Assembly: GCA_026125665.1 (NCBI GenBank)
Contig: JAHCKS010000025.1
Location: 1-58,119, forward strand
Length of the DNA: 58,119 bases
DNA from: Rubrivivax sp.
Lineage (GTDB): Bacteria > Pseudomonadota > Gammaproteobacteria > Burkholderiales > Burkholderiaceae_C
Direction: 5' to 3'
Below are positions 1 to 58,119 of this stretch, in pieces. Below the pieces are notes generated by a model that was not told the DNA's origin, did no database searches, and worked only from the letters and a program-made list of their open reading frames with translations. The position numbers and the translations under genes were made by a program. Each line of letters starts with the position of its first letter. Positions within the stretch are counted from its first letter, which is position 1.

Positions 1-396
1 GCGATGGCGCGCGACATGGTCATGCGCTACGGCATGAGCGACGAGCTCGGGCCGATGGTCTACGCCGAGAACGAAGGCGAGGTCTTCCTCGGGCGCAGCA
101 TCACCAAGACGGTGAACATGTCCGAGGCGACGATGCAGAAGGTGGACAAGGAAGTCCGCCGCATCATCGACGAGCAGTACAACGTCGCCCGCCGCCTGAT
201 CGAGGCGCACAAGGACAAGATGCACGCGATGGCGCAGTCGCTGCTCGAATGGGAAACGATCGACGGCGACCAGATCGACGACATCATGGCCGGCAAGGCC
301 CCGCGTCCGCCGAAGGACTGGACGCCCGCAAGCAGCCGGCCGCCGAGCGGCCCGGCGGCGCCGGTGGGCACCGACGGCGCACCGGCGACGGCCTGA
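1..396 (+). CDS. ftsH: ATP-dependent zinc metalloprotease FtsH, C-terminal end (5' truncated by window)
   Basis: The reading frame is open from the first base, so this is only the last 131 residues or so of FtsH, the membrane-anchored AAA+ zinc protease that degrades misfolded membrane proteins and regulators. The visible part is the helical end of the M41 peptidase domain, with recognisable blocks such as [20 protein letters not shown] and the run [15 protein letters not shown]. The last 35 residues are a Pro/Ala-rich tail, typical of FtsH C-termini. The AAA and HEXXH motifs lie outside the window. It is followed by a strong hairpin and then glmM. In most related genomes folP sits between these two genes, and here it does not. 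Identity is secure. Confidence 0.95.
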
Positions 397-424
397 CCGC
401 TCGTCGTCCGCATACCGAAGCGAA

Positions 425-446
425 GCGGGGGCCGAAGGGCCCCCGC
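425..446 (+). terminator. Strong GC hairpin after ftsH
   Basis: A perfect 9-bp stem (GCGGGGGCC / GGCCCCCGC) with a GAAG tetraloop lies 29 nt after the ftsH stop. No T-tract follows, so it is not a classical intrinsic terminator. It could act as a transcript 3'-end stabiliser or attenuator between ftsH and glmM. Confidence 0.4.
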
Positions 447-574
447 GCCGTCATGGGCGGCGGCGCAGCGGGTCGTCCATGGTCCCGCCCCCCAAACAAA
501 TTGCGCAACAAGCCCCGGCGACGCCTGCCTGGCGCGGCCGGCCGGCGCAGACAATCCGCCGCGGAGGCAACCCG

Positions 575-1909
575 ATGACCAGAACATACTTCGGCACCGA
601 CGGCATCCGCGGCACGGTGGGCCAGCCGCCGATCACGCCCGACTTCATGCTTCGCCTCGGCCACGCCGTGGGCCGCGTGCTGAAGCGCAGCATCGCGCAC
701 CCCACGGTGCTGATCGGCAAGGACACGCGCATCTCGGGCTACATGCTCGAGTCGTCGCTCGAAGCCGGCTTCGCCTCGGCCGGCGTCGACGTGCTGCTGT
801 CCGGCCCGTTGCCGACGCCGGGCGTCGCCTACCTCACGCGCGCGCTGCGCCTGGACCTCGGCGTCGTCATCAGCGCGTCGCACAACCCGTACCCCGACAA
901 CGGCGTCAAGTTCTTCTCGGCCGCCGGCGAGAAGCTGCCCGACGAGTGGGAGCAGGCGGTCGAGGCGGCGCTGCAGGAGCCGCCACAGTGGGCCGACTCC
1001 GCCTCGCTCGGCAAGGCCCGGCGCGTGGAGGACGCGCGCGGGCGCTACATCGAGTTCTGCAAGAGCACCGTACCGCACTCGATGTCGCTGCGCGGCGTGA
1101 AGCTCGTGGTCGATGCCGCACACGGCGCCGCCTACCACGTGGCGCCTGACGTCTTCCACGAGCTCGGTGCGGCCGTCGTCTCCATCGGCTGCAGCCCCGA
1201 CGGCCTCAACATCAACGACGGGGTCGGCGCCACGCACCCCGAAGCGCTGGCCAGGGCCGTGGCCGAGCACCGCGCCGACTACGGCATCGCGCTCGACGGC
1301 GACGCCGACCGGCTGCAGGTGGTGGATGCACAAGGGCGCCTGTACAACGGCGACGAGCTGCTGTACGTGATGGCCGCCGACCGCCTGGCGCGCCGGCAGG
1401 CGGTGCCCGGCGTCGTCGGCACGCTGATGACGAACATGGCCGTCGAGCAGGCACTGAAGGCGATGGGCGTGCCGCTCGTGCGCGCCAAGGTCGGCGACCG
1501 CTACGTGCTCGAGGAGCTGATCGCGCGCAACTGGCAGCTCGGCGGCGAGAGCTCGGGCCACCTGCTGGCGCTCGACCGCCACACCACCGGCGACGGCATC
1601 GTCAGCGCGCTGCAGATCATGCAGGCGGTGCGGCGCCAGCGCCGCCCGCTGGCAGCCCTGCTCGAAGGCGTGCAGCTCTTTCCACAGACGCTGCTCAACG
1701 TGCGCCTGCGCGACGGCAGCGACTGGAAGCGCAACCCGAAGCTCGACGGCGAACGCGTGCGGGTCGAGAGCGAGCTGGCCGGAGACGGCCGCGTGCTCAT
1801 CCGCGCGTCGGGCACGGAACCGGTGCTGCGCGTGATGGTCGAAGCGCGTGACGCCGACCGTGGCCGGCGCTGCGCCGAGCGGCTGGCCGCCGCGGCGGTC
1901 GCGCACTGA
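575..1909 (+). CDS. glmM: Phosphoglucosamine mutase GlmM
   Basis: GlmM converts glucosamine-6-phosphate to glucosamine-1-phosphate, which feeds UDP-GlcNAc synthesis for peptidoglycan and LPS in the cytoplasm. The 444-residue protein has the usual family length. It starts [13 protein letters not shown], has the active-site phosphoserine loop [16 protein letters not shown] near residue 100, the metal-binding loop ALDGDADR, and the C-terminal phosphate-binding block [15 protein letters not shown]. The frame is open further upstream, but the ATG at 575 fits the family N-terminus and follows a GGAGG about 7 nt upstream. It lies downstream of ftsH without folP, and the gene after it is sixA. Confidence 0.97.
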
Positions 1910-1977
1910 CGCGGCCGCCCGGCGCGGTGCCGCCCAGGGGTGCGGCGCCCGCGCTTGGCGGCGAGCGGGCAGGGCGC

Positions 1978-1995
1978 TTGTCATGCCGCTGACAT
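1978..1995 (+). promoter_or_regulatory. Candidate Pho box upstream of sixA
   Basis: TTGTCAT-GCCG-CTGACAT: two 7-bp half-sites, each one mismatch from CTGTCAT, start exactly 11 bp apart, as in PhoB boxes. The site ends 72 bp before the sixA GTG and lies in the 158-bp glmM-sixA gap. The call is by eye only. Confidence 0.55.
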
Positions 1996-2067
1996 GGGCG
2001 GGCGGCACAGTCCGCGGTCCTGCCCCGCGCCGGCCGGCGGCCGTGCTCGCCTCGACCCCCCGAACCC

Positions 2068-2529
2068 GTGGACCTCATCCTCTGGCGCCATGCCGAAGCA
2101 GCCGAGCCGGGCGAAGGCGATGACGACCTCGCACGCCCGCTCACGGCCAAGGGCGAGCGCCACGCCGAGCGCGTGGCGGCCTGGCTCGGCCGGCACCTGG
2201 CCGCCACGACGCGCGTGCTGGTGAGTCCGGCCGTGCGCGCGCAGCAGACGGCGCGCGCGCTGGACCGCAAGTTCAAGACCGTCGAGGAGCTCGTGCCCAG
2301 CGGCACGGCACAGGGCCTGCTGCACGCGGCGCGCTGGCCCGAAGGCCGCGAGCCGGCGCTGGTGGTCGGCCACCAGCCCGCACTCGGCATGACGGTGGCC
2401 TGGCTGATGAGCGGCTCGACTCAGCCGTGGACCATCCGCAAGGGCGGTGTGGTGTGGCTGCGCGGCCGCGAGCGCGACGGCGCGCTGCAGGTCGTGCTGC
2501 ACGCGGCGTTGACGCCCGAGATGCTGTAG
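2068..2529 (+). CDS. sixA: Phosphohistidine phosphatase SixA
   Basis: This is a 153-residue histidine-phosphatase-superfamily protein, close to the usual SixA length of about 160. It opens DLILWRHAEAAEPG, with the phospho-accepting histidine in the RHA (usual RHG) motif, and has the second catalytic histidine in VVGHQPALG. SixA dephosphorylates phosphohistidine on proteins, classically HPt domains or the nitrogen-related phosphotransferase system. The start is GTG at 2068, placed directly before the conserved beta strand; no upstream ATG fits. It follows glmM by 158 bp, which contain a candidate Pho box, and converges on the GT4 gene. That placement suggests a link to phosphate control, which is inference. 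Confidence 0.88.
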   Translation: MDLILWRHAEAAEPGEGDDDLARPLTAKGERHAERVAAWLGRHLAATTRVLVSPAVRAQQTARALDRKFKTVEELVPSGTAQGLLHAARWPEGREPALVVGHQPALGMTVAWLMSGSTQPWTIRKGGVVWLRGRERDGALQVVLHAALTPEML

Positions 2530-2587
2530 GCGCGCCCTCGCGGACGCGCCGCTCCGGGCGCGCCGCAGCGCACCGCGCCCGGCAAGG

Positions 2588-3880
2588 TCAGGAACGCGCC
2601 GCCGACCGCGCTGCGCCTGCGCTCGAGGGCGGCAGCGGCGTGGCCTCGGGGCGTGCGCCGCCCGGGCCGGGGTGGCCGCGCATCGCCTGCCGCAGCATCG
2701 CCTCGAACGCATCGATCACGCCGTCCCAGCCCTGGGCGGTGGCGCGCCGGCGAGCGCGCACGCCCATCGCGGCGCGCGTCGCGGTGCTCGACGCCAGCGC
2801 CACGGCGCTGCGCTCGAACTGCTGGGGGTTGTCGCAGGCGACGACAACGCCACTTTGCCCCGGCTCGATGAGCTGGGCCGCTGCGGCGTGGTCGAAGGCG
2901 AGCACCGCCAGGCCGCTGGCCATGGCTTCGGCGACGACGTTGCCGAAGGTCTCGGTGAGGCTCGGGAAGAGGAAGAGGTCGGCGCTGGCGTAGTGCACCG
3001 CGAGGTCCGCACCGTGGCGCGGCCCGGCGAAGTGCGCCTGCGGCAGCTCGGCCTGCAGCCACCCGCGCAGCGGCCCGTCGCCGACGAGCACGAGGCGCGC
3101 CCGGGGCACGGCGGCGGCCACGGCACGGCAGGAGCGCACGAGCAGGGCGAGGTTCTTCTCCGCGGCGAGCCGGCCGACGTACAGCAGCACCGGTTCGTCC
3201 GCTCCGGCGCCCCACGTGCGGCGCAGCGCGTCGCTGCGCATGGCCGGATCGAAGCGGCCCGTGTCGACGCCGCGCGAAACGACGGTCAGGCGTTGGAACC
3301 CGTCGGCACGGAGCCGGCGCCGCAGCGCCTCGGTCGGCACCGTCGTCGCCGCCGTGCGGTTGTGGAAGGCACGCAGGTAGGCCAGCAGCGGCCGCTGCAA
3401 CCAGGCCATGCCGTAGTGGCTGGCGTAGGCGTGGAAGTTGGTGCGGAAGTCCGAGGTCACCGGCAGCGCGAGAAGCCGCGCCGCGCGCACCGCCGAGAAC
3501 CCCAGCGGCCCCTCGGTGGCCACGTGCACGACATCGGGCCGGTCGGCACTCCACAGCCGGCGCAGCCGCGCACCCGCGGGCAGGCCGAGCCGCAGGTGCG
3601 GGTACTGCGGGATCGGCCAGCCGGCGACGAGCGTCTCGGCCGCAGCGGTGTCGCCGCCCCCGTCCCGTGTTTCGTGGTCCTGTCGCGGGCGGACGAGGCT
3701 GACGCGGTGGCCGCGCGCGCGCAGCCCGCCCACCATGCGTGCCAGCGTCATCGACACTCCGTTCACCTCGGGCGGGTAGGTCTCGGTCACGACGGCCACG
3801 TGCAAGGCGTGTCCCGGTGGCGGGACAGGTGCCCGGGGCTCCGGCGCGCCGGGGCGCGGCATCTCTGTCGACGACATCAC
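2588..3880 (-). CDS. GT4-family glycosyltransferase, candidate diacylglycerol glycosyltransferase
   Basis: This 430-residue GT-B glycosyltransferase resembles the GT4 family that includes bacterial alpha-mannosyl/glucosyl and Agt-like lipid glycosyltransferases. After a proline-rich start comes the acceptor-domain strand AVVTETYPPEVNGVSMTLA. The donor domain has LLYVGRLAAEKNL and the EX7E signature in SLTETFGNVVAEAMASG. No signal peptide or clear membrane segment is seen, so it is probably cytoplasmic or peripheral. It sits in the phosphate island and diverges from the membrane protein at 4072, with CTGTCAT-like half-sites between them. Lipid glycosylation in place of phospholipid is inferred from context; an exopolysaccharide or LPS role is the alternative. 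A second Met at residue 7 could be the real start. Confidence 0.8.
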   Translation of the reverse strand: MMSSTEMPRPGAPEPRAPVPPPGHALHVAVVTETYPPEVNGVSMTLARMVGGLRARGHRVSLVRPRQDHETRDGGGDTAAAETLVAGWPIPQYPHLRLGLPAGARLRRLWSADRPDVVHVATEGPLGFSAVRAARLLALPVTSDFRTNFHAYASHYGMAWLQRPLLAYLRAFHNRTAATTVPTEALRRRLRADGFQRLTVVSRGVDTGRFDPAMRSDALRRTWGAGADEPVLLYVGRLAAEKNLALLVRSCRAVAAAVPRARLVLVGDGPLRGWLQAELPQAHFAGPRHGADLAVHYASADLFLFPSLTETFGNVVAEAMASGLAVLAFDHAAAAQLIEPGQSGVVVACDNPQQFERSAVALASSTATRAAMGVRARRRATAQGWDGVIDAFEAMLRQAMRGHPGPGGARPEATPLPPSSAGAARSAARS

Positions 3881-3902
3881 TCCGGCATGGTGAGCGCTGC
3901 CG

Positions 3903-3920
3903 GCGACGTTTCGATGACAG
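3903..3920 (-). promoter_or_regulatory. Weak Pho-box-like site upstream of GT4 gene
   Basis: Read on the minus strand it is CTGTCAT-CGAA-ACGTCGC. The first half-site is perfect, while the second matches only about four of seven positions. It ends 22 bp before the annotated GT4 start, which is close unless the true start is downstream. Confidence 0.3.
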
Positions 3921-3947
3921 CCGCCGGGAGCGATGCGCCCGCGTGCG

Positions 3948-3965
3948 CTGTCACGGGCTCTTCAT
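3948..3965 (+). promoter_or_regulatory. Candidate Pho box upstream of membrane protein at 4072
   Basis: CTGTCAC-GGGC-TCTTCAT has half-sites 11 bp apart, the first strong and the second degenerate. A further lone CTGTCAC lies at 4002-4008. Both are in the 191-bp divergent region between the GT4 gene and the membrane protein. Confidence 0.45.
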
Positions 3966-4071
3966 CTGTGCCGCCGATCATCCCGCCGCCGCAGCGCGGC
4001 GCTGTCACGCAACCGAGATCGCGGCGCCACGAGGCGGTCATGCCCTTCCTTCATCCCTGCGAGGACGCTAC

Positions 4072-4677
4072 ATGAACCGATTCCTGCGCGAGCTCGAAGT
4101 GCAGCGGTGGGACGACCACCGCTACTACCACCAGAGCCGCATCAACCAGTGCCTGCACCTCGTCAGCGCCATCAGCTTCGTCGTCGCGTACGCGCTGCTG
4201 TTCGTCGACCCGGCGATGGCCGCCGTCGTCGGCTGGTGCGTGTCGATGGTGACGCGGCAAAGCGGCCACTTCTTCTTCGAGCCGCGTGGCTTCGACCGCG
4301 TCAACCGCGTCAGCGACGAGTACAAGGAAGCGGTCAAGGTCGGCTACAACATCCGCCGCAAGATCGTGCTGATGGCGGTGTGGGCCGGCGCGCCGCTCGT
4401 GCTGTGGCTCGAGCCTTCGCTGTTCGGGCTCATCGAGCCGGCCACCACCTTCGACGGCCTGGTGCACGACACCGGCATCGCCTGGCTGGCGCTGGCCGTC
4501 GCGGGGCTCGCCTTCCGCGTCGCGCAGCTGGTGGTGACGAAGGGGCCGTTCACGGGCTTCGTGTGGCTGGCCAAGATCCTCACCGACCCGTTCCACGACA
4601 TCGGGCTGTACTGGCGCTCGCCGCTGGCGCTGCTGCGCGGCGAGCTGTTCGACCCGATGACGCACGTGCGCCATTGA
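4072..4677 (+). CDS. Multi-pass membrane protein, possibly Mpo1/DUF962-like
   Basis: A 201-residue protein with an N-terminal soluble stretch (RYYHQSRINQCLHLVSA) and about four hydrophobic segments: residues about 25-42, 46-58, 98-115 and 137-155. An N-x-x-x-H at the first segment and the GHFFFEP block after the second are reminiscent of the DUF962/Mpo1 family of fatty-acid-modifying membrane enzymes, but I regard that match as tentative. The ATG at 4072 follows GAGGA with good spacing; the frame is open for 330 nt upstream without coding character. Candidate Pho sites precede it, which fits a role in lipid remodelling. Function is not known. Confidence 0.75.
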   Translation: MNRFLRELEVQRWDDHRYYHQSRINQCLHLVSAISFVVAYALLFVDPAMAAVVGWCVSMVTRQSGHFFFEPRGFDRVNRVSDEYKEAVKVGYNIRRKIVLMAVWAGAPLVLWLEPSLFGLIEPATTFDGLVHDTGIAWLALAVAGLAFRVAQLVVTKGPFTGFVWLAKILTDPFHDIGLYWRSPLALLRGELFDPMTHVRH

Positions 4678-4689
4678 GCGGCCAGGGCA

Positions 4690-4717
4690 CGGGGCGTGGC
4701 GCTCTTGGCGCGCCCCG
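4690..4717. terminator. Hairpin between convergent genes
   Basis: CGGGGCG at 4690-4696 pairs with CGCCCCG at 4711-4717 in the short gap between the membrane protein and the convergent aminotransferase. There is no T-tract, so intrinsic termination is uncertain. Confidence 0.25.
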
Positions 4718-4749
4718 CTGCCGGCACGCTGCCGTTGGCGACGTGGGGC

Positions 4750-6483
4750 TCAGGTGCCGACCGGGCCGGCTTCGCCGCCTTCCGCTCCGGCCGGCCCGCG
4801 CCGGTCGCCTGACCAGGACGGCAGCCGGTGACGCACCATCTCGCCGAGCAGGCGCCAGCGGAGGTGCTTCGCGAATGCTGCCGTGTCACGCGCCGGGTCG
4901 CGCCACCACCAGCCGTCGGCGCGCATCTGCAGTGCCGCGGCGACGAAACGCTCGCACACCTCGTCGAAGTCGGCCTCGTCGAAGTGCAGTCCGAAGATCA
5001 GCCGCCCCGTGCCCACCCAGCTCAGCGCCAGCCCCTGTGCGCGCAGGTAGAACTGCAGCAGCCAGTGGTAGCGCGAAGGCTGCGTGTAGCTCACCGTCCA
5101 GATCGTGCCGAGGTGGGCCACGCGCACCGGCAGCCCGGCGTGCTCGAGCCGGTGGTTGAGCTCCGCCGCATGGGCGTTCCAGCGCTCGTCGGCGCCTTCG
5201 TAGAGCGCGCGCACCTGCGGCGTGTCGAGCCGGCGCAGGAACACGTTCATCGCCGCCATCACGTACGGGTGGGCGTTGAAGGTGCCGCGCGCGAAGCACA
5301 GGTCGGCCGGGCGGTCTTCACGGTAGCGGCGCATCAGCGCCTCGCGCCCGCACACCACGCCCACGGGCAGGCCGCCGCCGAGCGTCTTGCCGTAGGTCAC
5401 GAGGTCGGCGCTCACGCCGAAGGCCTCCTGCGCGCCGCCCGGCGCCAGGCGGAAGCCGACGAACACCTCGTCGAAGATCAGCACGATGCCGCGCTCGCTG
5501 CACACCTCGCGCAGCCGGCGCAGCCATCCCTTGTAGGCGGCGCGGTCGAAGCCGGCGACAGCGCGAGCGCCGACGAGCGAGGAGTCGGCCGGCGCGTTGC
5601 GGTTCGGGTGCAGCGCCTGCAGCGGATTGACGAGCACGCAGGCGATGTCGCCGCGCGTTCGCAGCACCTGCAGGCTGCGCTCGTCCATGTCCTTCAGCGT
5701 GTAGGTCTCGCGCGGCGGCATCGGGTTGCCGGGGCCGGGCTGCACGTCCTCCCACCAGCCGTGGTAGGCGCCGGCAAAGCGCACCAGGTACTTCCGGCCG
5801 GTGTGGTAGCGCGCCAGCCGCACGGCCTGCATCACCGCCTCGGTGCCGGACATGTGGAACGACACGGCTTCGTGGCCCGAGATGCGCTGCAGCCGCCGCA
5901 CGTTGTCGGCCACGCAGGGGTGGTAGGCGCCGAGCACGGGCCCGAGCGGCTCGGCCATGCGCTGCGCCTCGGCGATGCACTGCTTGTAGAAGTCGACGCC
6001 GAAGAGGTTCACGCCGTACGAGCCGGTGAGGTCGATGAGGCGATTGCCGTCGAGGTCCTCGACGGTGACGCCGCTCGCGGCGCGCACGAAGGCGCCCACC
6101 GACAGGTGGCGAGCGAGCTGCGGGCTGAACTGGAACGGCACGCGGTAGCGGCCGGTCATCGCCAGGTCGGGCAGCGCGCCGCGCATCTCGCGCGTCAGCG
6201 CCAGCGTCTGCGGAAATCGTTCGGCGTAGAGGTCGGCCAGCGCACGCAGGCCGGCGCGACGCGCCTCGCGCACGTCCGCCGGCGCACCGTCGGCGGCGAA
6301 GAACGCGGCCTCGTCGTAGGCGTAGCCCGGCACCTGCCGCGCCAGCCACTTGGCGATGCGCGAGTGCCCGGCGAGCGAGCGGTGCTTGGCGCGCGAGAGC
6401 GCGAGGCGCCGCCGGGCTGCGCCGTAGCCGAGGCCGAGCAGCGCTGCCGCGGCGAGCGTCGTGAGAGTCAACGTGATCTGCAT
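4750..6483 (-). CDS. Membrane-anchored class III (GSAM-like) aminotransferase
   Basis: A 577-residue PLP-dependent fold-type I aminotransferase, about 100-150 residues longer than ordinary family members. Residues 1-22 form a hydrophobic segment (ITLTLTTLAAAALLGLGYGA) that looks like an N-in membrane anchor, followed by a basic patch. The core shows SFHMSGTEAVMQAVRLAR (phosphate loop region), IFDEVFVGFR with Asp338, and the Schiff-base lysine in LVTYGKTLGGGLPVGVV at Lys366. It resembles glutamate-1-semialdehyde aminomutase-like enzymes, not heme-pathway HemL itself. The ATG at 6483 begins the anchor; longer reading upstream runs into the divergent psd gene. It lies in the phosphate island, 34 bp from psd. 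An amino-lipid or head-group precursor reaction is speculative; the substrate is unknown. Confidence 0.8.
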   Translation of the reverse strand: MQITLTLTTLAAAALLGLGYGAARRRLALSRAKHRSLAGHSRIAKWLARQVPGYAYDEAAFFAADGAPADVREARRAGLRALADLYAERFPQTLALTREMRGALPDLAMTGRYRVPFQFSPQLARHLSVGAFVRAASGVTVEDLDGNRLIDLTGSYGVNLFGVDFYKQCIAEAQRMAEPLGPVLGAYHPCVADNVRRLQRISGHEAVSFHMSGTEAVMQAVRLARYHTGRKYLVRFAGAYHGWWEDVQPGPGNPMPPRETYTLKDMDERSLQVLRTRGDIACVLVNPLQALHPNRNAPADSSLVGARAVAGFDRAAYKGWLRRLREVCSERGIVLIFDEVFVGFRLAPGGAQEAFGVSADLVTYGKTLGGGLPVGVVCGREALMRRYREDRPADLCFARGTFNAHPYVMAAMNVFLRRLDTPQVRALYEGADERWNAHAAELNHRLEHAGLPVRVAHLGTIWTVSYTQPSRYHWLLQFYLRAQGLALSWVGTGRLIFGLHFDEADFDEVCERFVAAALQMRADGWWWRDPARDTAAFAKHLRWRLLGEMVRHRLPSWSGDRRGPAGAEGGEAGPVGT

Positions 6484-6517
6484 GACTGCGGGTCTACCCG
6501 CGGCCCGTGACAACGCC

Positions 6518-7441
6518 ATGAAAACCGGTCTTCCCAGCTCCGTGAACCCGCTGCGGCAGCTCGCTGCCGTCGAGAGCCTCAACTTCGCGCTGACCAACCG
6601 CGTGCCCCGCGTCGCTCTGACGCGGCTGATGGGCTGGTACAGCGGCCTGAGGAGCCCGGCGCTGACACGCCTGTCGCTCGCCGTCTGGCGCCTGTTCACC
6701 GACCTCGACCTGAGCGAGGCCGAGCCCAGGCGCTACACGAGCCTGCAGGAGGTGTTCACGCGTCGGCTGCGCCCCGGCATGCGCACCGTGGACGCCGACC
6801 CGGCCGTGCTGGCGAGCCCCTGCGACGCCATCGTCGGCGCCTGCGGCCGCGTCGAACAGGGCCGGCTCTTCCAGGCCAAGGGGTCGAGCTACCGCCTCGA
6901 CGAACTGCTGCGCGGCGACGCCGCCCGGCCGCTGCCCGAGGAAGGCAGCCTCTACGTGACGCTGCGGCTCACGTCGGCGATGTACCACCGCTTCCACGCG
7001 CCGCACGACCTCGTCGTCGAGCACGTGAGCTACGTCAGCGGCGACGCCTTCAACGTCAATCCGGCGGCGCTGGCGCGCGTGCCGGGCCTGTTCACGCGCA
7101 ACGAGCGTGCCGTGCTGCGCGCCACGCTGCGCGTGCCCGGGGGCGGCGCCGCGGACGGCGCGCGCCTCCTGCTCGTGCCGGTGGCGGCCATCCTGGTGGC
7201 GAGCATCCGGCTGCACTGCATCGACGTGAAGCTGCACCTGCGCCACCGCGAGCCCAACGAGTGGCGCTGCGACGCCGCCCATGCCAAGGGCGACGAGATG
7301 GGCTGGTTCGAGCACGGCTCGACGATCATCGTCTTCGCGCCGCCCGGGTTCGATCTTGCGCCCGGCATCGCGCCTGGGCAGCGGCTGCGCATGGGCCAGC
7401 CGCTGATGAGGCTGCCGGGCCGTCACGAAACTGGAACGTGA
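6518..7441 (+). CDS. Phosphatidylserine decarboxylase-family proenzyme
   Basis: A 307-residue PSD homologue. PSD makes phosphatidylethanolamine from phosphatidylserine at the inner membrane, after self-cleavage at a serine that becomes a pyruvoyl group. Visible are SPCDAIVGACGRV (family SPADG-like Asp103), MYHRFHAP with His157/His160, and the cleavage motif WFEHGSTIIVF with Ser268. The residue before GST is His where LGST or MGST is usual. The start ATG at 6518 was chosen for its family-like N-terminus; it leaves 34 bp to the divergent aminotransferase. It heads a run with the GT28 and ugd genes, so it may be a specialised second PSD and not the housekeeping psd, which in Burkholderiales usually sits near pssA. 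Substrate is therefore uncertain. Confidence 0.87.
   Translation: MKTGLPSSVNPLRQLAAVESLNFALTNRVPRVALTRLMGWYSGLRSPALTRLSLAVWRLFTDLDLSEAEPRRYTSLQEVFTRRLRPGMRTVDADPAVLASPCDAIVGACGRVEQGRLFQAKGSSYRLDELLRGDAARPLPEEGSLYVTLRLTSAMYHRFHAPHDLVVEHVSYVSGDAFNVNPAALARVPGLFTRNERAVLRATLRVPGGGAADGARLLLVPVAAILVASIRLHCIDVKLHLRHREPNEWRCDAAHAKGDEMGWFEHGSTIIVFAPPGFDLAPGIAPGQRLRMGQPLMRLPGRHETGT
7420..7437 (+). promoter_or_regulatory. Weak Pho-box-like site at end of psd
   Basis: CCGTCAC-GAAA-CTGGAAC has the 11-bp spacing and a Pho-like A-rich spacer, but each half-site deviates from CTGTCAT (the second at two or three positions). It lies inside the last codons of psd, 47 bp before the GT28 start, and could be chance. 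Confidence 0.25.
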
Positions 7442-7484
7442 GCATCACGCCGGCGTCATCGGCGGTGGCGAGCATGCCGAGCCG

Positions 7485-8720
7485 ATGCAGCCGACATCCC
7501 CCGCCGCACCGAAGGTCGATCTCGTCTACTTCAACGCCGGCGGCGGCCACCGGGCCGCCGCCTGGGCGCTGGCCGATGCCATTGCCGCGCAAGGCTGGCC
7601 GTGGCAGGTGCGGCGCGTCAACCTCTCCGAGGTGCTGGACCCGGCCGACCGTTTCCGCCGCGTCACCGGCATCGCGCCCGAGGACCTCTACAACTTCCGC
7701 CTCGCGCGCGGCTGGACGCTGGGCCTGCGCCAGGAACTGCGCGTGCTGCAGGCGGCGATCCGCGCCGCGCACCGGCCGCTCGTGCGGCGGCTGGCCGAGC
7801 ACTGGGCCACGACCGAACCCGATCTCGTCGTCTCGCTGATCCCGAACTTCAATCGTGCGCTGGGCGAGTCGCTGGCACTCGCCTGCCCGGGCGTGCCTTT
7901 CGTCACCGTGCTGACCGACCTCGCGGACCTGCCGCCGCACTTCTGGATCGAGCCCGGCCTGCAGCAGCACGTGGTGTGCGGCACCGCCGAAGCCGTGGCG
8001 CAGGCCGAGCAGGCCGGGTGCGGCCGGCAGCGCATCTGGCGCGTGGCCGGCATGCTGCTGCGCCAGGCCTTCCATGCCGCGCAGCCGGCGGACAAGCGCG
8101 CCGGGCGCGAGCGGCTCGGCTTGCTGCCTAACGCCCCGACGGCCGTGGTCATGTACGGCGGCTACGGCTCGGCCGAGATGCTGGAGGTGGCGCGCCGGCT
8201 GCCCGGCGTGCAGCTGGTCCTGATGTGCGGCCGCAACGCCGCGCTCGCGCGGCGGCTGCGCGCCGTCGGCGGCACCGCGGCGGAACTGCCGCGCCTCGTG
8301 CTCGAGTTCACCGAGGACGTGCCGCGCTACATGGGCGTGGCCGACTTTTTCATCGGCAAGCCCGGCCCCGGGTGCCTGAGCGAGGCGCTGCACCTCGGGC
8401 TGCCCGTCATCACGTTCGGCAACGCCTGGACGATGCCCCAGGAGCGCTTCAACGTGCGCTGGGTGCAGGCGCAAGGCGCCGGGCTCGCCGTGCGCTCGCC
8501 GCGCCAGTTGCCCGCCGCGGTGGCCACGCTGCGGGCCGACCTGCCGCGCTTCGCCGCGCGCGCGGCGGCGCTCGAAAGCCGCGCCGCCTTCGAGGTGCCG
8601 CGCATTCTCGAGCACCTGCTGCACGACTCGGCCGCCACCGTGCGCGACCTGCAGCCGCTGCGCCCGCCGGCCCGGCCGGCCGAGCCCCGGCCGCCCGCCT
8701 TCCAGGAGGAACTGCGATGA
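7485..8720 (+). CDS. MGDG-synthase-like GT28 glycosyltransferase (candidate diacylglycerol glycosyltransferase)
   Basis: A 411-residue GT-B enzyme with the N-terminal signature of MGDG synthases and MurG-like GT28 enzymes: VYFNAGGGHRAAAWALA, with GGGH at residues 19-22. The nucleotide-sugar domain contains AVVMYGGYGSAEML and FFIGKPGPGCLSEALHLGLPVI. These enzymes transfer a sugar from a UDP-sugar to diacylglycerol at the cytoplasmic membrane face. The C-terminal 30 residues are Pro/Arg-rich. The start is 43 nt after psd, and its stop overlaps the ugd start by 4 nt (ATGA), so it is probably translationally coupled to UDP-glucose dehydrogenase. The natural inference is that it uses UDP-glucuronate or UDP-glucose; donor and acceptor are unproven. 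Confidence 0.85.
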   Translation: MQPTSPAAPKVDLVYFNAGGGHRAAAWALADAIAAQGWPWQVRRVNLSEVLDPADRFRRVTGIAPEDLYNFRLARGWTLGLRQELRVLQAAIRAAHRPLVRRLAEHWATTEPDLVVSLIPNFNRALGESLALACPGVPFVTVLTDLADLPPHFWIEPGLQQHVVCGTAEAVAQAEQAGCGRQRIWRVAGMLLRQAFHAAQPADKRAGRERLGLLPNAPTAVVMYGGYGSAEMLEVARRLPGVQLVLMCGRNAALARRLRAVGGTAAELPRLVLEFTEDVPRYMGVADFFIGKPGPGCLSEALHLGLPVITFGNAWTMPQERFNVRWVQAQGAGLAVRSPRQLPAAVATLRADLPRFAARAAALESRAAFEVPRILEHLLHDSAATVRDLQPLRPPARPAEPRPPAFQEELR

Positions 8721-10129
8721 AGATCAGCGTCATCGGGGCCGGCTACGTCGGCCTCGTCACGTCGGCGTGCCTGGCCGACATGGGCAACAGCGTCGTCTGC
8801 CTCGAGGTGGACCCGGCGCGACTGCGCGTGCTGCGCGAAGGCGGCGTGCCGATCCACGAGCCGGGGCTCGAGGCGCTGGTGCGCCACAACGTCGCCGCGC
8901 GCCGCCTCGCCTTCACCGACGACGCCGCGCGTGCCGTCGGCCACGGCACGCTCGTCTTCATCGCCGTCGGCACGCCGGCGGCCGAGGACGGCTCGGCCGA
9001 CCTCGACCACGTGCTCGCCGCCGCGGCGACGATCGGCCGGCACATGGACGACTACAAGGTCGTCGTCGACAAGAGCACGGTGCCGGTGGGCACGGCCGCA
9101 CGCGTGCGCGAAGCCATCGCGCACGAGCTGCACGAGCGCGCGGCGCTGCTGCCGTTCGCCGTCGTCTCCAACCCCGAGTTCCTGAAGGAAGGCGCGGCGA
9201 TCGAGGACTTCATGCGCCCCGACCGCATCATCGTCGGCAGCGACGACGAGCGCGCGACGCTGCTGATGCGCGCGCTCTACGCGCCGTTCCTGCGCAACCG
9301 CGACCGCCTGCTGGTGATGGACGTGGCCAGCGCCGAGCTGACGAAGTACGCCGCCAACGCGATGCTCGCCACGCGCATCAGCTTCATGAACGAGCTGGCG
9401 CGGGTGGCCGAACGCGTCGGCGCCGACATCGAGCAGGTGCGCCTGGGCCTGGGCAGCGACCCGCGCATCGGCACGCACTTCCTCTACGCCGGCTGCGGCT
9501 GGGGCGGCTCGTGCCTGCCCAAGGACGTCAAGGCGCTGCGCCGCACCGCGGCCGACCTCGGCATCGAGATGGAGATCCTCGGCGCCGTGCAGGCGGTGAA
9601 CGAGCGCCAGCGGCGGCTGCTCGTCGAGCGCGCGCTGGCGCGTTTCGGCGCGTCGCTGCGCGGGCGGCGCTTCGCGCTGTGGGGCCTGGCGTTCAAGCCC
9701 GGCACCGACGACCTGCGCGAGGCGCCGAGCCTGGAGGTCATCGAGGCGCTGCTGCAGGCCGGCGCCACGGTGCAGGCCTACGACCCGGCCATCGGTTCGG
9801 CCACCGCATCGACGACAGGCGCGGCGCCGAACCTGCTGCTGGCGCGGCGCGAGGGCTTCTCGTTCGCCGACGACCCGATGGCCGCGGCGGCCGATGCCGA
9901 CGCGCTGATGGTCGTCACCGAGTGGCGCGAGTTCCGCAGCCCCGACTTCGACGCGCTGCGCGCCGCGCTGCGCCAGCCGGTGGTCTTCGACGGCCGCAAC
10001 ATCTTCGACCCGGCGCAGATGGCGGCGCTCGGGTTCGAGTACCACGGCATCGGGCGCGGCAACGCGGGCGCGGCGCAGGCCGGTGCGCCGTGGCAGCCCG
10101 GGCTGCGCATCGCGCACACTGCCGCTTGA
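8717..10129 (+). CDS. ugd: UDP-glucose 6-dehydrogenase
   Basis: Ugd oxidises UDP-glucose to UDP-glucuronate using two NAD+. The 470-residue protein has the Rossmann start MKISVIGAGYVGLVTSACLA, the NPEFLKEGAAIEDF block, and the catalytic cysteine in GWGGSCLPKDVKAL (Cys266), followed by FKPGTDDLREAPS in the C-terminal UDP-binding domain. It overlaps the GT28 gene by 4 nt, which makes supply of UDP-glucuronate to that glycosyltransferase the most direct reading. It could also feed capsule or LPS synthesis, and another ugd may exist elsewhere. Confidence 0.96.
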   Translation: MKISVIGAGYVGLVTSACLADMGNSVVCLEVDPARLRVLREGGVPIHEPGLEALVRHNVAARRLAFTDDAARAVGHGTLVFIAVGTPAAEDGSADLDHVLAAAATIGRHMDDYKVVVDKSTVPVGTAARVREAIAHELHERAALLPFAVVSNPEFLKEGAAIEDFMRPDRIIVGSDDERATLLMRALYAPFLRNRDRLLVMDVASAELTKYAANAMLATRISFMNELARVAERVGADIEQVRLGLGSDPRIGTHFLYAGCGWGGSCLPKDVKALRRTAADLGIEMEILGAVQAVNERQRRLLVERALARFGASLRGRRFALWGLAFKPGTDDLREAPSLEVIEALLQAGATVQAYDPAIGSATASTTGAAPNLLLARREGFSFADDPMAAAADADALMVVTEWREFRSPDFDALRAALRQPVVFDGRNIFDPAQMAALGFEYHGIGRGNAGAAQAGAPWQPGLRIAHTAA

Positions 10130-10242
10130 CCGCCGCCGTCGCGCTGCGCCCGCGGCGCGTGGGCGCGCCGCTCCAGGTCGTCCAGGCCGTCCAGGCCGCG
10201 CGCTATGCTGCATGGCATGACGCCACGACCGCACGGTGCCGC

Positions 10243-11730
10243 GTGACCGACGGCCAGTCGATCGCCGCCATCGACCTGGGCTCGAACAGCTTCCGGCTCG
10301 AGATCGGCCGCGTCGCACACGGCCAGGTCGAGCGCGTCGAGTACCTGAAGGAGATGGTGCGTCTGGGTGGCGGCCTGGACAGCGAAGGGCGCCTGTCCAC
10401 CGCGGCGATGCAGCGCGGCTGGGACTGCCTGGCGCGTTTCGCCGAGCGCGTGCGCGGCTTCGACCCGGCGCAGGTGCGCGCCGTGGCCACGCAGACCTTC
10501 CGCGAGGCCCGCAACCGCGCCGAGTTCCTGGTGCCTGCGCACCGCGTGCTCGGTTTCCCGATCGAGGTCATCTCCGGCCGCGAGGAAGCGCGCCTCATCT
10601 ACGGCGGCGTCGCGCACCTGCTGCCCGAGGCCGACGAACGCCGGCTCGTGGTGGACATCGGCGGGCGCTCGACCGAGCTCGTGCTCGGCCGCGGCTACGC
10701 GCCGCGCAAGGTGGAGTCGTACCCGGTGGGCTCGGTGAACCTCTCGCTGCGCCACTTCGGCGACGGGCGGCTGACGCGCGCCGCGATGGAAGCCGCCACG
10801 CTGGCGGCGCAGGCCGTGCTCGAGGACTCGCTCGGCTTCCTGGCCGAGAAGGGCTGGGACGCGGCGTACGGCTCGTCGGGCACCGTGGGGGCCATCGCCG
10901 ACATCCTCGGCGCCAGCGGACACGGCGAGCAGGTCGTCTCCACCGAAGGGCTGGAGTGGCTGGCCGAGCAGGTGGTGCGGGCCGGGCATGTCGATCGCCT
11001 GCGGCTCGACGGGCTGAAGGACGAGCGCCGCGCCGTCATCGCCGGCGGCGTGGCGACGTTGCGTGCGGTGTTCGCGCTGGCGGGCCTGGAGACGATGCAC
11101 AACGCGCGTGGTGCGCTGCGGCACGGCGTGCTCTACGAGATGCTCGACCGCCAGGTGGCCACGCCCGACGTGCGCGAGCGCACCGTGCAGCGGCTGCAGC
11201 AGAAGTTCGGCGCCGATGCCGAGCAGGCGGCGCGCGTGCGCGAGGTGGCGGTGCACCTGTTCACGCAGCTCGTCGGCAAGCGCGACCGCGCCACGCAGCA
11301 GCTGGCGCGCAAGCTCGCCTGGGCGGCCGACGTGCACGAGATCGGCCGCGCCGTCGCGCACGACGAGTACAACCGGCACGGCGCCTACATCCTCGAGCAT
11401 TCCGACGGCGCCGGCTTCGCGCTGCACCAGCTGCAGCGCCTCGGCATCCTGCTGCTCGGCCAGCGCGGCGGCTTGCGCAAGGTGGCGCAGTGGCTCGACG
11501 ACACCGAGCTGCGCGAGCAGCTGCTGTGCCTGCGCCTGGCGGTGCTGCTGTGCCACGCGCGCCGCGCGCCCGGCGTCGCGGGCCTCGTGCTCTCGCGGCG
11601 CGGCAGCGGCTATCGCTTCGCGGCCGACGCGGCGTGGGCGAGCCACCATCCACGCTCGGTCGTTCTGCTCGAGGAGGAGGCGGCGCACTGGAAGCGCGTG
11701 GACCGCACGTTCGAGTTCGTCATCGCGTGA
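10243..11730 (+). CDS. ppx: Exopolyphosphatase (Ppx/GppA family)
   Basis: Ppx releases phosphate from the ends of polyphosphate chains; GppA acts on pppGpp. The 495-residue protein has the ASKHA phosphate loop AIDLGSNSFRLEIG at the start, then VATQTFREARNR, the second loop LVVDIGGRSTELVLG and GSSGTVGAIADILG, with an HD-like C-terminal helical domain (VHEIGRAVAHDEYNRHG). The start is GTG at 10243, just before the conserved loop; no in-frame ATG exists nearby. It follows ugd by 113 bp and precedes the CYTH/CHAD gene by 40 bp, all on one strand. In Burkholderia relatives ppx usually follows phoR-ppk; here it is on the other side of pstS. Confidence 0.93.
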   Translation: MTDGQSIAAIDLGSNSFRLEIGRVAHGQVERVEYLKEMVRLGGGLDSEGRLSTAAMQRGWDCLARFAERVRGFDPAQVRAVATQTFREARNRAEFLVPAHRVLGFPIEVISGREEARLIYGGVAHLLPEADERRLVVDIGGRSTELVLGRGYAPRKVESYPVGSVNLSLRHFGDGRLTRAAMEAATLAAQAVLEDSLGFLAEKGWDAAYGSSGTVGAIADILGASGHGEQVVSTEGLEWLAEQVVRAGHVDRLRLDGLKDERRAVIAGGVATLRAVFALAGLETMHNARGALRHGVLYEMLDRQVATPDVRERTVQRLQQKFGADAEQAARVREVAVHLFTQLVGKRDRATQQLARKLAWAADVHEIGRAVAHDEYNRHGAYILEHSDGAGFALHQLQRLGILLLGQRGGLRKVAQWLDDTELREQLLCLRLAVLLCHARRAPGVAGLVLSRRGSGYRFAADAAWASHHPRSVVLLEEEAAHWKRVDRTFEFVIA

Positions 11731-11770
11731 ACGGCGGGTCCGCTCGTTGCTTGCCGCATCCGCTGCCCGC

Positions 11771-13390
11771 ATGGAGATCGAACTGAAGCTGGCGCTCGAA
11801 GCGGCCGGCGCGCCGGCCCTTCGTGCGCATCCGCTGCTCGCGCACTACCGGCTGCGGCCGCCGCGCACGGCCACGGTGGAGAACCGCTACTTCGACACGC
11901 CGGCGCTCGATCTGTGGCGCCGCGGCGGCATCGAGCTGCGGCTGCGGCGCGACGGGCGCCGGCATCTGCAGACCGTGAAGCGCCTGCCCGACCCGCAGGC
12001 GCGCGGGGCCGGCGGGCTGCACCGCCTCGACGAGTGGGAAGCGCCGCTCGCGGGCAACGCCCTCGACCTGCCGGCGATGCTGGCGGCGATGCCGGCCGGG
12101 GCCGATGACGTCGTGGCCGCGTTGCGCACCGCCGCGCAGGCCCGGCTGGCCGAACGCGTCGTGACGCGCTATCGCCGCACCACGTGGCTGCTGCGCTCGG
12201 CGCTCGGCGACGAGGTCGAGCTGGTGCTCGATGTCGGCGAGGTGCGCGCCGGCACGTCCAGCCTGCCGCTGTGCGAGGTGGAGCTCGAGCTGAAGGCGGG
12301 GCACGAGCGCGCGCTGTTCGAGCTGGCATCCGCGCTGCAGGCCGGCGCACCGGGCCACGGCATCGCCGGCCTGCCGCTGCGCCCCGACGCGCGCGGCAAG
12401 GCCGCACGCGGCTTCGCGCTGCTGGCCGGCGAGGCGCTGCCGCCGCCGCGCGTGGCGCGGCGCATCCCGCTGCCGCGCCGCGCCGGCAGCCTGCAGGCGT
12501 TGCGCCTGCTCGTCGACGAGTGCCTCGCGCACGTGCAGGCCAACGAGGCGGGGGTGCTGCAGACCGACGAGCCCGAGTACGTTCACCAGATGCGCGTGGG
12601 GCTGCGCCGCCTGCGGGCCGCGCTCGGCCTGTTCAAGGCCATCGCCCCGGCGCCGCCGGCCGTGCTCGAGGATCTGCGCTGGTCGGCCGAGCGGCTGGGC
12701 GTGGCGCGTGATGCCGAGGTGCTGGCCACCGAGACGCTGGCGCGCATTCCGCCGCCACCCCCGTCCGCCCGGATGCCCTGGCAGCCGCTGCGCGAAGCCG
12801 CACAGGCGAACGCGGCCCGCGCGCGGCGCGAGGCGATCGAGGCGGTTCGATCGTCGCGCCACGTCGGCTGGCAGCTCGCGCTGCTGGCGTGGGTGAGCCA
12901 GCTCGAGGCGGCCGAGCCCGCGGGCCGGGGCCGACGAGGGAAACCGGGGCTGCACACGGCGGCTCCCGTGGGTGGCGTGTCGTCGCCGGCGAGTGGCCAC
13001 CCGGCGCTCGGCGTGCACGCGCGGGCGATGCTGAAGCGGCTGCGCCGGCGGCTCGTGCGCCGCGGCCGGGAGCTGCCGCGCAGCGCGGCCACCGCGAGGC
13101 ACGAGGCGCGCATTGCCGCCAAGAAATTGCGTTATGCCACCGAGATGCTCGGCCCCACGGTGCCCGGCTGGGGTGCGCGGCGTCGCGTGCGCGCCCTGGC
13201 CGCGCTGCAGGAGCAGCTCGGCGTGCTGAACGACACCGATGTGGCCAGCGCCGCGCTGGCCGGCCTGGCCGCGGAGGACGCGACGCTCGCCCCGGCGGTG
13301 GCCTACGCCCAGGGCTGGTTGTCGGCGGACGCCGGCCCGCGCATCGACCGGCTCGGCCCGCTCTGGCGGCAGGCGCGGCGCGCGCTCTGA
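11771..13390 (+). CDS. CYTH-CHAD protein (inorganic triphosphatase / polyphosphate-binding)
   Basis: A 539-residue two-domain protein. Residues 1-210 are a CYTH (triphosphate tunnel) domain with the metal-binding EXEXK motif at the very start (MEIELKL), then ENRYFDTPALDLW and repeated basic/acidic strands. Residues about 240-539 are a CHAD helical domain with histidine/arginine-rich helices (EYVHQMRVGLRRLRAALG, HEARIAAKKLRYATEML). CYTH enzymes hydrolyse triphosphate or related substrates, and CHAD domains bind polyphosphate. A low-complexity insert lies near residues 375-410. Position after ppx supports a polyphosphate role. The ATG at 11771 is fixed by the EXEXK motif. Confidence 0.92.
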   Translation: MEIELKLALEAAGAPALRAHPLLAHYRLRPPRTATVENRYFDTPALDLWRRGGIELRLRRDGRRHLQTVKRLPDPQARGAGGLHRLDEWEAPLAGNALDLPAMLAAMPAGADDVVAALRTAAQARLAERVVTRYRRTTWLLRSALGDEVELVLDVGEVRAGTSSLPLCEVELELKAGHERALFELASALQAGAPGHGIAGLPLRPDARGKAARGFALLAGEALPPPRVARRIPLPRRAGSLQALRLLVDECLAHVQANEAGVLQTDEPEYVHQMRVGLRRLRAALGLFKAIAPAPPAVLEDLRWSAERLGVARDAEVLATETLARIPPPPPSARMPWQPLREAAQANAARARREAIEAVRSSRHVGWQLALLAWVSQLEAAEPAGRGRRGKPGLHTAAPVGGVSSPASGHPALGVHARAMLKRLRRRLVRRGRELPRSAATARHEARIAAKKLRYATEMLGPTVPGWGARRRVRALAALQEQLGVLNDTDVASAALAGLAAEDATLAPAVAYAQGWLSADAGPRIDRLGPLWRQARRAL

Positions 13391-13523
13391 CGGCCGGGGC
13401 AGAGCCGGCCACGCCGGCAGAGGCCGACGCGACCTGCCCGCGGTGGCCGCCGGCCGGGCGTGACATGCCGGTCGCCGGGCCGGCCCAGCGTCCGGGCAGC
13501 GGCTGCCCCACCGCCACCGCGGC

Positions 13524-15770
13524 TCAGGTCCCGACGCGCCCGCCGTCGTTCTTGGTCACCATGACCGTGCACGCGCGCGGCCGCGCGTTGGCGCCGCCGG
13601 CCCCGTAGCCGGCGTTGCCCGGGAAGTGGCTCGTGAACTTCGTCGGTTCGCCGATGTTGGCGAACGACGTCTCCTCGCCGGGGTGCTGCACGTTGAAGAA
13701 CATCACCTTGCCGTCGGGCGTCTCGCAAAGGCCGGTGATCTCCTGGTCGACCGGGCCGACGGCGAAGCGCTTCAGCGTCGTCGCCGTCTGCTTCTTGCCC
13801 ACCCGCGTGGCCACCGTGTTGCCGCCGCCGTAGTCGATGGTCAGCGGGCCGCCGTCGCCCACGGTGCCCGGCACGGCGGCCAGCAGCATGCAGTTCGTGA
13901 CGTCGGTGTAGGCGCCATCGTCGGTCTGCACCCACAAGAGGCCGGTGCCCGGCGTGTAGACGAGGCCGTCGGGGCTCGAGAGGTCGTTGTCTGCCGTGAG
14001 GCCGGACAGGTTGATGACGTTGCCCGGCGCGCCGGCCTCGGCGCCGAAGAGGTAGATGTCCCAGGTGAAGGCGGTGGCGCCGGGCTCGCCGCCATCCTCC
14101 TTCATGCGCACGATGTGGCCGTTCGGGTTGCCGCTCTGTACCGTGGCCGCGCCGCGGATGTCGGTGTAGACGCGCGGGTTCGCGGCGTCGGGGTTGAGCT
14201 GCGAGCCCGTCACCGCGCCGAGCCGCCGGTTGCTGTTGTTCGTCAGCGTGAAGTAGACCTCGCCGCTGCCGGGCACGGCACACCACTCGGGGCGATCCAT
14301 CTTCGTCGCGCCCACCGCGTCACCGGCCAGGCGGGCGTGCATCAGCACGTCGCCGTCGTCGGCGAAGGCGTAGGTGGCGTAGCCGGCGACGGTGGGGTTG
14401 GCCAGCGACAGCTCGATCCACTGGCCGGTGCCGTCGGCGTTGAACTTCGCGACGTAGAGCTTGCCGCTGTCGAGGTACTTGTCGCCGGTGGCCACGCGGT
14501 CGGGCGCGGTGGCGTCGCTGGCCACCCAGTTCTGCGTCGACACGAACTTATAGATGTACTCGTTGCGCGCGTCGTCGCCCAGGTACACGGCAAGCGGCTT
14601 GCCGGCCACCGGCTTGCCGAAGGCGGCGTTCTCGTGCGCGAAGCGGCCGAGCGCGGTGCGCTTCTTGACCACGCTCGTGGCGCTGTACGGGTCGATCTCG
14701 GTCATGTAGCCCTGGCCGTTGATCTCGTGGCGGTAGTCGTCGGCGGCGGTGGCGCCGGTGACGCTGGTGTTCCAGCGCGCGTACTTGTCGTCGGCGCCGG
14801 AGGTCTCCCAGCCGTAGCGGCTGGCGGCCGCCGCGGTGGCCGTGACGTTGCGGCCGTAGCGGGCCAGCGCCGTGTTCTCCTTGGCCGTGCGCAGCGCCTG
14901 GTCGCCGGCGGCGCGGAAGAAGTAGCCGACCCAGTTCTCCTCGCCGGTGAGCAGCGTGCCCCACGGCGTCTTGCCGGTGCCGCAGTTGTTGTTGGTGCCG
15001 CGCGTGCGCGTGGCGTCGGGGGAGAACTTCGTCACCAGCAACGGGTGGCCGCGCAGCGGGCCCGAGATCTCGATCGGCGTGGCCGCGGTGACGCGGCGGT
15101 TGAACGGCGAGTTCTGCACCACCGCGAACCTGCCCGCCGTCTTGGCGATCTCGACGATGGTGACGCCGTGGCAGTCGACCTCGATGTCGGTCTCGGCGGC
15201 CGGGCGCGGGTTCGGCGTCGGGCCGTTGGCGTGCAGGAAGAGCTGGTTGATGTACTCGTTGTTGATGCCCAGCAACGCGCGGTCGTTGCCGTTGGCATCG
15301 GGCGCGCCGGCGGCGGACAGGCCGAAGTACTCCATGCCGTCGTGGTTGTCGCCGACGCGGCGGTCGAAGCCGCTGTCGGTGCCGTCGTTCCTGTACGCCG
15401 TGACGCCGGCGGCGATCGGGTCGCCGACGGCCAGCAGCACGGTGGCGGTGTAGCCGGCCGGCACCGTCATCTTGTCCTCGAGGGACTTGGCGACGGCGGC
15501 GAAGCCGAGCAGGGTTTCGGCCGGCGCGGCCGGAGCCGGGGCGGGCGCCGGGTCGTCGTCCCCGCCACCGCAGGACGCCACGCCGAGGCTCGCGAAACCG
15601 CCCAGCAGCGCCGTGGCCGCACCGCCGACGCCGCCGCGCAGCAGGCTGCGGCGGCTCAAGCGGGCTTCGACGATCGACTCGAAGGTCGGGTTGGCGGAGG
15701 TGTTGGAGTTCTCGTCGTTGTAGTCGAGGCCGAAGCCGGGCTGCGGGGGAAGGTCACGGGGCTGGTTCAT
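13524..15770 (-). CDS. phoX: PhoX-family alkaline phosphatase
   Basis: PhoX enzymes are calcium/iron-dependent phosphatases exported by the Tat system to release phosphate from organic esters under starvation. The 748-residue protein has a Tat motif (SRRSLL, Arg40-Arg41) followed by a hydrophobic stretch and then ASLGVASCGGGDDD. Cys67 there could also be a lipobox cysteine, so this may be a Tat lipoprotein. DUF839/PhoX blocks include NHDGMEYFGL, LLGINNEYIN, GTLLTGEENWVGYF, RFAHENAAF and YVKRPEWCAVP-like KMDRPEWCAVPGSGEVYFTLTNN segments, plus the C-terminal FNVQHPGE. A candidate Pho box lies 46 bp upstream, overlapping the stop codon of the plcP gene before it. It converges with the CYTH/CHAD gene. 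Confidence 0.93.
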   Translation of the reverse strand: MNQPRDLPPQPGFGLDYNDENSNTSANPTFESIVEARLSRRSLLRGGVGGAATALLGGFASLGVASCGGGDDDPAPAPAPAAPAETLLGFAAVAKSLEDKMTVPAGYTATVLLAVGDPIAAGVTAYRNDGTDSGFDRRVGDNHDGMEYFGLSAAGAPDANGNDRALLGINNEYINQLFLHANGPTPNPRPAAETDIEVDCHGVTIVEIAKTAGRFAVVQNSPFNRRVTAATPIEISGPLRGHPLLVTKFSPDATRTRGTNNNCGTGKTPWGTLLTGEENWVGYFFRAAGDQALRTAKENTALARYGRNVTATAAAASRYGWETSGADDKYARWNTSVTGATAADDYRHEINGQGYMTEIDPYSATSVVKKRTALGRFAHENAAFGKPVAGKPLAVYLGDDARNEYIYKFVSTQNWVASDATAPDRVATGDKYLDSGKLYVAKFNADGTGQWIELSLANPTVAGYATYAFADDGDVLMHARLAGDAVGATKMDRPEWCAVPGSGEVYFTLTNNSNRRLGAVTGSQLNPDAANPRVYTDIRGAATVQSGNPNGHIVRMKEDGGEPGATAFTWDIYLFGAEAGAPGNVINLSGLTADNDLSSPDGLVYTPGTGLLWVQTDDGAYTDVTNCMLLAAVPGTVGDGGPLTIDYGGGNTVATRVGKKQTATTLKRFAVGPVDQEITGLCETPDGKVMFFNVQHPGEETSFANIGEPTKFTSHFPGNAGYGAGGANARPRACTVMVTKNDGGRVGT

Positions 15771-15816
15771 CGTGCTCGCTCCTGGTTGAACAACCCGACG
15801 AGTGTTCGGGTGTCAC

Positions 15817-15834
15817 ATGAACGAGCCGTGTCAG
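15817..15834 (-). promoter_or_regulatory. Candidate Pho box for phoX
   Basis: On the minus strand it reads CTGACAC-GGCT-CGTTCAT: half-sites 11 bp apart, matching CTGTCAY at six and five positions. It overlaps the plcP stop codon (15831-15833) and ends 46 bp before the phoX ATG, giving phoX its own control besides readthrough from plcP. Confidence 0.5.
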
Positions 15835-16796
15835 TCGCGTGGCACCGCCATGACCGGCGCAGGTGCCGGTTCGTGCGCCGGCTCGGCCTGCGGTGCGCGC
15901 CCGGCCGCGAACACCGGTGGCGCGGCCAGCGCGCCGCGGTCGACGATCTCCAGCCGCCCGTCGTGGTGCTCGACGATGGCGGTCAGGCTCTCGACCCAGT
16001 CGCCGTCGTTGCAGTACAGCACGCCCTCGACCAGGCGGATCTCGGCATGGTGGATGTGGCCGCAGACGACGCCGTCGGCGCCGCGTTTCCTCGCCTCGCG
16101 CGCCACGGCCACCTCGAAGTCGTTGACGTAGCTCACCGCGCGCTTGACCTTGAACTTCAGGTAGCGCGACAGACTCCAGTAAGGCAACCCCAGCCGCGCG
16201 CGCGCGACGTTCAGGAAGCGGTTCACCTTCAGCGTGAACTCGTAGGCCCGGTCGCCCAGGGTGGCGAGCCAGCGCGCGCACTGGATGACGCCGTCGAAGT
16301 AGTCGCCGTGCGTGATCCACAGCCGCCGGCCGTCGGCGGTGACGTGCATCGCGTCCTCGACCACGTCGATGCCGCCGAAGTTGTGCGCCACGTAGCGCCG
16401 CGCGAACTCGTCGTGGTTGCCCGGGACGAAGACGACGCGCGTGCCCTTGCGCGCCTTGCGCATCAGCTTCTGCACGACGTCGTTGTGCAACTGCGGCCAG
16501 TACCACGAGCGCCTGAGCTGCCAGCCGTCGACGATGTCGCCAACCAGGTACAGCGTGTCGCACTCGACCTCGCGCAGGAAGTCCAGCAGCGCGCCCGCCT
16601 GGCAGCCGGGCGTACCCAGGTGCAGGTCGGAGATGAAGACGGTGCGCACGCGCAGCGGCGTGGCGCTGTCGGGGGCGTCGGCGCCGCGGGTGGCCTGGGC
16701 GGCTTCCGCGGCGTCGCTCGCCCGGCCGCCCTCGCGGGCCGAGGCCGCGTCGGTGGCGACGCCGGCGGCGTCGTCGAGCAGGGGCTCCGCATGCAT
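15831..16796 (-). CDS. plcP: PlcP-type metallophosphoesterase (candidate phospholipase C)
   Basis: A 321-residue calcineurin-like phosphoesterase, often labelled UDP-2,3-diacylglucosamine hydrolase. It is closest in pattern to PlcP of Sinorhizobium meliloti, which removes phosphorylated head groups from phospholipids to give diacylglycerol during phosphate starvation. Metal motifs are SDLHLGTPGCQ (Asp57, His59), LVGDIVDGW, PGNHDEF (Asn127, His128), THGDYFD and CGHIHHAEIR. The blocks RRSWYWPQLHNDVVQK and GLPYWSLSRYLKFKVKRAV are strongly PlcP-like. The first 45 residues are an Ala-rich extension. The ATG at 16796 is the only good start. A Pho box lies 47 bp upstream in the shared region with ppk2, and phoX follows 60 bp downstream. 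An LpxH-like role is the alternative. Confidence 0.82.
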   Translation of the reverse strand: MHAEPLLDDAAGVATDAASAREGGRASDAAEAAQATRGADAPDSATPLRVRTVFISDLHLGTPGCQAGALLDFLREVECDTLYLVGDIVDGWQLRRSWYWPQLHNDVVQKLMRKARKGTRVVFVPGNHDEFARRYVAHNFGGIDVVEDAMHVTADGRRLWITHGDYFDGVIQCARWLATLGDRAYEFTLKVNRFLNVARARLGLPYWSLSRYLKFKVKRAVSYVNDFEVAVAREARKRGADGVVCGHIHHAEIRLVEGVLYCNDGDWVESLTAIVEHHDGRLEIVDRGALAAPPVFAAGRAPQAEPAHEPAPAPVMAVPRD

Positions 16797-16843
16797 GGAA
16801 CCGCATGCTCGCGCGCGCAGATGACGTCGCCGTGAACACGGGC

Positions 16844-16861
16844 ACGTCACGGATCTGTCAT
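16844..16861 (+). promoter_or_regulatory. Candidate Pho box between plcP and ppk2
   Basis: ACGTCAC-GGAT-CTGTCAT: half-sites 11 bp apart, the second perfect and the first with two mismatches. It is 40 bp before the ppk2 ATG and also 47 bp from the divergent plcP start, so it may serve one or both. Confidence 0.6.
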
Positions 16862-16901
16862 CGATCGCTGGCAAGTTCCGGCGTGTGCACCAAACCATGC
16901 C

Positions 16902-17828
16902 ATGAACGACAAGCTGTCCGCCCCCGAGCACCAGGAGCTCCTGCGCCGCATCGAGCTCGACCTGCTCGACAGCTACGACGAGGAGATCGAGCTCGAGGCC
17001 GAGGACCGGGTGCCGCCCGGCCCGGGGGTCGAGGGGGGCGCACCGGTGGCGGACGGCGACTTCCGCCGCACGTACTTCCGCGAGCTCTTCCGCCTGCAGG
17101 CCGAGCTCGTGAAGGTGCAGGACTGGGTGGCCGCGACGCGGCAGAAGGTGGTCATCGTCTTCGAGGGCCGCGACGCAGCCGGCAAGGGCGGTGTCATCAA
17201 GCGCATCACGCAGCGGCTGAACCCGCGCGTGTGCCGCGTCGTCGCGCTGCCGGCGCCCAACGACCGCGAGCGCACGCAGTGGTACTTCCAGCGTTACGTC
17301 CCGCACCTGCCGGCGGCCGGCGAGATGGTGCTGTTCGACCGCAGCTGGTACAACCGCGCCGGCGTCGAGCGCGTGATGGGCTTCTGCAGCGAGGCCGACG
17401 TGGAGGAGTTCTTCCGCTCCGTGCCCGAGTTCGAGCGCATGCTCGTGCGCTCGGGCATCCGGCTCTTCAAGTACTGGTTCTCCATCACCGACGAGGAACA
17501 GCACCTGCGCTTCCTCGGGCGCATCCACGACCCGCTGAAGCAGTGGAAGTTCTCGCCGATGGACCTGGAGAGCCGCCGCCGCTGGGAGGCCTACACGAAG
17601 GCCAAGGAGGCGATGCTCGAGCGCACGCACATCGCCGAGGCGCCGTGGTGGGTGGTGCAGGCGGTGGACAAGAAGCGGGCGCGGCTGAACTGCATCGCCC
17701 ACCTGCTGTCGCTGCTGCCGTACAGCGAGGTGCCGCGGCCGACGATCGAGCTGCCGCCGCGCGAGCGGCATCCGGACTACATCCGCCGGCCGGTGCCGGC
17801 GGACATGGTGGTGCCGGAGGTCTTTTGA
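16902..17828 (+). CDS. ppk2: Polyphosphate kinase 2
   Basis: PPK2 transfers phosphate between polyphosphate and nucleotides, usually making GTP or ATP from the diphosphate. The 308-residue single-domain protein has Walker A in FEGRDAAGKGG (residues 88-97), followed by VIKRITQRLNPR, the lid/Walker B block LFDRSWYNRAGVERVMGF and QWKFSPMDLESRRRW. Length and motifs fit the one-domain class I PPK2 that acts on NDPs. An acidic linker lies at residues 24-40. A Pho box precedes it and the pst operon follows 174 bp later. Direction in vivo (synthesis or use of polyphosphate) cannot be read from sequence. Confidence 0.94.
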   Translation: MNDKLSAPEHQELLRRIELDLLDSYDEEIELEAEDRVPPGPGVEGGAPVADGDFRRTYFRELFRLQAELVKVQDWVAATRQKVVIVFEGRDAAGKGGVIKRITQRLNPRVCRVVALPAPNDRERTQWYFQRYVPHLPAAGEMVLFDRSWYNRAGVERVMGFCSEADVEEFFRSVPEFERMLVRSGIRLFKYWFSITDEEQHLRFLGRIHDPLKQWKFSPMDLESRRRWEAYTKAKEAMLERTHIAEAPWWVVQAVDKKRARLNCIAHLLSLLPYSEVPRPTIELPPRERHPDYIRRPVPADMVVPEVF

Positions 17829-17895
17829 AGGCCTGTCGCCGGGCACCGACGGCCGGCTGCCGCCGCCGGCGGGCAGCTCGCCGCGAGGGTGCGCG

Positions 17896-17913
17896 CCGTC
17901 ACGAGGGTGTCAC
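17896..17913 (+). promoter_or_regulatory. Distal Pho box of pstS promoter
   Basis: CCGTCAC-GAGG-GTGTCAC: half-sites 11 bp apart, each one or two mismatches from CTGTCAC. It is the first of two such sites before pstS. Confidence 0.65.
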
Positions 17914-17926
17914 ATGCCGGCCCGGA

Positions 17927-17944
17927 CCGTCACGGTCCTGTCAC
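17927..17944 (+). promoter_or_regulatory. Proximal Pho box of pstS promoter
   Basis: CCGTCAC-GGTC-CTGTCAC: half-sites 11 bp apart, the second perfect. It ends about 60 bp before pstS, and tandem boxes at a pst promoter are typical of strong PhoB control. Confidence 0.72.
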
Positions 17945-18005
17945 AGGGGCCGCCTACAGTGAGTTCGATCACGAACTCGTGTCCCAACCCAGCCAGGAGC
18001 CCATG

Positions 18006-18998
<993 letters not shown>

Positions 18999-19051
18999 CC
19001 CGCCCGCGAAGCGACATCAGAACCAGGCAGGGCGGCCAGCCACCTGCCTTG

Positions 19052-19087
19052 CGGCCCCGCAGCCGGGCGCGGCGCGGGGCCGTTTTT
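19052..19087 (+). terminator. Intrinsic terminator between pstS and pstC
   Basis: A 9-bp stem (CGGCCCCGC / GCGGGGCCG) is followed directly by TTTTT. It lies 53 nt after the pstS stop and 25 nt before pstC. It probably acts as a partial terminator to set a high PstS to PstCAB ratio. Confidence 0.75.
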
Positions 19088-19112
19088 CGGCCGCCCGAAG
19101 GAGGTTCCTAGA

Positions 19113-20087
19113 ATGGCCAGCACAGGCACCACGACAGCGAGAGGGGACGGCGTGGCCGAGATGCCGCTCACCGGCGAGGCGCGACTGGCGCAACTGGCCA
19201 AGGCGAAGGTGGCGCGCAAGCGCCGCGAGAAGATCATCGAGGCGCTGCTGTTGCTGGCCGCGTGCGTCTCCGTGTTCACCACGGTGGGCATCGTCTACAT
19301 CCTGCTGAAGGAGTCGTTCGTCTTCTTCACGCAGGTCTCGGTGTGGGACTTCCTGACCGACACGCAGTGGACGCCGCTGTTCGACGACGCGCACTTCGGC
19401 ATCATGGTGCTGCTGTCGGGCACGATCACGAGCTCGGCCGTGGCGCTGCTGGTGGCGGTGCCGCTGGGCACGATCATCGCCATCTACCTGTCGGAGTTCG
19501 CCGGCCACAAGACGCGCGAGACGCTGAAGCCGCTGCTCGAGCTGCTGTCGGGCGTGCCGACCATCATCTACGGCTACTTCGCGTTGCTGTTCGTCACGCC
19601 GCTGCTGCAGAAGGTCTTCCCGGAGCTGCCGGGCTTCAACGTGCTTTCGGCCGGGCTGGTGATGGGCATCATGATCATCCCGTACGTCGCGTCGCTGTCC
19701 GAGGACGCGATGCGCGCCGTGCCGATGGGCCTGCGCGAAGGCAGCTACGCGATGGGCGCCACGCGCTACCAGACGGCGGTGAAGGTGGTGGTGCCGGCGG
19801 CGTTGTCGGGCATCGCGTCGGCCTACATCCTCGGCATCTCGCGCGCCGTCGGCGAGACGATGATCCTGGCGGTTGCCGCCGGCATGCAGCCGAACCTGAC
19901 GCTCAACCCGATGGAGCCGGCGGCCACGATCACCAGCTACATCGTGCAGGTGGCGCTCGGCGACCTGCCGCACGGCTCGGTGGGCTACCAGACGATCTTC
20001 GCCGCCGGCCTGATGCTGCTGCTGCTGACGCTGGCGTTCAACATGCTCGGCTACTGGGTGCGCCGACGCTACCGCGAGGCGTACTGA
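19113..20087 (+). CDS. pstC: Phosphate ABC transporter permease PstC
   Basis: A 324-residue inner-membrane permease of the PstSCAB importer with about six transmembrane helices. The cytoplasmic N-terminus is basic (AKVARKRREKIIEALL). The ABC permease coupling (EAA) loop is visible in MRAVPMGLREGSYAMGATRYQTAVKVVVPAALSGI-like sequence near residues 190-225, followed by SRAVGETMILAVAAG. A good AAGGAGG precedes the ATG. It is separated from pstS by an intrinsic terminator and from pstA by 31 nt. Confidence 0.95.
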   Translation: MASTGTTTARGDGVAEMPLTGEARLAQLAKAKVARKRREKIIEALLLLAACVSVFTTVGIVYILLKESFVFFTQVSVWDFLTDTQWTPLFDDAHFGIMVLLSGTITSSAVALLVAVPLGTIIAIYLSEFAGHKTRETLKPLLELLSGVPTIIYGYFALLFVTPLLQKVFPELPGFNVLSAGLVMGIMIIPYVASLSEDAMRAVPMGLREGSYAMGATRYQTAVKVVVPAALSGIASAYILGISRAVGETMILAVAAGMQPNLTLNPMEPAATITSYIVQVALGDLPHGSVGYQTIFAAGLMLLLLTLAFNMLGYWVRRRYREAY

Positions 20088-20118
20088 CAACGAGCGACCC
20101 CCGGGCGGAGACCTGCAC

Positions 20119-21087
20119 ATGAACGACACCTCCTCGAGCTTCGGCGACAGCGTGCTGGCCAAGCCGCTGGCCGACCGCACGGCCGAGATCCGCGCCCTCA
20201 TCCGCGTGGCCAAGCGGTGGGACCACTTCTTCGCGCTGCTCGGGCTGCTGGCGATGATGGTCGGCATCCTCACGCTGGTGGCGCTGTTCACCGAGATGGT
20301 GATCGACGGCCTGCCGCGGCTGAGCCCCGACTTCTTCACCAACTTCCCGTCGCGGCGCGCCGGCCAGGCCGGCATCCTCTCGGCCTGGGTCGGCTCGGTG
20401 CTCGTGATGCTGGTGACGGCGTTCTTCGCCGTGCCGGTGGGCATCGCCGGCGCCATCTACCTCGAGGAGTACGCGAAGAAGAACTGGATCACCGACGTCA
20501 TCGAGATCAACATCACGAATCTCGCCGGCGTGCCGTCCATCGTCTACGGCCTGCTGGCGCTGGGGCTGTTCGTCTACGTCTTCGGGTTCGGGCAGAGCAT
20601 CCTGACTGCCGGCCTGACGCTCGCGCTGCTGATCCTGCCCATCGTCATCGTCGCCACGCGCGAGGCGCTGCGCTCGATCCCGCAGCACATCCGCGAAGCG
20701 GCCTACGGCTGCGGGGCCTCGCAGTGGCAGGTGGTGCACGACCACCTGCTGCCCTACAGCACGCCCGGCATCCTCACCGGTGTCATCATCGGCATGGCGC
20801 GCGCCATCGGCGAGACGGCACCCATCATCACCATCGGCGCGCTGACCTTCATCGCCTTCCTGCCGCCCGTGCCGGGCGCGGGCGACCCGCCGGCGGGCCT
20901 CTTCGACTGGCTGTTCTCGCCGTTCACGGTGATGCCGATCCAGATCTTCAACTGGACCTCGCGGCCCGACCCCGCCTTCCACCAGAACGCCGCCGCCGCC
21001 AGCCTGGTGCTGGTCGTGATGACGCTCGGCATGAACGCGCTCGCCATCTGGCTGCGCTACAAGCTGCGCAAGAACATCAAGTGGTAG
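20119..21087 (+). CDS. pstA: Phosphate ABC transporter permease PstA
   Basis: The 322-residue partner of PstC. It has about six membrane helices, the NLAGVPSIVYGLLALGLF segment, and the EAA loop REALRSIPQHIREAAYGCGAS, then ARAIGETAPIITIGA. N-terminal 35 residues are cytoplasmic. It lies 31 nt after pstC and 21 nt before pstB. Confidence 0.95.
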   Translation: MNDTSSSFGDSVLAKPLADRTAEIRALIRVAKRWDHFFALLGLLAMMVGILTLVALFTEMVIDGLPRLSPDFFTNFPSRRAGQAGILSAWVGSVLVMLVTAFFAVPVGIAGAIYLEEYAKKNWITDVIEINITNLAGVPSIVYGLLALGLFVYVFGFGQSILTAGLTLALLILPIVIVATREALRSIPQHIREAAYGCGASQWQVVHDHLLPYSTPGILTGVIIGMARAIGETAPIITIGALTFIAFLPPVPGAGDPPAGLFDWLFSPFTVMPIQIFNWTSRPDPAFHQNAAAASLVLVVMTLGMNALAIWLRYKLRKNIKW

Positions 21088-21108
21088 ACCGCAGAACCTG
21101 AACCGACC

Positions 21109-21900
21109 ATGTCCACCATCACGCTGCCGACGAACCCGCCGCCGCTGAAGGCGCAGAGCAAGGACCTCGACTTCTACTACGGCGACTTCAAGGCGCTGAA
21201 AGGCGTCTCGATGCCGGTGTACGAGAACAAGGTGACGGCGCTGATCGGCCCCTCGGGCTGCGGCAAGAGCACGTACCTGCGCTGCTACAACCGCATGCAC
21301 GACCTCTACCCGGGCAACCGCTACGTCGGCGAGATCTCGCTGCAGCCCGATGCGGTGAACGTGCTTGCCCCGCAGGTCGACCCGATCGAGGTGCGCATGC
21401 GCATCTCGATGGTGTTCCAGAAGCCCAACCCGTTCCCGAAGAGCATCTTCGAGAACGTCGCCTACGGCCTGCGCGTGCGCAACGAGAAGAGCCGAAGCTT
21501 CATCGGCGACAAGGTCGAGGCGGCGCTGCGTGGCGCGGCGCTGTGGGAGGAGGTGCGCGACCGGCTCGACCAGGCGGGCAGCAACCTCTCCGGCGGCCAG
21601 CAGCAGCGGCTGTGCATCGCCCGCGCGCTCGCCACCGACCCGGAGATCATCCTCTTCGACGAGCCGACCTCGGCGCTCGATCCGATCGCCACCGGCGCGA
21701 TCGAGGAGCTGATCGGCGAGCTGAAGAAGAAGGTCAGCATCCTCATCGTCACGCACAACATGCAGCAGGCGGCGCGTGTGTCGGACTTCACCGCCTACAT
21801 GTACCTCGGCGAGCTGATCGAATACGGCGACACGAAGGAGATCTTCATGAAGCCGCGGCGCAAGGAGACCGAGGATTACATCACCGGGCGGTTCGGCTGA
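21109..21900 (+). CDS. pstB: Phosphate ABC transporter ATPase PstB
   Basis: The 263-residue ATPase that powers phosphate import. It shows Walker [11 protein letters not shown]-loop [23 protein letters not shown] signature LSGGQQQRL, Walker [13 protein letters not shown] and the switch histidine in IVTHNM. Length and motifs are fully typical. It also takes part in signalling phosphate status to PhoR through PhoU. Confidence 0.97.
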
Positions 21901-21927
21901 TCGCCACGCCTTGCGGGAGCACCAGAC

Positions 21928-22629
21928 ATGAGCGACAAGCATCTTTCGACCCAGTTCGACGCCGAGCTGTCGGGCATCTCCAACCGCGTGCTGGAGATGG
22001 GCGGCCTCGTGGAGAGCCAGGTGGCGCAGGCGATCTACGCGCTGCGCAACCTGAGCCAGGAGACGGCCGAGCAGGTGCTGACGGTGGAAGACCGCGTCAA
22101 CCAGATGGAGGTGGAGATCGACCGCGACCTCACCGCCATCATCGCGCGCCGGCAGCCCACGGCGCGCGACCTGCGCCTGCTGATCGCCGTGCACAAGACG
22201 ATCGCCAACCTCGAGCGCGTGGGCGACGAGGCGGCGCGCGTGGCGCGCGTGGCGCAGCGCCTGCTGGCCACCGGCGTGTCCACGCGCCTGCCGGCTTCGG
22301 ACCTCGGCATCGAGGCCGACCTCGCGATCGCCCAGCTGCGCAAGGCGCTGGACGCCTTCGCGCGGCTGGACACGACGAAGGCGCTGGAGGTGCTGAAGCA
22401 GGACGACCAGATCGACCGCGAGTTCGAGGGCCTGCTGCGCAAGCTCATCACCTACATGATGGAAGACCCGCGCACGATCTCGGCCAGCATCGACCTGGTC
22501 TTCGTTGCCAAGGCCATCGAGCGCGTCGGCGACCACGCGAAGAACCTGGCCGAGGCCATCATCTACATCGTCAAGGGCACCGACGTGCGCCACGCCACGC
22601 TCGAGGCGGTGGAAGACGCGGTGCGCTGA
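21928..22629 (+). CDS. phoU: Phosphate signalling protein PhoU
   Basis: A 233-residue all-helical protein made of two PhoU three-helix repeats, with ExxxD metal-binding clusters such as LERVGDEAARVARVA in the first half and IERVGDHAKNLAEAI in the second. PhoU links PstB to PhoR and keeps the Pho regulon off when phosphate is plentiful. It lies 27 nt after pstB and 41 nt before phoB. Confidence 0.96.
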   Translation: MSDKHLSTQFDAELSGISNRVLEMGGLVESQVAQAIYALRNLSQETAEQVLTVEDRVNQMEVEIDRDLTAIIARRQPTARDLRLLIAVHKTIANLERVGDEAARVARVAQRLLATGVSTRLPASDLGIEADLAIAQLRKALDAFARLDTTKALEVLKQDDQIDREFEGLLRKLITYMMEDPRTISASIDLVFVAKAIERVGDHAKNLAEAIIYIVKGTDVRHATLEAVEDAVR

Positions 22630-22670
22630 GCGGCGATGAGGCGGCAGGGCAGGGCGGCGCGGGAGCAGGC

Positions 22671-23435
22671 ATGAGTGCGGTGCTGGTGGTCGAGGACGAA
22701 CCGGCGATCGCGGAGCTGATCGCGATCCACCTGCGCCATGCCGGGCACGAGGTCACGCTGGCCACCGATGCCGCGGCGGCGCAGGCGCGCGTCGACGAGC
22801 GCCTGCCCGACCTCGTGCTGCTCGACTGGATGCTGCCCGGGCCGGCCGGAACGAGCTCGGGCGTGCAGCTGGCGCGCCGCTGGCGCAGCGAGGCGCGCAC
22901 GCGCGAGCTGCCGGTCATCATGCTGACCGCGCGGGTCGAGGAAGCCGACAAGGTGGCCGGGCTCGACGCCGGCGCCGACGACTACCTGACCAAGCCGTTT
23001 TCGCCGCGCGAGCTGATGGCACGCATCCGCGCCGTGCTGCGCCGCAAGGCCCCGCAGACGCTGGACGCCGCGGTGGAGCTGGCCGGGCTGCGGCTCGACC
23101 CGGCGACGCGCCGCGTCAGCCGCCGGCTCGGCGAGGCGACCGTCGAGCTCAAGCTCGGGCCCACCGAGTTCCGCCTGCTGCATTTCTTCATGACGCACCC
23201 CGAGCGCGTGCACAGCCGCGCCCAGCTGCTCGACCGCGTCTGGGGCGATCACGTCTTCATCGAGGAACGGACGGTGGACGTGCACGTGAAGCGCCTGCGC
23301 GAGGCGCTGTCGCCGGCCCATGCCGCCGGCCTCGTCGAGACCGTGCGCGGGGCCGGCTACCGCTTCACGCAGCAGGGGGCCGCGGACACGGCCGCCGCGC
23401 CGCCGGTGCAGGCGGCCGGCAAGGCCGCGGCCTGA
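22671..23435 (+). CDS. phoB: Phosphate regulon response regulator PhoB
   Basis: A 254-residue OmpR-type regulator. The receiver domain has the acidic pair EDE near residue 10, the phospho-acceptor in LVLLDWMLPG, and the conserved Lys in DYLTKPFSPREL. The winged-helix DNA-binding domain shows LKLGPTEFRLLHFFMTHPERVHSR and the recognition helix RTVDVHVKRLREAL. A 20-residue Ala-rich tail is unusual. The ATG at 22671 is used, since upstream in-frame sequence is antisense-like phoU overlap. PhoB should bind the CTGTCAY direct repeats found through the island. Confidence 0.95.
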   Translation: MSAVLVVEDEPAIAELIAIHLRHAGHEVTLATDAAAAQARVDERLPDLVLLDWMLPGPAGTSSGVQLARRWRSEARTRELPVIMLTARVEEADKVAGLDAGADDYLTKPFSPRELMARIRAVLRRKAPQTLDAAVELAGLRLDPATRRVSRRLGEATVELKLGPTEFRLLHFFMTHPERVHSRAQLLDRVWGDHVFIEERTVDVHVKRLREALSPAHAAGLVETVRGAGYRFTQQGAADTAAAPPVQAAGKAAA

Positions 23436-23441
23436 GCAGAC

Positions 23442-24791
23442 ATGTCACGATTCGAGGGCTGGCTCGTCGGTCGCGTCGCGAGCAGCACCGCGAAGCTGGC
23501 GCTGGGCATGCTGGGCGGGCTCGCGGCCGGCAAGTCGATCGGCTGGCCGGTGGCCGGGACGGTCATCGGCGGCATCGTCGCCGGCCTGTGGATGAACACC
23601 CGCGACGCCCGCCGCGCCGCACGCCTGGCCGACTGGCTGCACGGGCCCACCGACCGCCCCGCGCCGCGCGAGCGTGGCTTCTGGGGCGAGCTGGCCTACC
23701 GCGTCGAGCGCCTGCTGCGCCAGCGCGAACGTGTCATTGCCGCCGAGCGCGGGCGCCTGCGCCAGTTCCTCTCGGGCATCGAGGCGTCACCGAACGGCGT
23801 GCTGCTGCTCGACGCCCAGGGCCACATCGAGTGGTGCAACGGCGTCGCGGCCGAGCACTTCGGCCTCGACCCGCAGCGCGACTTGCACCAGCGCGCGACG
23901 AACCTGATCCGCTCGCCGGTGTTCGTCAGCCACCTGCAGGAAGGCGACTTCGCTCAGCCGGTGGTGCTGCCCGGTGCCGTGGACCGCGGCACGCTGCAGG
24001 TGCTGATCCGCGCCTATGGCGAGGGCCAGAAGCTCGTGCTCTCGCAGGACATCACCGAGCACGAGCGCTCCGACGCGATGCGCCGCGACTTCGTGGCCAA
24101 CGTCTCGCACGAGATCCGCACGCCGCTGACGGTGCTGGCCGGCTTCATCGAGACGCTGTCGCAGCTGCCGCTGTCGGAGGCCGAGCGGCAGCGCGTGCTG
24201 GCGCTGATGCAGCAGCAGACGACGCGCATGCAGGCGCTGGTGGCCGACCTGCTGACCCTGGCGCAGCTCGAAGGCAGCCCGCGTCCGCCGTCGGACCGCT
24301 GGGTGGGCGTGCGCACGTTGCTGGAGGCGGTGCGCGTCGACGCGCTGGCGCTTTCGGCCGGTCGCCACCGCATCGAGGTGGGCGGCGGCGCCGATGCCGA
24401 GATCGCCGGCAGCGAGGCGGAGCTGCTCAGCGCCTTCGGCAACCTGCTGAGCAACGCCGTGCGCTACACGCCGGAAGGCGGCCAGATCAGGGCCTGCTGG
24501 GCCTGGCGCGACGACGGCGGCGGCTGCTTCGAGGTCACCGACACCGGCATCGGCATCGCGCGCGAGCACATCCCGCGCATCACCGAACGCTTCTACCGCG
24601 TCGACCCCAGCCGCACGCGCGAGACCGGCGGCACCGGGCTCGGGCTGTCGATCGTCAAGCACGTGGTGCAGCGGCATGGCGGCGAGGTGCAGGTGGAGAG
24701 CGAGCCGGGGCGTGGCTCCACCTTCCGCCTCGTGCTGCCGCCGCTGCGCGTGCGTCGGCGGGCGGCGTCGAACGAGGCGCTGGCGGCCTGA
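23442..24791 (+). CDS. phoR: Phosphate regulon sensor histidine kinase PhoR
   Basis: A 449-residue membrane histidine kinase. An N-terminal hydrophobic region (residues about 15-50) likely forms one or two membrane spans with no large periplasmic sensor. A PAS domain follows (GIEASPNGVLLLDAQGHIEW), then HisKA with the phospho-histidine in FVANVSHEIRTPLTVLAGF, and HATPase with NLLSNAVRYTPEGG, DTGIGI and GGTGLGLSIVKH. The architecture is standard PhoR. It starts 6 nt after phoB and converges on the GT39-like gene. Confidence 0.95.
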   Translation: MSRFEGWLVGRVASSTAKLALGMLGGLAAGKSIGWPVAGTVIGGIVAGLWMNTRDARRAARLADWLHGPTDRPAPRERGFWGELAYRVERLLRQRERVIAAERGRLRQFLSGIEASPNGVLLLDAQGHIEWCNGVAAEHFGLDPQRDLHQRATNLIRSPVFVSHLQEGDFAQPVVLPGAVDRGTLQVLIRAYGEGQKLVLSQDITEHERSDAMRRDFVANVSHEIRTPLTVLAGFIETLSQLPLSEAERQRVLALMQQQTTRMQALVADLLTLAQLEGSPRPPSDRWVGVRTLLEAVRVDALALSAGRHRIEVGGGADAEIAGSEAELLSAFGNLLSNAVRYTPEGGQIRACWAWRDDGGGCFEVTDTGIGIAREHIPRITERFYRVDPSRTRETGGTGLGLSIVKHVVQRHGGEVQVESEPGRGSTFRLVLPPLRVRRRAASNEALAA

Positions 24792-24815
24792 GGGCGCCCC
24801 GGAACGGCCGGCGCC

Positions 24816-26489
24816 TCAGCGGCGATCGGCGCGCCTGAACACCAGCGTGCGCTCGTCGCGTTCGGCCGGGCGCAGCAGCTCGGCGAGCTTCTCGTAGCCG
24901 GGCGGCGCATCGGGCAGCGGGCGCGAGCGCGTGACGTAGACCAGGTACGGGCAGGCGTCGGCCGCCGCGCCGCCGCGCGCCTCGATGCGCCAGCCGCCGA
25001 AGACTTCGAGCGCGGCCACCGTGGCCGCCGGCGCGCCCGGGGCGGCGACGCAGCTGTCGGCCGGCAGGTCGGGGGGCAGCTGCGTCGCGATGCGCTGCAC
25101 CCACAGGCGCGGGCTGCGTGCGAAGTCCAGCAGCGGCAGCCACAGCGTCATCGCGAGCAGCCAGCCGAGCGCGACGCCGCCGGCGGGCAGCACGAGGCTC
25201 TTCCACAACGCCTCGCGGTGGCGCCCGGTGCGCCAGCGCACGAGCCAGACCCACGCCGCGGTGCCGAGCAGCGCCAGCAGCAGCTCGGGCCACGAGAAGA
25301 CGGGCACGAAGTCGGGCGCGAGCTTGGCGATGTTGGCCGCCGGCTTGGCCGGCACGCCGGTGTGCATCGCCACGTACATGACCCAGATGAACACCGCCGC
25401 GGCGGTGAACAGCAGCATCGAGAACCAGTCCACCGCGGCGGCCGTGCTGCGCCGGAAGGTGGGCAGCGCCAGGGCGGCGAGCACGGCGAGCGCCGGCAGG
25501 CCGAGCATCAGTGCGCGGTCGCTGCCGCCCATCGCGAGGTTGGCCGCCAGCGCCACGACGAGCACCACCAGCGGCACCGACATGTGCCGGTGCAGCAGGT
25601 GACGGCGCCAGCGCCAGAGTGTCCACAGCGCGAACAGCCAGCCGGGCCACATGAACCACAGCCACTGGCGCGCGATGCCGGGCACCTGCTCCCACTCAAG
25701 GCCCGTGGCACGCCAGCGCCACGCGCCGAGTGCCTGCGCGAGAAGCGCCGCCAGCAGGGCGCCGGCGCCGACCCACGGCGCGAAGCGTCGCACCTGCGGG
25801 TAGTGCGAGAAGGCGCACACGACGAGGCCGCCCGCGCCCATCGCGAGCGCCATGCTGGGCGCGCCGCTGCCGGCAAGCGCCGGCAGCGCCACCATCACCG
25901 CCAGGCGCGAGCGCACGGGTCGGAACGGCGCCGCGGCCAGCGCGTACAGGAACAGGCCGGTGGCAGCCAGCTGAGCCAGCTCGGGTGTCGTCTCGTGGCC
26001 GAGCTGCAGCAGGCCGAGCGAGGCCATGAGCGCGAGCACGGCGCCGTCGGCAATGGCGCGCGCGTAGGCCACCGGGTCGGCCTCGCCCCCGAAGGCGAAG
26101 GGCAGGGGCAAGGCCGCGTCGGTGCGCGCGAGGTGGAAGGTCGTGTACCACGCCAGCGCCAGCGCGGCAGCGAGCAGCAGCGCGAAAGGCAGGCGGGCGG
26201 CGAGCGGGGCGTCGAGCATCGGCGACAGCGCCGTGATGCTGGCCGCGCCCAGCCAGTGCGGCAACAGGCCGGAGTCGCCGGCCACGCCGCCGAGCGTGGG
26301 CATCCACCAGGTCGTGCGACCGCTGGCCATGGCAGCCATCTGACCGAACGCCGCCAGATCGGCGTTGCGCCACGGGTCGCGGCCGATGACGCCGGGCAGC
26401 ACATACACGGCGCACAGCAGCACCAGCGCCACGCGCGGCAGTGGTCGCGCGCCGCGCTCGGTGACGAGGGCCGGGTTGGGGGTGTTCAC
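24816..26489 (-). CDS. GT39-like polytopic membrane glycosyltransferase (ArnT/PMT type)
   Basis: A 557-residue protein with about 10-12 membrane helices and a soluble C-terminal domain of about 100 residues. Near the N-terminus GVIGRDPWRNADLAAFGQM is the conserved acidic loop of ArnT and protein O-mannosyltransferase-like enzymes (usual GRDEARYA-type motif), with the catalytic Asp in the first periplasmic loop. Such enzymes move sugars from polyprenyl-phosphate donors on the periplasmic face. Substrate is unknown. It is convergent with phoR and next to rpmE2 with a 109-bp gap; no Pho site was seen. Confidence 0.8.
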   Translation of the reverse strand: MNTPNPALVTERGARPLPRVALVLLCAVYVLPGVIGRDPWRNADLAAFGQMAAMASGRTTWWMPTLGGVAGDSGLLPHWLGAASITALSPMLDAPLAARLPFALLLAAALALAWYTTFHLARTDAALPLPFAFGGEADPVAYARAIADGAVLALMASLGLLQLGHETTPELAQLAATGLFLYALAAAPFRPVRSRLAVMVALPALAGSGAPSMALAMGAGGLVVCAFSHYPQVRRFAPWVGAGALLAALLAQALGAWRWRATGLEWEQVPGIARQWLWFMWPGWLFALWTLWRWRRHLLHRHMSVPLVVLVVALAANLAMGGSDRALMLGLPALAVLAALALPTFRRSTAAAVDWFSMLLFTAAAVFIWVMYVAMHTGVPAKPAANIAKLAPDFVPVFSWPELLLALLGTAAWVWLVRWRTGRHREALWKSLVLPAGGVALGWLLAMTLWLPLLDFARSPRLWVQRIATQLPPDLPADSCVAAPGAPAATVAALEVFGGWRIEARGGAAADACPYLVYVTRSRPLPDAPPGYEKLAELLRPAERDERTLVFRRADRR

Positions 26490-26528
26490 GCCGCCGCGAT
26501 GCTAGCGGTGTCGCGTGAAGAAGCGCGA

Positions 26529-26550
26529 AGGGGCAGCCGAGGCCGCCCCT
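26529..26550 (-). terminator. Possible terminator after rpmE2
   Basis: On the minus strand a 6-bp stem AGGGGC / GCCCCT with a 10-nt loop lies 48 nt beyond the rpmE2 stop, followed by a modestly T-rich tract (TCGCGCTTCTT). Weak. Confidence 0.3.
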
Positions 26551-26598
26551 GCGCTGGAGCCCGTGGTGCGGCCCGCGATGCGCAGGCCGCCCCGTCGC

Positions 26599-26859
26599 TC
26601 ACTTCTTGATGCCGACGCGGGCGAACTTGTTGCGGAACTTCTCGACACGGCCGCCGAGGTTGTCCACGCTCTTCTGCGTACCCGTGTAGAAGGGGTGTGT
26701 CTCGCTGGTCACCTCCACCTTGACGAGCGGCAGCTCGCGGCCGTCGTCCATCTTGACGGTCTCCTTCGTCTGCACACAGGAGCGGGTGACGAACTTGTGG
26801 CCGTTGGAGAGGTCCTGGAAGCAGACCTCGCGATAGACCGGGTGGATGCCTTCTTTCAT
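26599..26859 (-). CDS. rpmE2: Ribosomal protein bL31, type B (zinc-independent)
   Basis: An 86-residue bL31 of the 50S subunit. It starts [20 protein letters not shown] and ends [27 protein letters not shown]. It lacks the CxxC zinc ribbon, which makes it type B (YkgM/RpmE2). The frame is open upstream, but MKEGIHP is the universal start. Type B forms are often zinc-repressed by Zur; no clear Zur site was identified here. It lies 100 bp downstream of rho on the same strand. Confidence 0.95.
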
Positions 26860-26959
26860 CTTCGTGCCTCTGGGGTTGCGGCAGCCACGCCGCGAGGGCT
26901 TCTCGGGCGCACTTGCCTGGGCGGAGCGGAAAAGCTGCAAATTCTAGCGGCGCGCGGCC

Positions 26960-28222
26960 TCAGCCGCCGCGGCGCATCAGGTCGAAGAAGTCGAGGTTGC
27001 CCTTCGTCGCCTTCATCTTCTCGAGCACGAACTCCATCGACTCGATCTCGTCCATCGGGTAGAGCAGTTTCCGGAGGATCCAGGTCTTCTGCAGGATCTC
27101 GGGCTTGAGCAGCAGCTCCTCGCGCCGCGTGCCGCTCTTGTTGATGAGGATCGAGGGGTACACGCGCTTCTCGGCCATGCGGCGGTCGAGGTGGATCTCG
27201 CAGTTGCCGGTGCCCTTGAACTCCTCGTAGATGACCTCGTCCATCTTCGAGCCGGTGTCGATGAGGGCGGTGCCGATGATGGTCAATGTGCCGCCTTCCT
27301 CGGTGTTGCGGGCGGCGCCGAAGAAGCGCTTCGGGCGCTGCAGCGCGTTGGCGTCGACGCCGCCGGTGAGCACCTTGCCGGAGGAGGGCAACACGTTGTT
27401 GTAGGCGCGCGCCAGGCGGGTGATGCTGTCCAGCAGGATCACGACGTCCTTCTTCAGCTCGACGAGCCGCTTGGCGCGCTCGATCACCATCTCGGCCACC
27501 TGCACGTGGCGCGCCGCGGGCTCGTCGAAGGTGGAGCTGATGACCTCGCCGCGCACGGTGCGCAGCATCTCGGTCACTTCCTCGGGCCGCTCGTCCACCA
27601 GCAGCACGATGAGGTGGATCTCGGGGTGGTTGGCGACGAGTGCGTGCGCGAGCTGCTGCATCATCACCGTCTTGCCGGTCTTCGGCTGCGCGACGAGCAG
27701 CGCTCGCTGGCCCTTGCCGATCGGCGCGACGAGGTCGATGATGCGGCAGGTGATGTTCTCGTCGCTCTTGATGTCGCGTTCGAGCTTGAACTGCTCCTTG
27801 GGAAACAAGGGCGTCAGGTTCTCGAACATGATCTTGTGCCGGTTCTCCTCGGGCGTGAGACCGTTCACGCGATCGACCTTGACGAGCGCGAAGTAGCGCT
27901 CGCCGTCCTTGGGCACGCGCACCTCGCCTTCGACGAGGTCGCCCGTGTGCAGGTTGAAGCGGCGGATCTGGCTGGGCGACAGGTAGATGTCGTCCGTGCT
28001 CGCCATGTAGCTGGTGTCGATGCTGCGCAGGAAGCCGAAGCCGTCGGGCAGCACCTCGAGCACGCCGTCGCCGAAGACCTGCTCGCCCGCCTTGGCGCGC
28101 TTCTTCATGATCGCGAACATGAGTTCCTGCTTGCGCAGGCGGCTGACGTTCTCGATCTCCAGTGCCTCGCCCATCTCGATGAGCTGGGCAATCTGCATGG
28201 TCTTCAGTTCGGACAGGTGCAT
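26960..28222 (-). CDS. rho: Transcription termination factor Rho
   Basis: The 420-residue hexameric RNA helicase that terminates transcription. It starts [19 protein letters not shown] and has the N-terminal RNA-binding cold-shock-like domain ([30 protein letters not shown]), Walker [12 protein letters not shown], Walker [15 protein letters not shown], and the R-loop region [19 protein letters not shown]. Length is typical. It follows trxA on the same strand with a 253-bp leader, a conserved order. A perfect TATAAT at the trxA stop could be its promoter. Confidence 0.97.
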
Positions 28223-28440
28223 CTCGGTGGCGCCGTCGGGGCCGACCTGCCCGGGCCGCGCGGAGCATGGCGCGCGCCGGCGGGGGCGGTGGCAGGGGAA
28301 ACGTGGTGCGGAACGGGGACCGCGGCGGCCGCGGGTCCCGCGACGCGCCGTTCGTCCAGCCGGAGGTCCTCGGGTGCAGCAGGCCGGCGTTGGCGGCGCG
28401 CAGCCCTTGGCGAGGGTTCGGCGGGCTCTTCAGCTGCCGA

Positions 28441-28461
28441 CCGTGGTGGTCAGGACCACGG
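28441..28461 (-). other. Hairpin in the rho leader
   Basis: Seven-bp perfect arms CCGTGGT / ACCACGG with a 7-nt loop lie 14 bp beyond the trxA stop and 218 bp before rho. It may end trxA transcripts or take part in rho autoregulation; no T-tract is present. Confidence 0.35.
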
Positions 28462-28474
28462 CCGGAGCGGGCGG

Positions 28475-28480
28475 ATTATA
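28475..28480 (-). promoter_or_regulatory. Perfect TATAAT -10 element, candidate rho promoter
   Basis: On the minus strand the trxA stop codon is embedded in TATAAT, notable in this GC-rich sequence. The -35 is poor (a TGACC-like stretch at about 18-19 bp). A start here would give a leader of about 245 nt before rho. Confidence 0.4.
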
Positions 28481-28805
28481 GATGACCGTCGAGGAAAGCG
28501 GTCAGCTGCGCCTTGCTCAGCGCACCGACCTTCGTGGCGGCGAGGTCGCCACCCTTGAACAGCATGAGCGTCGGGATGCCGCGGATGCCGAAGCGGGCCG
28601 GCACGTCGCGGTTCTCGTCGACGTTCATCTTCACGATCTGCACCTTGCCGTCGTAGACCTTGGCAGCCTCGTCGAGGATCGGGGCGATCATCTTGCAGGG
28701 GCCGCACCACTCGGCCCAGAAGTCGACGAGCACGGGCTTGTCGGACTTCACCACGTCATCGCCGAAGGAGTCGTCGGTGACGTGCTTGATCAGTTCACTG
28801 CTCAT
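28476..28805 (-). CDS. trxA: Thioredoxin 1
   Basis: A 109-residue thioredoxin, the general cytoplasmic disulfide reductant. It has the active site [13 protein letters not shown] and the cis-proline block [12 protein letters not shown], with no signal peptide. The ATG at 28805 gives the standard start MSSELIKHV; the longer open frame upstream is not conserved-looking. Next downstream is rho. It diverges from the pseudokinase-HDOD gene across 314 bp. Confidence 0.96.
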
Positions 28806-29119
28806 GTGTGGATTCTCCGGCCTGCGCCGCGGGCGGCGGCGACAGCGCGTAGGCGCACGGTCACGACAATTCTGACACAGCGGCCCCGCCCGGGCCGGGC
28901 TGTGCGGCGGCGGCGTGGCAATGGCGGCCATTGACGAAATCTGCTTGCCAAAGCCGCGCCGGACGGCGTCGCCCGGAGGAGGAGCGCGCGACGGGTGATG
29001 GGTCCCGGGCCGCGAGCGGCGCGACCCGGGTTCGGGGCGGAGCGTCACGAACAGGCCCCCGAGGCCCGTGCTGTTCGGTGCTTCCCGGTCGGCCGGGGCG
29101 CGGTGCAATCGCCAGAACC
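28806..29119. other. Divergent intergenic region, trxA / pseudokinase gene
   Basis: 314 bp without a supported gene. It must hold promoters for both directions, but I see no convincing -10/-35 pair or repeat. The frame of the pseudokinase gene stays open through part of it, so an earlier start than 29120 cannot be excluded. Confidence 0.4.
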
Positions 29120-31009
29120 ATGTCTGGATCGGCTTCCGACTCCTCGCCTCGCGCCGGCTCGGTACGCCACTTCGGCCGCTGGCAGCTGCTGCGGCTGCTC
29201 GGCAAGAGCGAGCGCACGATGAACTGGCTGGTGGCCGCGAGCGACGGCCACGAGCTGATGCTGACCATCCCCCGCGTCGCACCTGCGGGCCCGGCGCTCG
29301 AGCGCTGGCTGCAGAACGTGCGCCGCGCCACGCGCCTGGTGCACCCGCACCTCGCGCCGGTGGTGGACGTCGGCGTGCAGGATGGGTGGCCCTACGCCGC
29401 CCATGACCTGGGCGGCGGCCTGGCCACGCTGGCCGACCGGCTCACGAACAAGGGCCTGCCCGGCGCAGAGGCCGCGCCGATTGCCGCGCAACTGGCCCAA
29501 GGCCTGGCGTACGCGCACGAGGCCGGCATCGTGCACGGCGATCTGCAGCTCGCGATGTGCCTGGTCGACACCCAGGGGCAGGCGCGCCTTGCGGGCCTGG
29601 AAGTGGCCGGTGAAGGCGCGACGGTGCCAGCGGGTGGGGCTTCGGCCGCGCCCGCGCCCCCGTCGCTCGGCACGCAGCGCGCCGCGGCCGAGCGCGACGT
29701 GCTGGCCCTCGGCCTGCTGCTGCACGGCCTGCTCTCCGGCACGCCCGCCCTGGACGAGCCCGACCTGGGCCGTGCCATCACGAGGCTGCCGCCGCTCGGG
29801 CGCGAGATCGTCCGCCTGCCCTGGGCCGGTGTGCATCCCATCGCCGAGCCGCTGCGCGCCATCGTCAACCGCGCCACCGACCGCCAGGAGCGCCAGCGTT
29901 ACCGGAATGCGCGTACGCTGCTGCACGCGCTGGAAGGCTGGCTGAAGACCGAATCGGCGGCCAGCGGCGGCGTGCTGGGCCTGCTCTCGGACAAGCTGCA
30001 TGCGGCGGGCGTGCTGCCCGCGTCCGCCGGCGCCGGCGCGCGCGCCGCGCGCCTGGCCATGATGGAGCGCGAGCGCACGAACGAACTCGCCGAGGTCGTG
30101 CTCGAGGACCTCGCCCTGTCGTTCGAACTGTTGCGCACGGTGAACACGGCCCAGGTGCGCGGTGCGCAGGTCTCGGGCAGCGGCCCCGTGCTGACGGTGC
30201 GCCGCGCCATCGCCATGATCGGCCTGGACGGCGTGCGCCGCGCTGCGTTGTCGTTGCGCAGCTGGCCGGGGCCGCTCGACGAGGCCGGCGCCGCCGAGCT
30301 CGACCGCACGATGGAACGCTGCAAGAGGGCGGCGCGCCTTGCGATGGCGCTGCGCCCGGCGGCGTACGACGGCGAGGTCGTCTACCTGGTGACGCTGCTG
30401 CAGAACCTCGGTCGCCTCGTCGTCCAGTACCACTTCGCCGACGACGCGGCGCAGATCCGCCGGCTGATGCAACCCGGCCCGCCGCCGCGCGACGGCGAGC
30501 CGCCCGAACCCGGCATGAGCGAGGAGGGGGCCGCCTACGCCGTGCTCGGTGCGGACATCGACGCCATCGGCCACGCCGTGGCGCGCTGGTGGGGCCTGGA
30601 GGAGAGCGTGCTCGGCATGATCCGCCGGCTCCCTCTGGCCGGCACCGTGCACCTGCCCGACTCCGACGACGACGTGCTGCGCGCGGCAGCGAGCTGCGGC
30701 AACGAGGTCGTCGACGCGCTGGCACTGCCCGCGGCCAAGGTGCAGGCCGCGCTGCAGCGCGTGGTGCAGCGCTTCGGCCGCATCCTCGACTTCTCGATGC
30801 GCGACCTGCAGGAGGTGCTGCAGGGCGTGTCGGGGGCGCCGGGCACCCGCGGCGCCGAGCCCGCACGCGGCGCGGCGACGGCGCCGATGCCCCTCGAAGC
30901 CGCCGGCGGCGGCGTCACCAGCTCGGCCTCGCCAGGCAGCCTGCGCGCCGCGGCGGGCCTGCGGGCCCGCGCCGGCGGCGCACCCGGCAGGCCCGGCGCC
31001 ATCCGCTGA
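29120..31009 (+). CDS. Pseudokinase-HDOD domain signalling protein
   Basis: A 629-residue cytoplasmic protein. Residues about 15-290 are laid out like a Ser/Thr protein kinase ([43 protein letters not shown]). The catalytic HRDLKxxN has become HGDLQLAM, the ATP-binding lysine region reads LMLTIPR, and DFG is replaced by LAGLEV, so it is probably a pseudokinase. Residues about 310-560 form an HDOD domain ([37 protein letters not shown]). The tail is Ala/Gly-rich. HDOD proteins are signalling outputs in motility and stress control. The next gene, 26 bp later, has the same layout with an intact kinase. Confidence 0.8.
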
Positions 31010-31035
31010 GGTCGATGCACGAGGCGCGGCAGGCC

Positions 31036-33429
31036 ATGAGCACGCCACGAACCGGCGACCGGCTGGGCCGCTTCGAGCTCAAGCGCGAGCTCGGCCGCGG
31101 CGCGCAAGCGACCGTGTGGCTGGCCCACGACGCGCTGCTGCAGCGCGACGTGGCGCTGAAGCTGCTCGATCCGGCCTGCAGCGACGCGGCCGAACGCGAC
31201 CACTGGCTGCACGAGGCGCGCGCCGTCAGTGCGCTCAGCCATCCGCACATCGTGCCGGTCTTCGAGGCTGTCGACGCCGCCGGCCAGGCCGTGGGGAACG
31301 GCCGTCCCTGCCTCGTGTTCGAGTACGTCGAGGGTCCGACGCTGGCGCAGGCGCGCCGCGGCCGCGGTGCCTGGCCGGCGCGCGAGGCCGTGACGCTGAT
31401 GCTCGGCGTGCTCGATGCGCTCGCGGCCGCGCACGCGGTGGGCCTGGTGCATCGCGACCTCAAGCGGAGCAACGTGCTGCTCGGCCGCGACGGCCGGGCG
31501 CGCGTGATGGACTTCGGCATCGCCGCGCGCGTGGCCGGCGGCGGCGACGGCTGCATCGTCGGCAGCCCCGGCTACATCTCGCCCGAGGCGGCGCGCGGAG
31601 AGGCGCCCGCACCGGCGATGGACGTCTTCGCCGCGGGCGTGATGCTGGGCGAGCTGCTGGCCGGCGAACCGCTGCTGAAGGAGCGCGACCCGATGCGCGC
31701 GCTGGCGCGGGTGCAGGCCGAGGACTTGTCGCTGCCGCCCGCCGCGGGCGTCGACGACGCGCTGCGCGGCATTGCGCAGCGGGCGCTGGCGCGCGACCCT
31801 GCGTGCCGCTACGCCGACGCGCGGGCGCTGCACGACGCACTGGCCGCCTGGCTGGCGCCGGAACAGGCGGCCGGGTCCGCCGACGGCGTGGAAGGCACGC
31901 ACGCGACGCTCGAGTTCCTGTTGCGCCGCATGCGCCACAAGACCGACTTTCCGGCCTTGTCTGACGCGGTGCTGCGCATCCAGCGCCTCGCCACCTCGGA
32001 AACAGCGCGGCTGACGAGCCTTGCCGACGAGGTGCTCAACGACGTGGCGCTGACGAACAAGCTGCTGCGCATGGTGAACTCGGTGCACTTCGCCTCGGCC
32101 GGGTCGGGGCAGGTGGCCACCGTGTCGCGCGCCGTGGCGCTGGTGGGCTTCGCCGGCATCCGCAACATGGCGATGGCCGTGCTGCTGCTCGAGCACATGA
32201 AGGACAAGGTGCAGGCCGGCTTGCTGCGCCAGGAGTTCGTTCGCGCGCTGACGGCGGGGGTGCTGGCCGCCGAGCTCGAGCCGCGGGCACGCGAGAGCGA
32301 GGAGGCCTTCCTCGGCTCGATGCTGCAGAACCTCGGCCGGCTGCTCGCCGAGTTCTACTTCCCCGAGGAGGCCGAGCGCGTCCGCGCGCTGGCCGGCCCG
32401 CGCGCCGCCGGCGACGTCTCGGCCGACGAGGCCGCCGAGGACGCGGCGACGCGCCAGGTCCTCGGCCTCACCTTCGACGAGCTCGGGGCCGGTGTCGCCC
32501 GTGCCTGGGGTCTGCCGGAAGGCCTGCGCAAGGCAATGCGCCGGCCCGCGGGCGAACCCCCACCCCGTGCGGTGACCGACCGCGTCGATCGACTGCGCTG
32601 GCTCGGTCGGGCGGCCAACGTGCTGGCCGAGGCCGTGGTGGCCGGGCACGAGGAAGCGCTTCCGACGGCGCTCGAGCGTTTCGCCGCGCGCTACGCGCAG
32701 CCACTGGGCCTCACTGCCACGCAGGCGCGCGAGGCCGCGCGGGCGGCGGGCGAGAAGGTGGCGACGCTCGCCAGCGCGATGGGGCTGGCGCCGGCCACGA
32801 GGCCCGCCACGGCGCCGCCGAGGCTCACGGCCGCGGCGGCATCGCAGCAGCCGGCAGGCGCGATCGGGACCGCACCGGCCGGTCTGGCGGGCGCGGCGCT
32901 CGGCACGCTGACCCAGGGGCGCATGGAGATCGAACGCGGGCTGGCCGAACGGCGCCTCAAGTTCAACGACGTGCTGCAGCTCGGCCTGGCCACGCTGCAG
33001 CAGGCACTGGCCTGCCGGGCGGTCGTCTTCTGCCTGCGCGACGCCGCGAGCGGGCCATCCCAGGCACCGCCGCTGCGGGGTGCGCCACGAATGCGCGGCC
33101 GGCTGGCGATCGGCCCCTTGCCCGCCGATGTGTTCGTCGTGCAGCCGGCCGCCAGCGGGGACCTGCTGGCCGTGGTCACGGCGCGGGCCGTCGACACGCT
33201 GATCGCCGACGCCGCGACGGTCGCCGCGCGCATGCCGCCCTGGTGGCAGCAGCGGGTGCGCGCCGGCACGTTCCTGGCACTGCCGCTGGCACTGAACGGC
33301 AGCCCGTTGGGGCTGATCTATGCCGACCGCGCCGAAGCCGGCAGCCTCAAGCCGACCGATACCGAGCTGGCGGCCGTGCGCTCGCTGCGCGACGTGGTGG
33401 TGGGCGCCCTGGCCGGCGCCGTGCGCTGA
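31036..33429 (+). CDS. Ser/Thr protein kinase-HDOD-GAF-like protein
   Basis: A 797-residue protein. Residues 10-270 are an active-looking Hanks kinase: glycine loop LGRGAQATVWLA, VALKLLD lysine, catalytic VHRDLKRSNVLLG, MDFG and the SPGYISPE activation segment. Residues about 290-560 are an HDOD domain (VLNDVALTNKLLRMVNSVHF, VSRAVALVGFAGIRNMAMAVLLLEH). Residues about 640-797 look like a GAF-type sensor (LGLATLQQALACRAVVFCLRD ... LGLIYADRAEAGSL). No membrane helix is present. It may phosphorylate its pseudokinase neighbour, which is inference. ATG 31036 is used; ATG 31015 is an equally possible start. Confidence 0.85.
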   Translation: MSTPRTGDRLGRFELKRELGRGAQATVWLAHDALLQRDVALKLLDPACSDAAERDHWLHEARAVSALSHPHIVPVFEAVDAAGQAVGNGRPCLVFEYVEGPTLAQARRGRGAWPAREAVTLMLGVLDALAAAHAVGLVHRDLKRSNVLLGRDGRARVMDFGIAARVAGGGDGCIVGSPGYISPEAARGEAPAPAMDVFAAGVMLGELLAGEPLLKERDPMRALARVQAEDLSLPPAAGVDDALRGIAQRALARDPACRYADARALHDALAAWLAPEQAAGSADGVEGTHATLEFLLRRMRHKTDFPALSDAVLRIQRLATSETARLTSLADEVLNDVALTNKLLRMVNSVHFASAGSGQVATVSRAVALVGFAGIRNMAMAVLLLEHMKDKVQAGLLRQEFVRALTAGVLAAELEPRARESEEAFLGSMLQNLGRLLAEFYFPEEAERVRALAGPRAAGDVSADEAAEDAATRQVLGLTFDELGAGVARAWGLPEGLRKAMRRPAGEPPPRAVTDRVDRLRWLGRAANVLAEAVVAGHEEALPTALERFAARYAQPLGLTATQAREAARAAGEKVATLASAMGLAPATRPATAPPRLTAAAASQQPAGAIGTAPAGLAGAALGTLTQGRMEIERGLAERRLKFNDVLQLGLATLQQALACRAVVFCLRDAASGPSQAPPLRGAPRMRGRLAIGPLPADVFVVQPAASGDLLAVVTARAVDTLIADAATVAARMPPWWQQRVRAGTFLALPLALNGSPLGLIYADRAEAGSLKPTDTELAAVRSLRDVVVGALAGAVR

Positions 33430-33484
33430 ACGGAACCTGCAGCCGATGCGACGGCAGGCGACGAGGGGCGCGGGGCGGGGCGAA

Positions 33485-33584
33485 GGTGACGAGCCTGACC
33501 CCGGCACTGGTGGCAACGCTTAGGGCTGCTTGGTTCCCCACCTGACCCGGTTGGGCGCGCTCCCATGCGAGGAGGCCCGTCACC
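33485..33584 (-). ncRNA. ffs: Signal recognition particle RNA (bacterial small type, 4.5S)
   Basis: The minus strand contains GGTCAGGTGGGGAACCAAGC followed by AGCC. This is the SRP RNA domain IV signature: a GGAA tetraloop closed by GG/CC where E. coli has CC/GG, with the conserved GGTCAG and AAGCAGCC sides of the Ffh-binding loop. The ends pair: 5' GGTGACG with 3' CGTCACC, giving a single long hairpin of about 100 nt. The -10-like TACAAT lies at 33589-33594 on the minus strand, a few nt before the 5' end. SRP RNA works with Ffh to target membrane proteins. Exact ends are estimated from the terminal pairing. Confidence 0.9.
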
Positions 33585-33588
33585 GGCG

Positions 33589-33594
33589 ATTGTA
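33589..33594 (-). promoter_or_regulatory. -10 element of ffs promoter
   Basis: TACAAT on the minus strand, 4 nt before the inferred ffs 5' end. The -35 is not evident. Confidence 0.45.
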
Positions 33595-33637
33595 GGCGAC
33601 GGGCGGAGCGCCTCTTGCCGATGCGGCGAGCCCGGCC

Positions 33638-34897
33638 TCAGCGCCGGTACATGTAGTCGCGCCGGAACGGGTAGACGCACTGGCTGCCGCGCAGCTGGCC
33701 TTCGTCGAAGCGGCCGCTCGGGCGCGACGCGAGCATCTGGTGCAGCGCCATCCAGCCCCGCTCGAAGCCGAGCGCGCTGCCGGCCAGGTACAGGCGGTAG
33801 GCCCGCACCGTGCGTTCGTCGGTGTGCTTGCGCGCCGACTCCAGCCGCGCCTCCAGCGCGTCCGACCAGGCCCACAGCGTGCGCGCGTAGTGCGGGCGCA
33901 GGTTCTCGGTGTCGAGCCCCTCGAGGCCCTGCTCGGCCATCGCCTCGAGCACGTGCGAGACGTGAAGCAGCTCGCCGCCGGGGAAGATCCAGCGCTCGAT
34001 GAAGTCGCCGATGCCGCCGCCGAGCTGCGTGTGGCGCGTGCCGCCGGCGGTGATGCCGTGGTTCAGCAGCAGCCCGCCTGGTGCGAGCAGGCGCCGGATC
34101 TTCGCGAAGTAGGTCGGCAGCCGCGCGCGGCCCACGTGCTCGAACATGCCGATCGAGGCGATCTTGTCGTACGGCTCGTCCTCGGGCAGGTCGCGATAGT
34201 CCAGCAGCAGCATGCGCACGCGGTCCGACAGGCCACGCTCGGCGATGAGGTGGTTGACGTGCGCGTGCTGGTTCCTCGACAGCGTGATGCCGGTGGCGCG
34301 CACGCCGTGGTGCTCGGCCGCCCACAGCAGCAGGCCGCCCCAACCGGCGCCGATGTCGAGGAAGCGGTCGCCGGGGCGCAGCATCAGCTTGCGGCAGACG
34401 TGCTCGAGCTTGGCTTCCTGCGCCGCCGCGAGCGTCATGCCGGGCTCGGGCCAGTAGGCGCATGAGTAGACGCGCCGGGGGTCGAGCCAGAGGGCGTAGA
34501 AGTCGTCCGAGACGTCGTAATGGTGCTGGATCTGGCGCGCATCGGCGGCCTTGCGGTGCCGCCAGCGCGACAGCATCGTGCGCCCGACGCGCCGGCCTGC
34601 ACCGCCCTCGGTGGGGTCGGCGTGCAGCAGGCCGGCGGCGACCTCGACCACGCGGCGCATCGGGCCCTCGATCTCGACCAGGCCTTCGACGCAGTCGCTG
34701 GCCAGGCCACCGATGTTGCCGGTGACCAAGTGGCGCAGCGGGGCCAGGCTGGCCAGCTTCAGCACCACGTCGGCTCCGGCCGGCCCGATGCGGCGCCCGC
34801 CGGGCAGCACCACCGCCAACGCCCGGGCTTCCTTGGCCCCGTCACCCTTGTCAGCCCCGAGCCGGCTGATCCTTTCCTCGACCAGCGATTCGATCAT
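33638..34897 (-). CDS. cfa: Cyclopropane-fatty-acyl-phospholipid synthase family protein
   Basis: A 419-residue SAM-dependent enzyme of the CFA synthase/mycolic acid methyltransferase family, which methylates double bonds of membrane lipids. It has IQHHYDVSDDFYALWLD, SCAYWP, the SAM motif RFLDIGAGWGGLLLWAAE, ITLSRNQHAH, and GMFEHVGR, with the C-terminal family block RRDYMYRR. Length is typical (about 380-420). The ATG at 34897 gives MIESLVEERI; the very long open frame upstream is an antisense shadow of dnaX and others. It is next to ffs, 221 bp downstream of the PurM-like gene, with no obvious stress promoter. Confidence 0.9.
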   Translation of the reverse strand: MIESLVEERISRLGADKGDGAKEARALAVVLPGGRRIGPAGADVVLKLASLAPLRHLVTGNIGGLASDCVEGLVEIEGPMRRVVEVAAGLLHADPTEGGAGRRVGRTMLSRWRHRKAADARQIQHHYDVSDDFYALWLDPRRVYSCAYWPEPGMTLAAAQEAKLEHVCRKLMLRPGDRFLDIGAGWGGLLLWAAEHHGVRATGITLSRNQHAHVNHLIAERGLSDRVRMLLLDYRDLPEDEPYDKIASIGMFEHVGRARLPTYFAKIRRLLAPGGLLLNHGITAGGTRHTQLGGGIGDFIERWIFPGGELLHVSHVLEAMAEQGLEGLDTENLRPHYARTLWAWSDALEARLESARKHTDERTVRAYRLYLAGSALGFERGWMALHQMLASRPSGRFDEGQLRGSQCVYPFRRDYMYRR

Positions 34898-35118
34898 GAC
34901 ACTCCGTCCTCCGCGGACGCCCGGCCGACACCGGCGCGCCGCTCGTTCATGGCGGCACGGCAGCCGGTCCGGACACGACCCGCCGCGCGCCGCTCGCCTT
35001 TTTCCGCACGAATGCGGCCAATGTACGGACGCAGGCCATCCCGAGCAAGGGTGGGGAATCCTCGGCCGTGCGCGCCGACAACAACCGGCCGATCGGCGTG
35101 GCCCCGGAGGGCGGCAGT

Positions 35119-36264
35119 TCAGCGCAGCGTCAGCGCGTCGGCGTCGAACTGCAGCGACAGTGGCTCGATCAGGAGGCGTTTGGGGCCGTCGTGCACTCCG
35201 CCGGCCACCCAGGCGGGCACGCCGCAGGCCGCCGCCACCTCGACCGTGCGCGCCGCCTGCGCCGCCGGCACGAAGAGCCCGAAGCCGGCGCCCATGTTCA
35301 GCGTGCCGTAGGCTTGCTCCGCGTCGTGCCCGGCCTCGCGGGCGACGAACTCCAGCACTGGCGGCACCGGGGGCAGGGTGTGGATGCGGTACGTGAAGCG
35401 CCCGGGGTGGCGCAGCAGCTTGCGCCAGCCGTGACCGGTGATGTTGGCCGCATAGTGCACGCGCACGCCGGCCGCCCAGAGGGCCTCGGTCACCGGCGAG
35501 TAGAGGGTCGTCGGCGCGAGCAGCGCCTCGCCATAGCTGCAGCCGGGTGCCACTTCGGTGAGATAGCCGCGCGGCAGCCGCTCGGCGAGCTTGCGCGCCA
35601 GGCTCAGCCCGTTGGCGTGGATGCCGCTGGAGGCCAGCAGCACGATCGCGTCGCCCGGCGCGAGGTGCTCGCCCAGGCTCAAGCGCTCCTTCGGGTTGAC
35701 GATGCCGGTGCACGAGGCGGCCAGGTCGATGCGGCCGCCCTCGACGATGCCGGCCAGGGCCGGCGTCTCGCCGCCGCCCCAGGCCACCCTGCACCGGTCG
35801 CAGGCGACCTTCCAGCCGGCCACGAGCGCCTGGGCGCGTTCGTGGTCCTCGAACCACTCGCTGCCGCCGGCGGCCCAGTAGGCCTGCACGACGAGCGGCG
35901 TGGCGCCGACCGTGACGAGGTCGTTGATGGCCATCGCGATCGTGTCCTGCGCGATGGCGGCATAGAAGCTGCGGCCGGTGAGCGCCTTCATCGCGTCGGC
36001 GACGAGGACCTTGCTGCCCAGGCATTCGACGATGCTCGCGAGATGGAACGGCCCGACGTCGACGACGTAGGCCGACTCGCCGCGCGACGCCGCGACCTCC
36101 GTGAAGCCGTGCGTGGCAAGGTGCGTGCCGGTGGCCGCGGCGGCGCGTTGCGCGGCCACCTTCAACGGGTCGATGAGCTCGTAGCGCACGCCGGCCTGCT
36201 CGTAGCTCAGCGTGCCGGACGAGGACGGCGAGGCGGGTGAGGGTTGCGTGGCCGGCGCGGACAT
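35119..36264 (-). CDS. PurM-like AIR synthase-related protein
   Basis: A 381-residue protein with AIR-synthase N- and C-terminal domains. It shows TLSYEQAGVRYELIDPLK, HLASIVECLGSKVLVADAM, AINDLVTVGATPLVVQAYW, AWGGGETPALAGIVEGG, and SSGIHANGLSLARK. PurM closes FGAM to AIR in purine synthesis. The sequence is recognisably in this family but deviates from canonical proteobacterial PurM, for example in the N-terminal DIDAGN-type segment and its longer N-terminus. So it may be a second, divergent PurM or a paralogue with another ATP-dependent function. It diverges from dnaX across 85 bp. Confidence 0.75.
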   Translation of the reverse strand: MSAPATQPSPASPSSSGTLSYEQAGVRYELIDPLKVAAQRAAAATGTHLATHGFTEVAASRGESAYVVDVGPFHLASIVECLGSKVLVADAMKALTGRSFYAAIAQDTIAMAINDLVTVGATPLVVQAYWAAGGSEWFEDHERAQALVAGWKVACDRCRVAWGGGETPALAGIVEGGRIDLAASCTGIVNPKERLSLGEHLAPGDAIVLLASSGIHANGLSLARKLAERLPRGYLTEVAPGCSYGEALLAPTTLYSPVTEALWAAGVRVHYAANITGHGWRKLLRHPGRFTYRIHTLPPVPPVLEFVAREAGHDAEQAYGTLNMGAGFGLFVPAAQAARTVEVAAACGVPAWVAGGVHDGPKRLLIEPLSLQFDADALTLR

Positions 36265-36349
36265 GCGCTCGATTATCCCCGTGGGGCGAGGCGCCTTCGC
36301 TGCGTGCGCGCGGCCGAGTGCGCCGCGAGGCGGCCCCTAGAATGCCCCG

Positions 36350-38083
36350 ATGAGCACCGTCGTCCTCGCCCGCAAGTACCGGCCGCGAACCTTCGCGCAG
36401 ATGGTCGGGCAGGAGCACGTGGTGACGGCGCTCACGCATGCGCTGCAGCAGAACCGGCTGCACCACGCCTATCTGTTCACCGGCACGCGCGGCATCGGCA
36501 AGACGACCGTCTCGCGCATCCTCGCCAAGAGCCTGAACTGCACCGGGCCCGACGGCAGCGGCGGCATCACCGCCACGCCGTGCGGCCAGTGCCAGGCCTG
36601 CCGTGAGATCGACGCCGACCGCTACATCGACTACATCGAGCTCGACGCGGCGAGCAACCGCAGCATCGACGAGATCCGCGACCTCATCGAGCGCGCCGCC
36701 TACAAGCCCGGCATCGGCCGCTTCAAGGTCTTCATGATCGACGAGGCGCACCAGCTGACGAAGGACGCGTTCAACGCGCTTCTGAAGACGCTCGAGGAGC
36801 CGCCCGAGTACCTCAAGTTCGTGCTGGCGACGACCGACCCGGAGAAGATGCTGCCGACGGTGCTGTCGCGCTGCCTGCAGTTCAACCTGCGGCCGATGGC
36901 GCCCGACACCGTGCGTGAGCACTTGGCGCAGGTGCTGGCGGCCGAAGGCGTGCCGCACGACGAGGGTTCGTTGCGCCTGCTCGGCCGCGCGGCGCGCGGT
37001 TCGATGCGCGACGGCCTGTCGCTCGCCGACCAGGCCATCGCCTACGGCGGCGGGCGGCTCGACGAGGCGGTGGTGCGCACGATGCTCGGCAGCGTCGAGC
37101 GCGGCCGGGCGCGCGAGATCGTCGCGGCGCTGGCTTCGCGTGACGGCGCCGGCGTGCTGGCGCTCGTCGACGGGCTGCGCCAGCGGGGGCAGTCCGCCGC
37201 CGGTACGCTCGAGGAACTGGCGCTGCTGCTGCAGCAGGCGGCCGTCGAGCAGGTGGCACCGGGCACGCTGGAGGCCGGGGACCTCGACGCGGACGACGCG
37301 CGGGCGGTCGCGCCGCTGCTGGCACCCGACGAGGTGCAGCTGCTCTACGGCATGGCGCTGCACGGCCGCGAGGAGCTGGCGCTGATGCCCGACGAACACG
37401 CGGCGCTGGCGATGGTGCTGCTGCGGTTCCTGGCATTCCCGAGCGAGAGCCGTGCCGCCGAGGCCGCGCCGGCGCGGGAGGCACGCAGCGCGCCATTGCG
37501 CTCGCCGTCGCTGCCGGCCCGCAGCGTGGCCGCGACGCCCGCGCCGGCGGCCGGGCGGGCTTCGGCCGGTGCTGGCGGGGTCGCGCGCGTTGCGCCAACC
37601 GAGCCTGCACGACAGCAGGGGGCCAGCGACGCGCCCGTCGGGCAGGCCACGCTGGATGTTCCCGCCGGCCCGGCCGTGCCGCGCGCGCTCGGCGACCGGT
37701 GGTGCGCGCTCGTCACTTCCCTGGTCGAGCGCGGCAGCATCACGGCGCTGGCGCGCGAGTTGGCCTGGTCGTCGGCGCTGGTCGCCATCGACGAGGCGCG
37801 CACGCCACCGGTGTGGCAGCTCGTCGTCGAGCGCGAAGCGCTGCGCCAGAAGGCGCTGGCCGACAAGCTCGCCTCGGCGATGGCCGCGCTCGTCGGTGGC
37901 GAGATCCGGCTCGAACTGACGGCCGGCACGCCCGAAGACTCGCCCGCGCGCCGCGACGCCGCCGAACGCGCGCGCCGTCAGGCCGAGGCCGAGGCGACGA
38001 TCCACGCCGACCCGGCCGTGCGCGAGCTGCTCGCCACGTTCAAGGGCGCACGCATCGTGCCCGGCTCGATCAAGCCCGCCTGA
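36350..38083 (+). CDS. dnaX: DNA polymerase III subunits tau/gamma
   Basis: The clamp-loader ATPase of the replicative polymerase. The 577-residue protein starts [20 protein letters not shown] and has Walker [10 protein letters not shown] (residues about 44-52), a zinc module [10 protein letters not shown] preceded by Cys, the FMIDEAHQL Walker B and the arginine-finger SRC motif VLSRCLQF. A Pro/Ala-rich linker (about 365-445) leads to the C-terminal tau domain. I saw no A-rich slippery heptamer for a gamma frameshift. ybaB and recR follow, the usual recombination/replication trio. Confidence 0.97.
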
Positions 38084-38148
38084 GGCGCGCGAGGCCGGCC
38101 GCTGCGCCTTCCGGTCACCCCTTCCTTCCCCCACCCGAGGACACCACC

Positions 38149-38475
38149 ATGATGAAAGGCCAGCTGGCCGGCCTGATGAAGCAGGCGCAGGCGATGCAGG
38201 AGAACATGAAGCGCGCGCAGGAGGAGCTTGCCAACACCGAGGTGGAAGGCAGCTCGGGTGCGGGCCTCGTGAAGGTGACGATGACCTGCCGCCACGACGT
38301 GAAGCGCGTGGCCATCGATCCGAGCCTGCTGGCCGACGACAAGGACATGCTCGAGGACCTCGTCGCCGCGGCCTTCAACGACGCCGTGCGCCGGGCAGAG
38401 ACGGTGAGCACCGAGCGCATGGGCAAGCTCACGGCCGGGCTGCCGCTGCCGCCGGGCATGAAGTTCCCGTTCTGA
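38149..38475 (+). CDS. ybaB: Nucleoid-associated protein YbaB/EbfC
   Basis: A 108-residue dimeric DNA-binding protein with the typical start [19 protein letters not shown] and end [18 protein letters not shown]. The ATG pair at 38149/38152 follows GAGG. It lies 65 nt after dnaX and 43 nt before recR. Confidence 0.95.
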
Positions 38476-38518
38476 GCGGCCGCGGCACATCGGCTGCCGG
38501 GCGAGGCAGGAGCGCGTG

Positions 38519-39130
38519 ATGACCACGGGTGGCCCGCCGCCGGCGTCGCGGGATGCGCTCGAAGCGCTGGTCGAGGCGCTGCGACGGCTGCCCGGCGTCG
38601 GCGTGAAGTCGGCGCAGCGCATGGCCTACCACCTGCTGCAGCACGACCGGCCCGGCGCCGAGGCGCTGGCCGCGGCGCTGGTGCACGCCGTGCGCGCCGT
38701 GCGCCACTGCGCGCGCTGCCACACCTTCACCGAAGGCGAGCTGTGCCGCACCTGCGCCGACCCGAAGCGCGACGCGAAGCTGCTGGCCGTGGTGGAGACG
38801 CCCGCCGACCAGGCCGCGCTCGAGCGCAGCGGCGGCTACCGCGGCCTGTACTTCGTGCTGATGGGCCGCCTGTCGCCGCTGGACGGCGTGGGCACGCGCG
38901 AGATCGGCATCGAGCCGCTGCTCGCGCGCGCCGGCGACGGCACGGTCGAGGAGGTGGTGCTGGCCACCGGCTTCACCGCCGAGGGCGAGCTGACGGCGCA
39001 GGCGATCGCCGCGGCCTTGAAGGCCCGCGGCCTGAAGGTGACGCGCCTGGCGCGCGGCGTGCCGGTGGGCAGCGACCTCGAGTACGTGGACCTGAGCACG
39101 ATCGCCTACGCGCTGCACGACCGGCGCTGA
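38519..39130 (+). CDS. recR: Recombination protein RecR
   Basis: A 203-residue RecFOR pathway protein that helps load RecA at gaps. It has the helix-hairpin-helix [20 protein letters not shown], the four-cysteine zinc finger ([19 protein letters not shown]), and the Toprim domain ([38 protein letters not shown]). The ATG at 38519 is used; a GTG just before it at 38516 is possible. Confidence 0.96.
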
Positions 39131-39145
39131 GGCCGCAGGCAGTCC

Positions 39146-39958
39146 TCAATCCGCCACCGCGGCCCGGTAGGCATGCCACGACGCATGCCCGATCACCGGC
39201 CCCACCACCAGCAGGCCGGCGAACCACGGCAGCATCGCCAGCGTCACCGTCACGGCGATGACCGCGCCCCACCACAGCATCACGCCGGTCTGCGTGAAGA
39301 CGAGGCGCAGGCTCGTCAGCCCGGCCGTCACGGCATCGGTCTGGCGGTGCAGGATCATCGGGATCGACACCACGCTCACCGCGTAGATGAGGCCGGCGAA
39401 CACCGCGCCCACCGCGGCCCAGGCGACGATGAAGGCCAGGTTCTGCGGGTCGAGCAGCGCCAGCAGCGAGCCCTTGAAGTCGGGCATGCCGTCGAAGGTG
39501 ACGGCGAAGACGACGAGCGTCGCGCGCCCCCACAGCATCTCCAGCACCAGCAGCACGAAGCCGAAGATGCCCAGCTGCGCCGTGCGCGTGTCCCAGGCCA
39601 GCAGCGAGTCGCCGAAGTCCGGCCGCTCGCCCGCCTCCAGCCGCTGGCTGGTGCGATACAGGCCCAGGCACAGGAACGGCCCCATCAGCAGGAAGCCGGC
39701 CGACAACGCCAGCGTGTACGCGGGCGCATGTTCGAACACCTTCAGCAGCGCCCAGCCCATGACCATGAAGCAGGCGCCGTAGAACAGGCCGATCCACGGC
39801 GCGCGGCGGAAGTCGCCCCAGCCGCGCGCCAGCCAGCGCAGCGGATCGGCGAAGCCGAGCGGGCGCAGCACGATCGGCGCAGGGGCCGGGGCCGCCGGCG
39901 GCGCGGCGCTCTCGCTGCGCGGCGGCGTCGAAGGAGGCGGCGCGGCATCGGCGGTCAT
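39146..39958 (-). CDS. DUF2189 membrane protein
   Basis: A 270-residue protein with a Pro/Ala-rich N-terminus (residues 1-35) and about six hydrophobic helices. Blocks such as DPLRWLARGWGDFRRAPWIGLFYGACF and GPFLCLGLYRTSQRLEAGERPDFGDSL match the DUF2189 family of integral membrane proteins with no known function. It converges closely on recR (15 nt). Confidence 0.85.
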   Translation of the reverse strand: MTADAAPPPSTPPRSESAAPPAAPAPAPIVLRPLGFADPLRWLARGWGDFRRAPWIGLFYGACFMVMGWALLKVFEHAPAYTLALSAGFLLMGPFLCLGLYRTSQRLEAGERPDFGDSLLAWDTRTAQLGIFGFVLLVLEMLWGRATLVVFAVTFDGMPDFKGSLLALLDPQNLAFIVAWAAVGAVFAGLIYAVSVVSIPMILHRQTDAVTAGLTSLRLVFTQTGVMLWWGAVIAVTVTLAMLPWFAGLLVVGPVIGHASWHAYRAAVAD

Positions 39959-40100
39959 GGGGGCGAGCCTAGGCAGCACCGGTCGCCGCGTCCAGTGGGT
40001 GCTGCCCGGAGGCCCGCGCACCGCGGCCGCGCTGCGGCAGCGCTTGTGGTGCAATGGCTGAACCGTCGCCCGCTGCCTGTCGACGCACTGCCCACCGCCG

Positions 40101-41297
40101 ATGACCCGCGCACTCGCCCTGCTGCTGAACGTGGCCCACGCGCTGGACCACCTGTTCCTGCTGATCTTTGCCACCGCCGTGGCGGCCATCGCCGCCGAGT
40201 TCGGCTTCGCGCGCTGGGAGGACCTGATGCCCTTCGGCGTCGGCGCCTTCGTCATGTTCGGCCTCGCCTCGCTGCCGGCCGGGCGCCTGGGCGACACCTG
40301 GGGCCGCCGGCGCATGATGCTCGTCTTCTTCTTCGGCATCGGCCTCGCCTCGCTGCTCGTGGCGCTGACGCGCAACGCCTGGCAGATGGCGGCGGCGCTG
40401 ACGCTGCTGGGCGTGTTCTCCGCCATCTACCACCCGGTGGGCATCCCGATGCTCGTGCAGCGCGCGAAGAACCCGGGCGCGACGATCGGCGTCAACGGCC
40501 TCGCCGGCAACCTCGGCATCGCCGGCGCGGCCATCGTCACCGGCTTCCTCGTCAAGTGGATCGACTGGCGCGCCGCGTTCGTCGTGCCGGGGCTGGTGTC
40601 GATCGCCTGCGGCTTCGTCTTCATGCGCATCGCGCCGCACGAGAGCGAGCCACCGGCAGCGCGGCCGCGCAAGGCCGGCACCGGGCTGCCGGCGGCGCTG
40701 CTGGCGCGCGTGTTCGCGGTGATGACGGCCGCCGCCGCCTCGGGCGGGCTGCTGTTCAACATGACGACCAACGGCAACGCGCAGCTGCTGGCCGAACGCA
40801 TGCGTGGCGTGGTCGAGGACCCGGCGACGCTCGGCATGCTGCTGGCGGCCGTCTACGCCACGGCGTCGTTCGCGCAAGTGGTGGTGGGCCGCCTCATCGA
40901 CCGCATGTCGCTCAAGCGCCTGTACCTGACGGTGGTGCTGTCGCAGGTGCCGCTGCTGCTGCTGGCGGCGCAGGCGCAGGGCTGGTGGCTGTACGTGGCC
41001 CTGATCGGCGTGATGGTGCTCGTCTTCGGCGCCATCCCGTTCACCGACGCGATGATCGTGCGCTACGTCGACGACCGCATGCGCTCGCGCGTGGCCGGCA
41101 TGCGGCTGACGGTGTCGATCGGCATCAGCTCGCTGGCGGTGTGGCTGCTCGGGCCGCTGGTCAAGGCGGCGGGCTTCTCGACGATGCTGTTCGTGCTGGC
41201 CGGCGTGGCGCTCCTGACGAGCGCCATCGTGTCGTGGCTGCCGGGCGAGGCCACGGTCGCCCGGGCGCAGGCGGCGCCGGCCGGGGCGGCGGACTGA
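40101..41297 (+). CDS. Major facilitator superfamily transporter
   Basis: A 398-residue protein with about 12 membrane helices. It carries the MFS loop 2-3 motif GRLGDTWGRRRMM and a second-half equivalent GRLIDRMSLKRLYL. The segment ALDHLFLLIFATAVAAIAAEFGF in helix 1 resembles the fosmidomycin-resistance/FsR subgroup. Substrate and direction are unknown. It diverges from the DUF2189 gene and converges on lspA. Confidence 0.87.
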   Translation: MTRALALLLNVAHALDHLFLLIFATAVAAIAAEFGFARWEDLMPFGVGAFVMFGLASLPAGRLGDTWGRRRMMLVFFFGIGLASLLVALTRNAWQMAAALTLLGVFSAIYHPVGIPMLVQRAKNPGATIGVNGLAGNLGIAGAAIVTGFLVKWIDWRAAFVVPGLVSIACGFVFMRIAPHESEPPAARPRKAGTGLPAALLARVFAVMTAAAASGGLLFNMTTNGNAQLLAERMRGVVEDPATLGMLLAAVYATASFAQVVVGRLIDRMSLKRLYLTVVLSQVPLLLLAAQAQGWWLYVALIGVMVLVFGAIPFTDAMIVRYVDDRMRSRVAGMRLTVSIGISSLAVWLLGPLVKAAGFSTMLFVLAGVALLTSAIVSWLPGEATVARAQAAPAGAAD

Positions 41298-41345
41298 CGC
41301 CTCACCCGCGGAGGCCATGGCCGCCTGGCCCCGCCGCGTGGCCTT

Positions 41346-41879
41346 TCAGCCCGGCGCTCGCCGCACGCGCACCAGCTCGTCGGCGATGAGGCAGACGGCG
41401 CCCAGCGTGATGGCGCTGTCGGCGAGGTTGAAGCTCGGGAAGTAACCCCCGGCGAAGATCGGCTCGAGGAAGCCGAAGCGGAACTGCAGGAAGTCGACGA
41501 CGTAGCCGTGCAGCAGGCGGTCGAGCACGTTGCCGAGCGCACCGCCCATGATCATCGTCACCGCGAAGCAGAAGAGCTTCTGTTGCGGGTGGGCGCGGAT
41601 CATCCACACGATGAAGCCCGAGACGACGAGGCCGAGCACGACGAAGAACCAGCGCTGCCAGCCCGACGCCTCGGCCAGGAAGTTGAACGCCGCGCCGGTG
41701 TTGTGCACGCGCACGAGGTTGAAGAACGACGTGACGGGGCTCACCTCGCCGTAGCGGAAGTGCTGCAGCACGAGCTGCTTGGTCACCTGGTCGGCGGCGA
41801 TGACGAGCACCGCCAGGCCGAGCCAGAAGCCGAGCCCCGGCCCGCTGCCGCGGCCGCGGAACAACGCCACCTCGGCCAT
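41346..41879 (-). CDS. lspA: Lipoprotein signal peptidase LspA
   Basis: The inner-membrane aspartyl peptidase that removes signal peptides from diacylated lipoproteins. 177 residues, four helices, catalytic aspartates in GNVLDRL and [11 protein letters not shown], and the [10 protein letters not shown] block. Its start overlaps the ileS stop by one base (TGATG on the minus strand), which indicates coupling. Confidence 0.96.
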
Positions 41880-44746
41880 CAGGCGAAACGGCGCGTCTCG
41901 CCGGCGCCGAAGAGGTTGCTCGTGCAGCGGCCGCACAGGCCCGGATGCGCCGGGTCGTGCCCGACGTCGGCGCGCCAGTGCCAGCAGCGCTCGCACTTGC
42001 GGTCGGGGCTGGGCTGCACCTCCACCTTCGCCTCGGCGCCCTCGCGGGACGCGGCCTTCGACGTGATGAAGACGAACTTCAGGTCGTCGCCGAGGCTCGC
42101 GAGCAGCGCGTGGTCGGCGGCCGGCAGCGTCACGGTGACGTTGGCCTGCAGCGACGAACCCACGGCACCCGCGGCGCGCAGCGCCTCGATCTCCTTGTTG
42201 ACGGTGGCACGCAGCTCGCGGATGCGCGCCCAGCGCGCGAGCAGCGGCGGGCCGCCGTCGGCGAGGTCGGGGAAGGTCCAGAACGTCTCGCGGAAGATCG
42301 ACTCGCCGCGCGCCTCGGCCGGCCCGAACACCTGCCAGGCCTCCTCGGCCGTGAAGCTGAGGAAGGGCGCCATCCAGCGCAGCATCGCGTGGGTGACGTG
42401 CCACAGCGCCGTCTGGGCCGAGCGGCGAGCCAGGGAGTCCGCCGCCGTCGTGTAGAGGCGATCCTTCAGCACGTCGAGGTAGAACGCGCCCAGGTCCTCG
42501 GCGCAGAAGACCTGCAGCTTCGCCACCACGGGGTGGAACTCGTACACGTCGTAGTGCCTCAGGATCTCGGCCTGCAGGTCGGCGGTGCGCGCCAGCGCCC
42601 AGCGGTCGATCTCGAGCAGCTGTGCGGCCGGCACGCCGTTCGCGTCGGCGTCGAAGTCCGAGGTGTTGGCGAGCAGGAAGCGCAGCGTGTTGCGGATGCG
42701 CCGGTAGCTGTCGACGACGCGCGCCAGCACCTTGTCGTCGACGCTGAGGTCGCCCGAGTAATCGGTCGCTGCGGTCCACAGGCGGATGATCTCGGCACCG
42801 CTTTGCCTGGCCACCTCGCGCATCTCGACGAAGTTGCCGAGGCTCTTGCTCATCTTGCGGCCCTGGCTGTCGACGGTGAAGCCATGCGTGAGCAGCGCGC
42901 GGTAGGGCGCACGGCCTTCGAGCGCGCAACCGATGAGCAGCGAGCTGTGGAACCAGCCGCGGTGCTGGTCGTGGCCCTCGAGATAGAGGTCCGCCTCGGG
43001 CCCGGTGGTGTGGTAGCCGGGGTCGCCCGGCGGGCCCCTGTGCGAGCCGCGGAGCACATGGTTGAAGGTCGAGCCGGAGTCGAACCAGACGTCGAGGATG
43101 TCGTTGCTCTTGGCGTAGGCGTCGGCTTCGTCGCCGAGCCACTCGCGCGCATCGAACTGGCTCCAGGCCTCGACGCCGCCTTTCTCGACCAGCGCCGCGG
43201 CACGCTCCATGAATTCGAGTGTCTTCGGATGCGGCTCGCCGCTCACCTTGTGCAGGAAGAGCGGCAGCGGCACGCCCCAGTTGCGCTGGCGGCTGATGCA
43301 CCAGTCGGGGCGGTTGGCGATCATGTCGCGCAGGCGGGCGCGGCCGTTCTCGGGGTAGAAGGCAGTCTGCTCGATCGCTTCGAGCGCCATCTGGCGCAGC
43401 GTCTTCGGCGCCTTGTCGACGGTGAAGACACCTTCACCTTCGTCCATGCGCACGAACCATTGCGCCGCGGCGCGGTAGATCACCGGCGTCTTGTGCCGCC
43501 AGCAGTGCGGGTAGCTGTGCACCAGCGGCCCGCTGGCGAGCAGGCGATCGCTCTGCGCAAGCACTTCGACGATGCGGTCGTTGGCCTTCCAGATGTCGAG
43601 CCCGCCAAAGAGCGGCAGCGCGGCGTCGTAGCGGCCGTCGCCCTGCACCGGGTTGAGGATGTCGTCGTGCCTGAGCCCGTGCGCGATGCACGAGTTGAAG
43701 TCGTCCACGCCATAGGCGGGCGAGCTGTGCACGATGCCGGTGCCCTCCTCCGCGGTGGCGTAGTCGGCGAGGTAGACGGGCGACGTGCGCGCATAGCCGG
43801 CGTCGGCCTTGGCCAGCGGGTGCTCGAACGGCAGGCCGGCCAGCTTCTCGCCGCGCGTCGTCGCGATCGCATGGCCTTCGAGACTCCAGCGAGCGAGGCA
43901 CTTCTCGACCAGCGCCGCGGCGACGAGCATCACGCCGCGCTTCGTCTGCACCAGCGCGTAGTCGAGCGCCGGGTTGAGGTTGAGCGCCTGGTTCGCCGGC
44001 AGCGTCCACGGCGTCGTGGTCCAGATCACCGCGAAGGCCGGGCCGGGCAGGGCGGGAAGGCCGAACGCCTTCGCCAGCGCTGCCGTGTCGGCTGCGGGAA
44101 AGGCGACGTCGACCGCGGTGCTCTTCTTGTCCGCGTACTCGATCTCGAACTCGGCCAGCGAGCTGCCGCAGTCGAAGCACCAGTACACCGGCTTGCTGCC
44201 GCGGTAGACGAAGCCGCGCTCGAACAGGCGCTTGAGCACGCGGATCTCGCCGGCCTCGTTGGCGAAGTTCATCGTCAGGTAGCGGTGCTCCCAGTCGCCG
44301 AGCACGCCCAGGCGCTGGAAGTCGGCCATCTGCTGGCCGATCTGCTCGGTGGCATAGGCGCGCGAGAGCGCCTGCACCTTGTCGCGCGGCAGGCCGCGAC
44401 CATGCTGCTTCTCGATCTGGTTCTCGATCGGCAGGCCGTGACAGTCCCAGCCCGGGATGTAGCGTGCATCGAAGCCGGCCAGCTGCCGGCTCTTGACGAT
44501 CATGTCCTTGAGGATCTTGTTGCTGGCGTGGCCGATGTGCAGCGTGCCGTTGGCGTAGGGCGGGCCGTCGTGCAGCACGAAGAGCGGCGCGCCACGGCGC
44601 GCGGCGCGCAGCCGCTGGTAGACGCCCTGCTCGTTCCACTGCCTGATCCAGCCGGGCTCGCGCTTGCCGAGGTCGCCACGCATCGGGAACGGCGTGTCGG
44701 GCAGGTTCAGCGTCGTCTTGGGGTCGGTGGCCGTGGCAGTGCTCAT
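41879..44746 (-). CDS. ileS: Isoleucyl-tRNA synthetase
   Basis: The 955-residue class I synthetase charging tRNA-Ile. It has the HIGH motif in [16 protein letters not shown], the editing domain ([16 protein letters not shown]), the KMSKS loop RKMSKSLGN and a C-terminal zinc finger [24 protein letters not shown]-type segment. Full family length. ribF, normally directly upstream, is 2.2 kb away, separated by two opposite-strand MipA genes. Confidence 0.97.
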
Positions 44747-45011
44747 CGGGTCGGCGCGCTCGCTGCGGGCGCGTCTCGTTGGGGGTCACTCGGAGGCGCC
44801 GTGCCGCGCGGGCAACGGGCGGCAGGCGGTGCGTGAGGAGGCACCCGGCGCGGCCAGGGCAGGGCGGCCGGTGCGCGGGCCGCCGTCAGCGGCCCGGGCG
44901 AATAATTCGGTCGCGCGTCGCCTGCCGGCGCGTGGTGGCGTGCCAGCGCTGGCGCATCGGGATCGGACGACGGCGTTGCATGGGGAGCGATTCTATCGAG
45001 GCACTTCGAGC

Positions 45012-45890
45012 ATGCGAGCAAGCTGGGCGGCGGCGGGATGGATGGCGGTCCTGGTCGGCCTGCCCGGGGCCGCGCCCGCCGCGGAGACCGCCCCGGCGCC
45101 GGCGCCCGTCGCCGAGCCGGGCAAGGAAGCCGGCGAGGACGACGAGCCGTCGCGCGCGCCCGGGCGCGCCTGGGATGCCGCGATCGGCTTCATCGCCAGC
45201 TACGCGCCGGAATACGCCGGCGCGAGCCGCAGGACGCTCGGCATCAAGCCGGGCGGCTGGGTGCGCTTCGGGCGCGTGAGCATCGCCACGCGCAGCTCGT
45301 TCGTCGTGCGCACGGGCGAGGCCGTCACGGGCGGCGGCGTGCGCGTCGATCTGTCGCGCGGCGGCAAGCTGCGCATGGGCCTCGGCCTGCGGCAGGACAG
45401 CGGCCGGCAGGAGTCCGACAGCCCCGACCTGCGCGGCCTGGGCGACGTGCGCCGCACGGTGCGGCTGCGGCTGGCGGCCTCGTACCCGCTCGAGGCAGGG
45501 TGGCGCCTCGGCGCCGCCCTCACCGCCGACCTGCTCGGCCGCGGTGGCGGCGAGCTGGCGGACTTCCGTCTCAGCCGCGGCTTCGTGCTCGCGCCGCGCG
45601 TGTCGGGCAGTGTCGATGCCACGCTCACCTTCGGCAGCCGCCGCTACATGCAGGCCTGGTACGGCATCGACGAGGCGCAGGCGGCGCGCAGCGGCTACCC
45701 CACCTACTTCCCGTCGGCGGGGCTGCGGGACGTCACGCTCGGCGCCGGGCTGCGCCACGAGACCCCGGTGGACTGGGTGCTGTTCGCCGGCGTCAGCGCC
45801 ACGCGCCTGGTCGGGCCGGCGGCGGCGAGCCCGCTCACGCGCGAGCGCAACAGCTGGGCGCTCTCCGCGGGCATCGGTTACCGCTTCTAG
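45012..45890 (+). CDS. MipA/OmpV family outer-membrane protein, copy 1
   Basis: A 292-residue protein with a signal peptide (AAAGWMAVLVGLPGAAPAAE), an acidic linker, then beta-barrel-like sequence ending in the C-terminal aromatic signature GIGYRF. MipA/OmpV blocks: AIGFIASYAPEYAGASRR, FGRVSIATRSSFVV, RQDSGRQESDSPDLRGLGD, YYGID-like WYGIDEAQAARSGYPTYFPSAGLRDV. Such barrels act as outer-membrane channels or murein-synthesis scaffold partners; specific role is unknown. It diverges from ileS and is a paralogue of the gene at 46154. Confidence 0.9.
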   Translation: MRASWAAAGWMAVLVGLPGAAPAAETAPAPAPVAEPGKEAGEDDEPSRAPGRAWDAAIGFIASYAPEYAGASRRTLGIKPGGWVRFGRVSIATRSSFVVRTGEAVTGGGVRVDLSRGGKLRMGLGLRQDSGRQESDSPDLRGLGDVRRTVRLRLAASYPLEAGWRLGAALTADLLGRGGGELADFRLSRGFVLAPRVSGSVDATLTFGSRRYMQAWYGIDEAQAARSGYPTYFPSAGLRDVTLGAGLRHETPVDWVLFAGVSATRLVGPAAASPLTRERNSWALSAGIGYRF

Positions 45891-45959
45891 CACTCTCGCC
45901 GCCGCGTTCAGGGGGCCTTCAGGCCACCCGACGATGCTTCGCGCAGTCCATGCCGGCGA

Positions 45960-46126
45960 CTCAGAAGCTGTGAATGAACCGGCCGCGCCCGAGCGGCACG
46001 CCAAACGGCGCCCGATCTAGGCGCAAAGCGCAGCCATAGCTCGGGCTATGGCGAGCATTTGCAACGACGAGCGGGCGTCGTTTGGCGTGACGAGCGGGCG
46101 TGGAGGGTTCGTTCACAGCTTCTCAG
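45960..46126. repeat. 167-bp near-perfect palindrome between MipA paralogues
   Basis: Arms of 81 bp (45960-46040) and 82 bp (46045-46126) flank a 4-nt centre TCGG. Outer parts read CTCAGAAGCTGTGAATGAAC versus, in reverse complement, CTGAGAAGCTGTGAACGAAC; the middle shares CACGCCAAACG and CGCCCG; the core is CCATAGC/GCTATGG. By eye about 80% of arm positions pair. No ORF of its own. It may be a non-autonomous mobile element (MITE-like), a repeated palindromic family member, or a bidirectional transcription terminator. It ends 28 bp before the second MipA gene. Confidence 0.8.
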
Positions 46127-46153
46127 GCCGCCGGCGCCACAAAGTTCCCTTCG

Positions 46154-46996
46154 ATGACGCCGCCTTGCAGGATGGCGGTCGGCGGTTTCCTGCTCGCGCT
46201 CTCGTGCGCGAGCCTCTCGCCTGCCGCCGCCGACGAAACCGCCCGGGCCACGCCGACCGCCGCGGCCCCGCGCCGCGCCTGGGACGCGGCCATCGGCGGC
46301 GTGCTCACCTACGCGCCCGACTTCGCCGGCTCCGACCGCACGCGCACGCGCCTCAACCCGGGCTTCTACCTTCGCTACGGCCGCCTGAGCATCGCCACGC
46401 GCAGCGGCTTTCGCAGCGCCGGCGACCCCGGCGAGCGCGCCGGGTTGCGGCTCGACCTGTCACCCGGCGAACGGCTGCGCTTCGCCATCGGGCTGCGCTA
46501 CGACGCCGGTCGCCAGGAGTCGAGCAGCGAGGCGCTGCGCGGCATGGGCGACGTGCCGAGCACGGTGCGCGTGCGCCTGATGGGCTCGTACCGCCTGGAC
46601 GACGGGTGGAGCGTGGGCAGCGCCGTCCTGCTCGATGCCCTGGCGCGCGGCGGCGGCTGGCAGGCCGACGTCTCGCTCGGTCGCCAGATGCGCTTCAGCG
46701 CCGACACCAAGTGGGCGGTCGGCGGCGCGCTTGCCTTCGCAGGCGACCGGCACATGCAGACCTACTTCGGCGTCACCGAGGAGCAGGCGGCGCGCACGGT
46801 CTACCCGGCCTACGAGCCGCGCTCGGGCTTGCGCGACCTGTCGGTCTTCGTCAACGCCCGCACCGAGATCGGCGGGGCGTGGCACATGTTCTACGGCGCG
46901 AACGCCTCGCGGCTGCTCGGTCCGGCGGCGGCCAGCCCGCTCACGAAGCAGCCGAACGCGTGGGGGCTCCACGCGGGCCTGGCCCACCGGTTCTGA
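46154..46996 (+). CDS. MipA/OmpV family outer-membrane protein, copy 2
   Basis: A 280-residue paralogue of copy 1 with shared blocks: WDAAIGGVLTYAPDFAGSDR, YGRLSIATRSGF, DAGRQESSSEALRGMGD, YFGVTEEQAARTVYPAYEPRSGLRDL, GPAAASPLTKQPNAWGLHAG, ending in LAHRF. The N-terminus MTPPCRMAVGGFLLALSCAS provides a signal peptide; ATG 46172 is an alternative start. A longer frame to 46100 would run into the palindrome and is not used. Its 3' end overlaps the convergent ribF by 56 bp. Confidence 0.88.
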   Translation: MTPPCRMAVGGFLLALSCASLSPAAADETARATPTAAAPRRAWDAAIGGVLTYAPDFAGSDRTRTRLNPGFYLRYGRLSIATRSGFRSAGDPGERAGLRLDLSPGERLRFAIGLRYDAGRQESSSEALRGMGDVPSTVRVRLMGSYRLDDGWSVGSAVLLDALARGGGWQADVSLGRQMRFSADTKWAVGGALAFAGDRHMQTYFGVTEEQAARTVYPAYEPRSGLRDLSVFVNARTEIGGAWHMFYGANASRLLGPAAASPLTKQPNAWGLHAGLAHRF

Positions 46997-47990
46997 CGAA
47001 CCAGCGGCATGCCGCCAGCGCGTCGGCCTCGATGCCGGCGCGCAGTGCAGCCATCGTGTCGTAGCGCAGCTCGTCGTGCAGCTTGTGCAGCAGCTGCACC
47101 TGCACGAGGCGGCCGTAACCGCCTTCGCTGCCGAGCGCGGCCGGCCAGTCGAAGACGTGGGCCTCCAGAAGCACGCGGCCGCCGTCCTCGACGCTCGGCC
47201 GCACGCCGAGGCTCGCGACAGCGGGCAGCGGCGCTTCGCCGAGCCCATGCACCTGCGCCACGAAGATGCCGCTGGCAGCCGGTCGCGGGTGGCCGAAGCG
47301 CAGGTTGAGCGTCGGAAAGCCGAGCTCGCGTCCGAGCTTGCGCCCGTGCTGCACGTGGCCGCTGACGGCGTAGGGCCGACCCAGCAGCGCCTCGGCGCGC
47401 GCGAGGTCGCCAGCGGCGAGCGCCTCGCGCACCGCCGAGCTGCTGACGCGCAGGCCGTGCACCTCGTAGCTCATCATGCGGGCCACGTCGAAGCCGGCGC
47501 GCTGTCCTGATTCGTCCAGCGTCGCGTAGTTGCCGGCGCGTCTTGCACCGTAGCTGAAGTCGTCGCCGACGAGCACGTAGCGCGCGCGCAGGCCCCGCAC
47601 CAGCACACGCTCGACGAAGTCGTCGGGCGGCATCGCCGCCAGGGCCGCGTCGAAGCGCATGACGACGACGCGGTCGACGCCGCAGCGCTCGATCTCGGCC
47701 AGCTTGTCGCGCAGCGTGCTGATGCGCCGCGGCGCCGCGTCGGGCTTGCCGGCGCGTACGGCGAAGAAGTCGCGCGGGTGCGGCTCGAAAGTGAGCACGC
47801 AGGAGAGCAGCCCGCGGTGGCGGGCCTCGTTCTGCAGCAGCGCGAGCATCGCCTGGTGGCCGCGGTGCACGCCGTCGAAGTTGCCGATGGTGATGGCGTG
47901 GCCCGCAGCGACGCCAGCGGCGCCATCGGCGACGCCCGCAGCGGCACCGGACCCGAGCGCACGGTGGCCGAAGCCGCGGAAGACCTGCAT
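46941..47990 (-). CDS. ribF: Bifunctional riboflavin kinase / FAD synthetase
   Basis: The 349-residue enzyme that makes FMN then FAD. The nucleotidyltransferase domain has ITIGNFDGVHRGHQAML (residues about 34-50), FEPHPRDFF and the VGDDFSYG block; the C-terminal kinase has GRPYAVSGHVQHGRKLGRELGFPT and LLEAHVFDW. It is some 20-30 residues longer than usual, and the last residues (GGPGPRGAPTRSAAS) are read antisense to the MipA gene, so the stop may have been displaced by the neighbour's arrival. The gene lies 8 nt downstream of the GT4 gene. Confidence 0.95.
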   Translation of the reverse strand: MQVFRGFGHRALGSGAAAGVADGAAGVAAGHAITIGNFDGVHRGHQAMLALLQNEARHRGLLSCVLTFEPHPRDFFAVRAGKPDAAPRRISTLRDKLAEIERCGVDRVVVMRFDAALAAMPPDDFVERVLVRGLRARYVLVGDDFSYGARRAGNYATLDESGQRAGFDVARMMSYEVHGLRVSSSAVREALAAGDLARAEALLGRPYAVSGHVQHGRKLGRELGFPTLNLRFGHPRPAASGIFVAQVHGLGEAPLPAVASLGVRPSVEDGGRVLLEAHVFDWPAALGSEGGYGRLVQVQLLHKLHDELRYDTMAALRAGIEADALAACRWFVRTGGPGPRGAPTRSAAS

Positions 47991-47998
47991 GCGCGCGA

Positions 47999-49156
47999 TT
48001 ATCCGGGGCGGGCCGTGGCCGGCTCCAGCACCCGAGGCACGGCCTGCGGCGCATCGGTCAGCCCGAGCCAGCGTGCGTACAGCGCGAGATAGTCTTCGGC
48101 CGCGCGGTCCCAGTCGAAGCGCGCGGCGTGGGCGCGGATCGCGTCGGCGCGTCCGGGCTCGCCGGCACGGGCCAGTCCCGCTTCGACGACACGGCGCATC
48201 GCCTGCGGGGCGAAGTCGTCGAAGTAGTCGGCGACCTCGCCGCCGATCTCCGGCAGGCTGGTGCGGCGCGCCAGGAACACCGGCTTGCCGAAGTGCATGG
48301 CCTCGATGGGCGGCAGGCCGAAGCCCTCGGCCAGCGAAGGGAAGAGGAAGCCGGCGCAGTGCGCGTAGGCCCAGGCCTTCTGCGCGTCGTCGATGCCGAG
48401 GTGGAACTGCACGTTCGGCAGCTGCGTCGCGTCGCGCAGCGCGCGCGAGTCGTCGCCGGGGGGACCGCAGAGCACGAACTGCATCTCGGGCCAGGCGCGG
48501 GCCAGGCCGACGATCGCCGCCGGGTTCTTCGACGGCGACATGCGGCTCAGGTGCAGCAGGAAGGGGCGCGGCGGGGCGCCGGCGCCGTCGGGCTGCAGCC
48601 GCGCGTCGTCGGTCCAGCCGGCGAGCGGCCGCTGCGGCGTGCCGACGAACGAGCGCGCGCCGTTCAGCACCACGGTGACCGGCCCCTGCCACCCGAGGTG
48701 GCGGCGCACGTCGGCCGCGGTGTACTCGCTGATGGCGACGATCTGGTCGGTGCGCGCCAGCAGCGCCCGCGTGCGCCGGTGGTGCCGCCAGGTGGAGAAG
48801 GCGTTGCGCCCGTAGAGGTAGTTCAGGTCGTGCACCGTCACGGCGCGCACGGCCGCGCCGGCCGGCGGCAGCGTCTTGTTCAGCTGGTGCAGCGAGTGCC
48901 ACAGCGCAAAGTGCTGCGGCTGCACATGGCGCACGCGCTGCCAGCGCGTCACCGGGAGGTAGGCCACGTCGGGCCCGAACAGGCCGAACAGCTTCTCGCG
49001 CGCGTGGAAGTGGAACTGCACGCGGTGGCGCTCGCGCCAGGCCGGCGCGGCACGCGCGATGCGCGTGCCGATCTGCAGCGCAAACTCGCCCAGTCCATCC
49101 TGCAGGCCGCCGATACCCCCCAGGCTGATGCCCACGTGCAAGTCGGTCACGCTCAT
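47999..49156 (-). CDS. GT4-family glycosyltransferase
   Basis: A 385-residue GT-B enzyme. The donor domain shows LLHLSRMSPSKNPAAIVGLA and the EX7E element in PSLAEGFGLPPIEAMHFGKPV; the acceptor side has AVTVHDLNYLYGR and IVAISEYTAADV. It resembles mannosyl/rhamnosyltransferases of LPS or exopolysaccharide synthesis. It forms a divergent pair with the DUF5672 gene, and with the two sugar-related genes further right suggests a small surface-glycan cluster. Specificity unknown. Confidence 0.85.
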   Translation of the reverse strand: MSVTDLHVGISLGGIGGLQDGLGEFALQIGTRIARAAPAWRERHRVQFHFHAREKLFGLFGPDVAYLPVTRWQRVRHVQPQHFALWHSLHQLNKTLPPAGAAVRAVTVHDLNYLYGRNAFSTWRHHRRTRALLARTDQIVAISEYTAADVRRHLGWQGPVTVVLNGARSFVGTPQRPLAGWTDDARLQPDGAGAPPRPFLLHLSRMSPSKNPAAIVGLARAWPEMQFVLCGPPGDDSRALRDATQLPNVQFHLGIDDAQKAWAYAHCAGFLFPSLAEGFGLPPIEAMHFGKPVFLARRTSLPEIGGEVADYFDDFAPQAMRRVVEAGLARAGEPGRADAIRAHAARFDWDRAAEDYLALYARWLGLTDAPQAVPRVLEPATARPG

Positions 49157-49207
49157 TCCGAGGCAGTGTAGCCACGGGGGGTAGGGCGAAACGGGCGCGC
49201 TGGCACA

Positions 49208-50059
49208 ATGCCCGTCATGACGCGCTTGGCCCTGCCGCAGGTGACGTTGGTGGCGGTGGACACCCGGGCACCGCTGCTGGCCACGCAGGCCCTGCTTCGC
49301 TCGATGGCCGGCATCGACTTCGCGCGCGCCCTGCTGTTCACGCACGCGTGGACTCCGCGCCGGCCGCTGCCCGGCATCGAGATCGTCGACATCGAGCCGA
49401 TCAGCTCTTCGGCCGAGTACTCGCACTTCATCCTGCGCCTGATGCCCGGCTGGGTGCGCACGTCGCACGTGCTCGTCACGCAGTGGGACGGTTTCGTCGT
49501 CGAGCCCTGGGCCTGGACCAACACCTTCCTCGCCTACGACTACGTGGGCGCGCCGTGGCCCGACCAGCCCGAGTCGCGCGCGGTGGGCAACGGCGGCTTC
49601 TCGCTGCGCTCGCGCCGGCTGCTGGCCGCCGGCATGGACCTGCGCATCGACGACGAGCACCCGGAAGACGTCGCGCTGTGCCGCACCTACCGCCAGCTGC
49701 TCGAGCGCGAGCATGGCGTGACCTTCGCGCCGCTGTCGCTGGCGCGCCGCTTCGCGTACGAGAACGAGGATTCGCACGGGCCGACCTTCGGCTTCCACGG
49801 CGCCTACAACCTGCCGCGCGTGCTCGACGAGCCGACGCTCGCGACCTGGCTCGACATCCTGCCCGACGACTTCTTCAAGACCCGCGACGCGCGCCGCCTG
49901 GCGCGCGCGATGGTCACGCGCATGCCGGCACTGGCCAAGCGCGTCATCGACCGGCGCCTGCGCGTGGGCCGCGACGAGCCGAGCACGCGCCTGCTCGACG
50001 CCGCCGCCAGCGTGATGGGCCTGCTCGGCCCGCGCCAGGACCGGCCTCGCACCGTCTGA
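49208..50059 (+). CDS. DUF5672 family protein, glycosyltransferase-like
   Basis: A 283-residue protein matching DUF5672: LVTQWDGFVVEPWAWTNTF, YDYVGAPWPD, and AVGNGGFSLRSRRLL, which together resemble a GT-A sugar-nucleotide fold with TQWDGF as a DXD-like loop. No signal peptide is present. Such proteins occur in LPS/glycan clusters and are thought to be glycosyltransferases, but the reaction is unknown. It may start at ATG 49208 or the Met at 49217. Confidence 0.8.
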   Translation: MPVMTRLALPQVTLVAVDTRAPLLATQALLRSMAGIDFARALLFTHAWTPRRPLPGIEIVDIEPISSSAEYSHFILRLMPGWVRTSHVLVTQWDGFVVEPWAWTNTFLAYDYVGAPWPDQPESRAVGNGGFSLRSRRLLAAGMDLRIDDEHPEDVALCRTYRQLLEREHGVTFAPLSLARRFAYENEDSHGPTFGFHGAYNLPRVLDEPTLATWLDILPDDFFKTRDARRLARAMVTRMPALAKRVIDRRLRVGRDEPSTRLLDAAASVMGLLGPRQDRPRTV

Positions 50060-50208
50060 GCGCCTCCAGGGCCGGGCCTTGCCCGGGCCGCCGCCCGAGG
50101 GGGTTCAAGTCCCCCGGCAAAGCCGTATCAACTCGAGAGCATCCGAGGCCATGACTGCGCCTGGCGTTCGCGAAGAGGCTGTGGGCGTCTCCCGATCACG
50201 GCGCGCCG

Positions 50209-50330
50209 GGCCGACGCCGTGGGGCCGCTCAGGGCATGGCACCCGAACACACGACGAAAGGCCGAGCGAACGTCACCGTCGCCGCCGCGCCTCGGGTGCC
50301 ATGCCCCTGAGCGGCCCCACGGCATCGGCC
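50209..50330. repeat. Large inverted repeat 1 (about 38-bp arms, 45-nt loop)
   Basis: Left arm 50209-50246 and right arm 50292-50330 pair with one mismatch and one bulged G. The arm core is GGGGCCGCTCAGGGCATGGC followed by ACCCGA. The loop begins ACACACG and ends CGCGCC. Confidence 0.88.
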
Positions 50331-50421
50331 CTCGACGTACGTGCGTGGCATCCGTGCGGGCGGAGATCCGCTGCGCCTGCCGCAAATGACTGTCCGCGCC
50401 CGAAGACCACGATCGCCTCGA

Positions 50422-50553
50422 GCAAGTCCGAGGTCGTGGGGCCGCTCAGGGCTTGGCACCCGAGGCGCGGCCACCGACCTTCGAGCGCCGGCAGCGGTAG
50501 TCCGTGTGTTCGGGTGCCAAGCCCTGAGCGGCCCCCCGCGGCCTCGGACTTGC
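50422..50553. repeat. Large inverted repeat 2, related to repeat 1 in opposite orientation
   Basis: Left arm 50422-50463 and right arm 50510-50553 pair along more than 40 bp with a few mismatches. The arm core GGGGCCGCTCAGGGCTTGGC followed by ACCCGA differs from repeat 1 by one base. The 46-nt loop, reverse complemented, also begins ACACACG and ends CGCGCC, so the unit is an inverted copy of repeat 1. Confidence 0.88.
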
Positions 50554-50671
50554 GCGCCGCGATCCCCATAAAGAGAGCTTCAGCCCCTTGCGAGCCGGCG
50601 CCCAGCTCGCAGGCGCGTGCGCTGCCGCGTCCCCCCGGGCGGTATAACCCCGCCCCGGAGGAAACCAGCCG

Positions 50672-51268
50672 ATGACGACGCGCCACCTCGACCTGGGGTG
50701 CGGCCCCGTGCCGCGCAACCCGTACGGGCGCGACGAGCTCTACGGCGTGGACCTCGGCGCGAAGGCCGACGACGACGGGCGCATCCGCCGCGCCAACCTG
50801 GCGATCGAGCCGATCCCCTGGCCCGACGACAGCTTCGAGTCGGCGTCGGCCTACGACTTCCTCGAGCACGTGCCGCGCGTGCTGCCCACGGCCGACGGGC
50901 GCGGCACGCGCTTTCCGTTCATCGAGCTGATGAACGAGATCTGGCGCGTGCTGAAGCCGGGCGGATGGCTGTACGCGAGCACGCCCGCGTATCCGCACGC
51001 CGCGGTGTTCCAGGACCCGACACACGTCAACGTGATGACGCTCGAGACGCACCACTACTTCACGCGCCCGCAGCGGCTGGCGGCCATGTACGGCTTCACC
51101 GGCGACTTCGAGCTGCGGCGCGTGCAGCTCACCAAGTCCAACGCCGCGCTCGCCTTCGTCCCGCCGCCGGCCAACTGGTGGCAGCGGGCGCGGCTCGCCA
51201 ACCGCATCAAGCGCGGCAAGTGCAGCCACATGATCTGGGAGTTCGAGGCCGTCAAGCCGCGCGGTTGA
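50672..51268 (+). CDS. Class I SAM-dependent methyltransferase
   Basis: A 198-residue protein with the SAM-binding start RHLDLGCGPVPRNPYG, an acidic SFESASAYDFLEHV motif IV region and LKPGGWLYASTP. It resembles the methyltransf_11 type in glycan clusters. Substrate unknown. The ATG follows a GGAGG. It lies 28 nt before the next glycosyltransferase on the same strand. Confidence 0.85.
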   Translation: MTTRHLDLGCGPVPRNPYGRDELYGVDLGAKADDDGRIRRANLAIEPIPWPDDSFESASAYDFLEHVPRVLPTADGRGTRFPFIELMNEIWRVLKPGGWLYASTPAYPHAAVFQDPTHVNVMTLETHHYFTRPQRLAAMYGFTGDFELRRVQLTKSNAALAFVPPPANWWQRARLANRIKRGKCSHMIWEFEAVKPRG

Positions 51269-51296
51269 GCCTCGCCGCGCCCGCACGCCGCTGCCG

Positions 51297-52427
51297 ATGC
51301 GCATCCTCGCCACCGCCGGCGACATCCACTCGCTGATCGCCGGGATCCGGCTGCGCACGCCGCTGGCGGCGCTGGCGCGCGAGCAGGGCTGGAGCGTCGA
51401 GTGGCGTTCGTTCCACGAGTGCCGCGTGGCCGACCTCGAGGCGACCGACGTGCTCGTCGTGCAACGAGGCGCCTCGCGGCGCGCGCTGCGGCTGGAGGAG
51501 AGGGCGTTGCAGGCGGGCGCCGCGGTCGTCTACGAGATCGACGACCTGCTGACCGAGATCGCGCCGCACATCTCGCAGCACGACGCGGTGCGGGCCAGCC
51601 TGCCGTGGCTGCGCGCGGGCCTCGCGCTGGCCGATCTCGTGACGGTGAGCACGCCACGGCTGCAGCGCGAGGTCGCGCCGCTGTCGCGGGCCACGGCGCT
51701 GGTGCCGAACCACGCGTACTTCGACGAGGACCGGCCGCTGCCACCGCAGTGGCCCGGCGCGCCGGTGCATCTGCTCGTCGCGTCGTCAGACCACTTGCTG
51801 GCCGGCCCGCTGTCGGCGGCGCTGCGCGAGGTGGTCGGGCCGCGCGCTCGCCTCGTCGCGGTCGGCCCGCCCGGCGACGCCCTGGCGGCGCAGGGCCTCC
51901 GCCTGGAGCGCCACCCGCTGCTGCCGCGGCACGAGTTCATGGCGCTGGCGCGCCGGCTGCCGAACGCCGTGGCCCTGATCCCGCTGGAGGCGTCGCGCTT
52001 CGCGGCATGCAAGAGCGCGGTCAAGTGGTACGACTACGCCGAGGCCGGCATCCCCACCATCGCTTCGGCGGTGCCCCCGTATGTCGACGCCATCGAGCCC
52101 GGCCGCACCGGTCGGCTCGTCGACGACAGCCGCGCCCAGTGGCTCGAGGCGCTGCGTGTGGCCATCGACGACGTGGACTGGCGCCGCCGCATCGCGGTGC
52201 AGGCGCGCCAGGTGGTGCGCGAGCGTCACACCTTCGCCCAGACCGTTGCGGCGTGGCACACGGCGTTGCTGCTGGCGCGGCAGTTGCGCCGAGCGCGTGT
52301 CGTCAAGAGGCCGGGCGCGGTGGCGACGTGGTGGCGCGCCCTCGGCGACGCGACCGGCGAGTGGGCCGTGGCGCTGCGTCGATGGAACCGCGAGCGGCTG
52401 GCGCGGCGGAACGTCCCACCGGCCTGA
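51297..52427 (+). CDS. Glycosyltransferase, GT4-like
   Basis: A 376-residue GT-B-type protein. It opens MRILATAGDIHSLIAGIRLRTP, has VVYEIDDLLTEI (a YEIDD-type motif of surface-glycan glycosyltransferases) and the donor-domain block FAACKSAVKWYDYAEAGIPTIAS, which fits the K-x-x-E/A-G-x-P element. The C-terminal 50 residues are basic. Likely acts with the methyltransferase on a surface polysaccharide; substrate is unknown. Confidence 0.8.
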   Translation: MRILATAGDIHSLIAGIRLRTPLAALAREQGWSVEWRSFHECRVADLEATDVLVVQRGASRRALRLEERALQAGAAVVYEIDDLLTEIAPHISQHDAVRASLPWLRAGLALADLVTVSTPRLQREVAPLSRATALVPNHAYFDEDRPLPPQWPGAPVHLLVASSDHLLAGPLSAALREVVGPRARLVAVGPPGDALAAQGLRLERHPLLPRHEFMALARRLPNAVALIPLEASRFAACKSAVKWYDYAEAGIPTIASAVPPYVDAIEPGRTGRLVDDSRAQWLEALRVAIDDVDWRRRIAVQARQVVRERHTFAQTVAAWHTALLLARQLRRARVVKRPGAVATWWRALGDATGEWAVALRRWNRERLARRNVPPA

Positions 52428-52484
52428 GGCGCCGTCGACGCGGTGGGGCTTGCCGCCGCGCGTCCGCTCGACGGCTGCGCCGAC

Positions 52485-53480
52485 TCAGGCGCCTCTCAGC
52501 TGCCTTGCGGCCGGCAGTGGCGGATCCACCAGGCTCTCGGCCGCGCGCACCGCGTTGCGGATCGCCCGCGCCACCACCTCGGCGGCGAGTGCGCCGAGCG
52601 TCGTCGCGTCGCCAGTGACGCCGCTGCCGCCGGTGGCCAGCGCGAAGAGCGTGTCGCCGTCGCTCGCGGTGATCGGGTTGACCGTGCGGCTGAGCCCATG
52701 GTGCGCCAGCGCCGCAAGCTGCGTCGCGCCAGCCTTGTCGAGTCTCGCGTCGGTGGCGACGACGCCGATCGTCGTGGCCGTGCCGGCCATGCGCTGCATC
52801 ACCGGCAACGGCGCCGCTCCCGCGAGCAGCGAGGGCAGCGTGCCGGCGAAGCCCCGGCCGTCTTCGTTGCGCGCGCCCGCCAGCACGTCGCCTCGTTCGT
52901 CGAGCACGTCGCCGATGGCGTTGACGGCCACGAGCGCGCCCACGGTCAATGCGCCGAGCCTCAGCGAGGCCGTGCCGATGCCACCCTTGCAGGCGCGCGC
53001 GATGCCGAAGTGCTTGCCCACGGTGGCGCCGAGGCCGGCGCCGTGGTTGCCTTGCGCCGGCGGCGCCGTGCCGGCGGCGACGCAGGCGGCGTAGCCCTCG
53101 GCCGCGCCGGGGCGCAGGCGCGCGTCGCCGACCCAGAGATCGAACAGCACGGCCGCCGGCACGATCGGCACACGGGCGGGGCCGACGCTCAGGCCACGCC
53201 CTTGTTCCTCGAGCCAGCGCATCACGCCGCCGGCGGCGTCGAGGCCGAAGGCGCTGCCGCCGGTCAGCAGCACGGCGTGCACGCGGCCCACGGTGTTCTC
53301 GGGGCGCAGCAGGTCGGTCTCGCGCGTGCCTGGGGCGCTGCCGCGCACCACCACGCCGCCCACCGTGCCGTGTGGCGTGTCCGGGCACAACACGACGGTG
53401 CAGCCGCTCGGCCGGCCGGCCAGCGCGGCGTGACCGACGGCGATGCCGGGCACGTCGGTGATGGCGCCCGCCGCCAGCAC
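52485..53480 (-). CDS. P1-family (DmpA/NylC-like) peptidase
   Basis: A 331-residue Ntn-type hydrolase that matures by self-cleavage. Blocks: AGAITDVPGIAVGHAAL, LLTGGSAFGLDAAGGVMRWLEE, GNHGAGLGATVGK and ITASDGDTLFALATG. Family members cut amino-terminal amides or cyclic and D/beta-amino substrates; which applies here is unknown. The start is uncertain. I use GTG at 53480, which places the family-typical ITDVPGI near the N-terminus. A CTG overlapping the preceding acyl-CoA dehydrogenase stop (53540) would add about 20 residues and allow coupling. Confidence 0.85.
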   Translation of the reverse strand: MLAAGAITDVPGIAVGHAALAGRPSGCTVVLCPDTPHGTVGGVVVRGSAPGTRETDLLRPENTVGRVHAVLLTGGSAFGLDAAGGVMRWLEEQGRGLSVGPARVPIVPAAVLFDLWVGDARLRPGAAEGYAACVAAGTAPPAQGNHGAGLGATVGKHFGIARACKGGIGTASLRLGALTVGALVAVNAIGDVLDERGDVLAGARNEDGRGFAGTLPSLLAGAAPLPVMQRMAGTATTIGVVATDARLDKAGATQLAALAHHGLSRTVNPITASDGDTLFALATGGSGVTGDATTLGALAAEVVARAIRNAVRAAESLVDPPLPAARQLRGA

Positions 53481-53536
53481 GGGGGGCGCCGCGCCGCCCG
53501 AGGCCGGGCCGGCGCCGGCGGGAACGGATCGGCCGG

Positions 53537-54673
53537 TCAGGCGAACACCCCGGCCGAGTCCTGCATGCGCGCGGCCACCTCGCCCAGGTGGTGCTGCGTG
53601 TCGCCGAACACCATCTCGAGCGCCGTCAGCCGCTTGAAGTAGTGGCTGCCCTGGTACTCGTCGGTGACGCCGATGCCGCCGTGCATCTGCACGCACTGCT
53701 GGCCGACGAAGCGCATGCTCTGGCCGAGCTGTACCCGCGCCTGCGACACGGCGCGCCGCCGCTGCGCCGCCGGCTCGCCGAGCTTCAGCGTGGCGTAGTA
53801 GCTCATCGAGCGGCCGAGCTCGAGCTGCATCTTCACGTCGGCCATGCGGTGGCGCAGCGCCTGGAAGCTGGCGATCGGCACGCCGAACTGCTTGCGCGTG
53901 TTCATGTACTCGGCCGTCAGCACGACGAGCTTGTCCATCACCCCCACCGCCTCGGCGCAGAAGCCGGCGATGCCGATGTCGACGGCGCGCTCGAGCGTGG
54001 CGTGCCCATCTTCGGTGACGAGCTCGGCCGGCGCCGCGGCCAGCTTCAGCTCGGCGGCGCGGGCGCCGTCGACGGTCGGGTAGCCGCGCAGCGTGTCGGC
54101 GGGGAGCTTGGCGCGTTCCACGAGGAACAGGCCGATGCCGGCCGGAGAGTCCACGTCGCCGCTCAGCCGAGCCGGCACGACGAACGCGTCGGCCTCGTCG
54201 CCGGCCGGCACGACGCTCTTCGCGCCGTCGAGCACCCAGGTGTCGCCCTTCTTCGTCGCGCGCGTGCCCACGTGCGCCAGGCGGTACCGCGCTGCGCGTT
54301 CCTGGTGCGCCAGCACGACGAGCGCCTCGCCGCCGGCCATGCGCGGCAGCCACGCCTCCTGCAGCGCCGCGGGCGCGGCAGCCAGCAGCGCCGGCGCGAC
54401 GAGCGCGCCGTGCGTGAAGGGCGCGTTGACGAGCCCTCGGCCGAGCTCCTCGTTGACGACCATCGCCTCGACGGCGCCGAAGCCCATGCCGCCTTGCGCC
54501 TCGGGGACGGCCAGGCCGGTGAGGCCGAGCTCGGCCAGCTCGCCGTACACCGCGCGCGTCGCACCGCCGGCCTTGGCCAGGCCATGCCGCCGCTCGAAGC
54601 CGAAACCCTTGTCCACCCAGCGCCGCACGGCGTCGCGCAGCGACTGCTGGTCGTCGGTGAAGTCGAAATCCAT
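53537..54673 (-). CDS. Acyl-CoA dehydrogenase (first of pair)
   Basis: A 378-residue FAD flavoenzyme of the acyl-CoA dehydrogenase superfamily that introduces a trans double bond into acyl-CoA. The N-terminal domain starts MDFDFTDDQQSLRDAVRRWV, the middle region shows AVPEAQGGMGFGAVEAM, and the C-terminal helices read TRKQFGVPIASFQALRHRMADVKM and QMHGGIGVTDEYQGSHYFKR. Substrate is unknown. It is 27 nt downstream of the second enzyme, a pattern typical of heteromeric acyl-CoA dehydrogenases. Confidence 0.9.
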   Translation of the reverse strand: MDFDFTDDQQSLRDAVRRWVDKGFGFERRHGLAKAGGATRAVYGELAELGLTGLAVPEAQGGMGFGAVEAMVVNEELGRGLVNAPFTHGALVAPALLAAAPAALQEAWLPRMAGGEALVVLAHQERAARYRLAHVGTRATKKGDTWVLDGAKSVVPAGDEADAFVVPARLSGDVDSPAGIGLFLVERAKLPADTLRGYPTVDGARAAELKLAAAPAELVTEDGHATLERAVDIGIAGFCAEAVGVMDKLVVLTAEYMNTRKQFGVPIASFQALRHRMADVKMQLELGRSMSYYATLKLGEPAAQRRRAVSQARVQLGQSMRFVGQQCVQMHGGIGVTDEYQGSHYFKRLTALEMVFGDTQHHLGEVAARMQDSAGVFA

Positions 54674-54700
54674 GTCTGTCGTCTCCTGCTTCGCCGCGGT

Positions 54701-55900
54701 TCAGCCGAGCACCGTCTGCGCGACGATGTTGCGCTGCACCTCGTTGCTGCCGCCGTAGATCGTCGTCTTGCGGTAGTTGAGGTAGCCCGCGGTGGCGGTG
54801 GCGCAGTGCGCCGCACCGACGTGGTCGCCCTGCCAGCCCGCCTCCATCGCCTCCTTGACGAAGGGCAGGGCATAGGGGCCGCAGGCGAGCATCGTCAGCT
54901 CCGTGTAGCGCTGCTGGATCTCGCTGCCCTTGATCTTCAGCAGGCCGGCGATGTCGAGGTCGGCGCGCCCCTTGTTGGCCGACTGCTCGGCCGACAGCAC
55001 GCGCAGCACCAGCATCTCCAGCGCCACGATGTCCACCTCGAGCAGCGCGATCTGGTCGCGGAAGCGCAGGTCGTCGTACACGCCCTCGGCCCTGGCGATG
55101 CGCTTCAGCCGCTCGAGCTCGCGCTTGGCGCGGTTGACGTCGGCGATGTTCGTGCGCTCGTGCGCCAGCAGGTACTTGGCGTAGGTCCAGCCCTTGTTCT
55201 CCTCGCCGACGAGGTTCTCGGCGGGCACCTCGACGTTGTCGAAGAAGACCTCGTTGACCTCGGCGCCGCCGTCCATCAGCACGATCGGGCGCACCTTCAC
55301 GCCCGGGCTCTTCATGTCGATCAGCAGGAAGCTGATGCCCGTCTGCGGCTTGCCTTCGGTGCTCGTGCGCACGAGGCAGAAGATCCACTCGCCGTACTGG
55401 CCGAGCGTGGTCCAGGTCTTCTGGCCGTTGACGATGTACTTGTCGCCCGAACTTGTCCGGACTCGCTCGGCACGGGTCTTGAGCGACGCGAGGTCGCTGC
55501 CCGAACCCGGCTCGCTGTAGCCCTGGCTCCACCACACCTCGCCGCTGGCGATGCCGGGCAGGAAGCGCTTCTGCTGCTCGGGGCTGCCGAAGGCCATGAT
55601 GACCGGCGCCACCATGATCGGCCCGAAGGGCACCACGCGCGGCGCGCCGGCCCGCGCGCACTCCTCTTCGAACAGGTGCTTCTGCACGGCCGTCCAGCCC
55701 GGCCCGCCGAACTGCTTGGGCCAGCCCCAGCCGAGCCAGCCCTGCTTGCCGAGGATCTTCGCCCAGCGCTGCATGTCGTCGCGCGTGAGGTGCTGCGCGG
55801 CCATGACCTTCTGGCTGATGTCGCGCGGCAGGTTCTCGCCGACCCAGGCGCGGATGCGCTCGCGGAAGGCCAGTTCCTCGGAGGTGAAGTTCAGGTCCAT
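54701..55900 (-). CDS. Acyl-CoA dehydrogenase (second of pair)
   Basis: A 399-residue member of the same superfamily. It has KQFGGPGWTAVQKHLFEEEC, the FAD-binding QGYSEPGSGSDLASLKTRA, DKYIVNGQKTWTT, and the C-terminal KTTIYGGSNEVQRNIVAQTVLG. The ATG at 55900 gives MDLNFTSEELAFRERI; upstream open frame is non-coding. Two adjacent, diverged subunits suggest a heterotetramer acting on bulky or branched acyl-CoA, which is inferred. Together with the P1 peptidase it forms a small catabolic operon. Confidence 0.92.
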   Translation of the reverse strand: MDLNFTSEELAFRERIRAWVGENLPRDISQKVMAAQHLTRDDMQRWAKILGKQGWLGWGWPKQFGGPGWTAVQKHLFEEECARAGAPRVVPFGPIMVAPVIMAFGSPEQQKRFLPGIASGEVWWSQGYSEPGSGSDLASLKTRAERVRTSSGDKYIVNGQKTWTTLGQYGEWIFCLVRTSTEGKPQTGISFLLIDMKSPGVKVRPIVLMDGGAEVNEVFFDNVEVPAENLVGEENKGWTYAKYLLAHERTNIADVNRAKRELERLKRIARAEGVYDDLRFRDQIALLEVDIVALEMLVLRVLSAEQSANKGRADLDIAGLLKIKGSEIQQRYTELTMLACGPYALPFVKEAMEAGWQGDHVGAAHCATATAGYLNYRKTTIYGGSNEVQRNIVAQTVLG

Positions 55901-56115
55901 GGCGGTGGGCCGGCGGCCGGTGGGAGAGGGGGAGGAGAGGAGGGCGCGCAGGTGTTTTAGCACGATCGTTCGCTGGCGCCGCGTCGCCGCGGGGACAAGT
56001 GCGCGATCCCGCCAGGTGCAGGCCCGGTCCTGGGCGCCGGTGCGCGGTGGCGGCGTCACCACGCTCGGCGTCGATAGGGATGGATGCGCGGCGCGGCGCC
56101 CGGCATGATCGGCCG

Positions 56116-57330
56116 ATGCTGAGCCTGAAGATCGTGCGCGGCGCCGAGAACGCGCAAGGTGTGCGCGCCGCCGTCCACGTGCCGCCGGAGCAGGCGCGCT
56201 TCGTCGTCGGCCGCGACCCGAGCTGCGACTGGCCGATCCCCGACAAGCAGCTCGCGCTGTCGGCGCGCCACTGCGAGATCGTGCGCATCGAGGGGCGCCA
56301 GGTGCTGCGCGACACCTCCACCAACGGCACCTTCCTCAACAACTCGCGCGAGCGGCTGCCGGCCGACCATGTGCTGCGGCACGGCGACCTGGTGAAGATC
56401 GGCAACTACGTCATCGAGGTGGCCGTGGTGCCCGACGCGCAGGCCGGGCCGGCCGCGGCCAGGCCGGCGGCGCAGGCGGCGCCGCCGGCGCCCCGGCGCG
56501 GCGGCGACCCGGCCGCGATGGTCGGCTCCGACTGGGAGAGGGCTTCGTCGGTGTCGCGCGGCGCTGCCGTGCCGGCCGACGTGAAGACCGGCCTCACGCG
56601 CATCAGCAAGCCGCCCACCAAGGAGGCGCTGCAGGAGATGCTCGCGGCGGCGCCCCCGGTCGAGGTCGCGGTACCGCCGGGTGCCGCTGCCGACACGGGG
56701 GACGCCCCGGCGCGCGAGGCGGTGCGGCGCGCGCCGCCGGGCACGGCCGACGTGCTGCAGCGCATCGCCGGCGGCTTGGGGGTGCCGCTCGAGGCCCTCG
56801 GCACGGCCGACCCGGGAGTTGCTGCGGACCGCGTGGCGCGCCTCCTGCGCATGACGGTGCTGGCCCTGCACCGGCAGCTCGGCCTGCAGGCGCGGCAGCT
56901 GGACAAGCTCGGTTGCCGGCTCCCGGCCGCCGCGGCGCAGTCGGAAGCGGCCTCGTTCCGCAGCGCCGCGGGCCCCGATGCGGCGCTGGCAGCCCTGCTG
57001 GGCGCCGGCGACGACGGCGTGGCCGTGCTGGTGCAGGCGAACAAGGAGCTCGGGTTGCACTCGGCCCGGCTGGCCGCCGCGTTCGAGGCCGCCGGCAAGC
57101 GCCTGTGCGAGCAGCTCGCCCCGGCAGCGGTGGAGCGCCTCGCGGAAGGGGCGGACGACGCCGTGCGGCTGTGGAAGATCTACAGCAGCCTGTGGACCTC
57201 GCTGGGCATCGGCGTGGGCAAGCCGTGGAGCGAAGGCTACGCGGACGCTGCCGCGTCCTATCTCGCTGCGGCGTACGATGACCCCAAGCTCGTCGTCGAC
57301 TCGATGGTGACCGACAAGCCCGCGGGCTGA
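56116..57330 (+). CDS. FHA domain protein, TagH-like (type VI secretion-associated)
   Basis: A 404-residue protein. Residues 1-104 are an FHA phosphothreonine-binding domain (FVVGRDPSCDWPIPDKQLALSARH, DTSTNGTFLNN). A low-complexity linker follows, and residues about 225-400 are helical with DVLQRIAGGLGVPLEALG and the terminal IYSSLWTSLGIGVGKPWSEGY-type block, as in the TagH C-terminal domain of T6SS FHA proteins. This predicts a threonine-phosphorylation-controlled secretion or signalling complex. No other T6SS gene is visible in the window, so a wider link is not proven. Confidence 0.8.
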   Translation: MLSLKIVRGAENAQGVRAAVHVPPEQARFVVGRDPSCDWPIPDKQLALSARHCEIVRIEGRQVLRDTSTNGTFLNNSRERLPADHVLRHGDLVKIGNYVIEVAVVPDAQAGPAAARPAAQAAPPAPRRGGDPAAMVGSDWERASSVSRGAAVPADVKTGLTRISKPPTKEALQEMLAAAPPVEVAVPPGAAADTGDAPAREAVRRAPPGTADVLQRIAGGLGVPLEALGTADPGVAADRVARLLRMTVLALHRQLGLQARQLDKLGCRLPAAAAQSEAASFRSAAGPDAALAALLGAGDDGVAVLVQANKELGLHSARLAAAFEAAGKRLCEQLAPAAVERLAEGADDAVRLWKIYSSLWTSLGIGVGKPWSEGYADAAASYLAAAYDDPKLVVDSMVTDKPAG

Positions 57331-57430
57331 CGGTGCCTTGGCACACGCCAGCGTGCTTGCGGTGCCCGAGCGGCGGCGCGCTTGCCGGTGCAGGCGGCGC
57401 GGCAGCGCCACACGACGCGGAGGGACTGCG

Positions 57431-57934
57431 ATGCCCAACGACTTCTTCCAGTACGGCCCGGCGCCTTCGGCGCCTCCGACACCGGCCCCGGCCCGGGAGA
57501 TGCGCGACAGCCGCGACGCGGGCGAAGGCGCCCGCGCCATCCTCGGCGACCTCAGCGACGAGGACTGGGAGAAGTTCATCGGCTTCGCCTCCCGCCGGCG
57601 TTATCCGGACGGCGCCGTGATCCTCGACGTGGGGCAGCGGGCCACGGCGCTCGGCTTCATCGCCAGCGGCGGCATCGAGGTGCTGTCGGCCTCGGACGGC
57701 CAGGCGCGCAGCGAACTGCGCGAGGAGGGCGACGTCTTCGGCCTGCTCGGTTTCCTGGACGGCGCGGCGGCCACCGTGCGGGTGCGCGCCCGCGGCAGCA
57801 CCGAGGTGCTGCTGCTCACGCGCGAGGCGCTGCTGCAGCTGGCGGCGTGGCAGCCGCGCATCGCGGTGGCGCTGCTGCGCGACGCCGGTGCGGCCGTGGC
57901 GACGCGGCTGCGCCGCGTGCAGGGCGGCGACTGA
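57431..57934 (+). CDS. Cyclic-nucleotide-binding domain protein
   Basis: A 167-residue protein with a Pro/Ala-rich N-terminus and one cNMP-binding (CAP-like) beta-roll: YPDGAVILDVGQRATALGFIASGGIEVL, LREEGDVFGLLGFLDGAAATVRVRARGSTEVLLLTREALLQL. The phosphate-binding cassette is only weakly conserved, so ligand binding is uncertain. No helix-turn-helix or enzymatic domain is attached. It follows the FHA gene by 100 nt on the same strand and is probably co-transcribed. Confidence 0.82.
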   Translation: MPNDFFQYGPAPSAPPTPAPAREMRDSRDAGEGARAILGDLSDEDWEKFIGFASRRRYPDGAVILDVGQRATALGFIASGGIEVLSASDGQARSELREEGDVFGLLGFLDGAAATVRVRARGSTEVLLLTREALLQLAAWQPRIAVALLRDAGAAVATRLRRVQGGD

Positions 57935-57948
57935 GGCCACGGCGCCCG

Positions 57949-58119
57949 ATGCCCCGAACCATTCCGATCGTCAACGCAGAGGCCTCGGGCCCTTCCAGCC
58001 CCCCGGCGCCCGGGGCCGGGCCGGAGGTGGACGTGCCGTCGGGCCCGCTGGCGGCGACGGTGGTGTCGGGGCCGCAGGCGGTGCGGCGCCCGCGCGCGGA
58101 GCCGACCTCGACGACACGC
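57949..58119 (+). CDS. Unidentified protein, N-terminal 57 residues (cut by window end)
   Basis: An open frame starts with ATG at 57949, 14 nt after the CNB gene, and stays open to the window edge. The visible part is Pro/Ala/Ser/Gly-rich (starts MPRTIPIVNAEASGP), probably a disordered N-terminus. No domain can be named. Close spacing suggests it belongs to the FHA/CNB operon. Confidence 0.6.
   Translation, partial: MPRTIPIVNAEASGPSSPPAPGAGPEVDVPSGPLAATVVSGPQAVRRPRAEPTSTTR

Follow-up and report, generated by a model that had tools for sequence, protein, structure and literature searches.

The analysed stretch of DNA, a 58,119-nucleotide contig from Rubrivivax sp. (hereafter the window), carries a cassette of four genes encoding a GT4 glycosyltransferase, a small Mpo1-like membrane protein, a class-III PLP aminotransferase (AT3) and a second phosphatidylserine decarboxylase (PSD), and this cassette, rather than the 15-kb block around it, is the conserved unit. 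We consider it an even call that the cassette, under PhoB control, directs the formation of a phosphorus-free, amine-headed membrane lipid during phosphate starvation, with the putative substrates and products set out below. The sequence-only reading of the locus, which had described a betaproteobacterial island for phosphate-linked lipid remodelling, is partly supported: the remodelling stands and the island does not.

In the window, the open frame of glmM ends at 1909 and that of pstS starts at 17889. The spacing is ~16 kb, and all genes named in the earlier reading are present as open frames between the two. The gene sixA (2068–2529, + strand; TIGR00249, 77.5 bits, cut-off 74.5) is followed by the cassette: GT4 (2588–3877, −; PF13692/PF13439/PF00534), the multi-helix Mpo1-like protein (4072–4677, +; PF06127 below cut-off), AT3 with its long N-terminal helix (4750–6483, −; PF00202) and the cassette PSD (6518–7441, +; PF02666; TIGR00163, 148.2 bits, cut-off 111.75). 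Two optional members come next, a GT28 glycosyltransferase resembling diglucosyl-diacylglycerol or MGDG synthases (7485–8720, +; PF04101) and the nucleotide-sugar (UDP-glucose) dehydrogenase Ugd (8717–10129, +; PF03721/PF00984/PF03720; TIGR03026, 432.8 bits). Beyond them lie Ppx (frame ending at 11730, +), a CYTH–CHAD protein missing from the earlier gene list (frame ending at 13390, +), the alkaline phosphatase PhoX (13524–15770, −; PF05787, E = 7.7e-121), a PlcP-type metallophosphoesterase that would release diacylglycerol (15831–16796, −; PF00149) and PPK2 (16902–17828, +). The pst and pho genes through phoR (17889–24791, +), named from position up to phoR, form the uptake and control context; PhoR domains were found at 23442–24791. 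The sixA, ppx, CHAD, phoX and ppk2 genes are neighbours, outside the cassette proper.

The trio of Mpo1-like, AT3 and PSD genes is found as a group in 33/34 and 76/80 fetched loci and in 19/20 of the phylum set (genomes G637, G547 and G423 were left out of the fetched stretches, and in L064 AT3 was recovered as a fragment only). Across 398 phylum genomes, the Mpo1-like gene and AT3 are each found in 25 and both in 24, so that 24 of the 26 genomes with either marker carry the pair. GT4 was counted in 28/34 and 70/80 loci (at least 200 bits). The corresponding counts are 1/34 and 14/80 for GT28 (at least 150 bits), 3/34 and 11/80 for PhoX, and 2/34, 14/80 and 1/20 for Ugd (at least 300 bits; 17/134 in total). 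PlcP (at least 200 bits) is present in 18/34, 32/80 and 0/20 fetched stretches; it is missing from 64 of the 114 stretches L032–L145 and from 20/20 of the phylum set, and genome G147 gave no PlcP anywhere. Cassette bearers include Hydrogenophaga, Roseateles, Curvibacter and Bradyrhizobium. A restriction to betaproteobacteria is not supported by this distribution, the four genes being kept in lineages outside that class as well.

Pho-box-like sites were scored against CTGTCAT-N4-CTGTCAT (maximum 24), and those of at least 19 were counted across loci. In the window, such sites start at 3948, 6507, 16844, 17896 and 17927, and the five sites of at least 20/24 in its 58 kb all fall within 1978–17944, in keeping with the earlier description of the locus as rich in Pho boxes. 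One site (CTGTCAC-GGGC-TCTTCAT, 3948–3965, +, 19/24) lies between GT4 and the Mpo1-like gene and another (6507–6524, −, 20/24) between AT3 and PSD. The latter overlaps the ATG at 6518, and the PSD start may therefore lie downstream. Across loci, the GT4/Mpo1-like intergenic region has a site in 83/95 (4.3 expected) and the AT3/PSD region in 70/118 (3.5 expected); sites also precede GT4 in 8/11 alphaproteobacterial loci (0.33 expected), with modest enrichment upstream of PlcP (12/48 versus 1.8 expected). Equal-length coding stretches, used as a control, contained sites in 0/95. Permuted motifs gave means of 6.7 (of 95) and 3.9 (of 118), with single permuted motifs reaching up to 49/95 and 34/118. 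The Pho-box-like sites make PhoB control of the cassette likely, in line with the earlier reading.

On the glycolipid side, GT4 is presumed to use diacylglycerol, being Agt-like by context. Three genomes that lack a cassette GT4 have a close homologue of it next to PlcP, which fits the reading proposed below. The metallophosphoesterase at 15831–16796 scores above the PF00149 cut-off; we take it to be a putative PlcP, as in the earlier reading. Its identification as LpxH was rejected, with scores far below the LpxH cut-offs. GT28 exceeds the PF04101 cut-off (24.9 bits versus 22) and scores below those of MGDG_synth (20.6 versus 25) and PRK13609 (71.6 versus 500). An epimerase-like neighbour in L183, with homologues at 53% in L132 and 28% in L145, matched first a chain named dTDP-glucose 4,6-dehydratase and then epimerases, and is therefore read only as sugar-nucleotide supply.

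The small membrane protein, whose Mpo1-like nature the earlier reading had missed, matches PF06127 (Mpo1/DUF962) with E = 7e-4 and 20.1 bits in the window, and with 23.3 bits in a second score, both below the cut-off of 24. Its alignment (22 rows) contains invariant His, Glu and Asp residues, including H16, H20, H29, H66, E70 and D172. A structure model was obtained with pLDDT 90.7, and the best PDB match in a fold search with this model had E = 0.94. We interpret the protein as a putative Fe(II)/O2 enzyme, the weakest link in the argument.

The N-terminal helix of AT3 (residues 2–32) is read as a membrane anchor. The top PDB match by profile is the mycosubtilin AMT domain (E = 2.4e-66; best GSAM, 5.5e-46), which is also nearest in a model-based search. 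The AMT domain aminates a β-keto thioester rather than an α-keto acid. Assignment of AT3 as glutamate-1-semialdehyde aminomutase (HemL) was rejected (TIGR00713, 170.2 bits versus an equivalog cut-off of 527.3). The L190 aminotransferase is ArgD and adjoins a second Mpo1-like copy. A search for viral AT3 copies returned 25 pattern matches and 0 relatives.

Two PF02666 matches per genome were found in 22/22 cassette genomes tested, confirming that the extra PSD homologue noted earlier is a second copy. Its catalytic residues are kept (D90 in 131/132 and H144 in 132/132; E. coli numbering), as is the autocleavage motif GST, with HGSTI conserved in 35 rows. The phosphate contacts are replaced, Y137R in 132/132 and S166N in 131/131 (one gap), and the clade also carries D142M. 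In the same genomes, the housekeeping PSDs retain Y137 and S166 in 8/8 alignable sequences (20 fetched; 12 dropped as a short type unalignable with the cassette type). Among the matches listed, 28 other type-I PSDs have S166 in 28/28, Y137 in 21/28 and Arg137 in 7/28; this comparison drew on 30 loci among the matches listed, with L228 and L231 dropped as duplicates of L192 and L199. In E. coli PSD, Tyr137 and Ser166 touch the phosphate; activity drops substantially in the Y137F/S166A double mutant, and the effect of S166A alone is not significant (PMC7952604). The altered phosphate site had gone unnoticed in the earlier reading.

A PmtA-like methyltransferase accompanies the cassette in 14/14 fetched cassettes taken as alphaproteobacterial (families f78, f85 and f88, and Bradyrhizobium L139; L190 was left out because it holds no trio). 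Against PmtA NF045882 it scores 132–156 bits (equivalog, 390), which is the top match in all three proteins tested; the earlier reading had overlooked this gene. In families f53 and f79, 6/6 fetched loci form one same-strand run of AT3, a domain fused to GT4, PSD and the Mpo1-like gene, next to which L173 has a UDP-glucose-dehydrogenase-like gene. The fused domain may substitute for PlcP in these two lineages. It has residues that resemble PHP motifs; its identification as a PHP phosphoesterase was rejected, there being no PHP match in Pfam or among PDB chains.

The route that we propose would begin with cleavage of a phospholipid to diacylglycerol by PlcP, to which GT4 would add a sugar, most likely glucuronic acid supplied through Ugd (nearby in 17/134 loci). 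The Mpo1-like protein would then oxidise the sugar to a 2-keto-acid group, and AT3 would convert the keto acid to an amino acid, so that the head becomes O-linked and serine-like. Decarboxylation by the cassette PSD would leave an O-linked, ethanolamine-like amine and thereby a phosphatidylethanolamine (PE) look-alike without phosphate. In Alphaproteobacteria, the PmtA-like enzyme would N-methylate this product to a phosphatidylcholine (PC) look-alike. We infer the order of the third to fifth steps, every substrate and product, and control by PhoB. The third step is the weakest because PF06127 stays below cut-off and the fold search went no lower than E = 0.94 for any PDB entry. No dedicated gene is seen for the hydroxy-to-keto oxidation. 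Both the PlcP–diacylglycerol-glycosyltransferase logic of the sequence-only reading and its linking of Ugd, PSD and the aminotransferase to that logic are supported. If the proposal is true, the cassette is a new phosphorus-free way to a PE or PC analogue. In aquatic and soil environments, lipid replacement in membranes spares phosphorus; the substitutes known for this are glycolipids, DGTS and acylated amino acids.

A more specific and rather speculative version, which we think unlikely, would have the cassette provide, in bacteria, the missing route to DGCC-type betaine lipids. DGCC has the structure DAG-O-CH(COOH)-O-CH2CH2-N(CH3)3. GT4 would add glucuronic acid, or a pentose derived from it, to diacylglycerol, and the Mpo1-like dioxygenase would break the C2–C3 bond of the ring. 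The acetal carbon would then bear a carboxylate, and the side with the ring oxygen a 2-hydroxy acid. Oxidation would follow, the C6 carboxyl would be lost as a β-keto acid, and AT3, PSD and the PmtA-like enzyme would yield O-linked serine, ethanolamine and choline in turn. Arg137 of PSD would grip the acetal carboxylate at the position of the phosphate of phosphatidylserine. Betaproteobacteria lacking the methyltransferase would end at the ethanolamine form. The calculated [M+H]+ of the predicted 34:1 lipids is 712.572 for the ethanolamine form and 754.619 for DGCC. DGCC synthesis is called unknown in PMC5835749 (2018), which terms it a "very conspicuous gap", and in PMC10685587 (2023). DGCC was tentatively detected in groundwater, called unprecedented in bacteria and taken as a sign of eukaryotes, with some DGCC linked to bacterial groups such as Gallionellaceae in a table of the same paper (PMC7242380). 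If the DGCC reading is true, the cassette supplies candidate genes for DGCC synthesis, and environmental DGCC is no longer purely an algal marker.

Among the alternatives, we hold it unlikely that the locus is an ordinary PlcP–Agt glycolipid renovation system beside an unrelated set for PE and PC maintenance, in which GT4, GT28 and Ugd would make glucosyl- and glucuronosyl-diacylglycerol, PSD would make PE from phosphatidylserine and the aminotransferase would act elsewhere. Such systems, Pho boxes included, are established for Pseudomonas and have been described for Agrobacterium (PMC8528852, PMC3972451), and a GT4 homologue adjoins PlcP in four other genomes (G422, G426, G449 and G461). An unrelated second set is difficult to reconcile, however, with the near-block inheritance of the trio markers (24/26), the intergenic region and Pho box that GT4 has in common with the Mpo1-like gene, the change in both PSD phosphate contacts and the GT4 fusion inside the trio's own gene run at 6 loci.

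Conversion of phospholipid head groups is decidedly less probable. Here, the glycerol of phosphatidylglycerol would be oxidised to a 2-keto acid by the Mpo1-like protein, aminated to phosphatidylserine by AT3 and decarboxylated to PE by PSD, with PC formed in Alphaproteobacteria, a phosphate-sparing rebalancing without CDP-diacylglycerol. The three enzyme types match this chemical order, the PSD catalytic residues are intact and the alphaproteobacterial loci have the PmtA-like enzyme. Yet the scheme needs ordinary phosphatidylserine as the PSD substrate, where R137 (132/132) and N166 (131/131, one gap) have replaced the phosphate contacts, and it leaves the partners GT4, Ugd and GT28 unexplained. 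We give little credence to a β-amino-acyl lipid, made by AT3 acting on a β-keto acyl chain and α-oxidation of the chain by the Mpo1-like protein, followed by glycosylation. The mycosubtilin AMT domain, to which AT3 matches best in the PDB with both profile and model, fits this idea, as does the naming of yeast Mpo1 as a 2-hydroxy fatty acid dioxygenase. However, it leaves two fixed partners, PSD and the PmtA-like methyltransferase, without a role, and no acyl-carrier or ketosynthase gene was found in 20 neighbour families, one representative of each being annotated.

That a 15-kb island was inserted in one piece between glmM and pstS in this lineage is hardly credible, and the island as a unit is ruled out because the cassette occurs in many other settings. 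In its favour, PstC lies 1.5–2.3 kb downstream of glmM in 7/12 same-family genomes, compared with ~16 kb in the window. That glmM is followed closely by pst holds to this extent; PstC is ~12 kb away in 1/12 and gave no match in the fetched stretch in 4/12. No PstS or PstC match was found within 1.5 kb of glmM in 29 other family genomes, so "closely" means ~2 kb; pstS is mostly too diverged for a match in same-family genomes. Among the 114 loci L032–L145, glmM and pst were both seen next to the cassette in one, L066. There, glmM and pstS enclose the cassette together with GT28, Ugd and PlcP, and ppx, CHAD, phoX and ppk2 gave no match. In L067, glmM is on the same side of the cassette and the fetched stretch stops short of pst. 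Elsewhere, glmM is near the cassette in differing settings (L060, L112, L116 and L125), as is pstS in L115 and L123, and G+C is not shifted (0.70–0.77 in the glmM–pstS block versus 0.67–0.77 in the whole window). Neighbourhood conservation in relatives applies to the four-gene cassette and not to the block.

Among the matches listed, the open-licence literature does not describe this gene set, either directly or under the related topics of PlcP, DGCC, betaine lipids and Mpo1. With PlcP–Agt renovation in Sinorhizobium, Agrobacterium, SAR11 and Pseudomonas aeruginosa, the cassette loci share a putative PlcP-type esterase, a GT4, Ugd for UDP-glucuronate and Pho boxes; they differ in the fixed Mpo1-like protein, aminotransferase and PSD and, in Alphaproteobacteria, the methyltransferase, additions that go unmentioned in the passages covered on the known systems. 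The cassette PSD has the family, D90, H144 and GST self-cleavage motif of type-I E. coli Psd and differs in Y137R, D142M and S166N and in being a second genomic copy (22/22). Both sequence and model place the AMT domain of the mycosubtilin synthetase MycA (6kfm) nearest to AT3 among solved structures, whereas AT3 is free-standing, with an N-terminal helix and an extra helical region, and no PKS or NRPS genes occur among the annotated cassette neighbours. Like the DGTS made by BtaA/BtaB, the predicted product has a phosphorus-free, N-methylated amino-acid head on diacylglycerol and would be regulated by PhoB. The head-group donor of BtaA is SAM, whereas the cassette amine is predicted to come from an aminotransferase and a decarboxylase; BtaA is not among the annotated cassette neighbours. 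The betaine lipid of Sinorhizobium is PhoB-regulated (PMC3972451). Finally, DGCC has been described from algae and marine organisms, whereas the cassette is bacterial; its product would have the same end structure if the sugar of a glycosyl-diacylglycerol were cleaved, aminated, decarboxylated and methylated.

Between glmM (479-1909, + strand) and pstS (from 17889, + strand), the window carries, in order, sixA, a GT4 glycosyltransferase (-), a small Mpo1-like membrane protein (+), the membrane-anchored aminotransferase AT3 (-), a second PSD (+), GT28 (+), the nucleotide-sugar dehydrogenase Ugd (+), Ppx (+), a CYTH-CHAD protein (+), PhoX (-), a PlcP-type esterase (-), which we take to be PlcP, and PPK2 (+). 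The genes that the sequence-only reading had listed here were thus recovered by analysis of the window's open reading frames and by family searches. The assembly comprises 6.28 Mb and is 88.6% complete; among the named relatives listed, those closest by AT3, at 83 and 78% identity, are metagenome bins labelled Burkholderiales and Rubrivivax. Elsewhere in the window, a protein-kinase-like domain (PF00069, 34.4 bits) is followed by an HDOD domain (PF08668, 52.7 bits) at 28931-31009 (+), a pairing that seemed unusual, and a 557-residue reading frame at 24816-26489 (-) with strong third-position G+C has a weak DUF202 match as its sole family assignment. At 44869-44960 (+), ARAGORN predicts a tRNA-Ile of 92 bases whose anticodon is aat; both this anticodon and this length are odd in a bacterium, and the call may be a mistake.

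Conservation of the locus was assessed in three sets, whose lineage labels (betaproteobacterium, alpha, Pseudomonadota) were inferred from named relatives. With the small membrane protein as the query, 35 of 300 genomes of the order (its own counted), in 21 of 135 genera, were positive, and larger stretches were fetched for the 34 others. The second set comprised the best 80 of 577 AT3 relatives from a profile scan of named genomes, and the third comprised 20 loci from a scan of 398 genomes of the phylum. The Mpo1-like protein, AT3 and PSD occur together in 33/34, 76/80 and 19/20 loci, respectively. Hydrogenophaga flava NBRC 102514 and Roseateles saccharophilus DSM 654 are among the cultured strains that carry the cassette. 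Four exceptions (L093, L116, L128 and L135) are short stretches or run into a contig end, and L064 has AT3 as a fragment only. The remaining exception, L190 (genome G611), holds a second Mpo1-like copy (9924-10571) adjoining an ArgD-type acetylornithine transaminase (10839-12029), without PSD or AT3.

Other partners, called by score threshold, vary more. GT4 lies within 28/34 and 70/80 stretches, PlcP within 18/34, 32/80 and, in the phylum set, 0/20 (it is absent from 64/114 stretches and was not found in the G147 genome), GT28 within 1/34 and 14/80, and Ugd within 2/34, 14/80 and 1/20 (17/134 in all). Only in L066 were glmM and pst both observed next to the cassette. A frequent neighbour is an LplT-like lysophospholipid transporter (36/114 loci by clustering, 34 by direct search), which mostly adjoins the cassette GT4 (for example, L090:13624-14919); the single member scanned exceeded the NF008397 cut-off (484.7 versus 297 bits). 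Rarer is an OlsB-like ornithine N-acyltransferase (7 loci by clustering, 12 by direct search; for example, L090:8058-9005), which lies at most about 3.3 kb from AT3 in 5 of the 7 clustered loci.

Two members of the trio, the Mpo1-like protein and AT3, also appear to be inherited together. In 398 phylum genomes, drawn identically for both scans (AT3 threshold E ≤ 1e-100), the Mpo1-like protein and AT3 were each found in 25, both in 24, spanning 11 of 213 genera; G547 has the Mpo1-like protein only and G423 AT3 only. In 22 of 22 cassette genomes tested, the cassette PSD is one of two. AT3 belongs to class III, with an invariant lysine inside a YGKT motif and a long N-terminal helix (2-32) followed by a helical region ahead of the catalytic fold. 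Its closest solved relative by profile, single sequence and model is the mycosubtilin synthetase AMT domain (profile E 2.4e-66; best GSAM 5.5e-46). The Mpo1-like protein has 201 residues, a strongly invariant His/Asp/Glu pattern across 22 aligned rows and a PF06127 score slightly below the cut-off; its model (pLDDT 90.7) gave no significant match in a PDB structure search. Yeast Mpo1 is described as an Fe(II)-dependent dioxygenase and as a 2-hydroxy fatty acid dioxygenase (PMC9624242, PMC8620032).

The cassette PSD is of type I and retains D90, H144 and the GST motif (E. coli numbering). In the E. coli enzyme, according to a published study, Tyr137 and Ser166 contact the phosphate; activity falls to about half in Y137F, does not change significantly in S166A and is substantially lower in the double mutant (PMC7952604). 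Arg occupies position 137 in all 132 cassette PSDs; position 166 is Asn in 131 (with one gap) and position 142 is Met in 131. Of 20 housekeeping PSDs fetched from cassette genomes, 12 of a short type were left out, and the 8 alignable sequences all have Y/D/S at 137/142/166. A further phylum comparison drew 30 loci from the matches listed, two of which proved to be cassette PSDs with R/M/N; the other 28 keep S166 in 28, D142 in 27 and Y137 in 21. Because the remaining 7 have Arg137, this residue by itself does not identify a cassette PSD, whereas the combination R/M/N does so within the sample examined. The changes at the phosphate site speak for a substrate lipid of the cassette PSD that lacks phosphate at that place. 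A distinct type-I subfamily (L235-L241, all seven of family f79) combines Arg137 with Ser166 and Asp142 and has the motif ARLCPVDYHRYHYP.

Pho-box-like sites were scored against CTGTCAT-N4-CTGTCAT (maximum 24, threshold 19), with expectations from first-order Markov shuffles. Sites reaching 19 are present in 83/95 GT4|Mpo1-like and 70/118 AT3|PSD intergenic regions, both between divergent genes (4.3 and 3.5 expected). Sites also precede the alpha GT4 (8/11, 0.33 expected), AT3 of fusion-type loci (3/6, 0.40 expected) and PlcP (12/48, 1.8 expected). Coding stretches of equal length gave 0/95, and 30 motifs with permuted half-sites gave means of 6.7 (GT4|Mpo1-like) and 3.9 (AT3|PSD), single permutations reaching 49 and 34. 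In the window, the sites of these two intergenic regions are at 3948 (score 19) and 6507 (score 20); the latter extends over the ATG at 6518, so that translation of PSD may begin further downstream.

In all 14 fetched cassettes taken as alphaproteobacterial (L139, from Bradyrhizobium, and 13 loci of families f78, f85 and f88: L174, L176, L178-L183, L185, L186, L188, L189 and L191), a methyltransferase adjoins the Mpo1-like gene. PmtA is the top NCBIfam match in 3/3 scanned, each below its cut-off; the names PmtA-like and Mpo1-like thus both rest on matches below curated cut-offs and are putative. Among 22 betaproteobacterial cassette genomes, a comparable methyltransferase (above 120 bits) occurs only in G069, G181, G012 and G060, in each case elsewhere in the genome. 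In families f53 and f79, all six fetched loci (L172, L173, L175, L177, L184 and L187) have a same-strand run in which AT3 comes first, then a protein of roughly 900 residues whose C-terminal part is the GT4, then PSD and last the Mpo1-like protein. The GT4-fused N-terminal domain spans about 480 residues, and copies are 62-76% identical to that of L187; Pfam and PDB searches with it gave no significant match. Motifs that we presume to be PHP-like are present, but no profile supports a PHP identity, which was rejected. The domain is a candidate stand-in for PlcP, which was found in 0/5 genomes tested from these families (G640, G312 and G419, where the fusion was seen, and G423 and G547) and in 6/6 alphas and 2/3 betas tested. 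G422, G426 and G449, three alphas whose cassette lacks a GT4, each have such a glycosyltransferase immediately next to PlcP at another place in the genome, as does G461, which ties the cassette GT4 to PlcP-Agt renovation.

One specific product that could be envisaged is DGCC, a betaine lipid of algae, with haptophytes and diatoms among its makers. A uronate ring would be cut between C2 and C3, and transamination, decarboxylation and methylation would follow, giving an end product that presumably matches the DGCC structure. With 34:1 chains, the calculated [M+H]+ would be 712.572 for the unmethylated, ethanolamine-headed form and 754.619 for DGCC. We consider this route improbable, because one oxidation step would have no gene of its own and Mpo1-like action on sugars is a guess. 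Studies from 2018 and 2023 state that DGCC synthesis is unknown and report that methionine label enters its head group (PMC5835749, PMC10685587). A groundwater study tentatively detects DGCC, terms it unprecedented in bacteria and takes it to indicate eukaryotes, and a table of the same study links some DGCC to bacterial groups (PMC7242380); a figure legend of a marine study gives an uncharacterised betaine lipid (PMC4796936).

For the broader and preferred proposal, that the cassette builds a phosphorus-free, amine-headed lipid from glycosyl-diacylglycerol, N-methylated in alphas, we judge the chances evenly balanced on the genomic evidence. The starting point is suggested by the partners GT4, Ugd and PlcP. 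The oxidase, aminotransferase and decarboxylase would convert a lipid-borne 2-hydroxy or 2-keto acid to an amino acid and then to an amine, with the N-methyltransferase as an added last enzyme in alphas. Betaproteobacterial membranes consist mainly of PE and alphas have PC; likewise, the proposed pathway would end at the amine in betaproteobacteria and proceed to its methylation in alphas.
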